Shown here: positions 1 through 64,000 of the stretch, piece by piece
Layout: every line of letters begins with the position of its first letter
How positions within the stretch are numbered: the first letter of the stretch is position 1
NCBI RefSeq assembly: GCF_025717515.1
Contig: NZ_JAJIRN010000009.1
Span: forward strand, 310,001-374,000
Length of the DNA stretch: 64,000 nucleotides
Source of the DNA: Roseateles oligotrophus
Lineage (GTDB): Bacteria > Pseudomonadota > Gammaproteobacteria > Burkholderiales > Burkholderiaceae_C
Direction: 5' to 3'
Translations under genes and position numbers: made by a program
Notes under the pieces: model-generated
Database searches by the model: none
Told to the model about the DNA's origin: nothing
Seen by the model: only the letters and a program-made list of their open reading frames with translations

Positions 1-10
1 GGGGGTTTTT

Positions 11-48
11 GTCGGCTTTGCCCTTCTGGGCAAAGCCGACCTTTTCTT
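11..48 (+). terminator. Rho-independent terminator upstream of the halogenase operon
   Basis: A perfect 13-bp stem (GTCGGCTTTGCCC, 11-23, pairing with 28-40) with a TTCT loop is followed by CTTTTCTT. It should end transcription of a gene that lies before the window. Only 24 bases separate it from the halogenase start at 73, too few for a normal promoter, so it may act as a partial terminator inside one operon. Confidence 0.85.
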
Positions 49-72
49 AATTCAAACGATTGATCACCAGCG

Positions 73-1596
73 ATGAGCGACACAGACAGCAAGCGAATTC
101 GGCGCGTGGTCGTCGTCGGTGGCGGCAGTGCCGGCTGGATGGCGGCGGCGGCGCTGAGCACCTATCTTGGCAAGCAGGCCTCGGTGCGCCTGATCGAGTC
201 CGAGGAAATCGGCATCGTCGGCGTCGGCGAGGCCAGCGTGCCGCATATCCGGATGTTCAACCAAATGCTCGGCATTGATGAAGCCGAGTTCGTCAAGCGG
301 ACGCAGGGCACCGTCAAGCTCGGCATCCATTTTCAGGATTGGTCGCGCATCGGCGACAGCTATATCCACGGCTTCGGCGTCATCGGGCGCTCGCTCGGGC
401 CGCTGCCTTTTCATCAGTTCTGGCTGAAGCTGCGGCAGTCCGGCCGCGCGGCCCCATTGGGGGACTATTCGCTACAGACGGTGATGGCGCCCTTGTCCAA
501 GTTCATTCCAGGCGACAGCGGCGCAGCAGCGAATTCGCCCTTGGCCGACATTGCCTATGCCTACCATTTCGACGCCAGCCTGTACGCACGCTTCCTGCGG
601 GAGCTGGCGGAGCGCCGAGGCGTGCGGCGCACCGAAGGCAGAGTCGTCGCTGTGACGCAGCGCGCCGCAGACGGCTTTGTCGAATCCTTGCGACTGGCCA
701 ATGGTGAAGTCATCGAAGGCGATTTGTTCATCGATTGCTCGGGCTTTCGGGGCCTGCTGATCGAGCAGACGCTGAAAACCGGCTATGTCGATTGGTCGCA
801 TTGGCTGCCCTGCGACCGAGCGCTGGCGGTTCCTTGTGAAAGCGTGGCGCCCATCAATCCCTACACGCGCTCCACCGCACGCGCGGCGGGCTGGCAATGG
901 CGCATTCCGCTGCAGCATCGCACCGGTAACGGCTATGTGTATTCGAGCCAGTACATCGGCGACGACGAAGCCGCCGCGACGCTGATGGCAAATCTGGACG
1001 GCAAGGCGTTGGCCGAGCCTCGCTGCTTGAGCTTCACCACCGGCATGCGCAAGCAGGGCTGGAACAAGAATGTGGTCGCCCTGGGGCTGGCCAGTGGCTT
1101 TCTGGAGCCGCTGGAGTCGACCAGCATCTATCTGGTCCAGTCGGGTATCGGCCGGCTGCTGAGCCTGTTCCCCGATGCCGATTTCAATCCCTTGCTGGCC
1201 GAGCGTTTCAACCGCGAAACTGCCTTCGAATATGAGCGGATCCGAGATTTTTTGATCCTGCACTATCACGCGACCGAACGCGAGGACTCGCCGTTCTGGA
1301 ACTACTGCCGCACCATGTCCATCCCGGACAGTCTGCGCGAGACGATGGAGCTGTTCCGCTGTGATGGCCGCTACCTCCGCAACGGTGAAGACTTCTTCGC
1401 GTTGCCGAGTTGGGTGCAGGTGATGCTGGGCCAAGGCATCGTGCCGCAAAGCTACCACCCTATCGTGGACAACATGCCGGAGGACAGATTACTCGAATTC
1501 GTCGAGGGCACGCGCAGCACGCTGGCGAATGCAGTTATGGCAATGCCGGCGCACCAGGATTGGATAGACAAGCATTGGAAGGCGCCCAAGCCATGA
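73..1596 (+). CDS. Tryptophan 7-halogenase family flavoprotein
   Basis: A 507-residue protein of the flavin-dependent tryptophan halogenase family (PrnA-like), which use FADH2, oxygen and halide. Residues 11-22 form the FAD-binding GGGSAGW loop. The catalytic lysine of the family is at K82 (TVKLGIHFQDW), the WxWxIP signature is WQWRIP at 274-279, and the conserved glutamate is E348 in EPLEST. All key halogenase residues are therefore present. No signal peptide is seen, so it is cytoplasmic. It is the first gene of a glycoside hydrolase operon and overlaps the next start by ATGA. Such proteins are known beside TonB-dependent receptor and sugar loci, where their substrate is unknown; tryptophan is not assured as the substrate. 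Confidence 0.9.
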   Translation: MSDTDSKRIRRVVVVGGGSAGWMAAAALSTYLGKQASVRLIESEEIGIVGVGEASVPHIRMFNQMLGIDEAEFVKRTQGTVKLGIHFQDWSRIGDSYIHGFGVIGRSLGPLPFHQFWLKLRQSGRAAPLGDYSLQTVMAPLSKFIPGDSGAAANSPLADIAYAYHFDASLYARFLRELAERRGVRRTEGRVVAVTQRAADGFVESLRLANGEVIEGDLFIDCSGFRGLLIEQTLKTGYVDWSHWLPCDRALAVPCESVAPINPYTRSTARAAGWQWRIPLQHRTGNGYVYSSQYIGDDEAAATLMANLDGKALAEPRCLSFTTGMRKQGWNKNVVALGLASGFLEPLESTSIYLVQSGIGRLLSLFPDADFNPLLAERFNRETAFEYERIRDFLILHYHATEREDSPFWNYCRTMSIPDSLRETMELFRCDGRYLRNGEDFFALPSWVQVMLGQGIVPQSYHPIVDNMPEDRLLEFVEGTRSTLANAVMAMPAHQDWIDKHWKAPKP

Positions 1597-4220
1597 GCGC
1601 GAGAATGTTTGTCGGGCTCGTCCTGGCTGCGTTCGCAGCGTCGGCAATGGCTGCGCTGCCGGGCGAGTTTTTGATCGATAAGGGCTGGAGCTTTCGCCTG
1701 CTGCCCGGCAGTGCCGCAGCCGCCGCGCACCCGCAAGCGACAACTTGGCATGCGGCCAAGGTGCCTGGCACGGTGCATACCGATCTGTTTGCGGCCAAGC
1801 TGATTCCCGACCCCTATGTCGGCGCGCCCGAAGCCAGCCAGCAATGGATAGGCTTGGCCGATTGGGAGTACCGCACGCGCTTCGATGTGCCGCGCGCGGC
1901 GCTGGATCAGGCCCGCAGCGAGCTGCGGTTCGAAGGCCTAGACACCTTCGCCGAAGTCACTCTCAATGGCGCCCCGCTGCTGGCAGCGAACAATGCCTTC
2001 CGCAGCTGGCGTGTGCCGGTGCAGGGCCAGTTGCGCGCCACCGGCAACGAGTTGCGGATTGTGTTGCGCTCACCCATCACCAAGCTGCTGTCGCAGGTGC
2101 AGGCGATGCCGCTGAAACTGGCCGGCAACTACCCCTCGCCCTATGGCGACGAGCCGCCGGACGCGATGACCGGCAATTTCGTGCGCAAGCCCGGCTACCA
2201 CTACGGTTGGGACTGGGGCCCGCGTTATGTCACTGCCGGCATCTGGAAGCCGGTCGTGTTGCAGAGTTGGGATGCGCTGCGAATCGCCGACTTGCAGTTG
2301 CGCCAGGACCATGTCGACGCAGCGCGCGCCGAGCTCCTTGCGCTGGCGTCGGTCGAGGCGGTTCGGGATGCTTCGTTCGAACTGCGCCTGTGGCAGACCG
2401 CGCCGGACGGCCGGCGTTCGCTGGCGGCGCAGCGTCGCGCCGAGCTGCATGCCGGAGACAACCGAATCGAGCTGCCGCTGCATATTGATCGTCCTGAGCG
2501 CTGGTTTCCGAACGGCTACGGCGCACAACCGCTGTATCGCTACGAGCTTGAAGTCAGCGATGGCAAGACGACCATCGCCAAGGCCGGTACAAGGACTGGC
2601 CTGCGCAGCATCGAGTTGCGTCGCGAGCCCGACGACAAGGGTCGCAGCTTCCATTTCGTCGTCAACGGCATCCCGGTCTTTGCCAAGGGCGCAAACACCA
2701 TTCCCTTCGATATGTTCCAGCCGCGGGTCAGCAAAGCGCAATTGCGGCGCGTGCTGCAGTCGGCGCGCGATGCCAATATGAATATGCTGCGCAGTTGGGG
2801 CGGCGGCTATTACGAGAGCGCCGATTTCTTCGACCTAGCCGATGAGTTTGGCCTGCTGGTCTGGCAAGACTTCATGTTCGGCGGCGGCATGCAGCCGGCT
2901 TACGACGAGGCCTTCCGTGCCAACGTGCTCGCCGAGGCGCGCGAGCAAGTGCGGCGCCTGCGCAATCACCCCAGCCTGGGACTTTGGTGTGGCAATAACG
3001 AGGAAGAAGTGGCCTGGAAATATTGGGGTCCGGGCCAGGCGATGAAGGCCGCCGATCCGGCCTTTGCCGACAAGGTCTGGCAGGGCTATGTGCAGATGTT
3101 CGGCGTCGAGCTGCGCCGGCTCGTGGCGGAAGAGGGCGGCGGCATCGCCTACTGGGCCAGCTCGCCCGGTGACGATCTGGCCGAGCTCGCCAACACCCCC
3201 GCCAGCGGCGATATGCATTACTGGGAGGTGTGGGGCAACCCGGCCCATCCGGTGACGAAGTATCTGGAAATCACGCCGCGCTTCATGTCCGAATATGGCC
3301 TGCAGGCTTGGCCGGTGCAGCGCACGGTGGACGCCTTCGCCAAGCGCCGCGAGCAGAGCATGGCCAGCCCGGTGATAGAGGCGCATCAGAAATTCCTCGC
3401 CGGCAAGGGTAATGAGCGACTGCTGAAATACATCAATGATGAGTTCGGGCAGCCCAAGGATTTCGCCGACTTTGTCTACCTGAGCCAGGTCATGCAGGCC
3501 GAGGGTATTCAGCTGGCCGCGCTGCATCACCGTGCCAGTCGGCCGTTCACGATGGGCTCCTTGTACTGGCAGTTCAATGATGTGTGGCCGGGCGCGTCCT
3601 GGTCCAGCATCGACTGGTTCGGGCGCTGGAAGGCGCTGCAATTCCATGCACGGCGCTTCTATGCGCCGGTCGCGGTCGCCGCCACGCGGGGCGCCGCCGG
3701 CCAGACCCAGCTCAGTCTGCTCAACGACCGCACGCAGGCGCTGCGCGGCGAGCTGCGCCTGCGGGTGATGGCGCTCGACGGCAAGCTGCTGCGCGAGGAG
3801 CGCCGGCCGGTTGAACTCGCACCGCTGTCGGCATTGAGCCTGGCCGATTACGCCGATGCCGACTTGATCGGGCAAGCCGATCCGGCGACTACCGTCGCGG
3901 TGTTCGACTTGCGGGTGGACGGCGAACCGGCGTCGCGCGGCGTGGTCTATTTCAAGACCGCGAAAGAGATGCTCTGGCCCGATCCGGGCTTGCATGCGCA
4001 GCTGCGCCGCGATGGCCAGGGCTACATGCTCGAGCTCCATGCGGCAGGGCTCGCCCGCGCTCTGTGGGTCGATTTCGGGGACATCGATGCCGAGCTGTCC
4101 GACAACGCCCTGACCCTGCTACCGGGCGAGCATGTCAGCCTGCGGCTGGCGTCCAAGGCCAGCCTCGCAATGTTGCGCAAGTCCCTGCGCCTGCGCTCGA
4201 TCAATAGCCAAATTCGATGA
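1593..4220 (+). CDS. GH2 beta-mannosidase, periplasmic
   Basis: An 875-residue GH2 beta-mannosidase, which removes beta-linked mannose from the Man-beta-1,4-GlcNAc core of N-glycans or from mannans. The start at 1593 overlaps the halogenase stop (ATGA) and opens a signal peptide (MSARMFVGLVLAAFAASAMA), so the enzyme is exported; a longer upstream reading would overlap the halogenase and lose the signal. A galactose-binding-like N-domain (EVTLNG, about 95-140) is followed by a TIM barrel with the acid/base Glu in WCGNNEE and the nucleophile Glu in FMSEYGLQAWP. RSWGGGYYE and WQFNDVWPG are also typical. Its location beside a PNGase points to the N-glycan core as substrate. Confidence 0.93.
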   Translation: MSARMFVGLVLAAFAASAMAALPGEFLIDKGWSFRLLPGSAAAAAHPQATTWHAAKVPGTVHTDLFAAKLIPDPYVGAPEASQQWIGLADWEYRTRFDVPRAALDQARSELRFEGLDTFAEVTLNGAPLLAANNAFRSWRVPVQGQLRATGNELRIVLRSPITKLLSQVQAMPLKLAGNYPSPYGDEPPDAMTGNFVRKPGYHYGWDWGPRYVTAGIWKPVVLQSWDALRIADLQLRQDHVDAARAELLALASVEAVRDASFELRLWQTAPDGRRSLAAQRRAELHAGDNRIELPLHIDRPERWFPNGYGAQPLYRYELEVSDGKTTIAKAGTRTGLRSIELRREPDDKGRSFHFVVNGIPVFAKGANTIPFDMFQPRVSKAQLRRVLQSARDANMNMLRSWGGGYYESADFFDLADEFGLLVWQDFMFGGGMQPAYDEAFRANVLAEAREQVRRLRNHPSLGLWCGNNEEEVAWKYWGPGQAMKAADPAFADKVWQGYVQMFGVELRRLVAEEGGGIAYWASSPGDDLAELANTPASGDMHYWEVWGNPAHPVTKYLEITPRFMSEYGLQAWPVQRTVDAFAKRREQSMASPVIEAHQKFLAGKGNERLLKYINDEFGQPKDFADFVYLSQVMQAEGIQLAALHHRASRPFTMGSLYWQFNDVWPGASWSSIDWFGRWKALQFHARRFYAPVAVAATRGAAGQTQLSLLNDRTQALRGELRLRVMALDGKLLREERRPVELAPLSALSLADYADADLIGQADPATTVAVFDLRVDGEPASRGVVYFKTAKEMLWPDPGLHAQLRRDGQGYMLELHAAGLARALWVDFGDIDAELSDNALTLLPGEHVSLRLASKASLAMLRKSLRLRSINSQIR

Positions 4221-6685
4221 AGTTCTTCAAGCCCCCGTATCGCTCCGCCGTCTGCTGCATCGGCCTCCTGTTCTTGCTGGCCAGCTTGCCTGCTGCAGCC
4301 GCGCTGCGCAGCGTCGGCGCTGTCGTGCAGGCGATCAAGTCCAACGAGGGCTATGACCTGCGCCTGAGCAGCGGTGCGCTTGCGCGCATCAGCTTCGTTA
4401 CGCCCGACGTCGTGCGGGTGCGCATCAGCCCCAAGGCGCGTTTCGAGGCCGATAACTCTTATGCAATGGCGCAGGCGCCATCGCGGGCCAAGGCCGTAAT
4501 GGCGACGCTCAACGGCGCCACGCTGGAGTTGCGCTCCGCAAGCGGCACGCGCGTGGTGATCCGCAAGACCCCCGAGCTGGTGATCCAAATCTTTGATGCT
4601 GCCGGCCGACTCGTCAGCGCCGACGACCCGGCGCGCCCCACCACCTTCGATGTCGAGGAGGGCTCCTTCGAGACCGCCAAGCTGCGCGACGACTACGAGC
4701 TTTACTACGGCTTCGGTGAGAAAGCCTTGCCGCTGTCGCGCCATCAGCAGCAACTGGTGATGTGGAACTCGGATGTGCCCGACTACGCGCCCGGCCACGA
4801 CCCGTCCTACCAGGCCATCCCCTTCTTCATCGCGCTGCACGAGGGGCGCGGCCACGGCCTGTTCTTCAACAACAGCTGGCGCAGCTGGTTCGACATGGGC
4901 AAGACCGATCCGCAGCGCTACCGCTTCGGTTCCGCTGGCGGCGAGTTGGACTATTTTGTGTTCACCGGCGGGCCCGAGCGCAGCCCGGCGCGCGTGCTGA
5001 GTGACTACACGGCACTTACTGGCCGGGGAGCCTTGCCGCCGCTCTGGGCGCTGGGCTACCAGCAGTCGCGCTGGTCGTACAAGACGCAGGACGAGGTGCT
5101 GGGCGTCGCCCGTGAATTCCGCCAGCGCCGCATCCCGGCCGATGTGCTTTACCTCGACATCGACCACATGGATGGCTTCCGCGTCTTCACCTGGAACCCG
5201 CAAACCTTCCCGCAGCCGGGCGAGCTATTGATCACGCTGCACCAACAGGGTTTTCGTGCCGTCACCATCGTGGATCCTGGCATAAAGAAGGACGAGGGCT
5301 ATGCCATCTATCGCAGTGGCCGCGCGGCGGGCGTCTATATGCGCAATGCCGACGGGAGTGAGCTGAATGCCAAAGTTTGGCCAGGCGTCTGCGCCTTCCC
5401 TGACTTCACGTCGGCCGCCGCCCGCGACTGGTTTGGCCGCCTTTATGAGGCGCCGCTGGATCTGGGGGTCGATGGCTTCTGGAACGATATGAACGAGCCC
5501 GGCGTGTTCGCCCCCGACGGCTTTGCCAAGCCCGAGATCAGCCTCGGCCCGCAGAAGAGCTTTGCGCTCGACGCCCAGCACGCCGGCGATGGCCGCCCAG
5601 GTAGCCATGCCCGCTATCACAATGTCTACGGCATGCAGATGGCTCGCGCCAGCTTCGAGGGGCTGCGCCGGCTGCGCCCCCAGAAACGCCCGATGCTGCT
5701 GACGCGCGCCGGCTTTGCAGGCGTGCAACGCTACGCCGCCGTCTGGACCGGCGACAACTCGGCGACCTGGACGCACCTGGCCCTGACCATCCCGATGTTG
5801 ACCAATCTGTCGGTGTCGGGCGTGCCCTTCGTTGGCGCCGATGTTGGCGGCTTCATGGGCAGCCCGAGCGCCGAGCTGTACACGCGTTGGCTGCAAGCCG
5901 CTGCTCTAACGCCTTACCTACGTACCCACTCCAGTGATGTCTCGGCACCGCGCGAGCCCTGGGCCTTCGGCCCCGAGCATGAGCGCATCAACCGCCAGAT
6001 CATCGAGTTGCGCTACCGGCTGCTGCCCTACCTCTACAGCCTGTTCGAAGCGAGCGAGCGCACCGGTCTGCCGCCCATGCGCCCGCTCTGGTTCGCCTAC
6101 CCCGGCGACACGCAGGCCAGCCTCGTCGACGATCAATTCCTGCTGGGCGCCGACCTGTTGGTGGCGCCGGTGCTGCACGAAGGCCGCAGCGAGCGGCTCG
6201 TCTACTTCCCCAAGGGCGATGCCTGGCTGGATTGGGACAGCGGCCAACGCCATGAAGGCGGCAGCTTCGCCACCATCCCCGCGCCGCTGGAGCGGCTGCC
6301 GCTGTTCGTCCGCGTGGGGGCGACCGTGCCCACACAGGCGCCGGTGCAGCACACCGGCGAGATGCTGCAGTCAGCGCTGACGCTCAATGTCGCCTGGGGC
6401 GCTGCCGGCAGCAGCGATATGTTCCAGGACGCGGGCGAGGGCTACGGCTATCGCCAGGGCGCCTCGCGCACGCTACGCATGATGCAAGACGCTCAGGGAC
6501 TGCGGCTGGACATTCCACCTAACGCGGGCTTCCAGCGCGTTGCGGCGGTCGAGTTCCTCGGCCTTGAATCGGCACCGGCGCGCAGGCTGCGCGTCGCGCT
6601 GCCGGATGAGGGGGTCAAGCAGGTCCGGCCGGCGCTTGGTCAGCAGCGTCCGGCGAGCCTCGTCCCTGCAGGAGTTTCACCATGA
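4217..6685 (+). CDS. GH31 alpha-glucosidase
   Basis: An 822-residue GH31 hydrolase with a signal peptide (about residues 1-29, ending AAAA). The nucleophile is D424 in WNDMNEP and the acid/base is D513 in TGDNSATW, both intact. Before these lie the N-terminal beta-sandwich and the barrel start (WALGYQQSRWSY, 277-288). The gene starts within the beta-mannosidase stop (ATGA) and its own stop overlaps the PNGase start. GH31 includes alpha-glucosidases, alpha-xylosidases and the ER glucosidase II. In this operon a role in removing capping glucose from high-mannose N-glycans is likely, but specificity cannot be read from the sequence alone. Confidence 0.9.
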   Translation: MKFFKPPYRSAVCCIGLLFLLASLPAAAALRSVGAVVQAIKSNEGYDLRLSSGALARISFVTPDVVRVRISPKARFEADNSYAMAQAPSRAKAVMATLNGATLELRSASGTRVVIRKTPELVIQIFDAAGRLVSADDPARPTTFDVEEGSFETAKLRDDYELYYGFGEKALPLSRHQQQLVMWNSDVPDYAPGHDPSYQAIPFFIALHEGRGHGLFFNNSWRSWFDMGKTDPQRYRFGSAGGELDYFVFTGGPERSPARVLSDYTALTGRGALPPLWALGYQQSRWSYKTQDEVLGVAREFRQRRIPADVLYLDIDHMDGFRVFTWNPQTFPQPGELLITLHQQGFRAVTIVDPGIKKDEGYAIYRSGRAAGVYMRNADGSELNAKVWPGVCAFPDFTSAAARDWFGRLYEAPLDLGVDGFWNDMNEPGVFAPDGFAKPEISLGPQKSFALDAQHAGDGRPGSHARYHNVYGMQMARASFEGLRRLRPQKRPMLLTRAGFAGVQRYAAVWTGDNSATWTHLALTIPMLTNLSVSGVPFVGADVGGFMGSPSAELYTRWLQAAALTPYLRTHSSDVSAPREPWAFGPEHERINRQIIELRYRLLPYLYSLFEASERTGLPPMRPLWFAYPGDTQASLVDDQFLLGADLLVAPVLHEGRSERLVYFPKGDAWLDWDSGQRHEGGSFATIPAPLERLPLFVRVGATVPTQAPVQHTGEMLQSALTLNVAWGAAGSSDMFQDAGEGYGYRQGASRTLRMMQDAQGLRLDIPPNAGFQRVAAVEFLGLESAPARRLRVALPDEGVKQVRPALGQQRPASLVPAGVSP

Positions 6686-8463
6686 TGACAAAAACGTTTT
6701 TCGCCGTCGCAATGATCAGCCTCTGCGCTGTTACGGCGCCGTCCCTGGCTCTGGCCGAGCCCACCGAGGGTTGGAAACTGCGTTTCCAGCGCACTTACAA
6801 CGGCAAGCCGGTCGAGGGTGAGGATGCCGTTTTGCTGTTTGCCGCCAAGTCCGAGGCGCTGATCAGCTCGGAGGCGGTTCACGGCGGCAAGGCCGCGTTT
6901 CCCTTCGAGCAGACGCTGATCAAGCCGGGCATTAGCGAACTGCTTCAAGTCGCACGGCTGAACGGCGAGGAGACGATTGCCGCGCTGGACCGCGAGTCGC
7001 TGGCCAAGCAGTTGTTCGAGCTCAGCGAGGGCGAGACCAAAACCATCCTCGGCTACCGCTGCAAAAAAGCCAAGACCATGGTCAACTCCAACACCATCGA
7101 GCTTTGGTACACGAACGAGCTGCCCGCTGCGGGCGCGCCCACCGTGCTGGGCCATCAGCTAGGCCTGGTGCTGGAGTTGGTGCGCAATGGCAATTTTGTG
7201 ATCCGCGCCACCCAGATCGAACCCTTCAAGGGTCTGGATCTCCAAGCCCTGGCGCAGGGCGGCGGCAAGCTGGCCGAAGCGCAAGAAGCAGCCGCTGTCC
7301 AGCTGCTCGACGGCCTCAGCTACAAAGACCGTCTCTGGAAAAGCCGCTTCATCACCATCCCGGTCTTCCAGGACCAGATCGTCAACTTCTCCGCGCAGGA
7401 CAGCGAGCCTCGCGAGGGCGTGACCCGTTATGCCAACGGCACTGTCGCGCTGAAGACGGTGCAGCTGCCCGAGGTCCAGTCCGGCAGCCAGGTCTTTGTC
7501 GATCTGCTGGCCCGCTCCAACGGCGATGCCTACGACCGCACCGGTTCGGTGTTCGTGATTCCGCTGGGGTCAAAGAGCGATAAGAAACGCAGCTTTCTCG
7601 ACGGCCTGCAGCAAGGCGTTTCAGCCTTGCCGGCCTACCAGAATGGCAATGGCAAGACCTACCGCGGCGTGGTCGCCAGCGAGGATTACGCACCGCTGAT
7701 CGAGCTGATGCGCTTCTTCACGCCCTTTGGCGTCAAGCATTACAACCACCTCCAACTCAAGGGCAAGACCTGGCACGAGGCCGTGCCCTACCGCATGGAC
7801 ATCACCGATCTGGCCGTTCGCCTCTCGGGGCAGAAGGTGGCTGTGGGCGTCTTTATCGGCAACTACGACCAGGGCGGCCACAAGCTCGACATGAACATCA
7901 CCGTCCATCCCAATGATTCGGCGGCGGCGATGTTCTCCAAGCCACAGGAGAACGCCAAGGAGAGAAGTGGTTCGCGGCAGCTGCTGATGCCCTTGTTCAA
8001 CACCACCAATGTGATGGAGATGGCGAATCAGGACTACGCCACCATGTTCGATGTGGCCAAGGGCCTGGAAGTGAAGTTCAGCCTGGACCGCCCGCTCAAG
8101 AACGCCCGCCTGCGCTACATCACGACCGGCCATGGTGGCTGGGCCAATGGCGATGAATTTCTGCCCAAGAAAAACACCATCGTGCTGGACGGCAAACCGG
8201 TCTTTTCCTTCGTGCCCTGGCGGCAGGACTGTGGTGCTTTCCGCCTGTTCAACCCGGCTTCAGGCAATTTCAACGACGGGCTTTCTTCCTCCGATCTGAG
8301 TCGTTCCAATTGGTGCCCGGGGACCGCTACAAATCCGATCTACATTGATTTGGGCGATTTGAAGGCGGGGCGACATCGCATAGCGGTCAGGATTGCGCAG
8401 GGTGCGAAGGAGGGTGAGAGCTTCAGTGCCTGGAATGTTTCGGGCCTCTTGCAAGGCGACTGA
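6682..8463 (+). CDS. PNGase F-type peptide-N-glycosidase with extra N-terminal domain
   Basis: A 593-residue exported protein (signal peptide to about residue 25). Its C-terminal part (about 230-590) has the PNGase F fold: GDAYDRTGSVFVIP at 281-294, GHGGWANGDEF at 483-493, PWRQDCG at 512-518 and SSSDLSRSNWCPG at 535-547, all very close to Elizabethkingia PNGase F as I recall it. D285 and E492 appear to match catalytic D60 and E206 of that enzyme, by memory rather than alignment. PNGase F cuts the bond between asparagine and the first GlcNAc. Residues 26-200 are an extra domain, perhaps like the N-terminal bowl domain of PNGase F-II. It is the last gene of the operon. Confidence 0.9.
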   Translation: MMTKTFFAVAMISLCAVTAPSLALAEPTEGWKLRFQRTYNGKPVEGEDAVLLFAAKSEALISSEAVHGGKAAFPFEQTLIKPGISELLQVARLNGEETIAALDRESLAKQLFELSEGETKTILGYRCKKAKTMVNSNTIELWYTNELPAAGAPTVLGHQLGLVLELVRNGNFVIRATQIEPFKGLDLQALAQGGGKLAEAQEAAAVQLLDGLSYKDRLWKSRFITIPVFQDQIVNFSAQDSEPREGVTRYANGTVALKTVQLPEVQSGSQVFVDLLARSNGDAYDRTGSVFVIPLGSKSDKKRSFLDGLQQGVSALPAYQNGNGKTYRGVVASEDYAPLIELMRFFTPFGVKHYNHLQLKGKTWHEAVPYRMDITDLAVRLSGQKVAVGVFIGNYDQGGHKLDMNITVHPNDSAAAMFSKPQENAKERSGSRQLLMPLFNTTNVMEMANQDYATMFDVAKGLEVKFSLDRPLKNARLRYITTGHGGWANGDEFLPKKNTIVLDGKPVFSFVPWRQDCGAFRLFNPASGNFNDGLSSSDLSRSNWCPGTATNPIYIDLGDLKAGRHRIAVRIAQGAKEGESFSAWNVSGLLQGD

Positions 8464-8468
8464 AGCGC

Positions 8469-8486
8469 GGTCTCGGGGGCGAGACC
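8469..8486 (+). terminator. Hairpin after the PNGase gene
   Basis: GGTCTCG-GGGG-CGAGACC is a perfect 7-bp stem starting 5 bases after the PNGase stop. No run of T follows directly, so it is a weak or Rho-assisted terminator, or a 3' end stabiliser. Confidence 0.5.
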
Positions 8487-8494
8487 ATAGCTTA

Positions 8495-8511
8495 CGTTTG
8501 TTTACTAAACG
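8495..8511. promoter_or_regulatory. Candidate LacI-family operator, upstream site
   Basis: CGTTTGTTTACTAAACG has matching outer arms (CGTTT/AAACG) and contains GTTTA-C-TAAAC. It lies about 35 bp upstream of the -35 box of the LacI operon promoter. With the palindrome at 8630-8641 it brackets that promoter, as looping LacI-type operators do. Confidence 0.45.
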
Positions 8512-8543
8512 GCGCTAAAAATGGCCCAATTTGATGACTTTTA

Positions 8544-8572
8544 TTGACGCCTTAAAAGGTGAAAGATATAAA
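8544..8572 (+). promoter_or_regulatory. Sigma-70 promoter of the LacI/mannose operon
   Basis: TTGACG (8544-8549), a 17-bp spacer and TATAAA (8567-8572) form a near-consensus promoter. An inverted repeat AGGTGA-N12-TCACCT (8557-8580) spans the -10 box and could be an operator. The predicted start near 8579 leaves an 84-base leader before the small ORF at 8663. Confidence 0.65.
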
Positions 8573-8629
8573 CATCACCTAGAAGAACTCGGAAATTTCT
8601 GGCCTCGATCAATGCCTGTAAACGCAGGA

Positions 8630-8641
8630 TAAAACGTTTAA
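8630..8641. promoter_or_regulatory. Candidate LacI-family operator, downstream site
   Basis: TAAAACGTTTAA contains the perfect palindrome AAACGTTT with a central CG, the usual form of LacI-family operators. It lies about 50 bp downstream of the predicted transcription start and just before the leader ORF. Confidence 0.5.
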
Positions 8642-8662
8642 TAAACCGACTACCGGAGAATC

Positions 8663-8731
8663 ATGATGCACCTAATTTCGCCGCTTGGCCCGCTGCAAGG
8701 CCGGCCAATCCGCCCGGGGAAGCGGGCGTGA
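8663..8731 (+). CDS. 22-codon leader ORF overlapping the lacI start
   Basis: ATGATG at 8663 opens a 22-codon frame (MMHLISPLGPLQ...) that ends at TGA 8729-8731, so its stop overlaps the GTG start of the regulator (GTGA). A good ribosome binding site, GGAGA, sits at 8655-8659. It has no recognisable domain. The arrangement suggests translational coupling of the regulator to a short leader. It may be chance. Confidence 0.4.
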   Translation: MMHLISPLGPLQGRPIRPGKRA

Positions 8732-9717
8732 GCCAGGTCACCATCCGCGATATCGCGGAGGCCACTGGCCTGTCGATAGGTACGGTGTCGCGTGCGCTGA
8801 AGAATCAGGCCGGCATGACCGAGGTGACGCGCAACAAGGTGCGCGAGGCGGCTGCGCGGCTGGGCTACGACGTCTCGCAACTGAAGAAGGGGCGCATCCG
8901 GCGCATCGCCTTCTTGCTGCATAGCCAGCACAACACGCTGGCCTCCAGCCCCTTCTTCTCCCCGGTGCTGCATGGCGCCGAAGAGGCCTGCCGGCGCGAG
9001 GGCATTGCGCTGTCCTTCATCGTCGTCGGTCCCACGGAGCCGGTGCTGGAGCAGGTCCGGGTGCACCAGCCCGACGCGATTCTTTGCGCCGGATTTTTCG
9101 AACCGGAGGTGCTCAGCACGCTGATGCTGACGGGCAAGCCGATGGTGCTGGTGGATATGCACCGGCGCGGTTTTTCGTCGATCAATCCGGACAATGCGTT
9201 GGGCGGTTTCCTCGCCACGCGCCATCTGCTGCGCAGCGGTAAACGCCGCATCGCAATGTTGTCCGGCTCGCCGGCGCATTACAGCATCCAGCAGCGCAAC
9301 CGCGGTTTTCGCCGTGCGCTGTTCGAGGCCAGGGTCCATGCCGACCCCGATCTCGAACTCATCATCCCGACCATGGGTGAGGGCGACGAAGGGGTTGTCC
9401 TCGCCATGCGCAGCCTGCTCGACAGCCCCAAGCCGCCCGACGCCGTGTTTTGCTACAACGACAGCACCGCCTTGGTGGCCATGAAAACCTGCCTGAGCGA
9501 GGGTTTGAAGATCCCCTACGACATCATGATCGTCGGCTTCGACGATATCAGCAGCGCCGCCGTCGCCGTCCCGCCGCTGAGCACGGTGCGCGTGGACAAG
9601 GAGGCGCTGGGCGCCGCCGGCGTCGAGCTGTTGCTGCGCATCAGGCCCGATGAGCCCCCCACCGAGATGACCCTCCCGGTCGAAATGATCGTGCGCGAAA
9701 GCAGTTGCGACGAATAG
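8728..9717 (+). CDS. LacI-family transcriptional regulator
   Basis: A 329-residue LacI/GalR repressor. The helix-turn-helix is at residues 2-48 (TIRDIAEATGLSIGTVSRAL), followed by a periplasmic-binding-protein-like effector domain (PDAVFCYNDSTALVAMK, IVGFDDI). The start is a GTG at 8728 preceded by GGGGAAG; no in-frame ATG gives the HTH. It is the first long gene of the operon with the AGE epimerase 37 bp downstream, so it probably autoregulates and controls the glycan genes, with a mannose-type sugar as likely effector (inference). Palindromes at 8495-8511 and 8630-8641 are candidate binding sites. Confidence 0.92.
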   Translation: MSQVTIRDIAEATGLSIGTVSRALKNQAGMTEVTRNKVREAAARLGYDVSQLKKGRIRRIAFLLHSQHNTLASSPFFSPVLHGAEEACRREGIALSFIVVGPTEPVLEQVRVHQPDAILCAGFFEPEVLSTLMLTGKPMVLVDMHRRGFSSINPDNALGGFLATRHLLRSGKRRIAMLSGSPAHYSIQQRNRGFRRALFEARVHADPDLELIIPTMGEGDEGVVLAMRSLLDSPKPPDAVFCYNDSTALVAMKTCLSEGLKIPYDIMIVGFDDISSAAVAVPPLSTVRVDKEALGAAGVELLLRIRPDEPPTEMTLPVEMIVRESSCDE

Positions 9718-9754
9718 GCCGGCCAACGGCGCGCACATAACCCACTACTTCACC

Positions 9755-10996
9755 ATGTCAAATTTCCCCGACTTTCGCTCTCGGGCGGTGCTGCTCGCCC
9801 ACGCGCAGCACAGCATGAGCTTTTACCACCCGCGCTGCATCGATCCGCGCGGCGGCATGTACCACTACTTCAAGGACGACGGCAGCGTCTACGACGCGCA
9901 GCATCGGCATCTGGTCAGCAGCACGCGCTTCGTGTTCACCTATGCGATGGCTTACCGGACTTTCAATGACCCGAGCTATCTGGACGGCCTCAAGCATGCG
10001 CTGCGCTTCCTGCGGGAGACCCACCGCGACCCGGTTCATGGCGGCTACAGCTGGCTGCTGATCCGGCGTGGTGATCAAGCCGGCGGCGGGTGCGAAATCG
10101 TTGACGGCACGCAGCATGCCTACGGCCAAGCCTTCGTGCTGCTGGCCTATGCGCATGCGCTGATGGCCGGTCTTGAAGAGGCCCGCCCATGGATCGCCGA
10201 GACTTTCGAGCTGATGGAGCAAAGCTTCTGGGATGCTCAGGCCGGCCTCTATGCCGACGAGGCCAGCCAGGACTGGCGCGTGCGCTCGAGCTACCGTGGG
10301 CAAAATGCCAATATGCATGCCTGCGAGGCGCTGCTGGCGGCGCACCAGGCCACCGGCGAGGCGCGCTATCTGGAGCGCGCCTACACCCTGGCTTTCAACA
10401 TCACCCAGCGCCAGGCCGAGCGCTGCGGCGGCCTGATCTGGGAGCATTACGACACTGACTGGCAGCCGGACTGGCAATTCAACATCAATGACCCGGCCAA
10501 CCTGTTCCGCCCCTGGGGCTACCAGCCCGGCCATTTCACCGAATGGGCCAAGTTGCTGCTGCAACTGGACGCACGCGCTGGCCTTCTCGGCAAGGACTTG
10601 AGCTGGGCGCTGCCGACGGCCGAGCGGCTGTTCCGGGTCGCGGTGGAAAAAGGCTGGGACGGCGAGCATGGCGGCCTGTGCTATTCGATCGCACCCGACC
10701 TTACTGTCTGCGATGCGGACAAATATTTCTGGGTGCAGGCCGAGAGCACGGCCGCCGCGGCCATGCTTGCGCAGCGCACCGGCGATGCCTTTTACTGGGA
10801 TTGGTACCAGCGCCTGTGGGAATACAGTTGGGCCCATTTTGTCGACCACGAGCAGGGCGCCTGGTACCGCATCCTGGATGGGCAAAACCGCAAGCTCAGC
10901 GACGAGAAGAGCCCCGCCGGCAAGGTCGACTATCACACCATGGGTGCCTGCTACGACATCGTGGCCGTGCTGGATGGAGACGAGCGCCATGGATGA
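9755..10996 (+). CDS. AGE-family epimerase/isomerase (probable D-mannose isomerase)
   Basis: A 413-residue cytoplasmic (alpha/alpha)6-barrel protein, the same length as E. coli YihS, of the N-acylglucosamine 2-epimerase superfamily. YRGQNANMHACEALL (residues about 182-196), WEHYDTDWQPD and PGHFTEWAKLLL match the YihS/mannose isomerase pattern. Members interconvert mannose and fructose or epimerise GlcNAc/ManNAc. The next gene encodes a PfkB sugar kinase and overlaps it by 8 bp, so mannose to fructose followed by phosphorylation is the simplest reading. Epimerase activity on GlcNAc remains possible. Confidence 0.85.
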   Translation: MSNFPDFRSRAVLLAHAQHSMSFYHPRCIDPRGGMYHYFKDDGSVYDAQHRHLVSSTRFVFTYAMAYRTFNDPSYLDGLKHALRFLRETHRDPVHGGYSWLLIRRGDQAGGGCEIVDGTQHAYGQAFVLLAYAHALMAGLEEARPWIAETFELMEQSFWDAQAGLYADEASQDWRVRSSYRGQNANMHACEALLAAHQATGEARYLERAYTLAFNITQRQAERCGGLIWEHYDTDWQPDWQFNINDPANLFRPWGYQPGHFTEWAKLLLQLDARAGLLGKDLSWALPTAERLFRVAVEKGWDGEHGGLCYSIAPDLTVCDADKYFWVQAESTAAAAMLAQRTGDAFYWDWYQRLWEYSWAHFVDHEQGAWYRILDGQNRKLSDEKSPAGKVDYHTMGACYDIVAVLDGDERHG

Positions 10997-11915
10997 CGCG
11001 CCGCTGATGCTGTGCGCCGGCGAGGCGCTGACCGACCTGATTCATCAAGGCCAGGAACAATGGGTCGCCAGGGTCGGCGGCTCGGTCTGGAACGTCGCGC
11101 GCGCGCTGGCCGCTTTGGGCGAGCGCACCGCCTTCGCCGGAGCGATCAGCCGCGACCGCTTCGGCGACGAGCTCTGGGCCGCCAGCGAAGCCGTCGGCTT
11201 GGACCTGCGCCTGCTGCAGCGCATCGACCGTTCGCCGCTGCTGGCGATCGTCGAGCAGGGCGAGCCGCCGCGCTATTTCTTCGTCGGTGACGACAGCGCC
11301 GACCTGCACTTCGACGAGCAGGCTCTGCCCGACGGTTGGGCGGGCGCGCTGCGCTGGGCCCATTTTGGCGGCATTAGCCTGGCGCGCGAGCCACTTGCCT
11401 CGCGTTTGGTGGCCATGGCCGAGCGCCTGAAGGCCCAAGGCGTTGCCATCAGCTATGACCCCAATTACCGCAACTTGATGGACGAGCGCTACACGCCGAC
11501 ACTCCATCGCATGGCGGCGCTGGCCGATCTGATCAAGGTGTCCGACGACGACCTGCGCGGCCTCTTCCCCGGCCTCGAACCGGAGGCGGCGCTTGGCCGC
11601 TTGCGCGCGCTCAACCCGCAGGCCCTGTGCCTGCTGACCTGCGGCGGGCAGGGTGCCAGCTTGTTCAGCGGCGAGCAGCGTTGCGATGCGCGTGCGCCGG
11701 TGGTGGACGTGGTGGATACGGTCGGCGCCGGCGACGCCAGCGCGGCCGGCCTGCTCTACAGCCTCAGCCGCCACCCCGATCGCCCACTGCAAGCCCACCT
11801 CCACGCGGCCTTGGCCGCCGGATCCGCAGCCTGCATGGAGTCGGGTGCCACCCCACCTCGACCTTTGGCCATGGGCCAGTTGTTCAATCTCCTTCAAGAA
11901 GAGGTTTCATCATGA
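10989..11915 (+). CDS. PfkB-family carbohydrate kinase (probable fructokinase)
   Basis: A 308-residue ribokinase/PfkB-family kinase. VGGSVWNVARALAALG (about 29-44) is the N-terminal signature and DTVGAGDASAAG near residue 240 carries the catalytic Asp and anion hole. The start at 10989 overlaps the end of the epimerase gene; the frame is open further upstream but that part lies inside the epimerase gene. Its stop overlaps the GH47 start (ATGA). By context it should make fructose 6-phosphate from the fructose produced by the AGE protein. Other ketose or hexose substrates are not excluded. Confidence 0.85.
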   Translation: MDDAPLMLCAGEALTDLIHQGQEQWVARVGGSVWNVARALAALGERTAFAGAISRDRFGDELWAASEAVGLDLRLLQRIDRSPLLAIVEQGEPPRYFFVGDDSADLHFDEQALPDGWAGALRWAHFGGISLAREPLASRLVAMAERLKAQGVAISYDPNYRNLMDERYTPTLHRMAALADLIKVSDDDLRGLFPGLEPEAALGRLRALNPQALCLLTCGGQGASLFSGEQRCDARAPVVDVVDTVGAGDASAAGLLYSLSRHPDRPLQAHLHAALAAGSAACMESGATPPRPLAMGQLFNLLQEEVSS

Positions 11916-13348
11916 CGCAGTATTTCCCATCCTTGCGCCCAGCGCTGGTCTTGCCCGCCCGTCGTATCCTGAGCGGCCTGTGTGTGGCCTTGCTGACTGC
12001 GCTGCCACTGCAGGCCCAGGCAGCGCCCATGCCGGCCTTCAAGCCCGTGAGCGAGGCCGAGTCTGCTCAGCTGGCGCAGCGCGTGAAAGAAGAAGCCCGC
12101 CACGCCTGGCACGGCTACAAGCAATATGCCTGGGGCTATGACGCACTCAAGCCGCTGAGCAAGAGCGGCCATAACTGGTACAAGAGCTCTTTGCTGATGA
12201 CGCCGGTCGACGCGCTGAGCACCCTGCTTGTGATGGGTCTGAAGGAAGAGTCCGCCGAAGCCCGCGAGCTGATTGCCAGCCAGCTGTCCTTCGACCAGGA
12301 CATGCCGGTGCAGAACTTCGAGATCACCATTCGCCTGCTCGGCGGCCTGATCTCGGCCTACCAGCTCAGCGGCGATGCCCGCCTGCTGGCCAAGGCGGAA
12401 GACCTGGGAAGGCGCCTGTTGCCGGTGTTCGATTCGCCAACCGGGCTGCCCTACACCCATGTCAATCTCCGTACTGGCAAAGTGAGCGGCACCGTCAGCA
12501 ACCCGGCCGAGACCGGCACCCTGTTGCTTGAGTTCGGCATGCTGAGCCGGCTGACCGGCCAGCCGGTCTACTTCGAGAAGGCCAAGCGCGCGCTGGTGGA
12601 AACCTACCGCCGAGCTTCGCCGGATGGGGTGGTGGGCTCGGCCATCAATGTCGAGTCCGGCAAATGGGAGCGCACCGACGCACACATCGGCGGCGGCATC
12701 GATTCCTACTACGAGTACCTGTACAAATGCTGGCGCCTGTTCGGCGACAGCGAATGCAAGGCCATGTGGGACCACAGCATCGTCGGCGTTAACAAGGTGC
12801 TGGGCGAGGACACCAAGACCGGCTTTTGGTATGGCCATGCCGACATGAACACCGGCCGCCGCACTAAGACGCAATACGGCGCACTCGACGCCTTCATGCC
12901 GGCCCTGCTGGCCCTGGGCGGAGACATGAAGCGCGCTCGCAAGCTGCAGGAGTCCAATCTGCGCATGTGGCGCCTGCACGGCATCGAGCCCGAATCGATG
13001 GACTACCGGACCATGAAGGTGCTGTCCCCCGAGTACGCGCTGCGACCCGAAATCGTCGAGTCGGCCTATTACCTGCACCAGCTCACCGGCGACACCCGCT
13101 ACCGCGCCATGGGCCGTGAGTTCTTCGAGGATTTCGTGCGCCACTGCCGCACCGAGGCGGGCTATGCGGCGCTGAAGGATGTGCGGACCAAGACGCATGA
13201 GGACTCGATGGAGAGCTTCCTGTTCGCCGAGACCTTCAAGTACTTCTACCTGCTGTTCTCACCCAAGTCGGCGCTGGACTTTGATGCCGTGACCTTCAAC
13301 ACCGAAGCCCATCCGCTGCGCTTGCCGGCGCCGGCGCCGGCCCGCTGA
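11912..13348 (+). CDS. GH47 alpha-1,2-mannosidase, exported
   Basis: A 478-residue class I alpha-mannosidase. The start at 11912 overlaps the kinase stop (ATGA) and begins a signal peptide ending near residue 33 (LQAQAAPM). Family motifs are clear: FEITIRLLGGLISAYQLSGD, GGGIDSYYEYLYK, LRPEIVESAYYLHQLTGD, MESFLFAETFKYFYLLFS and FNTEAHPL, whose Thr ligates calcium in the family. GH47 enzymes trim alpha-1,2-mannose from high-mannose N-glycans; they are common in the eukaryotic ER and Golgi and less so in bacteria. It is followed 22 bp later by the GH92 gene, giving two alpha-mannosidases with complementary linkage preference. Confidence 0.92.
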   Translation: MTQYFPSLRPALVLPARRILSGLCVALLTALPLQAQAAPMPAFKPVSEAESAQLAQRVKEEARHAWHGYKQYAWGYDALKPLSKSGHNWYKSSLLMTPVDALSTLLVMGLKEESAEARELIASQLSFDQDMPVQNFEITIRLLGGLISAYQLSGDARLLAKAEDLGRRLLPVFDSPTGLPYTHVNLRTGKVSGTVSNPAETGTLLLEFGMLSRLTGQPVYFEKAKRALVETYRRASPDGVVGSAINVESGKWERTDAHIGGGIDSYYEYLYKCWRLFGDSECKAMWDHSIVGVNKVLGEDTKTGFWYGHADMNTGRRTKTQYGALDAFMPALLALGGDMKRARKLQESNLRMWRLHGIEPESMDYRTMKVLSPEYALRPEIVESAYYLHQLTGDTRYRAMGREFFEDFVRHCRTEAGYAALKDVRTKTHEDSMESFLFAETFKYFYLLFSPKSALDFDAVTFNTEAHPLRLPAPAPAR

Positions 13349-13370
13349 GCGCGGCAAGGAGACACCCGTC

Positions 13371-15803
13371 ATGCCCAAACACTCCCTTCACCCTTGCCGG
13401 GTCGGGCTGCTGAGCCTGCTCGCAGCACTCACGCTGCCTGTTCAGGCCGCAGCCGCAGCCGCTGCGCTGCCGGTCAACACCTTCATCGGCACGCAGGACG
13501 ACGGCAACACCTTCCCCGGTGCGTCGGCGCCGTTCGGCATGATTCAGGTCAGCCCGACCGGCGAGCATTACGCCGGTTGGCGCTACAACGACACCCGCAT
13601 CCGTGGCTTCGGCCACTCCTACTTGTCGGGCGCCGGCTGCTGGGAGCAGGGCGGGCAGCTGTCGGTGTTGCCGGTCACCGGACGCATCGGCCCCGGTGGT
13701 GATTTCGACACCGCCAAGGTCGGCAGCTTCGATCACAAGCGCTATGCCGCCGAGTTCACGCATGAAGGCGAGGTCGGCCAAGCGGGTTACTACAAGGTCA
13801 AGCTGAGCAGCTATGGCGGCATCACGGCGGAAGCCACCGCGCTGACCCGCGCGGCGGCCGAGCGCTACACCTTCGCCGCGAGCACGCCGACCGGTCATCT
13901 GCTGCTCAACCTCGGCCAGGCCAACGAGAAGCACTCGGTGGTCGGCAGCGAGCTGCGCGTGCTGGATGAGCGCAGCGTCGAAGGCAAGATCACCACCAAG
14001 AGCTTCTGCGGCGGCGCCCAGTACACGACCTGGTTCCGCATGGTCTTCGACCGGCCCTTTGTCGCCCACGGTATTTGGGACGGCGCCGGCGCTTGGCCGG
14101 GCGCCCGAGGCCCAAGCCACCAGGGCGAGGCGCGCCCGCATGGCGCCTGGCTGAGCTTTGATCTGAAGGACGGCCAAGCGGTGACGGCCGTCAGCGCGAT
14201 CTCGCATGTCGATGCCGAGGGCGCGCGCGTCAATCTGCGCGCCGACGGTGTGGCCGCCGGCGGCTTGCCGCTGAGTTTCGACGCTATGCGCACGCGGGCC
14301 CAGGCCGACTGGCAGCGCGAGCTGAGCAGCGTGCGCATCGAGGGCGGCAGCACCGACGATCGCACCGTGTTCTACACCGCGCTTTATCACTCGCTGCTGC
14401 AGCCGCTGACCGGCAGCGACGCCGATGGCCGCTACCGCGGCTATGACGATGCGGTACACAGCGCCAAAGGCTGGACCTATTACGAGTTCTTCTCGCTGTG
14501 GGATACCTACCGCACGCAGAACCAGCTGCTGGCGCTGCTGCGGCCAGAGCGTGCGCGCGACATCGCCAACTCGGTGCTGAAAATCCGCGAGCAGGGCGGC
14601 TGGCTGCCACGCTGGGGCTATGCCAATTTTGAGACCAACATCATGACCGGCGACCCGGTCACGCCCTTCTTGGTTGACTTGTGGCGCTTCGGTGCGCTCA
14701 AGGGTCGTGAGCAAGAAGCCTACGCAGCGCTGCGCGAGAACGCCTTCGGGGTGCCGCCGCACCGCATCCGTGCGCAAGGCCGGGCCGGCAACCCCAGCTA
14801 TCTGAGCCATGGCTATGTCCAGTACGACCGCGGCTTTTTTTCCAAGGGCATGGACGTCGACCCGCATCATGGCGCGTCGTCCACACTGGAGTATTCGCTC
14901 GCCGACGGTTCGCTGGCCTTGATGGCCAAGGCCCTAGGCCACAGCAAGGACGCCCAAGTGCTGGCCCAGCGCGGCCTGAACTGGCGCCGTGTCTGGGACG
15001 ACAGCGTGCTCGACGCGGCCACTGGCCAGCGCGGCTTCCCGCGCCCGCGCCGCCCGGACGGCAGCTGGTTCAGCGAGCTCAATGGCGGCTATGACCCGCG
15101 CTCCGAGCGCGGCTTCCATGAGGGCACCGCCTGGCAGTACCAATGGCTGGTGCCGCAAGACATCCCCGGCCTCGTCTCGGCCATGGGCGGACAGCCCCTG
15201 GCCGCCCAACGCCTGGACTTGTTCTTCGACTACGAGGCCTTGCTGGCCGACCCGGCGGCGGCGGTGCGCAAGTCCTGGGTGGTGGGCCCGTACAGCTATT
15301 ACAGCCAGTTCCGCTACAACCCGAATAACGAGCCCGACCTGCATGCACCGTGGGTCTATACCCTGATCGGCCAACCCTGGAAGACCACGACGGTGCTGCG
15401 CGCGGCGGAGACGCTGTTCGGCAACGCGCCCAACGGCGTCACCGGTAACGACGATCTCGGCACGATGTCGGCCTGGTATTTGTTCAGTGCGCTGGGCTTG
15501 TACCCCGACATGCCGGGCAGCGGGCGCTTCTTGTTGCACGCGCCGCGCTTCGCGGTCGCCGAAATCGACCTCGGCACAGGCCGCACGCTGCGCATCGAGG
15601 CGCCCGAGGCCAAGCCCGGCGAGCCCCGTTTCGTGAAGTCGGTGAGCTTGGGCGGCCGCAGCCTCAACAAGGTGTGGCTGGATTGGGAACAGTTGCAGTC
15701 TGCCGGCAGCTTGGCGTTTAAGCTCTCGGCGCAGCCGGATATCCAGGGTTGGGGCACGCGTGCCCGCGATCTGCCCCATCCACCCGGCGGGATGACACCT
15801 TGA
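13371..15803 (+). CDS. GH92 alpha-mannosidase, exported
   Basis: An 810-residue GH92 exo-alpha-mannosidase with a signal peptide (to about residue 30). [18 protein letters not shown] (45-62), [33 protein letters not shown] and the C-terminal [16 protein letters not shown] motif with its acidic pair are family hallmarks. GH92 enzymes are calcium-dependent and remove alpha-1,2, 1,3, 1,4 or 1,6 mannose; the exact linkage cannot be told here. It sits between GH47 and the sugar permease, 55 bp before the latter. With GH47 it should reduce a high-mannose glycan to the beta-mannosyl core. Confidence 0.94.
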
Positions 15804-15858
15804 CGGGCTGTATGGCCGACCCCGCAAACAATTAGACCTAGATCAGGAGACAAACATC

Positions 15859-17130
15859 ATGGCAAACATGGCACCCAGCACCGCAAGCAGCGCGGCAAGA
15901 AACGCGGCGTCCGCCGCACTCCAGCAGGAAGGCGGCGCTGCCCAGAGCAACACCAGCCCGCTCGTCATCGTCACGATTCTTTTCTTCATGTGGGGCTTGA
16001 TCACCTCGTTGAACGATGTGCTGATCCCGCATCTGAAGGCGATCTACACGCTGAGCTATGTGCAGGCGATGTTGGTGCAGTTCTGTTTCTTCGGCGCCTA
16101 CTTCATCGTGTCGCTGCCGGCCGGCGCGCTGATCCGACGCATTGGCTACCAAAAAGGGGCGGTGGCCGGCTTGCTGATCGCGGCCGTCGGCTGCGCGCTG
16201 TTTTATCCCGCTTCGTCCAGCGGTTATGGCTTGTTCCTGTTCGCGTTCTTCGTGCTGGCCTCGGGGATCACCGTGCTGCAGGTGGCGGCCAACCCTTATG
16301 TGACGGTGCTTGGGGCCGCGCGCACGGCATCCAGCCGCTTGACGCTGACCCAGGCCTTCAACTCCCTGGGCACCACCATCGGCCCGGCCGTTGGCGGCCT
16401 GTTGATCCTGTCGGCCGTGGGTGCGACGGCCGATGTCGCAAGCGTGCGCGTCCCTTACCTGGGGCTGGCCGGTGCCTTGGCGCTGCTGGCCCTGTTGTTC
16501 TGGGCCGCCAAGCTGCCGCAGATCGCCGACAGCGACGATGTGGCGGTGGCCGGAGAGGGCCATGGTTCGGCCTGGGCGCATAAGCACCTGGTGCTGGGTG
16601 CCATCGGCATCTTCCTGTACGTCGGCGCGGAAGTCAGCATCGGCAGCTTCCTGGTCAACTTCCTCGGCGAGTCGCAGATTGCCGGCTTGGCACACGCCGA
16701 CGCTGCGCGTTATGTCAGCATTTACTGGGGCGGCGCGATGGTGGGCCGCTTCATCGGCTTTGTGGTGATGCGCGCGGTCAGTCCGGGCAAGACGCTGGCC
16801 TTCAACTCGCTGGCGGCAATAGCGTTGGTGCTGGCGGCCGTGTTTGGTCAGGGCAGCGTCGCGATGTGGGCCATCCTGGCTGTGGGCCTGTGCAACTCCA
16901 TCATGTTCCCGACCATCTTCAGCATGGCGCTGCATGGCCTGGGCAAGTACACGGGGCAGGGCTCGGGCATCCTGTGCATGGCCATCGTCGGCGGGGCCTT
17001 GGTGCCCTTTGCGCAAGGTGCGCTGGCCGATTCTTTGGGGGTGCAACTGTCCTTCCTGCTGCCGGCTGCCTGCTATACCTTCATCTTCTATTTCGGCGCC
17101 AAATACGCATCGATGTACGCGGCGCGTTAG
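15859..17130 (+). CDS. FucP/GluP-type sugar MFS permease
   Basis: A 423-residue major facilitator protein with about 12 membrane segments. [19 protein letters not shown] near residue 40 is the signature of the fucose/glucose/galactose:H+ symporter group, and [19 protein letters not shown] is also typical. A good ribosome binding site (AGGAG) precedes the ATG. It would carry the monosaccharides released by the exported hydrolases across the inner membrane; mannose is the likely main substrate, with glucose or GlcNAc possible. The ROK kinase follows after 23 bp. Confidence 0.9.
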
Positions 17131-17153
17131 GCCAAGCGGCCCGATATTTGGCG

Positions 17154-18125
17154 ATGAAGCAGTCCAGAGATCTCGAGCCTGAAGCAGACGCTGCTCGATC
17201 CACTATTGCGCCGCGAGATGTGCTGCTTGCGGACATCGGCGGCTCTCACATTCGCCTGGCGAGGCATAGGCCAGGCGATGACTGCGAGTTGCTCGCCACG
17301 GTGCCGACACCGACGAAGGATTGGGGGCAATTCTGTGCCGCGCTCAGCGGGGCAGTTCGCGTGTTTGCGAAACCGTCGGCGGCCCTGTCCATCTCCATCG
17401 CGGGCGTCGTATCGCCGCAGACCGGCCAGTTGGTGGCGGCCAACATTCCCTGCCTGAACACCCGGTCGCTGGCCAAGGAGCTGGCGGCGCTGCTGGGTAT
17501 GCCCGTGGTGGTCACCAATGATGCGGATTGCGCGGCATTGGCGGAGGCTCGGGTGGGGGCGGGCGTCGGCCACGGCGTCGTGTTTTGTGCCGTCCTCGGC
17601 ACCGGTGTCGGGGGTGGGCTGGTCGTCGACGGGCGGCTCGTCCGGGGTGCGGGCGGCCTCACCGGCGAATGGGGGCATGGCCCCATCGTGAACGAGGCGA
17701 TGGTCCGGTCTGGCGATGGCCGCAGCGTCCGAGTGCCTCGATTCCGGTGCGGCTGCGGCATGAGCGGTTGCGCTGACACGGTCGGTGGCGCGCGCGGGCT
17801 GGAGCGGCTGCATGCCTTCTTGAGTCAGACCGATCTGAGCAGCCATCAGATTCTGGATGATTGGATGGCCGGCGAGCCCATGGCCCTTGCGACGGTTGCC
17901 GCCTATATCGAACTCATTTCGGGCCCGCTGGCACTCGTCGTCAACGTCACCGGCGCGAGCGTGGTGCCGGTGTGCGGAGGGCTGAGTCGATGCAGCGATC
18001 TCGTCAGCGCACTCGACGTGGCGGTGCGCAGGCAAATTCTGCGCAACAGCGACCGCGCCCTGGTCGTTCCAAGCCTGCTGAACGACCGGGCCGGTCTCAT
18101 CGGCGCCGCCTATGCGTACGCCTGA
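17154..18125 (+). CDS. ROK-family sugar kinase
   Basis: A 323-residue ROK kinase. The N-terminal phosphate loop is LLADIGGSHIRLA, the sugar-binding and catalytic Asp is in VTNDADCAALAE, GEWGHG binds sugar and zinc, and CGCGMSGC is the zinc motif CxCGxxGC. The start at 17154 is taken because the longer upstream frame overlaps the permease gene. No DNA-binding domain is present, so it is a kinase rather than a repressor. Glucokinase, mannokinase and GlcNAc kinase are all in this family; in this locus it would act on GlcNAc or glucose (inference). Confidence 0.88.
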   Translation: MKQSRDLEPEADAARSTIAPRDVLLADIGGSHIRLARHRPGDDCELLATVPTPTKDWGQFCAALSGAVRVFAKPSAALSISIAGVVSPQTGQLVAANIPCLNTRSLAKELAALLGMPVVVTNDADCAALAEARVGAGVGHGVVFCAVLGTGVGGGLVVDGRLVRGAGGLTGEWGHGPIVNEAMVRSGDGRSVRVPRFRCGCGMSGCADTVGGARGLERLHAFLSQTDLSSHQILDDWMAGEPMALATVAAYIELISGPLALVVNVTGASVVPVCGGLSRCSDLVSALDVAVRRQILRNSDRALVVPSLLNDRAGLIGAAYAYA

Positions 18126-18142
18126 TCTCACCTGATCTCACC
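18121..18142 (+). repeat. Tandem 10-bp repeat at the ROK/CutC junction
   Basis: CCTGATCTCA occurs twice head to tail, followed by CC. The first copy contains the stop codon of the ROK gene, and the second repeats a TGA 10 bases later. It looks like a small slippage duplication. Confidence 0.8.
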
Positions 18143-18169
18143 CGAATAGACGAGCGAGCGAGCAAGCCG

Positions 18170-18955
18170 ATGAGCCTCCTGGAAGTCTGTGTCGATGATG
18201 TCGCGGGGTTGAACGCGGCGATTCAAGGCGGCGCCGACCGCATCGAGTTGTGCAGCAGCTTGGCAATAGGGGGCCTCACGCCCTCGGCCGGGTTGATGGC
18301 CGAGGCCAGCCATCATTCGGTACCCGTGGTCGCACTGATTCGCCCAAGAAGCGGTGGCTTCCTGTACTCCGCGGCCGAAGAGCGGGTGATGTTGCGTGAC
18401 ATCGAGTTGGCCGCCGAGCTGGGCCTTGCCGGTGTCGCCATCGGTGCCTTGACCCGCGAAGGCTCACTCGACCTCGCCATGCTCGGTCGGCTGGCAAGGC
18501 GCGCCGAAGGACTCCAGTTGACGCTGCACCGCGCCTTCGATCTTGTGCGCGACCAAACGACAGCGTTGGAGGAAGCAATTTCCCTGGGCTTTCACCGAAT
18601 CCTCAGTTCGGGTGGTGCGCCGAGCGCGCCTGCCGGCGCAGCCCAACTCGCCTCTTTGGTCGAGCAAAGCCGGAGTCGAATCCAGATCCTGGCCGGCAGC
18701 GGCATCAACTCCGAGAACGTGGCGGAGCTCTTGTTCTCGACGGGCGTGCAGGAGGTACATGCTTCATGTCGCACCCTTGAGCTCGAGCCGGCGCCTGAAT
18801 TGCTGGCGTTCGGATTTGCAGGACCGTCTTGTCGAGCCACCTCGGCCATGGTGGTACGGGCCCTCAAGCTGTGCATCCTTGAGCATGGCCAGAACGGGAA
18901 CAGGCCGCCCTTCCATCTGCCCACGCATAGAGTGAGCCGGCGAGAAGGAGAGTGA
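18170..18955 (+). CDS. cutC: CutC family protein
   Basis: A 261-residue CutC-family TIM barrel. LEVCVDDVAGLNAAIQGGAD, RIELCSSLAIGGLTPS, RPRSGGF, TLHRAFD, ILSSGG and HASCR are the family's conserved strands. CutC was named for copper homeostasis in E. coli, but that role has been disputed and the family often sits among glycan-degradation genes. Here it ends the operon, 44 bp after the ROK kinase. The start at 18170 is chosen since the longer frame overlaps the kinase gene. A role in sugar or aminosugar metabolism is an inference from context only. Confidence 0.88.
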   Translation: MSLLEVCVDDVAGLNAAIQGGADRIELCSSLAIGGLTPSAGLMAEASHHSVPVVALIRPRSGGFLYSAAEERVMLRDIELAAELGLAGVAIGALTREGSLDLAMLGRLARRAEGLQLTLHRAFDLVRDQTTALEEAISLGFHRILSSGGAPSAPAGAAQLASLVEQSRSRIQILAGSGINSENVAELLFSTGVQEVHASCRTLELEPAPELLAFGFAGPSCRATSAMVVRALKLCILEHGQNGNRPPFHLPTHRVSRREGE

Positions 18956-18975
18956 GCCAAACTCTCGGAGAGCCG

Positions 18976-19002
18976 ATTGCGGATTTATTAGGTCCGCAGT
19001 CC
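18976..19002. terminator. Weak hairpin between cutC and gyrB
   Basis: GATTGCGGA pairs with TCCGCAGTC with one G-T pair across a 9-base loop. It lies in the 80-bp gap between the convergent cutC and gyrB genes. There is no clear T run, so the call is tentative. Confidence 0.3.
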
Positions 19003-19035
19003 TGCCAACTGCTTGGAACTGCTATGCGCGGCTGA

Positions 19036-21612
<2,577 letters not shown>

Positions 21613-21651
21613 CTAACTTGGGCCAAAACTCAAGCCCTTCAAAAGCGCACA

Positions 21652-21669
21652 AGCGGGCCTAGGCCCGCT
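21652..21669 (-). terminator. Palindrome between dnaN and gyrB
   Basis: AGCGGGCC-TA-GGCCCGCT is an 18-bp perfect palindrome in the 95-bp gap. Read on the minus strand it is followed after a few bases by CTTTT. It could attenuate transcription into gyrB. Confidence 0.4.
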
Positions 21670-21695
21670 CTGGTTGAAACTCTGTCTTGGCCGGG

Positions 21696-22820
21696 CTAGA
21701 TCCGCATTGGCATGACGACGTATTTGAAGCCGGTCTGCTCGGGGATGGTGATCAGGGCGCTGGCCGAGCTGTCGTTCAGGTCGATGCTGACCATCTCTTG
21801 GCTCATGTTCTGCAGCACGTCCATCAGATAGGTGACGTTGAAGCCGGTCTCGATCAGGTCGCCGGCGTAGTCGATGTCGATTTCTTCGCGGGCGTCTTCT
21901 TGCTCGGCATTGCTGGACACGATCGACAACTGACCGGGCTCGAAGGAAAGGCGTACGGCCTTGAACTTCTCGCTGGTCAGGATGGCGGCGCGCTGCAGGC
22001 TGGCCAGCAGTTGCAGGCGGCCCAGCGTGACGTTGAACTTGTGGCTCTTCGGGATCACGCGGTTGTAGTCGGGGAACTTGCCCTCGACCAGCTTGGTGAC
22101 GAACTCCATGCCGGAGAAGCTGAACTTGGCCTGGTTGCCGGCAAAGCGCATTTCGATCGGCTGCTCGTCGGCTGCGTCCTTGCCGCCATCCTTCAGCAAG
22201 CGCATCAGTTCCAGCACGGTCTTGCGCGGCAGGATGACTTCTTGCTTGGGGATCTCGGTCTCCAGCTCCGCCTGCGCCAGCGCCAGACGGTGGCCGTCGG
22301 TGGCGACGAGCGTCAGGCTCTTGCCTTCGGCGACGAACAAGATGCCGTTCAGGTAATAGCGTATGTCATGCACCGCCATCGAGAAATGCACCTGGTTGAT
22401 CAGGTGCTTGAGGGTCTTTTGCGGCACGGCGAAGGCGGGGCCGAAGTCGGCCGCCTCTTGCACCAACGGGAAGTCGTCGGCCGGTAAGGTCTGCAGCGTG
22501 AAGCGGCTCTTGCCACCTTGCAGCGTCAGCTTGGAAGCATTGGCAGTTAGCGAAACGGTCTGGTCGGCCGGCATCGAGCGCAGGATGTCGATCAGCTTGC
22601 GTGCGCCCACTGTGGTGCTGAAGTCGCCGGCATCGCCGCCCAACTCGGCCGTGGTGCGGACTTGAATTTCCAGGTCGCTGGTGGTCAGCTCCAGGTTCGC
22701 GCCTTGCTTGCGTATCAGTACGTTGGCAAGAACGGGCAGGGTGTGGCGCCTCTCCACGATGCCTGCAACCGCCTGTAGGGCGCCGAGCACCTTGTCTTGG
22801 GGGGCTTTCAACACAATCAT
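21696..22820 (-). CDS. dnaN: DNA polymerase III beta sliding clamp
   Basis: A 374-residue beta clamp, the usual length. The N-terminus (MIVLKAPQDKVLGALQAVAGIVERRHTLPVL), the middle motif VRYYLNG-like DIRYYLNGILF and the C-terminus (GFKYVVMPMRI) are characteristic. The protein forms a ring dimer that tethers the replicative polymerase to DNA. It lies 153 bp after dnaA on the same strand, in the standard origin order. Confidence 0.98.
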   Translation of the reverse strand: MIVLKAPQDKVLGALQAVAGIVERRHTLPVLANVLIRKQGANLELTTSDLEIQVRTTAELGGDAGDFSTTVGARKLIDILRSMPADQTVSLTANASKLTLQGGKSRFTLQTLPADDFPLVQEAADFGPAFAVPQKTLKHLINQVHFSMAVHDIRYYLNGILFVAEGKSLTLVATDGHRLALAQAELETEIPKQEVILPRKTVLELMRLLKDGGKDAADEQPIEMRFAGNQAKFSFSGMEFVTKLVEGKFPDYNRVIPKSHKFNVTLGRLQLLASLQRAAILTSEKFKAVRLSFEPGQLSIVSSNAEQEDAREEIDIDYAGDLIETGFNVTYLMDVLQNMSQEMVSIDLNDSSASALITIPEQTGFKYVVMPMRI

Positions 22821-22973
22821 GTCAACCTCTTTCCGCTTATCTGGCTTGTTCTAACCGGGCTGGCCGTCTCACGGCAGCGCCCCGCATTTTGACCTACTCG
22901 AAGGCCATTTTTTGCCGAGGCAAGCCAAGTCTTTTGACTTCCGTACCTCGGATAGACGCAATTTGGCGCTGGA

Positions 22974-24602
22974 TCAACCTTTCAGCGTCTGCTCCAGCAC
23001 ATGCAGTTGCTGGTTCAGCTCGGTATTCTTCTGGCGCTCGCCGCCGATCTTGCGCACCGCGTGCAAGACCGTCGTGTGGTCGCGCCCGCCGAACAGCTCG
23101 CCGATTTCGGGCAGGCTCTTTTGCGTCAGCTCCTTGGCGATATACATGGCGATCTGGCGTGGCCGGGCAATGCTGGCTGGGCGCTTCTTGCTGTACATAT
23201 CGGCGATCTTGATCTTGTAGAAGTCGGCCACGGTCTTCTGGATGTTCTCGACCGAGATCTGCCGGTTCTGGATCGACAGCAAGTCCTTCAATGCCTCGCG
23301 CGCCAGCTGGATATTGATTTCCTTGTGGCTGAAGCGGCTGTAGGCCAAGACCTTGCGCAGCGCGCCTTCGAGCTCACGCACATTGGCGCGCACGTTCTTG
23401 GCGATGAAGAAGGCGACATCCTCGGGCATCGGCGTCTGTTCGGCCTCGGCCTTCTTGATCAGAATCGCGACGCGCATTTCCAGCTCGGGCGGCTCGATCG
23501 CCACCGTCAGCCCGGCATCAAAACGGCTGGTCAGGCGCTCATCGATATCGGCCAGACCCTTGGGGTAGGTGTCGCTGGTCATGATGATGTGAGCGCGCTT
23601 GGCCAGCAAGGCCTCGAAGGCATTGAAGAACTCTTCTTGCGTGCGCTCCTTGCCGGCGAAGAACTGCACATCGTCGATCAGCAGCAGATCGAGCGAGTGG
23701 TACTTGGCCTTCAGCTCATCAAAGGTCTTGCGCTGGTAGTTCTTCACCACGTCGGAGATGAACTGCTCGGCATGCAGATAGAGCACGCGAGCGTCGGGCT
23801 TGTCCTTCAGCAAGGCGTTGCCGACGGCATGGATCAAATGGGTCTTGCCCAGGCCGACGCCGCCATAAATGAACAGCGGGTTGTACATCGCCCCCGGCGC
23901 GCCGGCCACATGCAGCGCGGCGGTGCGGGCCATCTGATTGGCGCGGCCGGGCACCAGGTTGTCAAAGGTCAGCGCGCTATTGATGCGGTGGCGACTGGCG
24001 CTCGGCGGCAAATTTTGAGGCGGGCTCTGGGGCTTCTGAGCCTGTTGTTGCGAAGGCTGAGCAAGCATGGCCGCGCCGCCGCCTTGGGTGCCATCGGCCA
24101 CCGTCGGGCTCGCCTGATTGCCGGGATTGATGGACACCGGACGCAGTCCGTTGTGCAGCACTTGCCCAGGCGCCATCACGGGCTGGCTCGTCGGCGTGGC
24201 CGTTGCCGCAGGAGCCAAACGGGCCTGCGAGTCACGTGTTGCCAGTGCCAGATCCAGGCGAGCCGGCCTGCCGGCCAGTTCGGACAGAATCGATTCGATG
24301 CGGCCAGCGTACTGGTTGCGAATCCAGTCAAGTTTGAAACGGTTCGGGACGCGCAGGGACACGACCAGGCCGCCTGCTTCCGCGCTATCGGTAATGACCG
24401 CTGGCGGCAAGGGGCGAATCCAGGTGTTGAATTGCTGCTCCGGCAACTCGGCAACCAGCCTTTCGCAGCTGAGTTGCCAAAGGCTCGAGTTGTTGTTCGA
24501 GTTGGTGTCGGCGGTGGCTGCAACCGGAATTGAGTGGTCTGTCATCGCGCCATCTGCATCAAATATGTCTGAGCTTGTTACGCCAAGCATGTCTGCGCTC
24601 AT
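22974..24602 (-). CDS. dnaA: Chromosomal replication initiator DnaA
   Basis: A 542-residue DnaA, longer than E. coli's 467 because of a Gln/Pro-rich linker domain II. Domain I is around [25 protein letters not shown]; domain III has Walker [11 protein letters not shown] and Walker [10 protein letters not shown]; domain IV ends with [13 protein letters not shown], the DnaA-box binding helix. The start is uncertain: 24602 gives the longest form, but a DnaA-box-like sequence sits directly before it in place of a ribosome site; ATGs at 24590 and 24545 (MTDHSIPV) are alternatives. The perfect DnaA box at 24663-24671 suggests autoregulation. Confidence 0.97.
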
Positions 24603-24611
24603 TGTGGAAAA
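24603..24611 (-). promoter_or_regulatory. DnaA-box-like site before dnaA
   Basis: TTTTCCACA read on the minus strand matches the DnaA box TTATCCACA at 8 of 9 positions. It directly abuts the ATG at 24602. Confidence 0.5.
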
Positions 24612-24630
24612 CTTGTTCTAGAGCGGCCGG

Positions 24631-24636
24631 ATTGTA
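24631..24636 (-). promoter_or_regulatory. Candidate -10 box of the dnaA promoter
   Basis: TACAAT on the minus strand lies about 30 bp upstream of the longest dnaA start. A weak -35 (GGTTTT-like) lies upstream and the perfect DnaA box at 24663-24671 overlaps that area, as expected for DnaA autoregulation. Confidence 0.4.
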
Positions 24637-24662
24637 CGGGTCCCAAGCCGTAAAACCGATAG

Positions 24663-24671
24663 TTATCCACA
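24663..24671 (+). promoter_or_regulatory. Perfect DnaA box
   Basis: TTATCCACA, the consensus high-affinity DnaA site, lies 61 bp upstream of the longest dnaA start. Confidence 0.85.
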
Positions 24672-24724
24672 GATTTTTTGGATGCACCAAGCCCAGGCAG
24701 GGCGCTGCGGCAATCAGTCAAGTG

Positions 24725-24753
24725 TTGACCTCGCTTCAATTCTTTGGTGTAAT
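24725..24753 (+). promoter_or_regulatory. Sigma-70 promoter of rpmH-rnpA
   Basis: TTGACC (24725-24730), a 17-bp spacer and TGTAAT (24748-24753). It would give a leader of about 385 bases before rpmH, unusually long. I found no convincing gene or known RNA element in the leader. Confidence 0.6.
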
Positions 24754-25145
24754 CGCGGGTTTTCCGGACGCTGGATAAAGCGGAGTAGGAATGTTTGGCC
24801 ACCGACCGCATGAACTTGCGGCCTTTTGCCGGACGCCTATCCACGCGGCGCTGGTGAGCTTGGGCGGTACTCAACCGAATGCGGCGGGTCGAATGACTCG
24901 TTGTGAGCGGAGTCTGCCAAGGTTTGCGAGTGCATGCGAACGCATAAGCGGCGCCCCGGCGCGGCACACATCAGTGGCCGTCGCAGCGTGGTTTTTGGCT
25001 TGGATTGATCTCGAGCCGGCAGCCACCCGACGTCCGGGGTGCAAACCGCAATCCGTTTTGCAAGCCGGCGACTGATCGCCAACAACCGCTAAAGCGTCAT
25101 CCGACGTCCTTAGACCTTCGCTATTTCTGCCTAGAGGGCCTCATC

Positions 25146-25280
25146 ATGAAACGTACTTACCAAGCCTCCAAGACCCGCCGCGCCCGTACCCACGGTTTTC
25201 TGGTTCGCATGAAGACACGCGGCGGCCGCGCCGTCATCGCTGCGCGCCGCGCCAAGGGCCGCAAACGCCTGGCTGTCTAA
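25146..25280 (+). CDS. rpmH: 50S ribosomal protein L34
   Basis: A 44-residue L34 ([25 protein letters not shown]... ending [11 protein letters not shown]), full length and typical. It is a small basic protein of the large ribosomal subunit. It leads the rpmH-rnpA-yidD-yidC cluster and lies 17 bp before rnpA. Confidence 0.98.
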
Positions 25281-25297
25281 GTCTAGATAGCAGAGTC

Positions 25298-25750
25298 ATG
25301 ATCGGCCGCATCGTGCGATCGGCCGACTTTGAGCGCGTGCTGGCCAGCTCCAGCCGCGTGCGCAGCAGTCATTTCGCGGTACACCATCTTGCCGCCTGTC
25401 CTAGCAAGCCTGCCAAGGTCTTATCCACCGCCGCAGTCAAGTTATCAACAGGCGATGCACAAGTCATCCACAAGCCTGTGGATGAAGTGCCGCCCGACGC
25501 TTGCTGGCTGGGTGCCATCGTGCCCAAACGCCATGCGAAACGATCGGTGACTCGCTCGCTGATGAAGCGCCAGATCCGAGCTGCCTTTGCCGAACAACCC
25601 GCTTTGCCGCCCGGCTTGTGGGTGGTGCGGTTGCGCGCGCCTTTCGACCGCAAGCTGTTCCCCAGCGCAGCCTCGGATGCCTTGCGTTCGGCCGTGCATA
25701 CCGAGCTGGCGCAGTTGGTCGGCCGTGTGCTGGCTCGCTCCAAGCCCTGA
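25298..25750 (+). CDS. rnpA: Ribonuclease P protein component
   Basis: A 150-residue RnpA, the protein cofactor of RNase P that matures tRNA 5' ends. The conserved core is WLGAIVPKRHAKRSVTRSLMKRQIRAAF, the equivalent of the KR.VKRN.IKR signature. Between the first strands (HFAVHHL) and the core lies an insert of about 40 residues (positions about 33-70), rich in LST motifs. That insert is where the DNA carries four DnaA-box-like sequences, two using the rare leucine codon TTA. Confidence 0.95.
   Translation: MIGRIVRSADFERVLASSSRVRSSHFAVHHLAACPSKPAKVLSTAAVKLSTGDAQVIHKPVDEVPPDACWLGAIVPKRHAKRSVTRSLMKRQIRAAFAEQPALPPGLWVVRLRAPFDRKLFPSAASDALRSAVHTELAQLVGRVLARSKP
25421..25485. promoter_or_regulatory. 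Cluster of four DnaA-box-like sites inside rnpA
   Basis: Sites are TTATCCACC (25421-25429), TTATCAACA (25442-25450), TCATCCACA (25464-25472) and TGTGGATGA (25477-25485, inverted). Each differs from TTATCCACA or its complement by one base. The last two form an inverted pair with a 4-bp spacer. All four fall in the variable insert of RnpA. Confidence 0.55.
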
Positions 25751-25767
25751 GCGGCAGGCCTCCCGAT

Positions 25768-26079
25768 ATGCTCACCATTGCATCGATTGCGCAGCGGGCC
25801 TTGATTGGCTTGGTGCGTGGCTACCGTTTGCTGCTGAGCCCTTGGCTCGGTGCGTCTTGCCGTTTTGAGCCGACTTGCTCGGCCTATTCGCTCGAAGCGC
25901 TGCAGCGCCACGGTGCGTTGGCGGGTAGCTACCTGACCGTGCACCGCATCTTGCGGTGCAATCCGTTTTGCGAAGGCGGCCATGACGGCGTGCCTGACAA
26001 TGCGCCCGGCCTGTTCACCCGTCTCGGGTGCGTGCCTGCGTCCCCTCCTCGAAACTCCAATCCAGAAGCCTCCTCATGA
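25768..26079 (+). CDS. yidD: Membrane protein insertion efficiency factor YidD
   Basis: A 103-residue YidD with the family core GYRLLLSPWLGASCRFEPTC, SAYSLEALQRHGALAGSYL and RILRCNPFCEGGHD. It is a small inner-membrane-associated protein thought to help YidC insert proteins. The start at 25768 is 17 bp after rnpA; a longer frame would overlap rnpA. Its stop overlaps the yidC start (ATGA). Confidence 0.95.
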   Translation: MLTIASIAQRALIGLVRGYRLLLSPWLGASCRFEPTCSAYSLEALQRHGALAGSYLTVHRILRCNPFCEGGHDGVPDNAPGLFTRLGCVPASPPRNSNPEASS

Positions 26080-27806
26080 CCGATATACGCCGCACCGTGC
26101 TGTGGGTGGTGTTCACCATGTCTCTCGTCCTGCTCTGGGACGGCTGGCAAAAACACAATGGGCAACCATCCATGTTCAGCCCGCCGGCGCCGAAAGTCGC
26201 CGCTGTTGCTCCGGCCGGGCCGAACGGGGCGACCGCCGTTCCTTCCGCGGCCAATGCGCTGCCCGGCGCTCAAGCCGGCATGGCGGCTGTGGCCGCGCCT
26301 GCCGCTGCCTTGGCCGGTGAAAAAGTCCACATCAAGACCGATGTGCTTGACGTCACGCTGGACACCTTGGGCGGCGATGTCACCCGGGTTGAGCTGCCCA
26401 AATATCTGAGCGGCCCCGAGCCGGGTCTGTTTGACCCGATCTTGCAGGCGGTCGGCATCAAGCCCAAGCCGGTCAACGCGCAAGCACCTATCGTGCTGTT
26501 GGACAGCGCCGGCCAGAGCTACAAGGCTCAAAGCGGCTTGATCGGCAGTCAGGGCGAGGCCCTGCCGACCCACAACACCTTGATGAGCGTGCAGGCAGGC
26601 GAGCGCGAATTGAAGGACGGCGCCAATGAGTTGAGCGTGCGTATGGAGTCGGCCGAGCAGGGCGGCGTCAAGTACATCAAGACCTTCACCTTCAAGCGTG
26701 GCGACTATGTCATCGGCGTCAAGCATGAGATCGTCAATGTCGGCGCTGCCGCCCTGACCCCGCAGGTCTATGTGCAACTGGTGCGCAACGGCACGGCCGG
26801 CCCAGGCGGCACAGCGTTCACCTCGACCTTCACCGGCCCGGCGCTCTACACCGACAAGGCCAAGTTCCAGAAGGTCGAGTTCAAGGACATCGACAAGGGC
26901 AAGGTTGAAATCGACAAGAGCGCCGACAACGGCTGGGTCGCGATGGTTCAGCATTACTTCGCCAGCGCTTGGCTGCATAACGACGCCGCGCCGCGCGAGT
27001 TCTTCATCAACAAGGTCAAGGGCGCGGTGCCCGAGCAGTACGCCGTCGGCATGGTGTTCACGCTGCCGGCCGTCGCTGCCGGAGCCACCGCCAGTCATCA
27101 AGACCAACTGTTTGTCGGCCCGCAGGAAGAAAACAAGCTGGCCGCATTGGCGCCTGGCCTCGAGTTGGTGAAGGACTACGGCATCTTCGCCATCCTGGCC
27201 AAGCCGCTGTTCTGGTTGCTGGAAAAACTGCACGCGATGCTGGGCAACTGGGGCTGGGCCATCATTGCGCTGGTCGTGTTGCTGAAGATCGCCTTCTACT
27301 GGCTCAACGCGAGCGCCTACAAGAGCATGGCCAAGATGAAGGCCGTCGGCCCCAAGGTGCAAGCCATGCGCGAGCGCCTGAAAGACAAGCCGGCCGAGAT
27401 GCAGCAGGAAATGATGCGCATCTATCGCGAAGAAAAGGTCAACCCGATCGGCGGCTGCCTGCCGATCTTCCTGCAGATGCCTTTCTTCATGGGGCTGTAC
27501 TGGGTTTTGCTGTCGACGGTTGAAATGCGCGGCGCGCCTTGGCTGGGCTGGATTGTTGACCTCTCGGCCAAGGACCCATACTTCATTCTGCCGCTGTTGA
27601 TGACGGCGTCCAGCTTGTTCCAGGTCTGGTTGAACCCGACGCCACCCGATCCGATGCAGGCCAAGATGATGTGGTTCATGCCGCTGGCCTTCAGCTTCAT
27701 GTTCTTCGTCTTCCCGTCCGGACTGGTGCTGTATTGGCTGACCAACAATATCTTGTCGATTGCCCAGCAATGGTTCATCAACAAGCGGCTGGGCGTACAA
27801 GGCTAG
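26076..27806 (+). CDS. yidC: Membrane protein insertase YidC
   Basis: A 576-residue YidC of the long Gram-negative type. An N-terminal membrane segment (TVLWVVFTMSLVLLWDGW) precedes a large periplasmic beta-domain (about 90-345) and the five-helix insertase core, including PIGGCLPIFLQMPFFMGLYW and FMPLAFSFMFFVFPSGLVLYW. Start 26076 overlaps the yidD stop by ATGA. A strong terminator follows at 27825-27862, so the cluster ends here; mnmE, which often follows yidC, is not next. Confidence 0.97.
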   Translation: MTDIRRTVLWVVFTMSLVLLWDGWQKHNGQPSMFSPPAPKVAAVAPAGPNGATAVPSAANALPGAQAGMAAVAAPAAALAGEKVHIKTDVLDVTLDTLGGDVTRVELPKYLSGPEPGLFDPILQAVGIKPKPVNAQAPIVLLDSAGQSYKAQSGLIGSQGEALPTHNTLMSVQAGERELKDGANELSVRMESAEQGGVKYIKTFTFKRGDYVIGVKHEIVNVGAAALTPQVYVQLVRNGTAGPGGTAFTSTFTGPALYTDKAKFQKVEFKDIDKGKVEIDKSADNGWVAMVQHYFASAWLHNDAAPREFFINKVKGAVPEQYAVGMVFTLPAVAAGATASHQDQLFVGPQEENKLAALAPGLELVKDYGIFAILAKPLFWLLEKLHAMLGNWGWAIIALVVLLKIAFYWLNASAYKSMAKMKAVGPKVQAMRERLKDKPAEMQQEMMRIYREEKVNPIGGCLPIFLQMPFFMGLYWVLLSTVEMRGAPWLGWIVDLSAKDPYFILPLLMTASSLFQVWLNPTPPDPMQAKMMWFMPLAFSFMFFVFPSGLVLYWLTNNILSIAQQWFINKRLGVQG

Positions 27807-27824
27807 TCATCGCTCGCTGTCAAT

Positions 27825-27862
27825 AAAAAGCCCCCAAGGCGCAGAACCTTGGGGGCTTTTTT
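27825..27862. terminator. Bidirectional terminator between yidC and the M48 protease
   Basis: AAAAAGCCCCCAAGG and CCTTGGGGGCTTTTTT form a long stem with a 7-base loop (27840-27846). The A run on one side and the T run on the other make it functional for both convergent genes. Confidence 0.92.
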
Positions 27863-27885
27863 CATGCTGTGCCGTAAACCTTCAT

Positions 27886-28842
27886 TCAACCCGGCGCGGC
27901 CCGCCTTGGCAGCGGCGGCGCCACCTCAAAACGCTGCTTGGGCTTTTCGGCTCTGTCATACAGGCCTTGGACCTTGGGCAAATTGGCCTCGATGTCGCGA
28001 ATCCGGGTCGGGCCGGCAGGGTGGGTGGACAGCCATTGCGGTGGTGCGCTTTTGCCGCCTGCACTCATTTTTTGCCACAGGCTGACGCCGGCAGCCGGGT
28101 CATAGCCAGCCCTTGCGGCCAATTCCATGCCGACCAGATCGGCCTCGCTTTCATCCTCTCGGCTGAAGGTCAGCGTCAGCAATTGCCCGCCCATGCCCAG
28201 CACCGCGTCGCCGACATTGCCCAGCCCCAGAAGGCTGGACAGTACCCCGGCGCCCAGGCGAGTGGCATTGGTTTTGGCCATCCGCTCGCGCGCATGTTCG
28301 CGCAGCGCATGCGCCACTTCATGCCCCATGATGGTGGCGACCTCGTCGTCGCTCAGCTTGAGCTTCTCCAGAATTCCGTAAAAGAAGGCGATCTTGCCGC
28401 CCGGCATGCAAAAGGCATTGAGCTGCGGGTCGGCAATCAGATTGACCTCCCACCGCCATTGCTTGGCGCGTGGATTCCAGGTGAAAGACTGCGCAATGAT
28501 GCGTTCGGCGATGGCCCGTAGCCTTAGCAACTGCGGGTGGTTGGCGGGCGCCAAGGCGCGTTGTTGATTGGCCTTGACCATCATCTGCTGGTAGTTCTGG
28601 GCGCCGGCCGATTCAATCCCTTCGGCCGACACGAAACGGGTCAGCACGCTGGTCTTGCCAACCTCGACCCCCTCGCTGGCCCAAGCCGGCAGCAGCGCCG
28701 AAGCGCCGAGCAGGCCGGTGAAAATGCGCCGTGAACGCTGGATGCCGCCGCCGCTTTCGCGATGGCAGGCGCAGTTGCCGAAACCATAGGAGGGCGCAGC
28801 GGGCAGTTGTACTTCGGGACGGTAATCGAAATCTTGGGGCAT
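27886..28842 (-). CDS. M48 family metalloprotease
   Basis: A 318-residue zinc protease of the M48/BepA-like type. The HEVAH zinc motif is at residues 174-178 and the third ligand lies in ESEAD near 230. Residues 38-55 (SRRIFTGLLGASALLPAWA) look like a signal sequence with a twin-arginine-like start, preceded by an unusual 37-residue stretch with CACH. Substrates are unknown; relatives clear misfolded outer membrane proteins. It is a single gene convergent with yidC. Confidence 0.88.
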   Translation of the reverse strand: MPQDFDYRPEVQLPAAPSYGFGNCACHRESGGGIQRSRRIFTGLLGASALLPAWASEGVEVGKTSVLTRFVSAEGIESAGAQNYQQMMVKANQQRALAPANHPQLLRLRAIAERIIAQSFTWNPRAKQWRWEVNLIADPQLNAFCMPGGKIAFFYGILEKLKLSDDEVATIMGHEVAHALREHARERMAKTNATRLGAGVLSSLLGLGNVGDAVLGMGGQLLTLTFSREDESEADLVGMELAARAGYDPAAGVSLWQKMSAGGKSAPPQWLSTHPAGPTRIRDIEANLPKVQGLYDRAEKPKQRFEVAPPLPRRAAPG

Positions 28843-28954
28843 GACAAAAATGGGGAGGCAATTGGCTGGTGTCGGGGGCTATTCTGAGGCCTGTGTGCGA
28901 AGGGCTTATTTCCGCCCATCGGCAGAGACATAGTCTTTTGGTCAACAATGCCGA

Positions 28955-29485
28955 ATGCCGAAATCAACCGCCACCTCCAACCCCGGCGAGCCTAGCGTGC
29001 TCACGGTGCTCCAGCCCCAAGGCTTTCGAGCCGCCTTGGGCATGTTTGCCACCGGCGTCACCATCGTCACCGCGCGTGCGCCCGATGGCAGTCTGGTCGG
29101 CCTGACCGCCAACTCTTTCAACTCCGTGTCGCTGAATCCGCCCTTGGTGTTGTGGAGCCTGGGTCAAAAGGCCGGCTCGATGCCGGTCTTCAGTCGAGGT
29201 TCGCATTACGCAATCAACATCCTGGCGGCCGACCAAAAGGAGTTGGCGCAGCGCTTCGCCACCCGGGACATCGACCGTTTTGCCGGGGTCGCATGGAGCG
29301 AGGGGGTCGGCGGTGCGCCGGTGCTGGAAGGGGTCGCCGCCGTTTTTGAATGCGCCAACCGCAGCCAGTACGAAGAGGGCGACCACGTCATTTTTGTCGG
29401 CGAAGTCGAAAACTGCAGCTGGCGCGAAGGCGCCCAGCCGCTGATCTTTCACGGTGGACGCTACTACACCGAACTACCCATCTGA
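28955..29485 (+). CDS. Flavin reductase family protein
   Basis: A 176-residue FMN-binding flavin reductase-like protein. FRAALGMFATGVTIVTAR at the start, GLTANSFNSVSLNPPLVLW and DHVIFVGEVE are typical of NAD(P)H:flavin oxidoreductases that feed two-component monooxygenases. No monooxygenase is adjacent. It could supply FADH2 to the halogenase at 73-1596, but the 27-kb distance makes this only a possibility. Convergent with the SPFH gene, 20 bp apart. Confidence 0.85.
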   Translation: MPKSTATSNPGEPSVLTVLQPQGFRAALGMFATGVTIVTARAPDGSLVGLTANSFNSVSLNPPLVLWSLGQKAGSMPVFSRGSHYAINILAADQKELAQRFATRDIDRFAGVAWSEGVGGAPVLEGVAAVFECANRSQYEEGDHVIFVGEVENCSWREGAQPLIFHGGRYYTELPI

Positions 29486-29505
29486 GCGGCTGCCGGCCGG
29501 CGCGC

Positions 29506-30429
29506 CTATTTGGCCGTCGCGCCGCCTGGGTTGAAAAAGGGAATCGGCGCGCCCGCATAGACATTCACCGGCAGCGCGCCGTTCCATTTGCCGGCCTTGA
29601 CCATCTCGACCTCGATGCGGCGCAACTCCAGCACATCCTTGTTCTGAGCCAGCGCGGAGTTTTGAATCCGCAGCGCATCGGCCTGCGCGGTGGCGATCTT
29701 CAGATTGGCATAGGCCTCGCCGTCCGCCTTCGCCTTCAGTGCGGTGGCCTCGGCCTCGGCGACCGCAACTTTTTGCTTCTGCTCGGCCTCGACCGTGCGC
29801 ACCTTGTTTTCGGCCGCCAGGCGCAACTGCTCCTGCGTGACCTTTTGGTTGATCGCACTCATATAGTCGGCCGAGAACGAGAAATTGCGCATGTCGACGT
29901 TGATGACCTGCGCCCCGTAGAGCTCCAGCTTGAGACGCAGCGCCGACAAGATATCGCTGGACACCAGGCCGCGCTTGGCGATCAGATCGGGTGCGTTGTA
30001 CTTGGCAGTTACGGCCTTGAAGACCTCCTGCGTGGCGGTCTGCACATAGGACTGCAGGTTGCCGTCGTGGCTGTATTTTTCAAACACCTCGGCGACCCGA
30101 TGGGTCTGGATGCTGTAGCGTACCGTCAGGCTGACCTTGACCGGCTGGGTGTCGCTGGTGCTGCCCTCGGCGTTCTCGACGCTGGCCTCCTCGGCCCGGA
30201 TATTGAAGATGTCGAGCCGTTGCCAGGGCGCGATCAAGGTGAAGCCCTCCGCCTCGATGCCCTTGATTGCGCCGCCTACGGTGATGACGCCGCGCGAGCC
30301 TGTCGGTACGGTGCGCAGCGGCCACAGCCAGACGAGCACAAGGAGGGCCAGCAGCGCCAGGCCAAGGTCGCGCAGCATGGCTCCGGGTCTTGCGTAACCG
30401 TCAACTCGATAGCGATTATTGATGCTCAT
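29506..30429 (-). CDS. Prohibitin-like SPFH domain membrane protein
   Basis: A 307-residue protein with one N-terminal membrane helix (about residues 22-40) and a band-7/SPFH domain (GSRGVITVGGAIKGIEAEGF onward) followed by a helical region (about 185-265, rich in Ala, Glu, Lys). These proteins form large membrane rings and scaffold proteases or respond to envelope stress. A strong ribosome site GGAGG precedes the start. It lies 54 bp after the small membrane gene at 30484-30762, likely one operon. Confidence 0.85.
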   Translation of the reverse strand: MSINNRYRVDGYARPGAMLRDLGLALLALLVLVWLWPLRTVPTGSRGVITVGGAIKGIEAEGFTLIAPWQRLDIFNIRAEEASVENAEGSTSDTQPVKVSLTVRYSIQTHRVAEVFEKYSHDGNLQSYVQTATQEVFKAVTAKYNAPDLIAKRGLVSSDILSALRLKLELYGAQVINVDMRNFSFSADYMSAINQKVTQEQLRLAAENKVRTVEAEQKQKVAVAEAEATALKAKADGEAYANLKIATAQADALRIQNSALAQNKDVLELRRIEVEMVKAGKWNGALPVNVYAGAPIPFFNPGGATAK

Positions 30430-30483
30430 GGGAAGTCCTCCGTTATGGCCCTCGAGCCGGGCTATTGTTCTGACTCAGTTCAC

Positions 30484-30762
30484 TCAATCCGACTTGCTCG
30501 CGCCCCAATGCCAGCGTGCTCGTTCACCCTTGCGCCAGCAAATCAGCAGCAACAAGGCGGTCAACAGCGTCACGCTGGAAAAGAAGGCAATTGCCTGCCG
30601 TTCGGGGGATAGCAAATAGGGCATCAGGCTCATCAAGCCGACGTAGACGACGAGCACCACCCAGCCTTGCCAGCGGATGGGCAAGCCCCAGCCCCAGCCG
30701 TAGCGCTTGGCCGGGAACCAGATTCCCTTTGTTTGTGATGTTTGATGTGTGTTCGTAGTCAT
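30484..30762 (-). CDS. Small two-helix membrane protein, function unknown
   Basis: A 92-residue protein. Residues 1-30 are polar and aromatic (FPAKRYGWGWGLPIRWQGW), followed by two hydrophobic helices (VVLVVYVGLMSLMPYLL and AIAFFSSVTLLTALLLLI). Start 30762 has a good GGAG ribosome site; the frame is open upstream but lacks one. I do not recognise the family. It heads an operon with the SPFH gene and lies 62 bp downstream of the phased repeats at 30825-30857. Confidence 0.7.
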   Translation of the reverse strand: MTTNTHQTSQTKGIWFPAKRYGWGWGLPIRWQGWVVLVVYVGLMSLMPYLLSPERQAIAFFSSVTLLTALLLLICWRKGERARWHWGASKSD

Positions 30763-30824
30763 CTGATTGCTCCGTTGGCGGAGGACATGGTGGTGGGATG
30801 GATGTCTGCACTGTGAGGGCCGGC

Positions 30825-30857
30825 GCATTAGGAACGCATAAGGACCGCATAAGAGAG
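30825..30857. promoter_or_regulatory. Three phased 11-bp repeats
   Basis: GCATTAGGAAC, GCATAAGGACC and GCATAAGAGAG follow each other head to tail with an exact 11-bp period. The CATAAG-N5-CATAAG pattern is like the CTTAAG-N5 arrays at 38997, 39948 and 48923 and is typical of OmpR-family response regulator sites. Confidence 0.65.
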
Positions 30858-30872
30858 CTGCGCCGCCGCTCA

Positions 30873-30888
30873 TGAAACAATCGTTTCA
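30873..30888. promoter_or_regulatory. Palindrome upstream of the AraC-type gene
   Basis: TGAAAC-AATC-GTTTCA is a perfect 6-bp inverted repeat. It ends 3 bases before a possible GTG start at 30892, which argues that this is promoter DNA and that the AraC gene starts at the later ATG (30973). Confidence 0.45.
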
Positions 30889-30972
30889 ACGGTGCACAGC
30901 CACTTCCTGAGCCCCATAATTCCCTTGAGCTGCCTGAATCAATCGAGCCTGCAACTTCATTTCATTTCCAGC

Positions 30973-31758
30973 ATGCAACAAGCATTCAGCGACGCCACGG
31001 CCCAGACGATTTCCACCGCGGTGCCGCATCTGGTGCGAACGGCAACCGTGCGCGATGACCTCGTCGGCTGGGTCATGAGCGGGCGCAAGCGATTGGTTGC
31101 GCCGGCAGGCGAAGTCCAGTTCACTGCGGGGCAGGTCTTCGTCATCCCGCGCTTGACGCAGTGGGACATGATCAACGAGCCCAAGGCGGGCGGGCGTTAT
31201 GAGGCCAGGCTGATTGGTTTTACGCCCAATTTGATCGAGCGATTTCATCAGCGATTTGGCCAGTTTTCGGCCACGCCTTCCGTGCAGGGCTGCGCCAGTT
31301 CGGTGGCGGATGAGAATTTCTCCGCCACCTTCAGCCATGCGCTGGCGGCGCTGAAGGACGGCGAGTCTTCAAACACGATGCGCGAGCATCGGGCGCTCGA
31401 AGTGTTGTTGCTGCTGGCGGAGCGCGGCTTGGTTTTCACCGCCACCCGCGAACTGGCTTGGGCAGACCGCGTGCGTCGCCTGGTTGCTCAGCGGCCCCAA
31501 GCCAACTGGTCGTTGAGCGATGTGGCCCAGGCGTTTCATCTTGGTGCCAGTACCTTGCAGCGCAGATTGGCCGAAGAATCGGCATCGGTTAGTCAATGTA
31601 TTCGCGAGGTCAGGTTGGAGACCGCCATGGCCCTGCTGCAGGATTCCGGCCTGCAAGTTTCGGAGGTCGCGGCTCGATGTGGCTACGATTCCCATAGCCG
31701 GTTTTCTGCTGCGTTTCGTGAGCGTTTCGGATACACGCCGTCCCATTTGAGGCCTTGA
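30973..31758 (+). CDS. AraC-family transcriptional regulator
   Basis: A protein of 261 residues from the ATG at 30973 (288 if the GTG at 30892 is used). The C-terminal 100 residues hold two helix-turn-helices: WSLSDVAQAFHLGASTLQRRLAEE and LQVSEVAARCGYDSHSRFSAAFRERFGYTPSHLR. The N-terminal 150 residues are a cupin-like sensing domain with no clear ligand. The later start is favoured because a palindrome and phased repeats lie just before 30892. Targets are unknown; the adjacent PEBP gene is one candidate. Confidence 0.85.
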   Translation: MQQAFSDATAQTISTAVPHLVRTATVRDDLVGWVMSGRKRLVAPAGEVQFTAGQVFVIPRLTQWDMINEPKAGGRYEARLIGFTPNLIERFHQRFGQFSATPSVQGCASSVADENFSATFSHALAALKDGESSNTMREHRALEVLLLLAERGLVFTATRELAWADRVRRLVAQRPQANWSLSDVAQAFHLGASTLQRRLAEESASVSQCIREVRLETAMALLQDSGLQVSEVAARCGYDSHSRFSAAFRERFGYTPSHLRP

Positions 31759-31762
31759 GGCC

Positions 31763-31788
31763 GCTCTGCGCTGCGGCGCACAGCTTTT
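31763..31788 (+). terminator. Terminator after the AraC-type gene
   Basis: GCTCTGCGC and GCGCACAGC form a stem with one C-C mismatch and a TGCG loop, followed by TTTT. Confidence 0.6.
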
Positions 31789-31859
31789 GAAGCCCGCGGG
31801 CTAACGGCCAACAACAAGGCCAGGCAATATGGAGCCTCTTCCTTGTTTGAAAGCAAACC

Positions 31860-32420
31860 ATGAAACGTATCCTCTTTGCAACTGCGCTGATCGGCGCATC
31901 CGCCCTTATCCAAGCCGCCGAGTTCAAGCTCAGCAGCCCCGACATCAAGGCGGGCGGCATGATGGACAAAAAGTTCGAGTTCAACGGCTTTGGCTGCACC
32001 GGCGAGAACAAGTCGCCGGCGCTGCAATGGAGCGGCGCCCCCGCAGGCACCAAGTCCTTTGCCGTGACGGTGTACGACCCTGACGCTCCGACAGGCTCGG
32101 GTTGGTGGCATTGGTCAGTCATCAACTTGCCGGCGGATGTCAGCGAACTCAAGCCGGACGCCGGTCTTGTGGGCGGCGCGAATCTGCCCAAGGGCGCAAG
32201 CCAGGTTCGCATCGACTATGGCGTTGCCGCTTGGGGCGGCACCTGCCCGCCGCAAGGCGACAAGCCACACCGCTACATCTTCACGGTGCACGCGCTCAAG
32301 ACCGAGAAGTTGGAAATCCCGGCCGATGCCACGGCCGCTTTGGCCGGCTACATGATCAACGGCAACTCGCTGGCCAAGGCCAGCTTCACCGCCAACTATG
32401 GTCGACCCAAGGCACAGTGA
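31860..32420 (+). CDS. YbhB/YbcL-type PEBP family protein, exported
   Basis: A 186-residue phosphatidylethanolamine-binding-like protein. A signal peptide (to about residue 20, ALIQAAEF) is followed by the fold motifs CTGENKSPALQWSGAP, FAVTVYDPDAPTGSGWWHWSVINLP and YGVAAWGGTCPPQGDKPHRYIFTVHAL. The DPD and GxHR ligand-site residues are present. Bacterial members are periplasmic or cytoplasmic with little known role. It is a single gene after the AraC regulator. Confidence 0.9.
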   Translation: MKRILFATALIGASALIQAAEFKLSSPDIKAGGMMDKKFEFNGFGCTGENKSPALQWSGAPAGTKSFAVTVYDPDAPTGSGWWHWSVINLPADVSELKPDAGLVGGANLPKGASQVRIDYGVAAWGGTCPPQGDKPHRYIFTVHALKTEKLEIPADATAALAGYMINGNSLAKASFTANYGRPKAQ

Positions 32421-32463
32421 GCTTGAGTAAGCCCCAGCGCGCGCGAGTTCGAAACCATCGCCT

Positions 32464-32489
32464 GTCGCGGCCCGATGCCGTGCCGCGAC
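32464..32489. terminator. Hairpin between the PEBP gene and aidB
   Basis: GTCGCGGC and GCCGCGAC are perfect 8-bp arms around a 10-base loop. No T run follows, so a Rho-independent role is uncertain. Confidence 0.3.
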
Positions 32490-32542
32490 CCGGCTGACAG
32501 GGCGGTCTACACTCAGGCAAAACGGCATTGCAGGAGATGGCG

Positions 32543-34210
32543 ATGAACTGGCAGACGCACAGCCTCAGCAACCAGGTCGATGAGTTGCGCGACTACGCGT
32601 TGTTCGACACCGACCCCGCCTTGGTCGAGGGCGTGCAGCGCGCCGGTGCCGGTTGGCATGCGCCGCAACTGTCCGACTACGGCTTGCTGTTGGGCAAGAG
32701 CGAAACCTACCAATTGGCCGAGCAGGCCAATCGTTATGTTCCCGAGCTGAAGACCTTCGACGCCCGCGGTCGGCGCATTGATCAGGTGGACTTTCACCCC
32801 GCCTGGCATCAGTTGTTGGCGATCTACCGTGCGCAAGGCCTGGTCTCACTGAGCTTCGAGGAGCCGGCGCGCGCCGGCCGCTGGACGGCCTTTGCCGCCG
32901 GCATGTATCTGCATGGCCAGATCGAGGCCGGCACCTTATGCCCGGCGACGATGACGCAGGCCAGCATTCCGGTGCTGCAAAAGGAGCCGGCGCTTTACGC
33001 GGCGCTGCGCGACAAGCTGCACTCAAGGCGCTACGACGCCCGCGACCTGCCTGTCGCGCACAAGCACTCGATCTGGCTGGGCATGGGTATGACCGAGAAG
33101 CAGGGCGGCTCGGATGTGCGCTCCAACACGACCGAGGCCACGCCGCTGGGCGCAGGCGGACGCGGCGGCGAGTATTTGCTGCGCGGGCACAAATGGTTCT
33201 TCAGTGCGCCGATGTGCGACGCCCATCTGGTCGTCGCACGCAGCCCATCCGGCCACTCTTGCTTCTATGTGCCGCGCTGGCGGCCGGATGACAGCAAGAA
33301 CCCGGTGCAGATCCAGCGCTTGAAGAATAAGTTGGGCAACAAGTCGAACTCGAGCAGCGAGGTCGAGTTCCTTGATGCTTGGGGGTTGATGCTGGGCGAG
33401 GAGGGCCGAGGTATCCCGACCATCATCGAGATGGCCGGCTATACCCGGCTGAATTGCGTTATCGGCAGTGCGGCGATCATGCGCCAAGCCCTGATGCAGG
33501 CCTTGCACTGGGCGAGGCGTCGGGTGGTGTTCGGCAAGCCGCTGGCGCAACAGCCCTTGATGCGGGTGGTGCTGGCCGACTTGGCGCTGGAGAGCGAGGC
33601 CGCCACCGCGGTGATGCTGCGTCTGGCCGAAGCTTTCGAACGCGATGACGGGATGACTGCCGGGCCGCTGGAGCGCGCCTGGAAGCGCATCATGACGCCG
33701 GCCGCCAAGTTCTGGGTCTGCAAGCGCGCGGTGGAGTTGACCGGCGAGGCGATGGAGGTGCTGGGCGGCAACGGCTATGTGGAAGAGGGTACGCTCGCCC
33801 GGCTTTACCGTGAGGCACCGGTCAATTCGATCTGGGAGGGCTCCGGCAATGTGATGTGCCTGGATGTGTTGCGTGCCGCGACGCGCGAACCCGAGGCTTT
33901 GCAAGTGCTGTTCGATGATTGGCAGCAACGGGCCCATGGCGAGCCGCGTCTGCTTGCTGCCTTGCAGGCGCTGCGGCAAGACCTGACCCTGCCGGTCGAA
34001 CAGCTGGAGGCGAGCGGCCGCCGCTTTACCCAGGGGTTGCTGCTTTTGGGGCAGGCGCTGCTGCTGCGCCAAACTTCGCCGCAGCCGGTGGCCGAGGCCT
34101 TTATCGCTTCGCGCTTCGAGCCTGGCGGCGGGCGAGTCTATGGCTGCGGGGTGTTGGGCCAAGCGGCATTGGACGCGGTGCTGCAGCGCGCCTGCGGCGG
34201 TTTGTCGTAG
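32543..34210 (+). CDS. aidB: AidB-like acyl-CoA dehydrogenase family protein
   Basis: A 555-residue homologue of E. coli AidB (541 residues), a flavoprotein of the alkylation-damage response that binds DNA. Close matches include NWQTHSLSNQV, GMGMTEKQGGSDVRSNTTEA, GHKWFFSAPMCDAHLVVA, LKNKLGNKSNSSSEVEF, AMEVLGGNGYVEE and MPVNSIWEGSGN-like APVNSIWEGSGNVMCLDVLR. Start 32543 has a GGAG ribosome site eight bases upstream; an in-frame ATG lies at 32537. No ada or alkB neighbour is present. AidB activity as a dehydrogenase is weak; a protective role is the known function. Confidence 0.93.
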   Translation: MNWQTHSLSNQVDELRDYALFDTDPALVEGVQRAGAGWHAPQLSDYGLLLGKSETYQLAEQANRYVPELKTFDARGRRIDQVDFHPAWHQLLAIYRAQGLVSLSFEEPARAGRWTAFAAGMYLHGQIEAGTLCPATMTQASIPVLQKEPALYAALRDKLHSRRYDARDLPVAHKHSIWLGMGMTEKQGGSDVRSNTTEATPLGAGGRGGEYLLRGHKWFFSAPMCDAHLVVARSPSGHSCFYVPRWRPDDSKNPVQIQRLKNKLGNKSNSSSEVEFLDAWGLMLGEEGRGIPTIIEMAGYTRLNCVIGSAAIMRQALMQALHWARRRVVFGKPLAQQPLMRVVLADLALESEAATAVMLRLAEAFERDDGMTAGPLERAWKRIMTPAAKFWVCKRAVELTGEAMEVLGGNGYVEEGTLARLYREAPVNSIWEGSGNVMCLDVLRAATREPEALQVLFDDWQQRAHGEPRLLAALQALRQDLTLPVEQLEASGRRFTQGLLLLGQALLLRQTSPQPVAEAFIASRFEPGGGRVYGCGVLGQAALDAVLQRACGGLS

Positions 34211-34231
34211 GGGCGAGCGGCGCCGCGAACC

Positions 34232-34257
34232 TCAGGCCCGGGGGATAGGCCTGATTT
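34232..34257 (+). terminator. Terminator after aidB
   Basis: TCAGGCC and GGCCTGA form a 7-bp stem with a 9-base loop, followed by TTT. Confidence 0.55.
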
Positions 34258-34294
34258 CCGCGGGTCCGCAGCCGGCAATGCCGACTCGCCTTGG

Positions 34295-34498
34295 CTACTT
34301 CTTCAGCTGTTGCTGACGCTCTTTCTCGTAGCTGCCGTAAGGCTTGCGGTTTCGCTTCACGCACTCGTTGCGGCCGACCGTGTCGACGATACGCTCGCAG
34401 TCCTTCAGCGCGTTGTCCTGACCGATGTCGTAGAGCACCTCGCAAGCGCTCAACAGCACAACCGTGAACAGCAAACTCAGCAATAGCAGGGGCCTCAT
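34295..34498 (-). CDS. Small lipoprotein, function unknown
   Basis: A 67-residue protein with a lipoprotein signal peptide: hydrophobic MRPLLLLSLLFTVVLLSAC, with the lipobox LLSAC and lipidated Cys at 19. The mature part has two further cysteines (DCERI, NECVKR), which could form a disulfide, and a basic tail. I do not recognise a family. It lies between aidB (convergent) and the Kdp-like pair on its own strand. Confidence 0.7.
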   Translation of the reverse strand: MRPLLLLSLLFTVVLLSACEVLYDIGQDNALKDCERIVDTVGRNECVKRNRKPYGSYEKERQQQLKK

Positions 34499-34544
34499 GA
34501 TGGCGACCTTTCTTTGGACCGAAGAGGCCCCAGTATCTCTGCGC

Positions 34545-35243
34545 TCAGCCCCCGCCCTCGACCAATCTGTAGCCCACCCCTGGCTCGGTCAGCAAGCGCT
34601 GCGGGTCGGCCGGTGTGGCTTCGAGCTTGGCGCGCAACTGCCCCATATAGAGCCGCAAATAATGGGTGTGCTCGACAAACTCCGGCCCCCAGACTTCGGC
34701 CAGCAGCGTGCGATGCGTCAGCACCTGGCCGGCGTTGCGCACCAGTCGCGCCAGCAGCTTGAACTCGGTCGGCGTCAGGTGGATATCGGCGCCGTTCAGG
34801 CTGACGCTGTGTGCGGCCAGATCAACCCGCAGGCCTTGTTGCTCATACAGCGTCTGCGCCGGTCGGGTGTGCACGCCGCGGTGGCGCAAGGCCACGCGCA
34901 TGCGCGCCAACAGCTCGCTGATGCTGAAGGGCTTGACCAGATAGTCGTCGGCACCGGCGTCGAGCAGCTGCACCTTGTGCGCGTCTTGTTCGCGCGCCGA
35001 GATGATCAGCACCGGGGTGCTCTTGTCATGGCGCAGCTGGGCCAGCAACTCGGCGCCGTCGCCATCCGGCAGGCCCAGGTCGAGCAAGATCAGATCGGCC
35101 GGCTCGGCGTGGATGAGCAAGGCCCGTGCCTCGGCCAGACTGGCGGCGCAGAGCAGCTCATAACCCTCCACCCGCAGTGCGCTGGCCAAGGTGGCACGCA
35201 ACTCGCGGTCGTCTTCCAACAACAAGATTCTCAACAAGCTCAT
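34545..35243 (-). CDS. KdpE-like OmpR-family response regulator
   Basis: A 232-residue response regulator. The receiver has the acidic pair EDD, the phospho-acceptor Asp in LILLDLGLPDGDG and Lys in LVKPF; the C-terminal winged helix has LTPTEFKLLARLVRNAGQVLTH and YLRLYMGQLRAKLE. The pattern is KdpE-like. The start at 35243 overlaps the stop of the kinase gene (ATGA), so the two are co-translated. No kdpFABC potassium pump genes are in the window. Confidence 0.88.
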   Translation of the reverse strand: MSLLRILLLEDDRELRATLASALRVEGYELLCAASLAEARALLIHAEPADLILLDLGLPDGDGAELLAQLRHDKSTPVLIISAREQDAHKVQLLDAGADDYLVKPFSISELLARMRVALRHRGVHTRPAQTLYEQQGLRVDLAAHSVSLNGADIHLTPTEFKLLARLVRNAGQVLTHRTLLAEVWGPEFVEHTHYLRLYMGQLRAKLEATPADPQRLLTEPGVGYRLVEGGG

Positions 35244-36856
35244 GCGGACATCTCCTCGGCTTGCGGCGGCGTGACGCTGGGTAGCCAGCATTCGAAACTG
35301 GCGCCTCCATGCCGGCGTGCCCGGTAGCGCATGCGGCCGCCATGCGCGTTGGCAATCGCCCGGCAGGCGGCCAGGCCGACGCCGGCGCCGCGGCGCGAGG
35401 TGGCATCCGGTCCGGCCGCATGCTGCTGTTCGGCGCCGCGTTGAAAGGCTTCAAAGATGCGCTCGCGCCAGGCCAGCCCGACGCCGGGGCCGCGGTCGCG
35501 CACCGCCAGAACAATGAAGCGCGCGCTACCTTCAAGCGCGGTGCGGGCCGATATTTCGATGCATGAGCGGGGTGCATATTTCTGCGCGTTGTCGACCAAA
35601 TTTCCCAGCAGCTGGGTCAAGAGCAGCGCGTCGCAGCGCAGCAGCGGCAGCCCCGGCTCAAGCCGGGCTTGCAACTCGCTGGCGGTTGGACCGTCTGCGT
35701 TTGACGTTAGCGTGGCATGGCGCTGGCGGGCGCGCCGCAGCACCGCGCCGACGATCTCTTCGGCCGACTCCCAGTCCAAGCGCAGCAGTACGCCGGGCGC
35801 GTCCAGGCGCGCCAGTTGCAGGCTGTTGGCCGTCATATTGTTCAAGGCCTCGGTCTCGTCGATGATGGTGGCGGCCAGTCGCGCGCGCTGCGCCGGGCTG
35901 AGTCGCGCATCTTGATCCAGCAAGGAGGAGGCGGCCCCCATGATGCAGGCCAGCGGGGTGCGAAAGTCATGCGAGATCGCCGCCAGCAAGGCGTTGCGAT
36001 TGGCCTGCGAGGCCGCCTCGTCGCGCGCCAATTGGGCCAGATGTTCGGTCGCCAAGCGCTCCAGCGCCAGGCCCATTTGCGTGCACAACAATTGCATATG
36101 GGTCAGCAGGCCGGCATCAAGCGCTTGGCTGCGGCTTGGCTGCAGCAGCGCCGCGCCCAAGCTGGCACCGCGCCCGCGGATTGGCAAATACCAGGCCGGT
36201 TGCTCCTCAAAGCGGCCGGTGCCGGGCCCAAAGGCTTGGGCCAGGCGCAGGCATTGCCAAAGGCCGGCGCTTTGCTCGGCGCTGGGGGCTTGGCCGCCAT
36301 CGGTCTGCCATTGCACGGCCTCGGGCAAGTTCTGTTGCGGTAGGGTTTGGTCCTGGTGCAGCAGCATCAGTTGCACCGATGCGTCCAGTTGGGTCTGCAT
36401 TTCGGCCTGCAGCAGCGGCGCCAGGCTGGCCCAGTCGCGCGCCTCGCGCAGGCTGTCGTTGAAGGCCCGCAAGCGCTCGGCTTGACCGGCCTGCCGCCTG
36501 GCCAGCGCGGCCTGGCGACGCAGGCTCGCGATCAATAGAGCGGTAACGCAACTCAAGGCCAGCATGGCCGCCAGCAGCAAGAGGTGCTGATTGCCTTCGA
36601 CCGTCAGGCTGCCACGCGGGCTGACGAAACACCAGTTGAACAGCAGCACCGAGCCCAGACTGACGAGAATCGCCCTGGCCAGCGGTAGCCACAGGCTGGC
36701 CAGCGCCGCCCCCAATACCAGCAACATCGCCATATTGGCCAGGTTGACGCGCCCGTCCAGCCAGAACATCAACCACCAAGTCGCGCCCCAGATCAGGCCG
36801 GCGGGCGCCAGCTCAAACAAGGTTTTGAAATATCTCGCCATCCGCTTTTCTTGCAT
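35240..36856 (-). CDS. KdpD-like sensor histidine kinase lacking the KdpD/USP domains
   Basis: A 538-residue kinase (533 from the ATG at 36841). It begins directly with the four-helix DUF4118 membrane domain of KdpD (about 15-112), then a GAF-like region (about 140-275), the HisKA domain (AAISHDFRTPLACIMG) and the HATPase domain (NLVDNAQKY, DRGPGVG, GVGLAACRAIANAHGG). Full KdpD has an additional roughly 370-residue cytoplasmic KdpD/USP part that senses ions and c-di-AMP; it is absent here. Direct repeats at 36880-36897 lie just upstream. Confidence 0.88.
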   Translation of the reverse strand: MQEKRMARYFKTLFELAPAGLIWGATWWLMFWLDGRVNLANMAMLLVLGAALASLWLPLARAILVSLGSVLLFNWCFVSPRGSLTVEGNQHLLLLAAMLALSCVTALLIASLRRQAALARRQAGQAERLRAFNDSLREARDWASLAPLLQAEMQTQLDASVQLMLLHQDQTLPQQNLPEAVQWQTDGGQAPSAEQSAGLWQCLRLAQAFGPGTGRFEEQPAWYLPIRGRGASLGAALLQPSRSQALDAGLLTHMQLLCTQMGLALERLATEHLAQLARDEAASQANRNALLAAISHDFRTPLACIMGAASSLLDQDARLSPAQRARLAATIIDETEALNNMTANSLQLARLDAPGVLLRLDWESAEEIVGAVLRRARQRHATLTSNADGPTASELQARLEPGLPLLRCDALLLTQLLGNLVDNAQKYAPRSCIEISARTALEGSARFIVLAVRDRGPGVGLAWRERIFEAFQRGAEQQHAAGPDATSRRGAGVGLAACRAIANAHGGRMRYRARRHGGASFECWLPSVTPPQAEEMSA

Positions 36857-36879
36857 GCGCGCAACCTTAGCACTGTGGG

Positions 36880-36897
36880 CATCAGGAAAGCATCAGG
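36880..36897. promoter_or_regulatory. Direct repeat upstream of the Kdp-like operon
   Basis: CATCAGG-N4-CATCAGG has an 11-bp period, the spacing for tandem binding of an OmpR-family regulator. It lies 24-40 bp upstream of the kinase start and may serve the KdpE-like regulator. Confidence 0.4.
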
Positions 36898-36915
36898 GGC
36901 CGTTCGGCCGGCCCA

Positions 36916-38316
36916 TCAAACCGGGGTCTTGAACCTCACCGTCACGCGCAAGCCTTGCCCTCCCGCGGCTTCGCTCAAGCTGAGCAACGCCCCATGCTGC
37001 GCCGCAGCCCGCTCGACAATGGCCAGGCCGAGGCCGCTGCCCGACTGGGTTTGATCGGGCAGGCGGAAGAAGCGTTCGAATACCTTGCGGTGCATCTCGA
37101 CCGGGATGCCCGGCCCTTGATCGGTGACGCGGAGTTCGATGCCGCCCACATCCGCTGTTATGGCCACCCGCACCAGGCTTCCGCTGGGCGAATATTTGAC
37201 CGCGTTGCCGACCAGATTGTCGACCAGGGCGCCGATGCTTTCGCGGTTCATGGCCAGCTCGCAACTCTCGGGCGCGTCCAGCTCAAGCTCGATGTCGCGC
37301 TGCAGCGCCAACTGGCTGCTCAAGGCGATGCGGTCACGCACCAGCGCCACCAAATCGAGCGGGCGCAGCGCGGTGCTTTCCTGGTCCGAGCCCGAGCGAG
37401 CCAAGGCGAGCAATTGGTGCACCGTGTGAGTGGCACGTTTGACGCCCTCGTTCAGACGCAGCACCGACTCATTGCGGCGCGGGCCGGGTGGTGCGTCCTG
37501 CAGCGATTCGGCATTCAGTTGCATCACCGCCAGCGGCGTCTTCAATTCATGGGCGGCGTCGAGCAAGAATTCGCGCTCGCGCTCCAGCCGTTCTTGCAGG
37601 CGCGCCATCAGGTCATTGACCGAGTTGACCACCGGTGCCAACTCGCGATAGGGCGTCGCCGGCAAGGCGGACAGGTCCTTGGCCGAGCGCTGTGCGATCT
37701 GTGCGCCGATGCGCTGCAGCGGCGCAAAGCCGGCGCGCAAAAGCAGCCAGGCGACCAGCAGCATCACCGGCAGGCTGTAGAACAAGGGGCGGGCGTAATA
37801 GCTCAGGCCGTCGGCGCTGAAATGCCAGTCGCCCGGCACCTCCTGCCAGCGCCGCACGACCAAGCCCAGCTCGGGCGCTTGTGCCTGCACATAGAGCCAG
37901 CGCGCATCGCTCTCGAAGCGCTGCTCATCGGGCGTCATGCGGTCGCCCATTTCGGGCGGGCCTTGGCGATACAAGAGCCGATCGCCTTGCCAGACTTGCA
38001 GCGCAATGATGGGCGCTTCATAGCCGATCGCCATCCACTCCTGTTCGCGTAGATGTTCCAGTTCGGCCAGGGCGGCCTGCAGGCGCTCGGGCTGATCGGC
38101 CCACAGGCTGGCCTGCATGCGGGCATGCTCGGCCCAGAGCTGGTTGGAGGCCTGGCCATTGCGCGTGTTGACGACGCGAACCTCGTGGATTTCGCGCACC
38201 ATCAGCAAGATCCAGATCAGCAACAGCACCGCGCAAAACGCGCCAAAGGTGCGGCCGAACAAGGAGCTGGTGGCCCCCGCTGCGGGTGCAGAATCGTTGG
38301 CCAATGGCCCCGTCAT
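36916..38316 (-). CDS. QseC/PmrB-like sensor histidine kinase
   Basis: A 466-residue membrane kinase. Two membrane helices (about 25-45 and 178-198) enclose a periplasmic sensor of about 130 residues. A HAMP-like linker, the HisKA motif LLDAAHELKTPLAVMQLNAESL and the HATPase boxes NLVGNAVKYSPSG, DQGPGIP and GSGLGLAIVERAAAQHG follow. It overlaps its response regulator by ATGA and ends 60 bp before the Kdp-like kinase start. Signal unknown. Confidence 0.9.
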   Translation of the reverse strand: MTGPLANDSAPAAGATSSLFGRTFGAFCAVLLLIWILLMVREIHEVRVVNTRNGQASNQLWAEHARMQASLWADQPERLQAALAELEHLREQEWMAIGYEAPIIALQVWQGDRLLYRQGPPEMGDRMTPDEQRFESDARWLYVQAQAPELGLVVRRWQEVPGDWHFSADGLSYYARPLFYSLPVMLLVAWLLLRAGFAPLQRIGAQIAQRSAKDLSALPATPYRELAPVVNSVNDLMARLQERLEREREFLLDAAHELKTPLAVMQLNAESLQDAPPGPRRNESVLRLNEGVKRATHTVHQLLALARSGSDQESTALRPLDLVALVRDRIALSSQLALQRDIELELDAPESCELAMNRESIGALVDNLVGNAVKYSPSGSLVRVAITADVGGIELRVTDQGPGIPVEMHRKVFERFFRLPDQTQSGSGLGLAIVERAAAQHGALLSLSEAAGGQGLRVTVRFKTPV

Positions 38317-38972
38317 TTGCGCTCCACCACAAAGCCGACGCCGCGCACGGTGCGCACATAGCCTTCGCCAATCTTCTTGCGCAGATTGAACATATGGACA
38401 TCGAGTGCATGGCTGTCGGCGTTAGGCAGCGCGCGCGCCTCCAGCTCGCGGCGTGTGACGACGCGGTCGGGCAGCTTCAGCAGGGTCAGCAGAATGGTGA
38501 ACTCGGTCTTGGACAGGTTGATGACGGTGTCGCCGCGCGTCAGCACCATGCGGCGCTCATCAAGTTTGAGGTCTTTGACCTCCCATGCCTGCATATCGGA
38601 CTCTTGCGCCAGACCCGAGCGCCGCGCCACCGCACGCAGGCGCGCCAGCAGTTCCGGGCCGGCAAAGGGTTTGACCAGATAGTCATCGGCGCCGCTGTCC
38701 AGGCCGTGCAGGCGGTCCTCAATGCCGTCGCGGGCGGTGATCACGATCAGCGGCATCTGCTTGTCCTGTTGGCGAATGCTGCGCAAAAGGTCCAGGCCGT
38801 TGCCATCGGGCAGGCCCAGGTCCAAGACCACCGCGTCAAACACCGACTGCTCCAGCCAGTAGCGCGCTTCGGTGATGCGGCGCACCCACACTACTTCATG
38901 GCCGCCATCTTGAATCAGCGATTGCACCGAGTGCCCGAGTTCCAAGTCGTCTTCAACGAGGCAAATTTTCAT
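38313..38972 (-). CDS. QseB/PmrA-like response regulator
   Basis: A 219-residue OmpR-family regulator. The receiver has EDD, the phospho-Asp in AVVLDLGLPDGNG and LVKPF; the winged helix has LSKTEFTILLTLLKLPDRVVTRREL and HMFNLRKKIGEGYVRTVRGVGF. Start 38972 (MKICLVEDD) is used; the frame runs to 39008 but lacks homology there. QseB/PmrA regulators bind CTTAA-type hexamers spaced by 5 bp, and just such an array lies 24-52 bp upstream of its start (38997-39024). Confidence 0.9.
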   Translation of the reverse strand: MKICLVEDDLELGHSVQSLIQDGGHEVVWVRRITEARYWLEQSVFDAVVLDLGLPDGNGLDLLRSIRQQDKQMPLIVITARDGIEDRLHGLDSGADDYLVKPFAGPELLARLRAVARRSGLAQESDMQAWEVKDLKLDERRMVLTRGDTVINLSKTEFTILLTLLKLPDRVVTRRELEARALPNADSHALDVHMFNLRKKIGEGYVRTVRGVGFVVERK

Positions 38973-38996
38973 GCGGGCAACTGTAGCAAGCGTCGC

Positions 38997-39024
38997 ATTA
39001 ACGCACACTTAAGGAATTCTTGAG
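38997..39024. promoter_or_regulatory. Phased CTTAAG-type array, divergent promoter
   Basis: ATTAAC (38997-39002), CTTAAG (39008-39013) and CTTGAG (39019-39024) are separated by exactly 5 bp each. It lies between the response regulator gene and the GH19 gene and could serve both. The layout matches PmrA/QseB sites. Confidence 0.65.
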
Positions 39025-39082
39025 CCAAGGGCGAAGCAAAACACGAGATAGTGCAGCCCATATCGCAGCATGGAGAATCCCG

Positions 39083-39802
39083 ATGTTTGACGCCGCCAGA
39101 ACCAAGCAAGCCGCCTTGTTGACAGCCACCGCGCTGTTGCTTTCGGCCTGTGTCGCAGCCCCGCCCAAGGATGCGCAGTTTTTGCCCTCGCAGGCCCAGT
39201 TCGAAATGCTCTTTCCTCAGCGCATAGACTTCTATTCGTATGAGGGATTTGTGCAAGCGGTGCGCTCTTTTCCAGCATTCGCGGGCAGCGGTAGCGATGT
39301 CCAGCGGCGTCAGGAGATGGCGGCCTTTCTCGCCAATATCGCGCATGAGTCGGATGAGCTGAAGGCGGTGCGCGAATACAACCAGGCCAACTACGACAAG
39401 TACTGCAGCCTCGAGGCCGGCCAGACCTGTGCGCCGGGCCAGCAGTATTACGGCCGCGGGCCGATTCAGCTGTCCTGGAACTATCAATACCTGGCCGCCG
39501 GCCGCGCGATCGGACTGGATCTGTGGGCCGACCCCGACCGCGTCGCGCGCGACTCCAAGGTCGCCTGGCAAACCGCACTCTGGTACTGGATGAACCAGAA
39601 CGGCCCCGGCAGCATGACGCCGCATCAGGCGATGGTGAACGGCGCGGGCTTTGGCGAGACCATTCGCAGCATCAACGGCGCGCTGGAATGCGGCCAGCCG
39701 GTCGACTCCTATGCCGGCAAGCAGGTGGCGCGGCGGATCGACTTCTACCAGCGCGCCAGCGCCAAGTTCGAGGTGACTCCGGGCGTGAAACTGGGCTGCT
39801 GA
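39083..39802 (+). CDS. GH19 chitinase-like lipoprotein
   Basis: A 239-residue GH19 protein anchored as a lipoprotein: start 39083 gives a signal peptide with lipobox LLSAC and Cys 23. The catalytic acid is E89 in ANIAHESDEL, and YYGRGPIQLSWNYQY (122-136) is the GH19 signature; E98 may be the second acidic residue. GH19 enzymes hydrolyse chitin or, in endolysin-type members, peptidoglycan. A chitin role fits the neighbouring receptor and NagX-like gene; cell wall cleavage remains possible. Upstream lies the phased array at 38997-39024. Confidence 0.87.
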   Translation: MFDAARTKQAALLTATALLLSACVAAPPKDAQFLPSQAQFEMLFPQRIDFYSYEGFVQAVRSFPAFAGSGSDVQRRQEMAAFLANIAHESDELKAVREYNQANYDKYCSLEAGQTCAPGQQYYGRGPIQLSWNYQYLAAGRAIGLDLWADPDRVARDSKVAWQTALWYWMNQNGPGSMTPHQAMVNGAGFGETIRSINGALECGQPVDSYAGKQVARRIDFYQRASAKFEVTPGVKLGC

Positions 39803-39877
39803 CGCTGACTTGAAGCGGTGGGCGAAGCCCTGACGGCAAGCGCGCCGATCGGGGTTGTCTGTGAACTCAGGGTTTTC

Positions 39878-39905
39878 ACTGGCGCAGGCTTGGCTGCGCC
39901 AGTTT
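39878..39905 (+). terminator. Terminator after the GH19 gene
   Basis: CTGGCGCAG and CTGCGCCAG are perfect 9-bp arms around a 6-base loop, followed by TTT. Confidence 0.7.
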
Positions 39906-39947
39906 GCCTCTGGGGCGGGGCATCTGGGCTTGCTTGCTGGTCGTCAC

Positions 39948-39986
39948 CTTAAGGAAACCTTGATGGTTTCGTAAGGAAACCGAGAG
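39948..39986. promoter_or_regulatory. Phased CTTAAG-type array upstream of the TonB receptor
   Basis: CTTAAG (39948), CTTGAT (39959), CGTAAG (39970) and CGAGAG (39981) are spaced by exactly 5 bp, an 11-bp period over four units. TAAGGAAACC occurs twice 22 bp apart within it. It lies about 90 bp upstream of the receptor start. Confidence 0.65.
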
Positions 39987-40077
39987 GACGCAATAGAGAC
40001 ACTTGTTGCAAGTCAAGTAGCCGAGGCGATGCCGCGGGCCTTGCTTAGATTTGCAAAAAGACAGCAGGAGACAAGAC

Positions 40078-42768
40078 ATGCGCGTAGCTATCCTTTCATT
40101 CCGCCCCGGCCGAAGCCCGGCCATATTGCTGAAGCCTACGGCGACCCGTTTGGCGGTGGTCGCCTTGCTCGGCATGGCCATGCCCGCGTTTGCCCAGCAA
40201 GCGCCGGCCGCCGGCAATGATGCAAAGGCCGCTGCCGCAACTAACGAATTGCCTACCGTGATGGTGACGGCCACGCGCGTCAGCTCCAGCCTGCTGCAAA
40301 CTCCGGTGGCGGTGACCGCCGTCACCCAGGAGAAGCTGACACGCGAGGGCATCACCGATGTGCGCGGCCTGTCGGGTTCGGTGCCGAATATGCAGATTTC
40401 AACCGGCGCCGATTCGGGCGTGCAGATCAGCATCCGAGGCGTCAGCTCGAACAACTTCACCGAGATCGGCGACCCGGCCGTGGGCCTCCATGTCGGCGGC
40501 CTGTACTCGCCACGCCCGCAAGGCGCGATGGCCTTGATGTTCGACCTCGAGCAAGTCGAAGTCTTGCGTGGCCCGCAAGGCACCTTGTTCGGCCGCAACT
40601 CGACCGCCGGCAGCGTCAACATCATCCCGGCCAAACCCGAGTTCGGTGAGACCTATGGTTCGACCGAGGTCGATTTTGGCAACTACAACAAGCGCCAGTT
40701 CAATCTGGTGCAAAACATCGGGATCAGCGACAAGTTCGCAATCCGCGCCACCTTGAGCAAGGTCACGCGTGATGGCTGGATCAACCAAAGCCAGGATTTC
40801 ACCGATGTCTATGACCCGGTGCATGGCCTGCAGCCGGACGGCATTCCGGACGTCGATCAGCGCCGCAACAGCAAGGTCGGCAAGAAGGACTACTACTACA
40901 ACAAGGACGAATGGGCGGGCCGCATCAGCGCGCGCGCCAAGTTCAGCAACGAGATTGAAGCCTCCTTGTCCTACGAGAAGTTTCAGAATTCAGGTGCCGG
41001 CGAACTGGCCATGAAGGATTGCGACCAAGCGGCCGGCACTGCCTATGCTTGCCCGGGCGGCAAATGGGATGCCAAGGTCAACGTGCCGGGCAAGATCGAT
41101 ATGTCGATCGACACCGTGCGCGGCGGCTTGATCTGGAATCTGAACAAAAGCTCGACGCTGGAATACAACTTTGCCTATGCGGACCAGCGCCGCTCGCAGC
41201 AGACCGATGATGATGCCGGTTATCACCCGCTGGCCAGCCAGGTGAATGTCCATTTGCCGGTGTCGTCCGACGAAGAGCAGTGGGGCGTTTGGCCTATCGC
41301 CGACAACTCGTCGAACACGATAGATTCGAAGTACATCTCGACCGTGCATGAGTTGCAGTTCAAGCAAAAGACCGACAACTTGCAATATGTGCTGGGTGCG
41401 TTCTGGATGCATGAAAAGAACCAGATCAACTATGCGCAAGACATGTTGATGACCGCACCCTACGGCTTGCCGGCCAGCGCCTACTTTGCTCAGGCCAATC
41501 GGCCGGTCGACTCCAAGGCCTTGTTTGCACAGGCCGACTGGAAATTTGCCCCGACCTGGACCGCGACCCTGGGTGGGCGTTACAGCTGGGATTCCAAGGA
41601 AGACATCGGTGGACGCAACTACGGCACGTACAACAGTTATGACGGCACTTATTACAACGGCCGTTATGACCCAGGTCATCCGGGTGCGGAGGGCTTCCGC
41701 CCGCACAGCACAAAGGACTTGACCAAGGATATGGGCGCCTTCGCCGGTGTCGGCGCTTATGCCGGCTATGGCGAGCCGGCGCACAACGACCATGCGGAGT
41801 CCTGGAAAAAGTTCACCTACCGGCTTGGTTTGATGAAGCAGCTCACGCCCAAGGACATGGTCTATAGCTCACTGGCGACCGGCTACAAGGCCGGCGGTTT
41901 CGGTGACAAGGATCCGTTTTGCACGGAACATGCTTGCGAGGGCCAATACGCTGGCAAGGCGACCTTCTTGCCCTACAAGCCGGAAACCGTCACCAACTTC
42001 GAGTTCGGTTACAAGGGCTTGATGCTGGAGAACCGCCTGAGCTTGTCGGCCACCGCCTTCTACAGCAAGTACAAGGACATGCAGGTCACTGGCGACGCCT
42101 TCATGACCAAGTTCAAACCGACCGAGCAATGCCCGGCCAACTCGATCGGTTGCGACATTCACAATACTTGGCAGACCATCAATGTTGGCGTGGTTGACAT
42201 CGCCGGCTTGGAGTTGGAGGTCGATTACAAGCCCTGGGCCGGTGCGCGTCTGGGAGGCTTCTTCTCCTACCTGAGCACCAAGATGAAGGACTACCCGAGT
42301 TTCAGCGATAACTGGTTGTGTGACTACCGTGGTGAGATGGGGGCAACCGCCTGCCCTCCTGCCTACCAAGGCAGCGATCCGACCCTGGCTGGCCGCAATG
42401 TCTATGACATCACCGGCAACCAGCTGCCGCTGGCGCCCAAGTACAGCTTTGGCGTCAGCTTCTCGCAGGACTTCAACTTGGGTGGTGGCTACAAGCTGAC
42501 TCCTTGGTTCAATTTGAAGTGGCAAGACAAGATGTACTTCACGCTGCGCAATTTGGACAACCCGCATATCTCGGATGCCCAGGCGGCCTACGCCAAGGTC
42601 GATGCGTCAATCAAATTGCGTGGACCGAAAGACTGGCATGTCGAGGCCTATGTGCTGAATCTGGGCAACAAGATGAGCAAGAATTCACTGGCCGGCGGCG
42701 ACGGCTGGGTCAAGGGCACTTGGAATGATCCGCGCATGTTCGGGGTACGGATTGGCGTCGAGTATTGA
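40078..42768 (+). CDS. TonB-dependent outer membrane receptor
   Basis: An 896-residue receptor. The start at 40078 follows an AGGAG site; the signal peptide ends near residue 39 (AMPAFAQQ). A TonB-box-like LPTVMVTA is followed by the plug (VRGLSGSVPNM, VEVLRGPQGTLFGRNSTAGSVN) and a barrel ending in GVRIGVEY with the terminal aromatic. It resembles the large-substrate receptors of sphingomonads and relatives rather than siderophore receptors, but the ligand cannot be read. Chitooligosaccharides are suggested by the GH19 and NagX-like neighbours. Confidence 0.92.
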   Translation: MRVAILSFRPGRSPAILLKPTATRLAVVALLGMAMPAFAQQAPAAGNDAKAAAATNELPTVMVTATRVSSSLLQTPVAVTAVTQEKLTREGITDVRGLSGSVPNMQISTGADSGVQISIRGVSSNNFTEIGDPAVGLHVGGLYSPRPQGAMALMFDLEQVEVLRGPQGTLFGRNSTAGSVNIIPAKPEFGETYGSTEVDFGNYNKRQFNLVQNIGISDKFAIRATLSKVTRDGWINQSQDFTDVYDPVHGLQPDGIPDVDQRRNSKVGKKDYYYNKDEWAGRISARAKFSNEIEASLSYEKFQNSGAGELAMKDCDQAAGTAYACPGGKWDAKVNVPGKIDMSIDTVRGGLIWNLNKSSTLEYNFAYADQRRSQQTDDDAGYHPLASQVNVHLPVSSDEEQWGVWPIADNSSNTIDSKYISTVHELQFKQKTDNLQYVLGAFWMHEKNQINYAQDMLMTAPYGLPASAYFAQANRPVDSKALFAQADWKFAPTWTATLGGRYSWDSKEDIGGRNYGTYNSYDGTYYNGRYDPGHPGAEGFRPHSTKDLTKDMGAFAGVGAYAGYGEPAHNDHAESWKKFTYRLGLMKQLTPKDMVYSSLATGYKAGGFGDKDPFCTEHACEGQYAGKATFLPYKPETVTNFEFGYKGLMLENRLSLSATAFYSKYKDMQVTGDAFMTKFKPTEQCPANSIGCDIHNTWQTINVGVVDIAGLELEVDYKPWAGARLGGFFSYLSTKMKDYPSFSDNWLCDYRGEMGATACPPAYQGSDPTLAGRNVYDITGNQLPLAPKYSFGVSFSQDFNLGGGYKLTPWFNLKWQDKMYFTLRNLDNPHISDAQAAYAKVDASIKLRGPKDWHVEAYVLNLGNKMSKNSLAGGDGWVKGTWNDPRMFGVRIGVEY

Positions 42769-42778
42769 TGGTGTTCGC

Positions 42779-42806
42779 GGCGGGCCGCTGGGTGGCCCGC
42801 CATTTT
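42779..42806 (+). terminator. Terminator between the receptor and the NagX-like gene
   Basis: GGCGGGCC and GGCCCGCC form a perfect 8-bp stem with a 7-base loop, followed by ATTTTG. Only 21 bases separate it from the next start at 42828, leaving no room for a separate promoter, so partial read-through is likely. Confidence 0.75.
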
Positions 42807-42827
42807 GCAAATCCTTGAACCTTCGGC

Positions 42828-44051
42828 ATGAGCAAGACAATAACGACAACAAGCAACGCACCCTGGCTGAAGGTGCGCAGCGGCCGCATCAACTCGATCG
42901 ACATCTTTCGCGCGCTCACCGTGCTGGTGATGATCACCGTCAACGAGTGGCACTCGGTGATCGGCCTGCCGCAGTGGATGCGCCATATGCCGGCCGATGC
43001 GGATGCGATGACCTTTGTCGATGCGGTCTTCCCGGCCTTCTTGTTCATCGTCGGCATGTCGATTCCCTTTGCCTTGCAGCAGCGCTTCGGCAAAGGCGAC
43101 AGCGGCCGGCAGGTGCAGGGTGATGTCTTGCAGCGCGCGCTGGGGCTGGTGGTGATCGGCTTCTTCATGGTCAATGCGGAATTGGGCTTCCATGCCGCTT
43201 CGATGCTGTTGCCGATTCAAGTCTGGGCCCTGTTGTGCTTTGTCGCTGCCTTTCTTGTCTGGGGTTCGCTGCGCGGCGGCCCTGCCTTGGCTCTGCCTTG
43301 GCGCATGGCGGGTGCTGGCTTGTTCATCGGGCTGGCCCTGATGTACCGGGGCGGCCCGACCGGGCTAGACGGCATGAGGCCGCAGTGGTGGGGCATCCTG
43401 GGCTTGATCGGCTGGGCCTATCTGATCGGCTGCGTCTGCTTTCAGCTATGCCGCGGACGCGTCCTTGGCTTGCTGGCCTGCACCGCGTTTTGCGCCGCCT
43501 ACTTCGCCCTGAACCGGGCGCCTGCAGTAGAGGGCCAAGTCTTGCTGAGTCTCTTGTTCAGCCAGGACGCGCACTTCAGCCATGCATCTTTGGTGCTCAG
43601 CGGTTGTGTGACGGCGATGTTGTTCTTCAATCAGCTGTCCGAAGACGGGCCGGCCAAGCGTTTTGCATTTGCCTTTGCCTTCGCGCTCTTGCTGGCGCTG
43701 GCCGCAACTTGGTTGCGGCCGGAGTTCAAGATCTCCAAGATTTACGCGACGCCAAGTTGGGCTTTGTACAGTGCTGCGGCCTGCGTGCTGATCTTCGCTG
43801 CCTTGTATCAATGGATCGATGTGCGCGGGCGCAGCTTGTTGCCGGGGCTGCTTGAGCCGGTGGCAGCCAACCCCTTGGTCGCCTACTTGATCCCCTTCAT
43901 CGTGGAGGGGCTGATGAGTTTGGCTCGGCTGGAGTTCCCCTTGTTCTTGCGCACCGGTCTGGTCGGCATCGGCTTCGGCTTGGCCTATGCGGTTGCGGTC
44001 GCATTGCTGGTGAAACAATTGGCTGCGCGAGGCGTACGCCTGCGTATCTGA
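42828..44051 (+). CDS. NagX/HGSNAT-like membrane protein (DUF5009 type)
   Basis: A 407-residue membrane protein with about 10 helices. RINSIDIFRALTVLVMITVNEWHSV at the start and MTFVDAVFPAFLFIVGMSIPFAL are the signature of the heparan-alpha-glucosaminide N-acetyltransferase-like group, which includes NagX of bacterial GlcNAc/chitin loci. The animal enzyme acetylates terminal glucosamine across a membrane; the bacterial role is not well defined. It follows the receptor gene and precedes the lactonase by 25 bp. Confidence 0.82.
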   Translation: MSKTITTTSNAPWLKVRSGRINSIDIFRALTVLVMITVNEWHSVIGLPQWMRHMPADADAMTFVDAVFPAFLFIVGMSIPFALQQRFGKGDSGRQVQGDVLQRALGLVVIGFFMVNAELGFHAASMLLPIQVWALLCFVAAFLVWGSLRGGPALALPWRMAGAGLFIGLALMYRGGPTGLDGMRPQWWGILGLIGWAYLIGCVCFQLCRGRVLGLLACTAFCAAYFALNRAPAVEGQVLLSLLFSQDAHFSHASLVLSGCVTAMLFFNQLSEDGPAKRFAFAFAFALLLALAATWLRPEFKISKIYATPSWALYSAAACVLIFAALYQWIDVRGRSLLPGLLEPVAANPLVAYLIPFIVEGLMSLARLEFPLFLRTGLVGIGFGLAYAVAVALLVKQLAARGVRLRI

Positions 44052-44076
44052 GTCCGCCGTCAATTCACGAGAAAAT

Positions 44077-45228
44077 ATGTCCTTGAACCCCAGTCTCCCA
44101 GCTGCAACACCTTGCGCCCACGCCTATGTCGGCAGCTATGGGCCCAATGGCCTGGGGCTCTACAGCTTTGCACAAGGCCCGAATAGCGGCGATCTGCGGC
44201 CCTTGGCAGTCACCGAGGGCCCGCGCAACCCGAGCTGGCTGTGCAGCAACGCCGACGGCTCGCGCCTGTATGTGGCCAATGAGCATGAAGACGCAGAAGG
44301 CGGCGCTGGAACGATCACCGCCTATGCGCGCGATGCCCAGAGCGGCACGTTAACGCTGATCAATAGCGTTAGCGCCGGTGGCGCCAGGCCCGTGCATCTG
44401 AGTCTCGACGACGCCGAGCGCTTCGTTTTTGTCGCCAATTACGGCGGCGGCTCGGTGGCGGTTCTCGCGCTGGCGGCCGACGGTGGCTTGAGCGCGCCCT
44501 TGGCCTTGATGCGCCATGCCGAGGTATTCGGCAACCGGCCGCTCGGGCCGCAGCCGGCGGCACTCAGCAGCCCGGGCAGCTTTGCGATCAGCGATCACGA
44601 TGGCCCGCATGCCCATATGGCGCGGCTTGACCCCAGCGGGCGCTATTTGCTGGTCAGTGATCTGGGCCTGGATCTGATGATCAGCTGGCGCTTTGATGCG
44701 CAGAGCGGCCAGCTGTCGACGCCGCAGACCTTTGCCGCCTCGCCCGGTGCCGGCCCACGCCATTTCGTTTTCCATCCTCAGCAGGCTCAGCATTGCTATG
44801 TCTTGAATGAAGAAGCGTCCACGCTGGCTTGGTTGCACTTTGACGCGGCCACTGGGCGGCTGACGGCGCGCGCCGAGCTGAGCAGCTTGCCGGCGGGCTT
44901 CAAGGGCACAAACTTTGCGGCGGATTTGCGCTTCAGCCCCGATGGTCGTTGGCTCTATTGCTTGAATCGACTGCATGATTCGGTCGCGATATTCGCGGTT
45001 GCGTCGGACGGCTCGCTGGCCTTATCGGGTCATGAATGGACGCGCGGCTCCTATCCGCGCAGCTTTGCCTTCGACCCGAGCGGGCGCTTCATGTATGTGT
45101 GCAATCAGCGCAGTGACCATCTGGCTGTTTTCGCCGTTAGGGCGGATGGCGGCCTCGACTTCACCGGTCAATTCATTGCGGTCGGCAGCCCGGTGGCAAT
45201 CTGCTTCGGCTCTACATCGAGTAGCTGA
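44077..45228 (+). CDS. Lactonase-family beta-propeller protein (Pgl type)
   Basis: A 383-residue seven-bladed propeller of the 6-phosphogluconolactonase (YbhE) family. Repeated blade motifs include NPSWLCSNADGSRLYVANE, HLSLDDAERFVFVANYGGGSV, RLDPSGRYLLVSDLG and RSFAFDPSGRFMYVCNQ. No signal peptide is evident. Members hydrolyse sugar lactones; the substrate is not assured. It shares an operon with the NagX-like gene, and its last 17 bp overlap the end of the convergent receptor gene. Confidence 0.85.
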   Translation: MSLNPSLPAATPCAHAYVGSYGPNGLGLYSFAQGPNSGDLRPLAVTEGPRNPSWLCSNADGSRLYVANEHEDAEGGAGTITAYARDAQSGTLTLINSVSAGGARPVHLSLDDAERFVFVANYGGGSVAVLALAADGGLSAPLALMRHAEVFGNRPLGPQPAALSSPGSFAISDHDGPHAHMARLDPSGRYLLVSDLGLDLMISWRFDAQSGQLSTPQTFAASPGAGPRHFVFHPQQAQHCYVLNEEASTLAWLHFDAATGRLTARAELSSLPAGFKGTNFAADLRFSPDGRWLYCLNRLHDSVAIFAVASDGSLALSGHEWTRGSYPRSFAFDPSGRFMYVCNQRSDHLAVFAVRADGGLDFTGQFIAVGSPVAICFGSTSSS

Positions 45229-47305
45229 GCGCCAGCGCCAGGGCGGGTGCCTCGGCCCGCCACATGCCCATACGGGACTGCACATTGCGGCTGTTGTACT
45301 TGGGGTCCTTCCAGCCCAGCATGTTGTAGGCATTCAGGTCCAGGCGCAATTGCGCGCTGTGTTTGTAGATCAGGCCGGCGTTGAGGAAGAAGGCGCCGGA
45401 GAACGCGTCTTTGCTGCCGTCGGTATTGGTGAAACGGAGGTTGTTGCCTAGTACGGCCCGGTTATAGGCGGCATAGTCTTCGGCACCTTGAAAGTGCCAG
45501 AGCTTTTGCGCGCTGCCGGTGAGTGTCAGTCCGCCACTCAGCTCGTGCTGCAGACTCAGCTTGGTGATGCTGTTAGGGCTGTTGGCAAAGTCATTGCCAT
45601 AGCCGTAGGGCTGCGCGGTGAAGGTCTGCGCAATGTTGGGGCGCGCCAGCTGCATGTCGCGCAGCTTGACATAGCTTTGCGAGACCCTGAATACACTGCC
45701 CGCCCGCTGCCAACTGCTGCTGGCCTCTGCGCCCCAGAAGCGGATACGCCCGAGTGGCTCGTAGCTGTTGATGGCGAAGTTATAGGCGATCAGATTCTGG
45801 GTTGATGCATACAGATTGAAGGCACTGTCCCAGCCCGGAGCATGGACGAGGTCCCAGCGCAGGTCGGCGGTCTTGATGTCTTCGTTATGCGCAGGCGGGC
45901 CGCCACGCAGGTCATTGGTATGGGTGTCAAAGGCGGAAGGGCGGCGCACCGATTGGGTGTAGGAAGCCTTCAAGGTATTGCTGTCATTGAGATGGTGGAC
46001 CAACGCCGCGCGCGGGCTGACGGCGGCCTTGGTATTGGGCTGGATGTCTTGGCGCAGCGAGACAAAGCTGAGCCAGTCCGGGTTGATATTCCATTGATGC
46101 TCGAACATCAGTGAGTGACTGTGCGACTTCCAATGTGTTGCTGCGGGCAAGGGGGTGCCAATGGCGAAACGGTATTCCATGCGCTCCACTTCGGCGCCCA
46201 TGGCGAGCTGATGTGGTCCGCCAATCCAACTGGCCAGCAGCTTGGCGTTGTACTTGCGTTCGCCTGTATCGTAGGGTTCAAACAGACGATAGCCATCGGT
46301 CTGGTCGGCTGCAGCGGTGGCATCCACCGTCCATTCCTGCGTGGGCTTCCAGCGGTAGCGGCTTTGCAGACTGAGCTGAGTCGACTGCCTGGAGGTGGCC
46401 AAGTAGCGGGCAGGATTGTTGATGTAGGTTCGATCCGAGGCCATATCGGTGACGGTGCCGCCCCGGCTATAGCGCAGCCAGGTCTCCCAGTCATCGCTGC
46501 TGTATTGCAGGTGCAGTTTGTGGCGCGGCTTGCCCTCGTAGGCCGCGTTGTCGTTCGGGATCGCGAAGACCACCGGCTCGCCGGCGGTTGACTGGCGGGC
46601 CTTGTTGATTGAAGTCCAGGCGGCGCTGGACTGCAAGGGTGAGTCAGCTTGATCGGAGCCTCGGTACTTGTCGATGCCATAGTAGGCATAGAGATCGCCG
46701 CCGCCCAGCTTCCATGAATGTTGCAGCTCGGCCGAAGTAAAGTTTTCTATCGCGCCGGCGCGCAGATGCAGGCGGGGCTGGCCGCCGGGGCTTGATTTGA
46801 GCGTGGTGATGTTGATGATGCCGTTGATGGCGCCCGGCCCATAGACGGCCGAGGCCGGCCCGTTGACGACCTCAATGCGTTCGATATCGTCCAGCATGGG
46901 TAGGCCGATCTCGGTGTCCACGCCGAGCAACAGGCGGTTATTCATCTGCTTGCCATTGACCAGCAAGAGCGTCTTGTCATTGATGTCGGACTGAATGCCG
47001 CGCAGCTCAAAACGGGGCGGCAGCGAGGGGTGGCGGGTCCAGTTGAAACTCGGCACAAAGATCACCAGCAAGTCCTCGAGCCGGCGCGCGCCGCTGTTTT
47101 CAATCATCCAGCGCTCAATATAGTTGACGCTGATCGGGGCATTGCGGCGCGACACCTGGGTCAGCGTGCCGGCCTGGGAAATCGTCTCGCGCCCCAGATC
47201 CTCCAGTGACAACTCATACACGCCCGGGCTTTGGGCCATGGTTGCGCCGATAAAACAAAGCGTTAAATTTGCGGACAAAAATCTTGCGTGGTTGAGCTGG
47301 CTCAT
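45212..47305 (-). CDS. TonB-dependent receptor of the SLEDL type
   Basis: A 697-residue receptor. Start 47305 (MSQLNHARFL) gives a signal peptide ending near ATMAQS. The mature N-terminus VYELSLEDLG and plug motifs LEDLLVIFVPSFN, ELRGIQSDINDKTLLLVNGKQMN and VEVVNGPASAVYGPGAINGIINITT define a subgroup commonly found beside YfiR-type proteins. The barrel ends LALALSYSM. The divergent yfiR-like gene supports a linked signalling role. The ligand is unknown. Confidence 0.9.
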   Translation of the reverse strand: MSQLNHARFLSANLTLCFIGATMAQSPGVYELSLEDLGRETISQAGTLTQVSRRNAPISVNYIERWMIENSGARRLEDLLVIFVPSFNWTRHPSLPPRFELRGIQSDINDKTLLLVNGKQMNNRLLLGVDTEIGLPMLDDIERIEVVNGPASAVYGPGAINGIINITTLKSSPGGQPRLHLRAGAIENFTSAELQHSWKLGGGDLYAYYGIDKYRGSDQADSPLQSSAAWTSINKARQSTAGEPVVFAIPNDNAAYEGKPRHKLHLQYSSDDWETWLRYSRGGTVTDMASDRTYINNPARYLATSRQSTQLSLQSRYRWKPTQEWTVDATAAADQTDGYRLFEPYDTGERKYNAKLLASWIGGPHQLAMGAEVERMEYRFAIGTPLPAATHWKSHSHSLMFEHQWNINPDWLSFVSLRQDIQPNTKAAVSPRAALVHHLNDSNTLKASYTQSVRRPSAFDTHTNDLRGGPPAHNEDIKTADLRWDLVHAPGWDSAFNLYASTQNLIAYNFAINSYEPLGRIRFWGAEASSSWQRAGSVFRVSQSYVKLRDMQLARPNIAQTFTAQPYGYGNDFANSPNSITKLSLQHELSGGLTLTGSAQKLWHFQGAEDYAAYNRAVLGNNLRFTNTDGSKDAFSGAFFLNAGLIYKHSAQLRLDLNAYNMLGWKDPKYNSRNVQSRMGMWRAEAPALALALSYSM

Positions 47306-47361
47306 TTGCGCATCCTCGGTAGTTCGCCCCCCATTTACGAAGGGACAGGTGTTGCGTGGCG

Positions 47362-47390
47362 ATGCTACGCCGGGCACGACACTTGATCAA
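47362..47390 (-). promoter_or_regulatory. Sigma-70 promoter of the second receptor gene
   Basis: On the minus strand TTGATC (47385-47390), a 17-bp spacer and TAGCAT (47362-47367). It lies about 57 bp upstream of the receptor start. Confidence 0.5.
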
Positions 47391-47417
47391 TACGATTGCC
47401 CTCGTGCATAGTCCAGC

Positions 47418-47996
47418 ATGGCTAGGATGGCAAGGATGGCGGTGATTCAATTGCAGCGGCGACGACGGTGTTTGCAGAGCATGGCAGGCGCAGCGCTAGC
47501 AATGCTGGCCTCCGCCAGGCTCTCGGCAGGTATCGGTGAAGACCAGCTGAAGGCGGCCTACTTGCTCAGTTTCTTGGCCTATGTGGAGTGGCCGCAGGGC
47601 AGATTTCCGGCCGAGGGGGCGCCCATCGTGCTGGCGACTCTGGCGCAGGACGGGGTCTTGCAAAGCTTGCAAGAAGGTGCGCGGGGCCGAACCGTTCAGG
47701 GGCGGGCGGTTGATGTGCGGCTGCTTGGACGCGCCGCAGACGCGCTCTCGGCCCATCTGCTGTATGTGCCGGCCGGCATCGTGATTGACGCCGAGGTGAT
47801 GCGCCTCTTGCGGGCCGCTGCGGTGCTGGTGGTGGGCGAGTCGGAATCGTTTTTGCAAGCAGGCGGTGCGATTCGTCTGGTCGTGGTCGACGCCCGACTG
47901 CGGTTCGACGTCAATCTGCAGAATGTGGATCTGGCCGGCTTGCGTTTGTCGGCGCGGATGTTGCAACTGGCGCGGTTGGTGCAAAGGCCGACCTGA
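47418..47996 (+). CDS. YfiR family periplasmic protein
   Basis: A 192-residue YfiR/DUF4154 protein. The signal region contains RRRR followed by SMAGAALAMLASARLSAG; the mature start EDQLKAAYLLSFLAYVEWP and later VLVVGES and IRLVVVDARLRFDVNLQ are family traits. In Pseudomonas YfiR restrains a diguanylate cyclase (YfiN); no cyclase of that kind is adjacent here. Three in-frame ATGs (47418, 47427, 47436) lie in near-identical 9-bp repeats, so the exact start is uncertain. Divergent from the SLEDL receptor. Confidence 0.85.
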   Translation: MARMARMAVIQLQRRRRCLQSMAGAALAMLASARLSAGIGEDQLKAAYLLSFLAYVEWPQGRFPAEGAPIVLATLAQDGVLQSLQEGARGRTVQGRAVDVRLLGRAADALSAHLLYVPAGIVIDAEVMRLLRAAAVLVVGESESFLQAGGAIRLVVVDARLRFDVNLQNVDLAGLRLSARMLQLARLVQRPT

Positions 47997-47999
47997 GGT

Positions 48000-48015
48000 G
48001 GGCCTTCGGGCCCCG
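48000..48015. terminator. TTCG-loop hairpin between convergent genes
   Basis: GGGGCC-TTCG-GGCCCC is a compact stem with a stable TTCG loop between the YfiR gene and the membrane protein gene. There is no T run. Confidence 0.4.
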
Positions 48016-48021
48016 GTCCGA

Positions 48022-48855
48022 CTAGACACCACTGCTCGTTTCGAGCCGGGCTTGTGCCACCGGCGCATGGACGAGGGCAATGCTGAGCCAGACGGCCACG
48101 CTGAAGTAGGCCGTCATCCAGACCATCTCGCTCTGCCAATCTTGCAGCCGGTGTGAGACCGTCCAGCGGCCCGACACATCGGCGAAGCCCTGGTAGACGC
48201 TCAGATAGTTGCGGCCACTGGCTTCGTCGGCCAGCCAGCGCGACCAGTACATCGGCACATCGACCATGAACATGAAGGCGACATAGGCCAGGCCAATCAG
48301 ACACCACGCGCTCAGCAGCGGGCGCTGCTTGGCGCTCAGGCGAGGCCAGATCAGCATCAGGCTGACCGCCAGCAGCGCGGCGCTCAAACCCCAGAGCGAC
48401 TCTTCCACCACATGGCCGATATTCGAGGTGGTCAGCACCGAGTACCAGGAGAAGGTCTCGGCCACTGCGATCAGGGGCACGATCAACAGTGCCGCGAAAC
48501 CGCCGACCCGACTGCCGGTACTGCCGGATACCTCGTGCAACATCAAGGCCCATTGCGCGACGAAGCAAAGCTCGGCGATGGTGGCGACCGACCGCCCCAC
48601 CACCACGCTCGACAGCCAGCTGTCGATCAGGCATAGCCGCGGCACATCAAACACCGGCAAGGCCGAGCGAAACGCGCAGCCCAACACATACGCGGCCGAA
48701 AGCACAAGTTGCAGGCGCCGCATTGAGTAGGCCCTGGGTGGCAGCAAGGCTTGGCGTCGATATAGCGCCACCGATGACATCAGCCAAGCTGCGATATTGA
48801 ACAAGGCCACCGCGCACAGCAGCGACCACCATGTTGAAACATCAAGCGTCATCAT
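48022..48855 (-). CDS. Seven-helix integral membrane protein, function unknown
   Basis: A 277-residue protein from the ATG at 48855 (the frame extends to 49008 but that part runs through the regulatory array and the divergent gene). About seven hydrophobic helices are visible, starting WWSLLCAVALFNIAAWLMSS, with DVPMYWSRW and the charged loop ADEASGRNYLSVYQGF between helices. I do not recognise the family. The short polar N-terminus (MMTLDVST) suggests no cleaved signal peptide. It is divergent from the GntR regulator, with a phased array between them. Confidence 0.7.
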   Translation of the reverse strand: MMTLDVSTWWSLLCAVALFNIAAWLMSSVALYRRQALLPPRAYSMRRLQLVLSAAYVLGCAFRSALPVFDVPRLCLIDSWLSSVVVGRSVATIAELCFVAQWALMLHEVSGSTGSRVGGFAALLIVPLIAVAETFSWYSVLTTSNIGHVVEESLWGLSAALLAVSLMLIWPRLSAKQRPLLSAWCLIGLAYVAFMFMVDVPMYWSRWLADEASGRNYLSVYQGFADVSGRWTVSHRLQDWQSEMVWMTAYFSVAVWLSIALVHAPVAQARLETSSGV

Positions 48856-48922
48856 GCCGTCATGTTGACAGGCTAGGCGCCGTTCGCCAAGTGCCTCGCT
48901 TCGCAAAAAGCGTGGCAAAAAC

Positions 48923-48961
48923 ATTGAGGCGGCCTTAAGCCAATCTTGTGTGCTTGTTGAT
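48923..48961. promoter_or_regulatory. Phased CTTAAG-type array, divergent promoter
   Basis: ATTGAG (48923), CTTAAG (48934), CTTGTG (48945) and GTTGAT (48956) are separated by exactly 5 bp. It lies between the membrane protein gene and the GntR gene and matches the arrays at 38997 and 39948. Confidence 0.6.
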
Positions 48962-48988
48962 GCAGGGTTTGCGATAGTTGGCCGCATC

Positions 48989-49753
48989 ATGATGAATCGC
49001 TCTGCCATGCTTCAAAAAGGCGCGCTCAACCCGGTGCAGGTCGCGCGCATGCCGCTCTATATGGGCCTGGCGCGCCGCCTGAACGAGGGCCTGCAGCGCG
49101 GCCAATGGCAGGTCGAGGGTGCGTTGCCGTCCGAGCGGGTCTTGGCCGAGGTGCTGGCCGTTTCGCGCGACACCGCCCGCAAGGCCTTGGGCTTGTTGTG
49201 CAAGCGCGGTATGTTGGTGCGGGTGCGGGGTTCGGGTACCTACTTGCGCGCCATGCCGGCCGGCCCCATGAGCGCCGCAGCAGGGCAGCAAGGGGAGCGC
49301 TTGGTGGCCAGTGAGTTGCAGACAGCTAACTTGGAAGAGCAGCGGACTCTGGACTTGGCGCCCGGTCAATCGGTGTGGCGAGCCGTCACGCTCAGCCCCG
49401 GAGAGGAGGCGGGCGGCCGGGCGCACCAGCTGAAATTTCGCTGCATTCCACAGCATTTTTTGCCGCGGCATATCGAGCCCGCCAAGCTGGGGCTGGCCGA
49501 ACTTGAACTGCATTTCCAGCTGCAGGGCTTGGGTGGAACCTATTTGCTGCAGCGCATCGAGGCCGTCGCCGCCACGCTCCCGCACGCGGTGCAAATGGGC
49601 ATAGCGCCGGGCACCGCCCTGTTGCACGTGCAGCGTTTGCGTTGTGCACCCTTGGGCCAGGCGCTGGAGATTGAGCATGGCTACCGGCTGGGGGTCGAGG
49701 CCGGCTTTTGCGTGGAGCTGCGGGTGGCTGCAGCTAACCCTGTATTCAGGTGA
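48989..49753 (+). CDS. GntR/HutC-family transcriptional regulator
   Basis: A 254-residue regulator. The winged HTH is at about residues 20-75 (LARRLNEGLQRGQW, LPSERVLAEVLAVSRDTARKAL, RVRGSGTYL), followed by a UTRA ligand domain (LAPGQSVWRAVTLS, GTYLLQRIEAVAATLPHA, LHVQRLRCAPLGQALEIEHGY). HutC-type regulators include NagR/DasR, which sense aminosugar phosphates, but effector specificity cannot be read here. Starts at 48989 and 48992 are both possible; the phased array lies just upstream. Confidence 0.85.
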   Translation: MMNRSAMLQKGALNPVQVARMPLYMGLARRLNEGLQRGQWQVEGALPSERVLAEVLAVSRDTARKALGLLCKRGMLVRVRGSGTYLRAMPAGPMSAAAGQQGERLVASELQTANLEEQRTLDLAPGQSVWRAVTLSPGEEAGGRAHQLKFRCIPQHFLPRHIEPAKLGLAELELHFQLQGLGGTYLLQRIEAVAATLPHAVQMGIAPGTALLHVQRLRCAPLGQALEIEHGYRLGVEAGFCVELRVAAANPVFR

Positions 49754-49841
49754 CCCCCCTAGCCAAGAGGCTCTCGCGGCGCTAGCATTCGCGCCAGCAG
49801 CAAAGTAATGGAATTAATTTTAAAAACAGCAGGAGTCATTC

Positions 49842-50324
49842 ATGGATTACGCAGGCATAACGTTGACTGTCAACACCTTCATCAGCGTCACCGAGGGGGC
49901 GATGCAGACCGGTGGAACGAACCCCAATGTCGGCGTCCAGGTGGATGCCGGCAGCAGCTCACGGGTCACGCTGAACAACGACGGCAGCCTGCGCGTCACA
50001 GGGGGTGACCCGACGGGCTCCAAAACCCTGACGCTAAATGTCACCGTGCTCAGCGCCAACACCGATCCTGCGTCGGCCTACTATCCCGTCGTCGGCTTGA
50101 TCGTCAAACAAACAACCGTTGGCGCGGAAGTCTCCAATGCCTGGGGTTCGTACACGGTGGGCACGGGCGCTGCCTTCAACACCCTGCAAGTGCTTGACAA
50201 AGACACGGTGCCGGTAGGTGCCGGCTCGGTCAGTTACGAGTTCTTTGTGTTGATTCAGACGCCGACCGCAGCCGGCAGCATTGGCGATTACGGGCTGATA
50301 GATCCGCGCATCACCAACCTCTGA
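49842..50324 (+). CDS. Orphan beta-rich protein, function unknown
   Basis: A 160-residue protein preceded by a strong AGGAG ribosome site. It has no signal peptide or membrane helix and is rich in Thr, Val, Gly and Ser with few charged residues. Alternating patterns (TLTLNVTVLSAN, GLIVKQTTVG, SYEFFVLIQTP) predict a beta-sandwich or fibre-like fold. I do not recognise it. Its upstream 100 bp are AT-rich for this genome. It is a single gene convergent with the cyclase gene 13 bp away. Confidence 0.65.
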   Translation: MDYAGITLTVNTFISVTEGAMQTGGTNPNVGVQVDAGSSSRVTLNNDGSLRVTGGDPTGSKTLTLNVTVLSANTDPASAYYPVVGLIVKQTTVGAEVSNAWGSYTVGTGAAFNTLQVLDKDTVPVGAGSVSYEFFVLIQTPTAAGSIGDYGLIDPRITNL

Positions 50325-50337
50325 CGCGGTTCCGGTG

Positions 50338-53300
50338 TCAGTCGGCGCCAGTCGATGGTTGACTGGCTTGCCAGGCCGCAGCGATGCCTCGGTGGTAGGG
50401 CACTTCGTGCAAATAGCTTTGGCGCCGCAGCGGGTCGCTGATCCGTTCGGCGCGCTCCATCAAGGAGCCGAAGGCCGCATCCAGCAGCTGTTGCGCGCGT
50501 GGGTGCCCTGCTGCGCTCAGGCAGTTGTAGCAAATCAGCTGCACACGCATCGGCTCTTCGCTGCCATCCAGGCTGAGGCCCGAGTCCTGTTGGGACAAAA
50601 TTCCCTGTGCCAAGGTCAGCGCTGCGGGGATATCGCCGCGGGCCAGCGCCACATCGGCGAGGCCGGCCGTCGCTTCGAGCGCCAGGTGGGGCATGCCGAT
50701 GGCCTCGAATAGGTCGAGCGAGGCTTGCAGCTTGGTGGCGGCAGTTTCGGCGTCCTGCATTGCCAGCGCCGCTTGCCCACTGAGCCGAAGCGCGGCGCCG
50801 GCGGCCCAGCGGAAACCGGTTGCTTGCAGCATCTGCAAAGCTTGCTTCGCATAACTAAAGGCTTCGGCGGCCTGGCCTTGGTTGAGTCGCGCGATGCCCA
50901 TATTGATCAGCGTGATGCCCTCATTTTGTGAGCTGCCGATTTTTGCGAATAGATCGCGCGCTTCGGCAAATTGGCTGACGGCTGCGGCGTAGTCACCCAG
51001 CACCAAGGCGGCGTAAGCCAAGTTGCTCAAGGTGCCGCCTTCGTTGTTGCGATTTCCAACCTTGCGATGGCAGGCTAATGCGCGTTCGTAGCAGTCGATG
51101 GCCGCACCAGGGTCGCCGTCGATATCGGCTCGCATGCCCATGTCATTGAGGATCATGCCCTCGGTGGCGTGGTCTCCGGCGCGTTGAGCCAAACGCAGCG
51201 CCTCGGCTGACTCGCGATTGGCCTGCGCGAGATCTCCTATCCGCAGCAGGCATTGAGCGACAAGTGCTCGCGCGGGCGCCTCGCAGGCCGGGTCGCTTGG
51301 CGGCGCTTGCGCGACGCCTTGCCGTGCGTAAGCGAGCGCCAACTCGATATCCCCACCGTCAAAGCAATAACGTGCCCTGCGCACCAAGGCCTCGGACAGC
51401 TTGGCCGCGTGGGCCAGCCCTTCGGCCAAACGCTGCAGGCTGTCGAGTTCCAGTGCGAGTCGGTCCCGGTCGCTCTGCAACTGCATCACCCGACAGCGCA
51501 ACAGCGTCAGCGCATAGCGACGCGGGAGGTCGCCCAAGTCCGCCAATGCTAATGCTCGATCGGTATGCATCAGCGCCTGTTGATTGGCGTAGCGGCTTGC
51601 CGCGGCTTCGGCCGCATGCTGCCAATAGTCGAGCGCCAGTTCGGCAGCGCCGCCACGTTCATAGTGTTCGGCGACCAAGTCAAGCGGCGGCTCGCCCGGC
51701 AAAGACAGCAGCCAGTCGGCCACCCGCGCATGGATTTCGCGCCGGGTGCGTTTGAGCACGCCGGCGTAGGCAACTTGCTGGAGCGTGTGGTGCTTGAAGG
51801 CGTACTCATGCATGCCGCCCAAGCTGCTGTCGGGCTGGGTGAGCACCAGTTCCCGTTCAAGCAAACCTTGCAGCGAGGCGGGCAGCAGCGCGCCCAGCTT
51901 GCGCAAGCATTCGTCCCAGAATTGATAGCCCACCACGGCGGCCAGTTGCGAGGTGTGACGCTCGGCAGCGGGGAGCGCGTCCAGGCGCGCCTGCAGCACG
52001 CCGACCAAGCTGCCGGGCACGGTCAGGGCGTGCATGCGCTCGGCCTGATAGCGCCACCCTTCGGCATCGGGGATGATCACCTTCTGGTCAATCAGCATAT
52101 TGACCAGCTCCTCCATATAGAAGGGGTTGCCGTCCGCGCGGGTGGTGACCAGTTCGCACAAGCCGACCGGCAAGGGCTTCAGCCGCTTGAGCAATTCGGC
52201 CACCAACTCGTCGGCTTGGGCTCGACTCAAGGCCGACAAGTTGATGCTTTGAGCCGTGGTCTCGGCCAACGGCGTGCGCCAACTGGGCCGGCGCTCGAAT
52301 AGCTCGGGCCGCGTCAGCCCGAGCAGTAACAAGGGCAGGCCGGGCTGCGTGGCCTTGAGGTAGTCAATGAAATCGAGAGTGCCGTCGTCGACCCAGTGCA
52401 AATCGTCGAGTGCGACGATCAGCGGTCGGTCGCGCTCCGCCAGCGCGCACAGTAGCTGGGCGGCGTGGAAGAAGCCGCGATCGCGCATTTGCCTTGCCTC
52501 ACCCAGCAGGGCGCGCACCTCCGAGTCGGCCGAGAAATCGAAACCCAGCAAATGGCCAAGTACAGCGGCGTCACTGCGCCCGGCCAGCAGCGGTGACACC
52601 GCGCTAAGCCACTTCTCTCGGGCCAGCGTGGCGTCTTCGCTGTCAAGCAAGTCGATCTGATTCGTCAGTAATCTGCGCAGCATCCAATAGGGCCGGTTGA
52701 TCAGTGCCTCACCAGCGAAGGCCCGCAACCAAAGCGCCCCGTTTGGCTGGTTTCGCGGGTCTTGCCCTGCGTGCTGCTCAACCCAGCGCTCGAATTCGCC
52801 GAGCAGCCTTGACTTGCCCAGCCCCGCCTCGCCGACCACGGTCCAGAGCCGCAAACCCGCGGGCGATGCGCTGCAAAGCTCGGTATAAGCCTGCTGCAAC
52901 AGTGCGAGCTCATCCAGACGCCCAACCATTCGCGTGTTGATGCCGTCAACGCCTCGCGTTAGTAAGCGCTGTGCTGTGGGCAGGGCGCTCTGCACCAGAT
53001 AGGTCACAAGCGGCTCGTCCAGGCCCTTGACCAGAAGTGGCGCTTGTTCCAGCAACTCGAAGCGCCCGCGCACTTGGCGGTAAGTGTCCTGGCTGATGCG
53101 CAGCGCGCCAGCCGGCGCGCTCTGCTCCATATGTGCGGCGATGTTGACGGTTATGCCGCGGATGCTGTGCTCGCTGTCTACGCCACCACCGAGCAGCACC
53201 GCACCGGTGTTGATGCCTACCCTAACGTCGAAGCCGGCGTGGCCGTAGCGCTGCTCGATCATGGCCGAACGAGCGCGGCTCTCCTCGATGATGGCCAATC

Positions 53301-53676
53301 CCGCGCGCACGGCCCACACGGCATCATCCTCGTGGGCAACCGGCGTGCCGAATACCGCCAGCAGGCTGTCGCCCGCATACTGCAAAACCCGGCCCTGGTG
53401 GCGCTGCACGACGGCGGTGAAGCTGGCCAGCGCACCGTCCAGAACGGTATTGATCTCCTCGGGGTCAAGTTGTTGGCTCAACGCGGTCGATCCGACCACA
53501 TCGGTGAACAGCACGGTGACCTGCCTGAGTTGCTGTTCCTTGGCTTCGAGCGAGCAACTGGCGAGTTGTTCGCGCAACTTGGCAAGCGCCGCATCGACCA
53601 GGGCTTCGTCGAGTGTTGTGCGTTGCGCCATCAGCGCCGCGATGGCGGTTTCTAGCGTGGCTGCATCGGACTGCAT
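50338..53676 (-). CDS. Class III adenylate/guanylate cyclase fused to AAA ATPase and TPR domains
   Basis: An 1112-residue multidomain protein. The cyclase domain (about 50-230) has both metal-binding aspartates, D59 in LFTDVVGST and D103 in YAGDSLLAVFG, so it is probably active. A STAND/AAA-type ATPase follows, with Walker A GEAGLGKS at 282-289 and Walker B LIVALDDLHWVDD. The last 350 or so residues are TPR-like helical repeats (YERALACHRKVGNRNNEGGTLSNLA). No membrane segment is seen. Such proteins are thought to couple a sensed ligand to cyclic nucleotide output; ligand and target are unknown. Confidence 0.9.
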   Translation of the reverse strand: MQSDAATLETAIAALMAQRTTLDEALVDAALAKLREQLASCSLEAKEQQLRQVTVLFTDVVGSTALSQQLDPEEINTVLDGALASFTAVVQRHQGRVLQYAGDSLLAVFGTPVAHEDDAVWAVRAGLAIIEESRARSAMIEQRYGHAGFDVRVGINTGAVLLGGGVDSEHSIRGITVNIAAHMEQSAPAGALRISQDTYRQVRGRFELLEQAPLLVKGLDEPLVTYLVQSALPTAQRLLTRGVDGINTRMVGRLDELALLQQAYTELCSASPAGLRLWTVVGEAGLGKSRLLGEFERWVEQHAGQDPRNQPNGALWLRAFAGEALINRPYWMLRRLLTNQIDLLDSEDATLAREKWLSAVSPLLAGRSDAAVLGHLLGFDFSADSEVRALLGEARQMRDRGFFHAAQLLCALAERDRPLIVALDDLHWVDDGTLDFIDYLKATQPGLPLLLLGLTRPELFERRPSWRTPLAETTAQSINLSALSRAQADELVAELLKRLKPLPVGLCELVTTRADGNPFYMEELVNMLIDQKVIIPDAEGWRYQAERMHALTVPGSLVGVLQARLDALPAAERHTSQLAAVVGYQFWDECLRKLGALLPASLQGLLERELVLTQPDSSLGGMHEYAFKHHTLQQVAYAGVLKRTRREIHARVADWLLSLPGEPPLDLVAEHYERGGAAELALDYWQHAAEAAASRYANQQALMHTDRALALADLGDLPRRYALTLLRCRVMQLQSDRDRLALELDSLQRLAEGLAHAAKLSEALVRRARYCFDGGDIELALAYARQGVAQAPPSDPACEAPARALVAQCLLRIGDLAQANRESAEALRLAQRAGDHATEGMILNDMGMRADIDGDPGAAIDCYERALACHRKVGNRNNEGGTLSNLAYAALVLGDYAAAVSQFAEARDLFAKIGSSQNEGITLINMGIARLNQGQAAEAFSYAKQALQMLQATGFRWAAGAALRLSGQAALAMQDAETAATKLQASLDLFEAIGMPHLALEATAGLADVALARGDIPAALTLAQGILSQQDSGLSLDGSEEPMRVQLICYNCLSAAGHPRAQQLLDAAFGSLMERAERISDPLRRQSYLHEVPYHRGIAAAWQASQPSTGAD

Positions 53677-54381
53677 CTAGGGCCTCGGGGGAATCGTGAT
53701 TTTTCCGAAAAAACAAAAGGCCGGGCCGCCCCAAGTTGGTTCTTCGCCCCCCCCGGGGGCGGACGGCGCAGGGCGTCGGCCTGGGGGTGCTCGGAACTAT
53801 ATTGGCCGTCGTCGGCGCGCGGGCTTTGGCTCAAACGTCCAGCAAGCACCCAGCGCAGTCGCGCGTGTGGCGACGCCATCACGTGAATTCTGACTATGTG
53901 CACGCACTCTACCCTTTGTGTATATGGAGGATCGACCTTGCGAGTCAATTATCACCCTGCCATAAGCCCGCCCGGCGCTTCTGGATACCGGCACCGCCGG
54001 TTAGCTGCCGGCTAGAGGCCGGTATGAGGCCACGCCCCAAGCGGCGCGCTGCGAAAGTTGTCGGCGCGGGCGATGTATGCCAAAAATCCCCATATCATCC
54101 CGAAATTGCTATCCTGCTTGTTGTCAATCATCAAAATCTGGATCATGGCAACTGGCCGCTTGGATGGATGCAAGGAAGATATGGGAAGCGCAGTGAATTG
54201 CGTGCGAATCAACGGGTGTCTGGATGAAATATATTTGACCAAATTTCCACTTCATTCCATTCGGCCCTGAATCGCTTTCAGCAAAACGCCGTCAATATTT
54301 ATTGTGAATGATTTAATGGTGTTCCAAAAATTTCCAAATCTAAGTTGCCGCTCACCCGGCAATATCGTACATAAATGGCGG
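53677..54381. other. 705-bp gap without a supported gene
   Basis: The stretch between the cyclase gene and the binding-protein gene becomes AT-richer from about 53900 onward. Open frames here (for example 53736-54227) have no homology, no signal and poor ribosome sites. The only clear structure is the stem-loop at 53985-54025. It may hold long promoter regions or the remains of transferred DNA. Confidence 0.6.
53985..54025. repeat. Nested inverted repeat
   Basis: ATACCGGC (53985-53992) pairs with GCCGGTAT (54018-54025), and an inner GCCGG/CCGGC pair lies in the loop. No T run follows, so it is not an obvious terminator. Confidence 0.6.
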
Positions 54382-55155
54382 ATGTCTACCGGCCTGCGAT
54401 TAGCGTTTGCGCTTGCTTGCGCCGCTATTTTTCCGCAGGCTCATTGCAACGCGCTCAATCCCGCATGGCCCGATAAATTCGTGCTGGGAACAAATTCGGC
54501 GGCGGATGTATTTACTGGCCTTTGGGAGCGGCTTGTTTATGCCGAAGCATTCAAGCGAATGGGGGTGCAGCTGGAAATGGTCGTGGCACCGCTCAAACGC
54601 ATAGAAATGATGCTTGAACGCGGGGAAATTGACGGTGAAACGATGCGCGGGCCGGCTTACGGGGCGCTTCATCCTGAATTGATCTTGGTGGATCTACCTT
54701 TGATGCCGGTGCTTTATGGGTTCTATGCATTGAATCCGGTTGCCGGACTGGCCAGGGTGGAGGACTTGCGCTCGGCCAATTTTCGTGGCGCCTACCGACG
54801 TGGCGTTATATATTGTCAGAATGCATTGAGCCCCTTGATGCCGACGCGCCGCTTGGATGCCGTAACGACGGTCAAGCAGGGTATCGGTATGCTGCAGGCC
54901 GGTCATGCGGATTTTTTCTGCGATGTGAATATGGGGATATTGAATCATGAGTACTCGGCGGCGGGGCGGAGTGTTCCGAAGCTGCAAAAGCTGTTTGACA
55001 TCAGCGCACCGGTCTCAAATGGCGGCTACCTGCATGCAAAGCATGCGGTCTTCGGTATGGCCTTGGCTGTGACCTTGAAGCAGATGGAGAAAGAAGGCCT
55101 GTTTGAGAAGTATCGGCTGGAAACGATGGCGCGTTTGTCGCCGCGCAATGATTGA
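54382..55155 (+). CDS. Periplasmic solute-binding protein (SBP family 3-like)
   Basis: A 257-residue exported protein. The start at 54382 (MSTGLRLAFALACAAIF) gives a clean signal peptide; frames starting at 54304 or 54316 add a polar stretch before it. The mature part resembles family 3 amino-acid-type binding proteins (FVLGTNSAADVFTGLWERLVYAEAF, LKRIEMMLERGEIDGETMRG, GMLQAGHADFF). No ABC permease or ATPase gene is adjacent, so it may be an orphan binding or sensor protein. Base composition is lower in GC than most neighbours. Confidence 0.75.
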   Translation: MSTGLRLAFALACAAIFPQAHCNALNPAWPDKFVLGTNSAADVFTGLWERLVYAEAFKRMGVQLEMVVAPLKRIEMMLERGEIDGETMRGPAYGALHPELILVDLPLMPVLYGFYALNPVAGLARVEDLRSANFRGAYRRGVIYCQNALSPLMPTRRLDAVTTVKQGIGMLQAGHADFFCDVNMGILNHEYSAAGRSVPKLQKLFDISAPVSNGGYLHAKHAVFGMALAVTLKQMEKEGLFEKYRLETMARLSPRND

Positions 55156-55176
55156 ATCTGAATATTCAATTGTTTT
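55151..55176 (+). terminator. AT-rich hairpin after the binding protein gene
   Basis: ATTGAAT and ATTCAAT are 7-bp arms around a 6-base loop, followed by TGTTTTG. The hairpin overlaps the stop codon. Weak stem. Confidence 0.4.
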
Positions 55177-55250
55177 GCGCTTGCTTTTGATTTGAAAGGC
55201 AGAATAAATAAATCAGATTGGCGGGTGGATATTTCATCTGAGGACTATTC

Positions 55251-56315
55251 ATGAAGAAGTCGGCAATGATTTTCGGTCTTGCAGCGACAGCTAGCTCGGC
55301 AGTTTGGGCTCAATCGAGCGTAGTACTTTACGGTATTGTTGACGCTGGGGTTCGCTATGCCAGTTACTCGGGGCCGATGCCGAGCAATGACTCCTCGCTG
55401 TGGCAGTTGGCTCAAGGCGGTATGGCCAATAGCCGTTTAGGGGTCAATGTCAACGAAGATGTCAATGCTGGTTTGAAGGTGATTGCGAACCTTGAGCACC
55501 GCTTTAATTCGGATACCGGGGCCCAGTCGGCCGCTGAATTCTGGCGGCAATCTTGGGTCGGCCTGCAGTCGAACCAATATGGGCGGCTGACCATAGGCCG
55601 GCAGTACAACCTGATGTTCGATGCGGCCACCTCAAGCTATGCCTCTTTCAATTACTCGCCCTATATTGGCTTTTCGCCCGAGTTTGGTTTGTCAATGGGC
55701 ACCCGCCAAGACAATATGCTCAAGTACACGGCCGATATGGGCGGCCTGCGTGGCAGTATTCAGCTCAGCGCTGGCGAAGGCAATGCTCCGAATAAGTCGA
55801 GGGGCGGGCATCTGCGCTACGCCGCCGCTGAACTCGCCGTTGCCGGCGCCTATCTGGAGGTATTCGACACGGCGGGCAAGCGAGTCAAGGGTTTGACCAT
55901 GGGGGGCTCTTGGACGGCCGGGCCGCTCTATGTGGTGGCCGCTTGGGCGCGCAATGAATTCGATCAAGGCAGCTTGCTGGGGGAGCTTTTCACGCGGGGT
56001 TTGAGTGGCCCAAACGTGCTCGCGCCGAGTGCCAACGATGTGAAGCTGCGGTCAATGGTTTCGGGCGGCTTGACCTACCAGTTCACCCCGCAATTCAATT
56101 TGGGTGGCCATTACTGGCGCTCCACTCAAACTCATCAGCTGACAGCCACAACAAGCAAGGGTGATTTCTTCGCCGCCGTGGCGGACTATGCGTTTTCTCC
56201 GCGCACCGACCTCTATGCCGAATTTGACTTCACCGACTTCTCCGGCAAGGTCAGCTTCGCTAACGCGGCAACTCGTCGTTATGGCACGACGCTCGGCCTT
56301 CGCCATCGCTTCTAG
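55251..56315 (+). CDS. Gram-negative porin
   Basis: A 354-residue general porin of the betaproteobacterial type. Signal peptide MKKSAMIFGLAATASSAVWA is followed directly by QSSVVLYGIVDAGVRYAS, the usual first strand; NSRLGVNVNEDVNAGLKVIANLEHRF and SWVGLQSNQYGRLTIGRQYN are also standard, and the chain ends LGLRHRF with the terminal Phe. It would form trimeric pores for small solutes in the outer membrane. Transcribed alone, convergent with argP. Confidence 0.93.
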   Translation: MKKSAMIFGLAATASSAVWAQSSVVLYGIVDAGVRYASYSGPMPSNDSSLWQLAQGGMANSRLGVNVNEDVNAGLKVIANLEHRFNSDTGAQSAAEFWRQSWVGLQSNQYGRLTIGRQYNLMFDAATSSYASFNYSPYIGFSPEFGLSMGTRQDNMLKYTADMGGLRGSIQLSAGEGNAPNKSRGGHLRYAAAELAVAGAYLEVFDTAGKRVKGLTMGGSWTAGPLYVVAAWARNEFDQGSLLGELFTRGLSGPNVLAPSANDVKLRSMVSGGLTYQFTPQFNLGGHYWRSTQTHQLTATTSKGDFFAAVADYAFSPRTDLYAEFDFTDFSGKVSFANAATRRYGTTLGLRHRF

Positions 56316-57215
56316 TCACTCTGCCGGCTCCAAGCCGGCACTCGCCGCCGCCAATACCGCCTGCGTCAGTCGCTCCAGCATGGGCAGGGGCTGACGTGTG
56401 TATTGCCAATACAGCGGCAACATCAAGGGCGCCCCTGGCAACAAGGTCAGCAAGCGCCCCTCGGCCAGCGCCTGCTGTACCGCCGAGGCCGGGTTCATGC
56501 CCCAGCCCAAGCCGGCAATCGTGGCGTCAACAAAGGCTTGTGCTGACGGCAGGCCGTGGGGCGGCAGGGTCAGTTCTTGCCCGAACTGTTGCTTGACCCA
56601 GCCGAGCTGCAAGCGGTCTTGTTGACTGAAGCGCAGGCAGGGGGCTTGGCACAGCGCTGAGGCCGTCACCCCGGCAGGGAAGTAACGTGCCACAAAAGCG
56701 GGGCTGGCCGTCGCCAGATAACGCATGGCACCCAGCGGCAGGCTGCGGCAGCCTTGCACCGGCTCGGCCAGATCCGTCACCGCCGCCAGCACCTCGCCGC
56801 TGCGCAAGCTCTCGGCGGTGTGGGCTTGATCCTCCAAACGCAGATCCAGCAACGCCGATTCGGCCTCGGCAAAGGCCGCCGCAGCCGGCAAGAACCAAGT
56901 CGCCAGGCTGTCGGCATTGACGGCGAGACGCAGCGTTATGCGGCCCAGGCCGTCGGGCGCCAGCGCTGGCATCGCGCCGAGCAGATCCTGCTCCAGCATG
57001 CCGACTTGCTCGACATGCCGGCACAAGTGTCGGCCCGCCTCGGTCGCCACACAGGGGCTGCCGCGCACGACCAGGATTTGGCCCAGACGGTCTTCCAGCA
57101 GCTTGACGCGCTGCGACACCGCCGAGGGCGACAGGTGCAAGGAGCGCGCCGCGCGCTCAAAACTGCCTTCGCGCACCACCGCCGCGATGGCGGCCAATAA
57201 AGAGTAGTCAAGCAT
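56316..57215 (-). CDS. argP: LysR-type regulator ArgP
   Basis: A 299-residue LysR regulator, matching ArgP (IciA) in length and in the start MLDYSLLAAIAAVVREGSFERAARSLHLSPSAVSQRVKLLEDRLG. The effector domain has ITLRLAVNADSLATWFLP, as in ArgP. The ATG at 57215 is used; the longer frame to 57335 overlaps the divergent argO gene. ArgP activates the arginine/lysine exporter gene argO in response to arginine or lysine, and argO is indeed the divergent neighbour. Confidence 0.92.
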   Translation of the reverse strand: MLDYSLLAAIAAVVREGSFERAARSLHLSPSAVSQRVKLLEDRLGQILVVRGSPCVATEAGRHLCRHVEQVGMLEQDLLGAMPALAPDGLGRITLRLAVNADSLATWFLPAAAAFAEAESALLDLRLEDQAHTAESLRSGEVLAAVTDLAEPVQGCRSLPLGAMRYLATASPAFVARYFPAGVTASALCQAPCLRFSQQDRLQLGWVKQQFGQELTLPPHGLPSAQAFVDATIAGLGWGMNPASAVQQALAEGRLLTLLPGAPLMLPLYWQYTRQPLPMLERLTQAVLAAASAGLEPAE

Positions 57216-57302
57216 GCTGGTTGCGCCGAGAGGGACGCATTCAATGAAGCCGCGCTGATGCGGCATCAGCAAGTCTAAGGGCGTCTGGCGGCAAATTGAG
57301 CG

Positions 57303-57941
57303 ATGCTGCGCGGCATGAACTTCAACGCTACACATTTAAGCACCTACACCCAGGGCCTGCTGCTGGGCGCCTCCTTGATCGTCGCCATTGGCGCGCAAAA
57401 CGCTTTTGTGCTGCGCCAAGCGCTGCGGCGCGAGCATGTCACGGTCATTGTGCTGGCCTGCGGCCTGACCGATGCTGTGTTGATGGCGGCCGGCGTTTTC
57501 GGTTTGGCGGCCTTGATCAACGCTCAGCCTTTGCTGACGAGTTTGATCAGTTGGGCCGGCGCCCTGTTTTTGACCGCTTATGGGCTGCGGGCGCTGTGGC
57601 GTGCGCGGCGGCCCGGGGCCGACCTGCATGCCGCACAGGGCCCGAGCCTGAGCCTTGCTCAGGCCTTGCTGCAGTTGGCCGGCTTCACGCTGCTCAATCC
57701 GCATGTCTATCTGGACACGGTGATGCTGGTCGGCTCGGTCGGCGCCCAGCAGCCGACGGCCTTGCGCCTGGCGTTCATGGCCGGCGCGGCCAGCGGCAGC
57801 ATGCTGTGGTTTGCACTGCTCGGTTACGGCGGGCGCTGGTTGGCCCCCTGGTTCGCCCGACCGCGCGCTTGGCAGTTGCTTGACGCCCTGATCGGCATCA
57901 CCATGCTGGCGCTCGCCGCCATGCTTGTAATTCAAACCTGA
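57303..57941 (+). CDS. argO: LysE/ArgO family amino acid exporter
   Basis: A 212-residue inner-membrane exporter with six predicted helices. GLLLGASLIVAIGAQNAFVLRQAL is the LysE/ArgO signature, and LNPHVYLDTVMLVGSVG is the second conserved motif. It exports arginine or lysine. It is divergent from argP with an 87-bp shared promoter region. A second in-frame ATG at 57315 is an alternative start. The DMT transporter gene follows 12 bp later. Confidence 0.92.
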   Translation: MLRGMNFNATHLSTYTQGLLLGASLIVAIGAQNAFVLRQALRREHVTVIVLACGLTDAVLMAAGVFGLAALINAQPLLTSLISWAGALFLTAYGLRALWRARRPGADLHAAQGPSLSLAQALLQLAGFTLLNPHVYLDTVMLVGSVGAQQPTALRLAFMAGAASGSMLWFALLGYGGRWLAPWFARPRAWQLLDALIGITMLALAAMLVIQT

Positions 57942-57953
57942 GACACTGTCCGC

Positions 57954-58895
57954 ATGTGGACAGGAATTGTTTTTGCGCTCGCGGCCGGCCTGATGTGGGG
58001 GCTGGTCTTTGTGGCCCCTTTGATGTTGGGTGACTACCCGCCCTTGATGCTGACCGTGGGTCGCTATCTGGCCTTTGGGCTGATCGCGCTGCCACTGGGT
58101 CTGCTGGATCGCAGCCGTCTGTCCGAACTGCGCGGCCTTGATTGGCTGCAAGCGCTAAAGCTCAGTCTGATCGGCAACTTTGTCTATTACCTCTGCCTGT
58201 CCGCCGCGATTCAAATGGCCGGCGGGCCTCTGCCCACGGTCATCATCGGCACCTTGCCGGTGGTGATCGCCATCATCGCCAATCTGCGCAGCCAGCAAGC
58301 CACTCCATGGCGCAAGCTGGCACCCTCGCTGGTCTTGATTGCGGCCGGCATTGCCTGCGTCAATCAGTCCGAGCTTGATGCATTGATACAGAGTCAAGAC
58401 GGTGACCTGCACCGTTACATGCTTGGTGCTCTGCTGGCGGTGGCGGCCGTGGCCTGCTGGACCTGGTACCCGATTCGCAATGCCGATTGGCTTTTGGCCC
58501 ACCCACAAGCCAGCCCGCGTGTCTGGGCCACCGCCCAAGGTTTGATGACGCTGCCGGTGGCCTTGCTCGGCGTGGCCGTGCTCTATGGCGCGCAGGCCTT
58601 GCATTTGCCCTGGCTGCCGGCCGGTTTCGAGCTGCCGCTGGGGCCACGACCACTCGACTATTTTGCCTTGATGCTGGCGGTGGGCCTGTTTTCGTCCTGG
58701 CTGGGCACGCTCTGCTGGAACGAGGCCAGCCAGCGCCTGCCGACCTCGCTGGTCGGGCAGTTGATCGTGTTCGAGTCACTGGCCGCGCTCGCCTATGCCT
58801 TCATCTTGCGCGGCCAAATGCCGCCCGGCCTGACGCTGCTGGGCATCGGTTTCTTGCTGGCCGGGGTGGTCTGGGCCTTGCGCAAAGCGAAATAG
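57954..58895 (+). CDS. EamA/DMT family transporter
   Basis: A 313-residue membrane protein with ten hydrophobic helices in two EamA halves. WTGIVFALAAGLMWGLVFVAPL begins the first half and the second ends LLGIGFLLAGVVWALRKAK. The family exports amino acids and metabolites; the substrate is unknown. It lies 12 bp after argO, so it may be co-regulated by ArgP. Confidence 0.85.
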   Translation: MWTGIVFALAAGLMWGLVFVAPLMLGDYPPLMLTVGRYLAFGLIALPLGLLDRSRLSELRGLDWLQALKLSLIGNFVYYLCLSAAIQMAGGPLPTVIIGTLPVVIAIIANLRSQQATPWRKLAPSLVLIAAGIACVNQSELDALIQSQDGDLHRYMLGALLAVAAVACWTWYPIRNADWLLAHPQASPRVWATAQGLMTLPVALLGVAVLYGAQALHLPWLPAGFELPLGPRPLDYFALMLAVGLFSSWLGTLCWNEASQRLPTSLVGQLIVFESLAALAYAFILRGQMPPGLTLLGIGFLLAGVVWALRKAK

Positions 58896-58952
58896 CCGGG
58901 CAGCCGTTACCATCTCCCCCCAACTAGGAAGCTAGGGCCGCATGCCCGCACC

Positions 58953-60704
58953 ATGTACGCGAACTTTTTTGGCCTGAAGCAAGAGCCCTTCTCGATTGCT
59001 CCCGATCCGCGCTATCTCTATATGAGCGAGCGCCACCGCGAAGCCTTGGCGCACCTGCTGTACGGTCTGCGCGGCGGGGGGGGGTTTGTGCTGCTGACGG
59101 GCGAGATCGGCGCCGGCAAGACCACCGTCTGCCGCTGCTTTCTCGGCCAGATCCCCAAGCGCTGCAATGTGGCCTATATCTTCAACCCCAAGCTCAGCGT
59201 GGCCGAATTGCTGCGCACGGTTTGCGAGGAATACGGTATTCAGCTGGCGCCGGCCTTGACGGATGAGACGGGCCAAGAAGTCTCGGTCAAGCCTTATGTT
59301 GATGCCATCAACGAGTTTTTGCTCAGAACCCATGCGGTCGGCCAAAACAATGTGCTGATCATCGATGAGGCGCAAAACCTCTCGGCCGAGGTGCTGGAGC
59401 AATTGCGCCTGCTGACCAATCTGGAGACCAATGAGCGCAAGCTCTTGCAGATCATCTTGATCGGCCAGCCGGAGCTGCGCGAGATGCTGGCCCGGCCCGA
59501 TCTTGAGCAGTTGTCGCAGCGTGTGATTGCGCGCTTTCATCTGCCGGCGCTGTCGGAGGCCGAGACCGATCAGTATGTGCGCCATCGCCTCTCGGTGGCC
59601 GGCTTCAGCGCCGCCTTGCCCTTTGAACCCAAGGCGCTGCGGCGCATCTATCAACTCTCACGCGGAGTGCCCCGGCGCATCAACCTGCTGTGTGACCGCG
59701 CCTTGCTGGGGGCTTACGCGCAGGACAGCCGCAGCGTTGACCGCGCGACGGTTGAGCGTGCTGCGGCCGAAGTGTTCGATCAAAAAGACCTGGGCTCGGC
59801 CTGGCCAAGCGCCTGGCGCAGCGGGCGGCGTTGGGCGCTCGGCGGCGCCGGCGTGCTGGCCGCCGCCGCCTTGTTGGCTTGGACGAGCAAGGATTTCTTG
59901 TTGGCTAACGCCAGGCCCAAGCGGAGCGAGGTCGCCGCGCCGTTGCTGTTGTCGGCCAAGCCGACAATGCCGGCAATACCCGCCAGCGCCGCTACGGCCG
60001 CTTCAGGCGCCAAGCTGATCAGCAGGGTCGAAGTGAATAGTAGCCTGCAAAACAGCCTGCCGGCCAGCCTGGGTTTGCGCAGCGAGGCGCAGGCCTGGCA
60101 AGAGTTGGCACGCAGCTGGCAGCTAGAGGTGACAGAGAGCGAGCCCTGCCAGGCCTTGGCGCTGCAGCAGATGCAATGCTTTCGCAGCAATGCCGGTGGC
60201 GCCGGCGATGGTGGCCTGAGTCTGCTGCGCCTGCTCGACCGACCCAGCATCCTGAGTCTGCGCGATGACGCAGGCAAGCTCTTCTACGTCACCCTGGTCA
60301 AGCTTGATGAGCAATACGCCACCGTGCGTCTGGGTGAGCAAACCCAGCGCATCAGCCTGCTGGGCTTGAGCACGCAATGGCGTGGCGAGTTCGCCATGCT
60401 TTGGCGCGCGCCGCCCGGCTATCCGGCCAAGGCCAGTGGCGGGCCCTTGCTGGCTTGGGTCGATGCCAATTTGGCCAAGGCATTTGGCGCAGCGCCGGGC
60501 GCCGGGCCGTTCCGCCTGGACGCGGCGATGCGCGCCAAGCTGGCTGCTTTTCAACGCTCGCAAGGGCTGCGCAGTGATGGCCAACTCGGCCCCATCACCT
60601 TGATGCTGCTGAGCCGGGTGGCCGGCGCAAATGAGCCGGCCGGATCGGCCGAGCCCCGCCTGCAAGCCGGTAAGGCATTGCAAACCGCTGCTGCGGCACC
60701 GTAA
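58953..60704 (+). CDS. gspA: GspA/ExeA-type ATPase
   Basis: A 583-residue protein. The N-terminal AAA ATPase (about 1-270) starts MYANFFGLKQEPFSIAPDPRYLYMS and has Walker A TGEIGAGKTT and Walker B LIIDEAQNLS. A single membrane helix (ALGGAGVLAAAALLAW, about residue 290) leads to a periplasmic part that ends in a peptidoglycan-binding domain (LAAFQRSQGLRSDGQLGPITLMLLS). In Aeromonas ExeA works with ExeB to pass the type II secretin through the cell wall. gspB follows 12 bp later. Confidence 0.9.
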   Translation: MYANFFGLKQEPFSIAPDPRYLYMSERHREALAHLLYGLRGGGGFVLLTGEIGAGKTTVCRCFLGQIPKRCNVAYIFNPKLSVAELLRTVCEEYGIQLAPALTDETGQEVSVKPYVDAINEFLLRTHAVGQNNVLIIDEAQNLSAEVLEQLRLLTNLETNERKLLQIILIGQPELREMLARPDLEQLSQRVIARFHLPALSEAETDQYVRHRLSVAGFSAALPFEPKALRRIYQLSRGVPRRINLLCDRALLGAYAQDSRSVDRATVERAAAEVFDQKDLGSAWPSAWRSGRRWALGGAGVLAAAALLAWTSKDFLLANARPKRSEVAAPLLLSAKPTMPAIPASAATAASGAKLISRVEVNSSLQNSLPASLGLRSEAQAWQELARSWQLEVTESEPCQALALQQMQCFRSNAGGAGDGGLSLLRLLDRPSILSLRDDAGKLFYVTLVKLDEQYATVRLGEQTQRISLLGLSTQWRGEFAMLWRAPPGYPAKASGGPLLAWVDANLAKAFGAAPGAGPFRLDAAMRAKLAAFQRSQGLRSDGQLGPITLMLLSRVAGANEPAGSAEPRLQAGKALQTAAAAP

Positions 60705-60716
60705 CAAGAAAACGCT

Positions 60717-61355
60717 ATGTCCTATATTCTTGACGCTTTGCGCAAAGCAGATTCCGACCGCGAGCGCGGCGCCGTGCCGACCCTCCACAGCCATCCGGAG
60801 CAAGGGCGGCAGGGCGGCAATGCCGGCGCCCAAGCGGTAGGCCTGCCGGCCTGGGGCCGCATGGCGCTGGCCGCCGCCTTGGTGATCTTGCTGCTGCTGT
60901 TGGGTGGCTTGGCCACGCAGTGGTTGAAGGGCGAGCCGCCCCCCGAGTCGGCAACGACTCAAGTTCCAACGCCAGCGCTGCCAGCACCGGCAGCGGTAGC
61001 GCTGGCGACAACTGCCACCACGCCGCCCCTAACGCCAACCTTGCTGGCTCCGCCACCGGCGGCGCCTGAGTCCTTGCCGGTCGCCAAACCTCTCGCTGCC
61101 CCAGCCGTGGCAAAGGGTGCCGAGTTGCCGATACTCAAGTTCACCGAACTGCCAGACTCGATCCGCAAGGCCTTGCCCACGATCGCGACCAGCGGTGCGA
61201 TGTATTCCGATACGCCCGCCAACCGCATGTTGATCGTCAACGGGCAGTTGCTGCACGAGGGCGATCAGATCGGCCCGGAGCTGCAACTGCAGAGCATCGA
61301 GTTGAAGAGCGCGGTGCTGGTCTTCAAAGGCCAGCGCTTTCGCATCAACTATTGA
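60717..61355 (+). CDS. gspB: General secretion pathway protein GspB
   Basis: A 212-residue protein. It begins with the conserved MSYILDALRKADSDRERG, has one membrane helix (MALAAALVILLLLLGGLATQW), a long Ala/Pro/Thr linker and the periplasmic GspB domain (SGAMYSDTPANRMLIVNGQLLHEGDQI, ending VLVFKGQRFRINY). It partners GspA in placing the type II secretin. No other gsp genes are in the window. Confidence 0.93.
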   Translation: MSYILDALRKADSDRERGAVPTLHSHPEQGRQGGNAGAQAVGLPAWGRMALAAALVILLLLLGGLATQWLKGEPPPESATTQVPTPALPAPAAVALATTATTPPLTPTLLAPPPAAPESLPVAKPLAAPAVAKGAELPILKFTELPDSIRKALPTIATSGAMYSDTPANRMLIVNGQLLHEGDQIGPELQLQSIELKSAVLVFKGQRFRINY

Positions 61356-61423
61356 TCCGGGGACAAGGTGGGACATTTTCGCAGCCGACGAACCAACTGA
61401 AGCTGGCCCCACCAAGCCGCCGC

Positions 61424-61451
61424 TAAGCCATGGGCGCCACCCAATGGCTTA
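61424..61451. terminator. Terminator between gspB and the crystallin gene
   Basis: TAAGCCATGGG and CCC-A-ATGGCTTA form an 11-bp stem with one bulged A. It overlaps the stop codon of the minus-strand crystallin gene. Confidence 0.55.
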
Positions 61452-62090
61452 CTCCCGACCGTCGCGATAAGCGGGCTGGCCACCACTCGGTCGAAACGAA
61501 GACAGGGTGTCGTTGAGCCCCATATCATCCAGGTTGCCGTAACGGCCAGGCCCCAAGATCACGCAACGGCCACGAAAATCCTTGTCCGTACAGAATTCCC
61601 AGCGCCCACTGCGAATGATGATGGACGACACCTTGTCGTTGAGGTTCAGATTTTCAATGTTGGCGCTGCCCCGCGAGTTCACGGCCTTGCCTCCATAGTT
61701 GCCATGCTCATACAGCAGCACCGAGCTACTGCCGCCACCCCAGGCGCCACCTCCAGAATCGGTGTCTACTGGGCGGACCGAACTGATGCGGTCGTTGATG
61801 CCGATCGCACTGATCGAGGCATAGCGGCCTTTACTCAAGGTGACGCATTGGCCGCGAAAACCGGCGTCGCTGCAGAGTTGCCAGTTGCCCTTGCGCACGA
61901 CCACAGAAGAAACCTTGTCGTTGAAACCCTCTCGACTGAGATCGGCTTCTTGCTCATGGATCTGGAGTGATCGGCCGCTGTAGTCGTCATTCTCATACAA
62001 GGTGATCTGAGCGTGCGCCTGCGCGGCGACCCAGCAGAGCAAGGCGGCTAGGCTAGGCCGCAGGTAGAGCGTGAAGCGAGAAGTTTGCAT
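61449..62090 (-). CDS. Exported beta/gamma-crystallin protein with four calcium motifs
   Basis: A 213-residue protein. The start at 62090 gives a signal peptide ending near AQAHAQ (residue 28). Two beta/gamma-crystallin domains follow (about 29-107 and 124-201), joined by a Gly/Ser linker. Each Greek key has a perfect calcium motif (N/D)(N/D)xx(S/T)S: NDKVSS at 57, NDRISS at 99, NDKVSS at 151 and NDTLSS at 193. Paired cysteines (CSDAGFRGQC, CTDKDFRGRC) probably form disulfides. It should bind calcium in the periplasm or outside; its role is unknown. The frame is open further upstream but overlaps the antiporter gene. Confidence 0.88.
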   Translation of the reverse strand: MQTSRFTLYLRPSLAALLCWVAAQAHAQITLYENDDYSGRSLQIHEQEADLSREGFNDKVSSVVVRKGNWQLCSDAGFRGQCVTLSKGRYASISAIGINDRISSVRPVDTDSGGGAWGGGSSSVLLYEHGNYGGKAVNSRGSANIENLNLNDKVSSIIIRSGRWEFCTDKDFRGRCVILGPGRYGNLDDMGLNDTLSSFRPSGGQPAYRDGRE

Positions 62091-62161
62091 GTTTCTAACG
62101 TTGTTGAGCTGATCTTGCGATCGAAATGTTAAACCAGCCGCAGGCCGATTGGTCCCGGTTT

Positions 62162-62518
62162 TCAAGGCCTGGCCGAAAAGGCCGGCGGCACCTTTTCCGT
62201 CGACGCCTTGTCGGTGCGGATGCGAAACAAGGCGGTGCGCGCCAGCATGATGGTGGTGACCGGCACCGTCAGCGCCAACAAGATGATGATCAGCCAGGCA
62301 TGCAGGGCCAGCCCCTGCTCCAGCGCCGAGAAATAGATCATCGTGGCCAGCGACACGCACCAACTCGCGAGCGTGAAGGCGAGTGCAGGCGGATGCATAC
62401 GCATGAAAAAGGTCTTGAAGCGCAGCACGCCGATGGCGGCGGCCAGCGTGAACGCGGCGCTGATCAGCAGCAAGATGCCAACCGGGATTTCGACCCATAA
62501 GGACAATGCTTCATTCAT
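62162..62518 (-). CDS. mrpG: Mrp/Pha cation:proton antiporter subunit G
   Basis: A 118-residue membrane protein with three helices, matching MnhG/MrpG/PhaG (IPVGILLLISAAFTLAAAIGVLRFKTFFMRMHPPA). It is a small subunit of a multisubunit Na+ or K+/H+ antiporter in the inner membrane. It is the last gene of the operon and overlaps the F gene by 4 bp. Confidence 0.9.
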   Translation of the reverse strand: MNEALSLWVEIPVGILLLISAAFTLAAAIGVLRFKTFFMRMHPPALAFTLASWCVSLATMIYFSALEQGLALHAWLIIILLALTVPVTTIMLARTALFRIRTDKASTEKVPPAFSARP

Positions 62519-62793
62519 TCAATCACCTCGCCACGCAACATGAACTTGGCCATCGCGGTGGAGCCGACGAAGCCGAACAGCGCGATCAGCAGCGCCGCCT
62601 CGAAATACATTTCGCTGCGGTAGCGAATCGCCAGCACCATCAGGATCAACATCGCGATGGTGCAGATCAGGTCCAAGGCAAGCACTCGGTCCTGCGAGGC
62701 CGGGCCGCGAATCATGCTCACCAGGCAGAGCGCCATGGCCGCGACATAACAAGCCAAGGCGACGGCGATGGCGCCGAACAAAAAGCCGCTCAT
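62515..62793 (-). CDS. mrpF: Mrp/Pha cation:proton antiporter subunit F
   Basis: A 92-residue three-helix membrane protein (AMALCLVSMIRGPASQDRVLALDLICTIAMLILM), typical of MrpF/PhaF with the conserved RGP...DRVLALD motif. It overlaps the genes on both sides by ATGA, so the operon is translationally coupled. Confidence 0.92.
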   Translation of the reverse strand: MSGFLFGAIAVALACYVAAMALCLVSMIRGPASQDRVLALDLICTIAMLILMVLAIRYRSEMYFEAALLIALFGFVGSTAMAKFMLRGEVIE

Positions 62794-63293
62794 TCAAAGA
62801 TCTCCATCAAGGGGCGCTCATAGCGTGACTTGATCAAATCGATCTCGGCCTGCGCGTTATCGAGCTCGAAGATATGCACCAGCAAGACGCTGCGGTCCAA
62901 CGCCAATTCCGACCAAATGGTGCCGGGGATCACGCACATGATGGCGGCCAGCGCGGCCAAACCATTCGGGTCACGCATGTCCAGCGGCACCGCCACAAAG
63001 CCACCTTGCGGCAGCTTCCCCGTAGGCGCCAGGGTGGCTCGCAGCACCCGCCAATTCCAGATCAGCACATCTAGCCCGACCTGCCAGAACAGCCGAAAGG
63101 CAAGTGCTGGTTTCTTGAAGCCGACCGGCGTGGGCCGCAACGAGGCCGTCATCCAGGGCGCCAGCACGCCGACCAGCAAGGCCAGCAACCATTGGCCGAG
63201 GCTGAAAGCATTGTTCAACAGCAGCCACAAGGCCATCAGGGCGAGGCTCAGCCAGGGCGCGGGAAAGCAGCGTTTGAACAGGCCGGGCTTCAT
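62790..63293 (-). CDS. mrpE: Mrp/Pha cation:proton antiporter subunit E
   Basis: A 167-residue MrpE/PhaE protein. Two N-terminal helices (LSLALMALWLLLNNAFSLGQWLLALLVGVL in part) precede a cytoplasmic domain with FVAVPLDMRDPNGLAALAAIMCVIPGT. The start at 63293 overlaps the D gene stop (ATGA); an upstream frame to 63461 would run into the D gene. Confidence 0.92.
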   Translation of the reverse strand: MKPGLFKRCFPAPWLSLALMALWLLLNNAFSLGQWLLALLVGVLAPWMTASLRPTPVGFKKPALAFRLFWQVGLDVLIWNWRVLRATLAPTGKLPQGGFVAVPLDMRDPNGLAALAAIMCVIPGTIWSELALDRSVLLVHIFELDNAQAEIDLIKSRYERPLMEIFE

Positions 63294-64000
63294 GGCTTGC
63301 GCTCCGCCTGAGGCGCGCGCAAGCGCTCGGCATTGGTCGGCGTCAGCACCGGCCGGGCCGACAACACCGCCGAGATATAGGCTTGCGGGCGATAAAGCAG
63401 ATCCGCGCTGGTTTTGGCGTAACGCAAAAGGCCATCGGCATGAATGGTCATCAGCCCGCACAGCGCGACGAGCATTGCAATCGGTACGAACTCAAGCAGC
63501 CGCAGCCTGGGCGGGCTGCGGTTCACCGGGGTCCAGAAGAAGCGAATGCCGGTGCGCGATAGGGCGATCAGCGCGAACAGACCGGCGCCTATCATCAGAC
63601 CCAAAAACAGCCATGCTGCGGGCCTGATCGGGGCGGCCGCGCTGGCTGTATTCAGCAGTGCCGACAACATCGCGAACTTGGCGACGAAGCTCGACAAGGG
63701 CGGCAGGCCGGCCACCAGCAGCGTGCAGCAGACAAAGGCCAGGCCCAGCAGCGCGGTGGACGCAGGGATGGCGCGGCCGACCAAGACCTCTTCGTCCTCG
63801 TCCAGATTGGCCTCGCGGGCCAACTCTTGCTCGACCAAGGCGAAAGGCAGGTGGTCTTCTTCGTCCTCGGGGGCGCGTTGGGCCAGGGGGTCCGGGCTGC
63901 GCGCACGGTCCATCAACTCGGCCAGCAAGAAGAAGGCCGCCACCGCAAAGGTCGAGCCCGGCAGGTAGTAGAGCGCGCCGGCCGTCAACTCGGGCCTGGC
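63290..64000 (-). CDS. mrpD: Mrp/Pha cation:proton antiporter subunit D (partial)
   Basis: The C-terminal part (about 236 residues) of a MrpD/PhaD/NuoM-like proton-translocating subunit; the gene continues past the window edge. GALYYLPGSTFAVAAFFLLAELMDR and AGLPPLSSFVAKFAMLSALL are the conserved late helices of the family. A charged loop (PEDEEDHLPFALVEQELAREA) lies between them. Other subunits (A, C) are expected upstream, outside the window. Confidence 0.9.
   Translation of the reverse strand, partial: ARPELTAGALYYLPGSTFAVAAFFLLAELMDRARSPDPLAQRAPEDEEDHLPFALVEQELAREANLDEDEEVLVGRAIPASTALLGLAFVCCTLLVAGLPPLSSFVAKFAMLSALLNTASAAAPIRPAAWLFLGLMIGAGLFALIALSRTGIRFFWTPVNRSPPRLRLLEFVPIAMLVALCGLMTIHADGLLRYAKTSADLLYRPQAYISAVLSARPVLTPTNAERLRAPQAERKP

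Follow-up and report, generated by a model that had tools for sequence, protein, structure and literature searches.

The window, a 64,000-nt stretch of Roseateles oligotrophus DNA, carries at positions 73-18955 a row of 12 named genes, all on the + strand (Table 1). Gene families, gene order and catalytic motifs are given here as read in the DNA; family calls are Pfam matches above the cut-off, NCBIfam equivalog models served for finer names, and the 13 reading frames contain no internal stops. Preferred starts were taken from frame reading for GH2 (1593), PfkB (10989), GH47 (11912), ROK (17154) and CutC (18170). The GH2, GH31 and PNGase genes each overlap the end of the preceding gene by 4 nt. 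A simple hydropathy test judged by eye shows Sec-type N-termini on the receptor, GH2, GH31, PNGase, GH47 and GH92, and none on AGE, PfkB, ROK and CutC. The first-pass annotation had listed a PNGase, a GH2 beta-mannosidase, GH31, GH47 and GH92 enzymes, a permease, an isomerase, a fructokinase, a ROK kinase and a LacI regulator. All were found again, the enzymes above the Pfam cut-offs, but that inventory had missed CutC, a halogenase and, outside the window, the TonB-dependent receptor, in which the outer-membrane importer looked for in an N-glycan locus is found.

Table 1. Predicted features of the locus; positions refer to the window, except for the receptor.
Feature	Position	Strand	Evidence or remark
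TonB-dependent receptor	G000:C55:306855-309962		family scan; just upstream, outside the window, ending 38 nt before its edge
Halogenase-like flavoprotein (Trp_halogenase)	73..1596	+	PF04820 670 bits
GH2 exo-beta-mannosidase, Sec-type N-terminus	1593..4220	+	Glyco_hydro_2_N2 181 bits, Ig_mannosidase 60
GH31 alpha-glucosidase-like enzyme	4217..6685	+	Pfam GH31 407 bits
Peptide-N-glycosidase F, type II architecture, Sec-type N-terminus	6682..8463	+	N-glycanase_N 194 bits, N-glycanase_C 175, PNGase_F-II_N 187
Operator-like copy 1, GTTTACTAAAC	8500..8510	.	motif scan
Promoter-like TTGACG-17-TATAAA between both operator copies	8544..8572	+	pattern scan
Operator-like copy 2, GTTTAATAAAC	8636..8646	.	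136 bp after copy 1
Short leader reading frame, 22 codons	8663..8731	+	TGA overlaps GTG start of LacI
LacI-family regulator	8728..9717	+	family search
AGE-family D-mannose isomerase-like enzyme	9755..10996	+	Pfam AGE epimerase/isomerase 364 bits
PfkB-family sugar kinase	10989..11915	+	Pfam PfkB 125 bits
GH47 alpha-1,2-mannosidase, Sec-type N-terminus	11912..13348	+	Pfam 420 bits; catalytic motifs kept
GH92 exo-alpha-mannosidase, Sec-type N-terminus	13371..15803	+	Pfam 479 bits
GluP/FucP/NagP-like MFS sugar permease	15859..17130	+	Pfam MFS 73 bits
ROK sugar kinase	17154..18125	+	Pfam ROK 139 bits
CutC-family TIM barrel, no Sec-type N-terminus seen	18170..18955	+	PF03932 245 bits

The halogenase gene begins 110 nt after the receptor gene. 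Its product has 9luq (543 bits), 6y1w (536) and 6frl (477) as nearest solved structures and contains GGGSAGW, K82, WQWRIP and LEPLES, which we take to be the GxGxxG, active-site Lys and Glu, and WxWxIP features of flavin-dependent halogenases. By its sequence it is a tryptophan-halogenase-family flavoprotein, not a glycan enzyme. Among the titles listed by literature searches, which covered few subscription journals, none dealt with this locus or with a halogenase at a glycan locus.

Glycosidases and the proposed route of the sugars

The GH2 enzyme is closest to beta-mannosidase 6bye (944 bits), presumably of Xanthomonas origin, and has the GNNE and SEYG motifs. The GH47 enzyme belongs to the same family as mannosidase 4ayo, which we assume to come from Caulobacter, and scores nearly equally against it (261 bits) and against human ER mannosidase I (259 bits); FE.TIR, DSYYEY, LRPE.VES and NTEAHP are present, which we take to supply the catalytic acids and the calcium-binding threonine motif. 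Alpha- and beta-mannosidases are both found, as GH47, GH92 and GH2 proteins with catalytic motifs. For GH31 the nearest solved single-domain matches are 5djw, named alpha-glucosidase II (425 bits), and neutral alpha-glucosidase AB (378-399 bits), with further matches to 6jr6 (379 bits), 2g3m (359) and a lysosomal enzyme (322); its best NCBIfam model is MalA (486 bits, cut-off 800). A family scan of the locus genes showed no fucosidase, xylosidase or hexosaminidase, a point against the N-glycan reading given below. The PNGase matches PNGF-II 4r4z at 632 bits over residues 31-592 of 593, and 7zgn at 420 bits. Its PNGase_F-II_N domain stands ahead of both PNGase F domains, the arrangement of the F-II subtype, and a PNGase F-II type enzyme releasing N-glycans is predicted. 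N-glycans are described as the sole substrates of the PNGase-family enzymes so far characterised (PMC10154615).

The finer names of AGE, PfkB, ROK and GH31 all score under their NCBIfam equivalog cut-offs: the best matches are D-mannose isomerase for AGE (237 bits, cut-off 600), fructokinase for PfkB (128, cut-off 450) and N-acetylglucosamine kinase for ROK (157, cut-off 380). The permease scores 371 bits with the gluP subfamily model, above the cut-off of 203.

From family searches, solved structures and the comparison of genomes we infer the substrates, localisation and order of steps of a pathway. The genes very probably form a locus, under local regulation, for the use of high-mannose N-glycans; breakdown of such glycans, as proposed on first inspection, is still the best reading after all three kinds of comparison. 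PNGase F-II would free the glycan from asparagine, and the TonB-dependent receptor would carry it into the periplasm. There terminal glucose would fall to GH31, the alpha-1,2-mannoses to GH47, further alpha-mannoses to GH92 and the beta-mannose to GH2, with mannose and chitobiose as the products. Mannose would enter through the MFS permease, be converted to fructose by the AGE enzyme and be phosphorylated as fructose by the PfkB kinase.

Operator-like sites and the LacI regulator

An odd-centred motif, GTTTAnTAAAC, was found by reading the sequence and was then tested by scans. Three exact sites occur in the 5.76-Mb genome, every one at this locus; the window holds two, against Markov-model expectations of 0.0 for exact sites and 0.15 with one mismatch. 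The exact-site count is in itself ordinary, as a reversed control pattern has four genome sites (with one mismatch allowed, 18 sites for the motif and 91 for the control), so that placing and conservation bear the operator argument. Operator-like pairs are observed flanking both promoters, on the receptor side and at the LacI operon, and among the relatives they lie upstream of LacI in 8/8 and upstream of the receptor in 6/6. The copies are 121-124 bp apart at the receptor, 135-139 bp at the LacI operon and 77 bp in locus L020, with promoter-like sites between them: TTGA-TATAAA lies between the copies in both window-side regions, in five of eight relatives at LacI and in all six at the receptor. 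In L009, L012 and L020 the search showed no such promoter pattern between the copies. The leader frame is placed as here in all eight relatives inspected, where the LacI start was chosen by that very overlap. A CG-centred palindrome scan for even-centred LacI operators gave nothing common to the window and the relatives; one such palindrome, lying upstream of the receptor, is common to L008 and L010.

GalR-type repression uses two operators that flank the promoter at a spacing of about 114 bp. We infer that LacI binds the predicted GTTTAnTAAAC operators; it would repress both operons from these promoter-flanking pairs, possibly by GalR-like looping. Another regulator might own the sites, with the LacI protein acting elsewhere, since they are recognised by sequence and an odd-centred 11-bp palindrome differs from the textbook LacI-family operator; we consider this highly unlikely, given that every exact site of the genome is at this locus and that the sites accompany this LacI orthologue in 8/8 loci. 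In the Duganella locus L012 they also precede a second, paralogous LacI, 59% identical; with up to one mismatch allowed, they are absent at six Xanthomonadaceae loci where LacI is 30-33% identical. The stretch read in Roseateles saccharophilus (L019) has neither a GTTTAnTAAAC site nor a LacI gene.

Relatives and known systems

In the locus scan the four most similar loci come from Paucibacter DJ2R-2 and Paucibacter Y2R2-4, a Rubrivivax MAG and the MAG Burkholderiales bacterium PBB2, in keeping with the first-pass placing in a betaproteobacterium. PNGase, GH47 and CutC each occur in the same five of 18 sampled genus genomes, an observed co-occurrence that does not amount to five independent events, as the five may share kinship. 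The gene set and order had not been recognised at first; the set recurs elsewhere, with PNGase, GH47 and CutC in four other sampled genus genomes and parts of the core, without a PNGase match, in Massilia, Telluria and Duganella.

For Xanthomonas campestris, the comparison covered the nix and nag clusters (Boulanger 2010, Dupoiron 2015) through passages of PMC5700972. As described there, nix resembles this locus in joining a TonB-dependent receptor to a row of N-glycan glycosidases, and both genomes keep GlcNAc genes in a separate nag cluster or operon. Nix includes the alpha-fucosidase NixE and the beta-galactosidase NixL; neither a fucosidase family nor a GH35-type family is found among the 13 genes here. 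Conversely, this locus has PNGase, GH31, GH47, isomerase, fructokinase, LacI and ROK-CutC, none of them mentioned for nix in those passages (PMC5700972). The high-mannose and plant N-glycan systems of Bacteroides, as described in PMC10154615, share extracellular release, demannosylation modelled after import, and GH92; B. thetaiotaomicron has GH18 and three GH92 enzymes in one operon, whereas here there are PNGase, one GH92, GH47 and GH31. The GH47 loci of Lysobacter, Luteimonas and Vulcaniibacterium (L013-L018) likewise cluster GH92, LacI, GH2 and GH47 (6/6), with MFS and AGE in four and PfkB in three, but differ in gene order and in a LacI only 30-33% identical, and the stretches read show no GTTTAnTAAAC and no PNGase match.

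Receptor, GH47 and GH92 occur in genomes with no PNGase match in three Massilia, a Telluria, a Duganella and a Burkholderiaceae MAG. GH2 is present in five of these six loci, and the receptor there is 79-80% identical. These loci indicate that the core may serve other substrates, be it free glycans or another mannoside. That the core is built for yeast or fungal alpha-mannan, mannoprotein or free plant N-glycans, with PNGase as a lineage-specific addition, would fit them and the closeness of their receptors. We nevertheless regard it as improbable: alpha-mannan offers no evident task for a GH2 beta-mannosidase, the alpha-1,2-mannosidases of GH47 are a narrow family tied to N-glycans, and the genes scanned at the locus include no GH76 or GH99.

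The GlcNAc branch and CutC

No hexosaminidase for chitobiose is found among the 13 locus genes, and a family search of the genome gave no GH20 match, in agreement with the initial remark that GH20 is missing and chitobiose must be handled elsewhere. GH20 is present in 13 of 17 relatives, so its absence does not characterise the locus. Some known N-glycan systems also have no locus-borne hexosaminidase. A GlcNAc operon on contig C23, which encodes NagA, NagB-II (a name under the NCBIfam equivalog cut-off), a GH3 hexosaminidase-like enzyme and an AmpG-like permease, could take over this task: chitobiose would pass through the permease to the GH3 enzyme, which has no signal peptide, and on to NagA and NagB-II. 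A PTS route for chitobiose on contig C4 was dropped, since the PTS proved glucose-type (683 bits, cut-off 647; GlcNAc PTS model 510, cut-off 553) and the GH3 beside it has arabinopyranosidase as its best model (415 bits, cut-off 1300). The ROK kinase of the locus is a probable GlcNAc kinase, and CutC may be a further cytosolic enzyme of this branch.

The CutC protein belongs to PF03932 by sequence and by fold. Foldseek returned 1140 matches at E 0.001 or better; beyond CutC, those among the matches listed are mostly phosphate-binding TIM barrels, a very common fold; they name no reaction. The linked ROK-CutC pair is present in all five sampled genus genomes with PNGase. CutC was found in 7 of 369 genomes of the class, the window's own included; it is also listed among proteins of other Paucibacter and Roseateles species. 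In two Persicobacter it stands directly upstream of PNGase and in two Hymenobacter it follows glycosylasparaginase. Among 22 CutC places read on plasmids, 10 include an enzyme that is explicitly one of amino-sugar or N-glycan metabolism, 6 have none and 6 are intermediate. An identity-split count (10/13 vs 0/8) and its Fisher value were dropped, as they preceded the Embleya stretch and include P. psychrovividus. Among the titles listed by the literature searches, with few subscription journals covered, none was on CutC in amino-sugar use.

To our knowledge, the copper role of CutC is weakly established. ROK and CutC might still be mere passengers beside the locus, CutC being a copper-homeostasis protein: NCBIfam and the record annotations seen use that name, CutC lies amid unrelated genes in Salmonella, two Enterococcus, Cetobacterium, Parabacteroides and Entomospira, and one Embleya CutC neighbour matches the domain named NosD, periplasmic copper-binding. 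This seems rather unlikely to us, as the pair stays with the locus, in two different positions, in five genomes whose outer neighbours are of four or more kinds (gyrB; SSB; a TruD region, twice; a PLP-dependent decarboxylase), and in other groups CutC has PNGase, glycosylasparaginase or GlcNAc genes as linked neighbours. Among the genes scanned in the five genomes, none beside the pair is a copper gene. A betaproteobacterial copper proteome survey also speaks against it, rating CutC as poorly characterised and absent from, or at low copy number in, most genomes (PMC6769254).

The context of the CutC family at this locus is N-glycan and GlcNAc use. We tentatively propose, as a real possibility rather than a probability, that this branch of CutC is no copper protein but a cytosolic enzyme of GlcNAc/N-glycan catabolism, a TIM barrel that binds phosphate and works beside a ROK or BadF kinase; its substrate might be GlcNAc, GlcNAc-6-phosphate or the glycosylamine released by PNGase or glycosylasparaginase. 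Human CUTC is 38-40% identical to the locus CutC, just under the identity level at which the amino-sugar link appeared.

The locus offers, in a betaproteobacterium, an N-glycan pathway that is compact and testable and that apparently puts relatives of the ER glycan-trimming families GH31 and GH47 to use in feeding, and it predicts a single-locus regulon with testable operators. Above all, it yields a specific hypothesis on the biochemistry of CutC, whose family has human members; if this holds true, human CUTC might be a candidate for GlcNAc salvage from cytosolic free N-glycans.

Layout and predicted function of the locus

The locus comprises 13 genes on the + strand, including the TonB-dependent receptor which lies just before the window, in the order receptor, halogenase-like protein, GH2, GH31, PNGase, LacI, AGE isomerase, PfkB, GH47, GH92, MFS permease, ROK and CutC, followed by gyrB, dnaN and dnaA on the opposite strand. 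The window covers bases 310001-374000 of contig C55 in a genome of 5.76 Mb with a completeness rating of 100%. With the gene starts that we preferred, neighbouring genes overlap by 4-8 nt or are separated by gaps of 22-55 nt, bar two larger gaps of 110 nt (receptor to halogenase) and 264 nt (before LacI); thus, the two operons described in the first-pass annotation are a fair description of this spacing. There were no internal stops in the 13 reading frames, and all 11 of the glycosidase and PNGase motifs searched for, taken with the roles we presume for them, were present.

The PNGase matched PNGF-II with 632 bits across residues 31-592, and the 7zgn PNGase with 420 bits. In a review, N-glycans are given as the exclusive substrates of characterised PNGases, and PNGF-II is described as tolerating core alpha-1,3- and alpha-1,6-fucose and as strongly preferring denatured protein (PMC10154615). 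GH2 matched the beta-mannosidase 6bye (944 bits) and GH92 matched 7zgm (318 bits). For GH47, the Caulobacter enzyme 4ayo scored 261 bits and human ER mannosidase I 259. The nearest single-domain match of GH31 was 5djw, named alpha-glucosidase II (425 bits); other matches were neutral alpha-glucosidase AB (378-399 bits), 6jr6 (379), 2g3m (359) and lysosomal enzymes (322). The top-ranked 9kz6 reached 522 bits as a sum over three stretches, the best of which gave 296, and the best NCBIfam model, MalA, scored under its cut-off. We infer that GH31 acts on glucosylated N-glycans; glucosidase II-like and ER-mannosidase-like enzymes side by side would mirror ER trimming. AGE, PfkB and ROK gave their best matches to D-mannose isomerase, fructokinase and GlcNAc kinase, respectively, none reaching its equivalog cut-off. 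Sec-type N-termini, judged by eye from a simple hydropathy test, are present in GH2, GH31, PNGase, GH47, GH92 and the receptor, and absent from the isomerase, the kinases and CutC. The earlier reading of an N-glycan utilisation locus is upheld on sequence evidence: this is a predicted regulated locus of that kind, a variant of a type already known.

Coordinates of the locus features and of side observations
Feature	Location	Strand	Remark
TonB-dependent receptor	L002:16855-19962	+	own contig, just before window
Halogenase-family gene	window 73-1596	+
Halogenase-family gene	L002:3640-5187		without 2 of 4 motifs, as the patterns were written
Halogenase-family gene	L029:18529-19971		same genome
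Halogenase-family gene	L081:5389-6921		adjoins CutC in Asticcacaulis
Exact GTTTAnTAAAC sites	window 8500; window 8636; C55:306459		third site upstream of receptor
Partner of receptor-side site	C55:306582		one mismatch
Leader frame	window 8663-8731	+
LacI	window 8728-9717	+
ROK	window 17154-18125	+
CutC	window 18170-18955	+
gyrB-dnaN-dnaA	window 18955-24602	-	adjoin the locus
GH1, glucokinase, MFS, GH5 cluster	L002:9009-14221		upstream; probably serves beta-glucosides
GH92 and GH97 genes with second Duganella LacI	L012:16333-21410		behind own operator-like pair
AAA/methyltransferase and AIPR genes	L068:48-1301; L069:1385-3043		PNGase-LacI DNA of two relatives
GalNAc-like operon, by eye (SIS, second ROK, tagatose-bisphosphate aldolase-like)	L030:3579-7025		~50 kb upstream on C55; near second NagA-like match
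GntR/UTRA regulator, NagA, NagB-II, GH3, AmpG-like permease, Pfam-less protein, HGSNAT-type protein, Cupin_8	C23 (another contig of this genome)		row of genes

Operator-like sites and a leader frame

The sequence GTTTAnTAAAC occurs exactly three times in the genome. Since the reversed control pattern yields four exact sites, this count is by itself unremarkable; it is the placing that is remarkable. Genome-wide, 18 sites were found at ≤1 mismatch versus 91 for the control. In the window, which has two exact sites, the numbers expected from a Markov model are 0.0 (exact) and 0.15 (one mismatch). Both operator-like pairs flank a TTGA-TATAAA promoter-like site.

In relatives, where each copy of a pair was allowed ≤1 mismatch, a pair lies upstream of LacI in 8/8 (L004-L007, L009, L011, L012, L020); the spacing is 77 bp in L020 and 135-139 bp in the other seven. 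All six relatives in which the region before the receptor was read (L008, L010, L066, L068, L069, L070; L066 and L007 are one genome) have a pair there too, with a spacing of 121-124 bp. The promoter pattern stands between the copies in 5/8 relatives on the LacI side and 6/6 on the receptor side, and L008 and L010 have an extra copy, with one mismatch, before GH47. A second Duganella LacI, 59% identical, is also downstream of an operator-like pair. No pair was found in six Xanthomonadaceae loci (LacI 30-33% identical), nor in the Roseateles saccharophilus stretch (L019), where the part read also has no LacI.

Between the second operator copy and LacI, a short frame of 13-38 codons is present in the window and eight relatives; at all nine loci its ribosome site is of the GGAG type and its TGA stop overlaps the start of LacI. 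As the relatives' LacI starts were picked by this overlap and the leader starts by hand, the evidence for a conserved leader frame is suggestive. Its simplest use would be translational coupling.

Relatives and the missing hexosaminidase

One contig scan with GH47 as query returned 17 loci. Paucibacter Y2R2-4 (L007) keeps GH2-GH31-PNGase-LacI-AGE-PfkB-GH47-GH92-MFS, and additional DNA separates PNGase from LacI in L004 (~5 kb) and L005 (estimated at ~6-7 kb or more). The AAA/methyltransferase and AIPR genes seen in such DNA are of kinds associated with phage-defence islands. Receptor, GH47 and GH92 occur together in six loci (three Massilia, Telluria, Duganella and a Burkholderiaceae MAG), with GH2 in five and LacI-AGE-PfkB in four; searches of these whole genomes gave no PNGase match. 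PF09113 matched in 7/18 genomes searched, two of the matches being weak ones in Luteimonas.

We also compared a matched panel of 59 genomes, which includes this one and has 18 members of the genus. Five carry PNGase, the same five carry GH47, and CutC occurs in all of these as well as in two genomes from other genera (42-43% identity). If PNGase and CutC were independent, their coincidence among the 18 would have a probability of 1/8568, a figure which ignores possible shared ancestry. The ROK-CutC pair follows the permease in the window; in G019, G025, G028 and G029 it is divergent and upstream of the receptor (partly visible at a contig end in G019). The outer neighbours on the CutC side are gyrB (window), SSB (G029), a PLP-dependent decarboxylase (G025) and a TruD region (G028 and G019). 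Since ROK-CutC is kept at differing positions and beside differing neighbours, the locus seems to move as a unit. Neither ROK nor CutC was matched in stretches L008-L020, which are parts of genomes. No gyrB match was found in the stretches from 17 relatives, thus the placement by the replication origin may be unique to this genome.

The absence of a GH20 hexosaminidase, pointed out in the first-pass annotation, extends to the whole genome (no matches; 4/14 control genomes positive), and GH20 is present in 13/17 relatives' genomes. Three GH3 genes were found. The first, in the C23 row, exceeded the cut-off of the hexosaminidase model (224 bits versus 207); there NagA reached 264 bits (cut-off 226), NagB-II 277 (cut-off 430) and the AmpG-like permease 145 (cut-off 350), with a halogenase on the opposite strand. 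The second (446 bits) is likely the housekeeping NagZ, and the third, next to a glucose-type PTS, has an arabinopyranosidase as best model, far under cut-off. Scanning of C23 genes turned up no GlcNAc kinase, which makes the window ROK a candidate for this role. All three halogenase-family genes seen in the genome adjoin a TonB receptor, a glycosidase or the GlcNAc locus.

CutC beside amino-sugar and N-glycan genes

The surprising part of the locus is CutC. A tblastn search matched 64 plasmid records, a biased sample, from which 22 places were read, picked by annotation and genus, or for Persicobacter by a PNGase hit there (P. psychrovividus was found this way). Ten of the 22 have an explicit amino-sugar or N-glycan enzyme in the flanks read, 7-12 kb on each side of CutC. 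Persicobacter JZB09 and P. psychrovividus combine a SusC-like receptor (seen by scan in JZB09, putative in P. psychrovividus), SusD, CutC and PNGase, with CutC-PNGase gaps of 7 nt and 12 nt, respectively, and GH92 near the latter pair. Two Hymenobacter have glycosylasparaginase directly 5' of CutC and GH92 nearby; on S. meliloti pSymB, amidase-ROK-CutC adjoins nagA, SIS and N-acetylglucosamine kinase. The remaining places carry a hexosaminidase (Paracoccus), nagA (Sphingomonas), nagA, nagB and GH20 (Kozakia), nagB and GH20 (Loktanella) or GH20 (Rhizobium SSA_523).

A BadF-type kinase is the sole link in 4/22 (Asticcacaulis, two Pseudoalteromonas, Sinorhizobium K101); in Asticcacaulis there is, in addition, a halogenase gene preceding CutC, with a TonB receptor and GH2 alongside. 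Two cases are weak, Novosphingobium (receptor, amidohydrolase, PTS) and Embleya (ROK gene 4 kb away), and the stretches read around CutC held no such link in six: Parabacteroides, two Enterococcus, Cetobacterium, Entomospira and Salmonella. At a listed identity to the window CutC of at least 42%, a line set after the data were seen, an explicit enzyme is present at 9/13 places, versus 0/8 below it, two of which have a BadF kinase (P. psychrovividus has no listed identity).

For comparison, eight of the linked records each supplied a control stretch at a distance of 80-100 kb. None of the eight contained nagA, nagB, GH20, glycosylasparaginase, PNGase, GH92, ROK or BadF, versus an explicit enzyme in 7/8 of the matching CutC stretches (Fisher p 0.0014, descriptive only, as the links were already known when the records were selected). 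The controls did contain one cut anhydro-MurNAc kinase, one N-acetylmuramoyl-alanine amidase and, in two, other glycosidases. Among the places read, CutC frequently lies with GlcNAc and N-glycan genes, and for its branch in the genus this link holds consistently.
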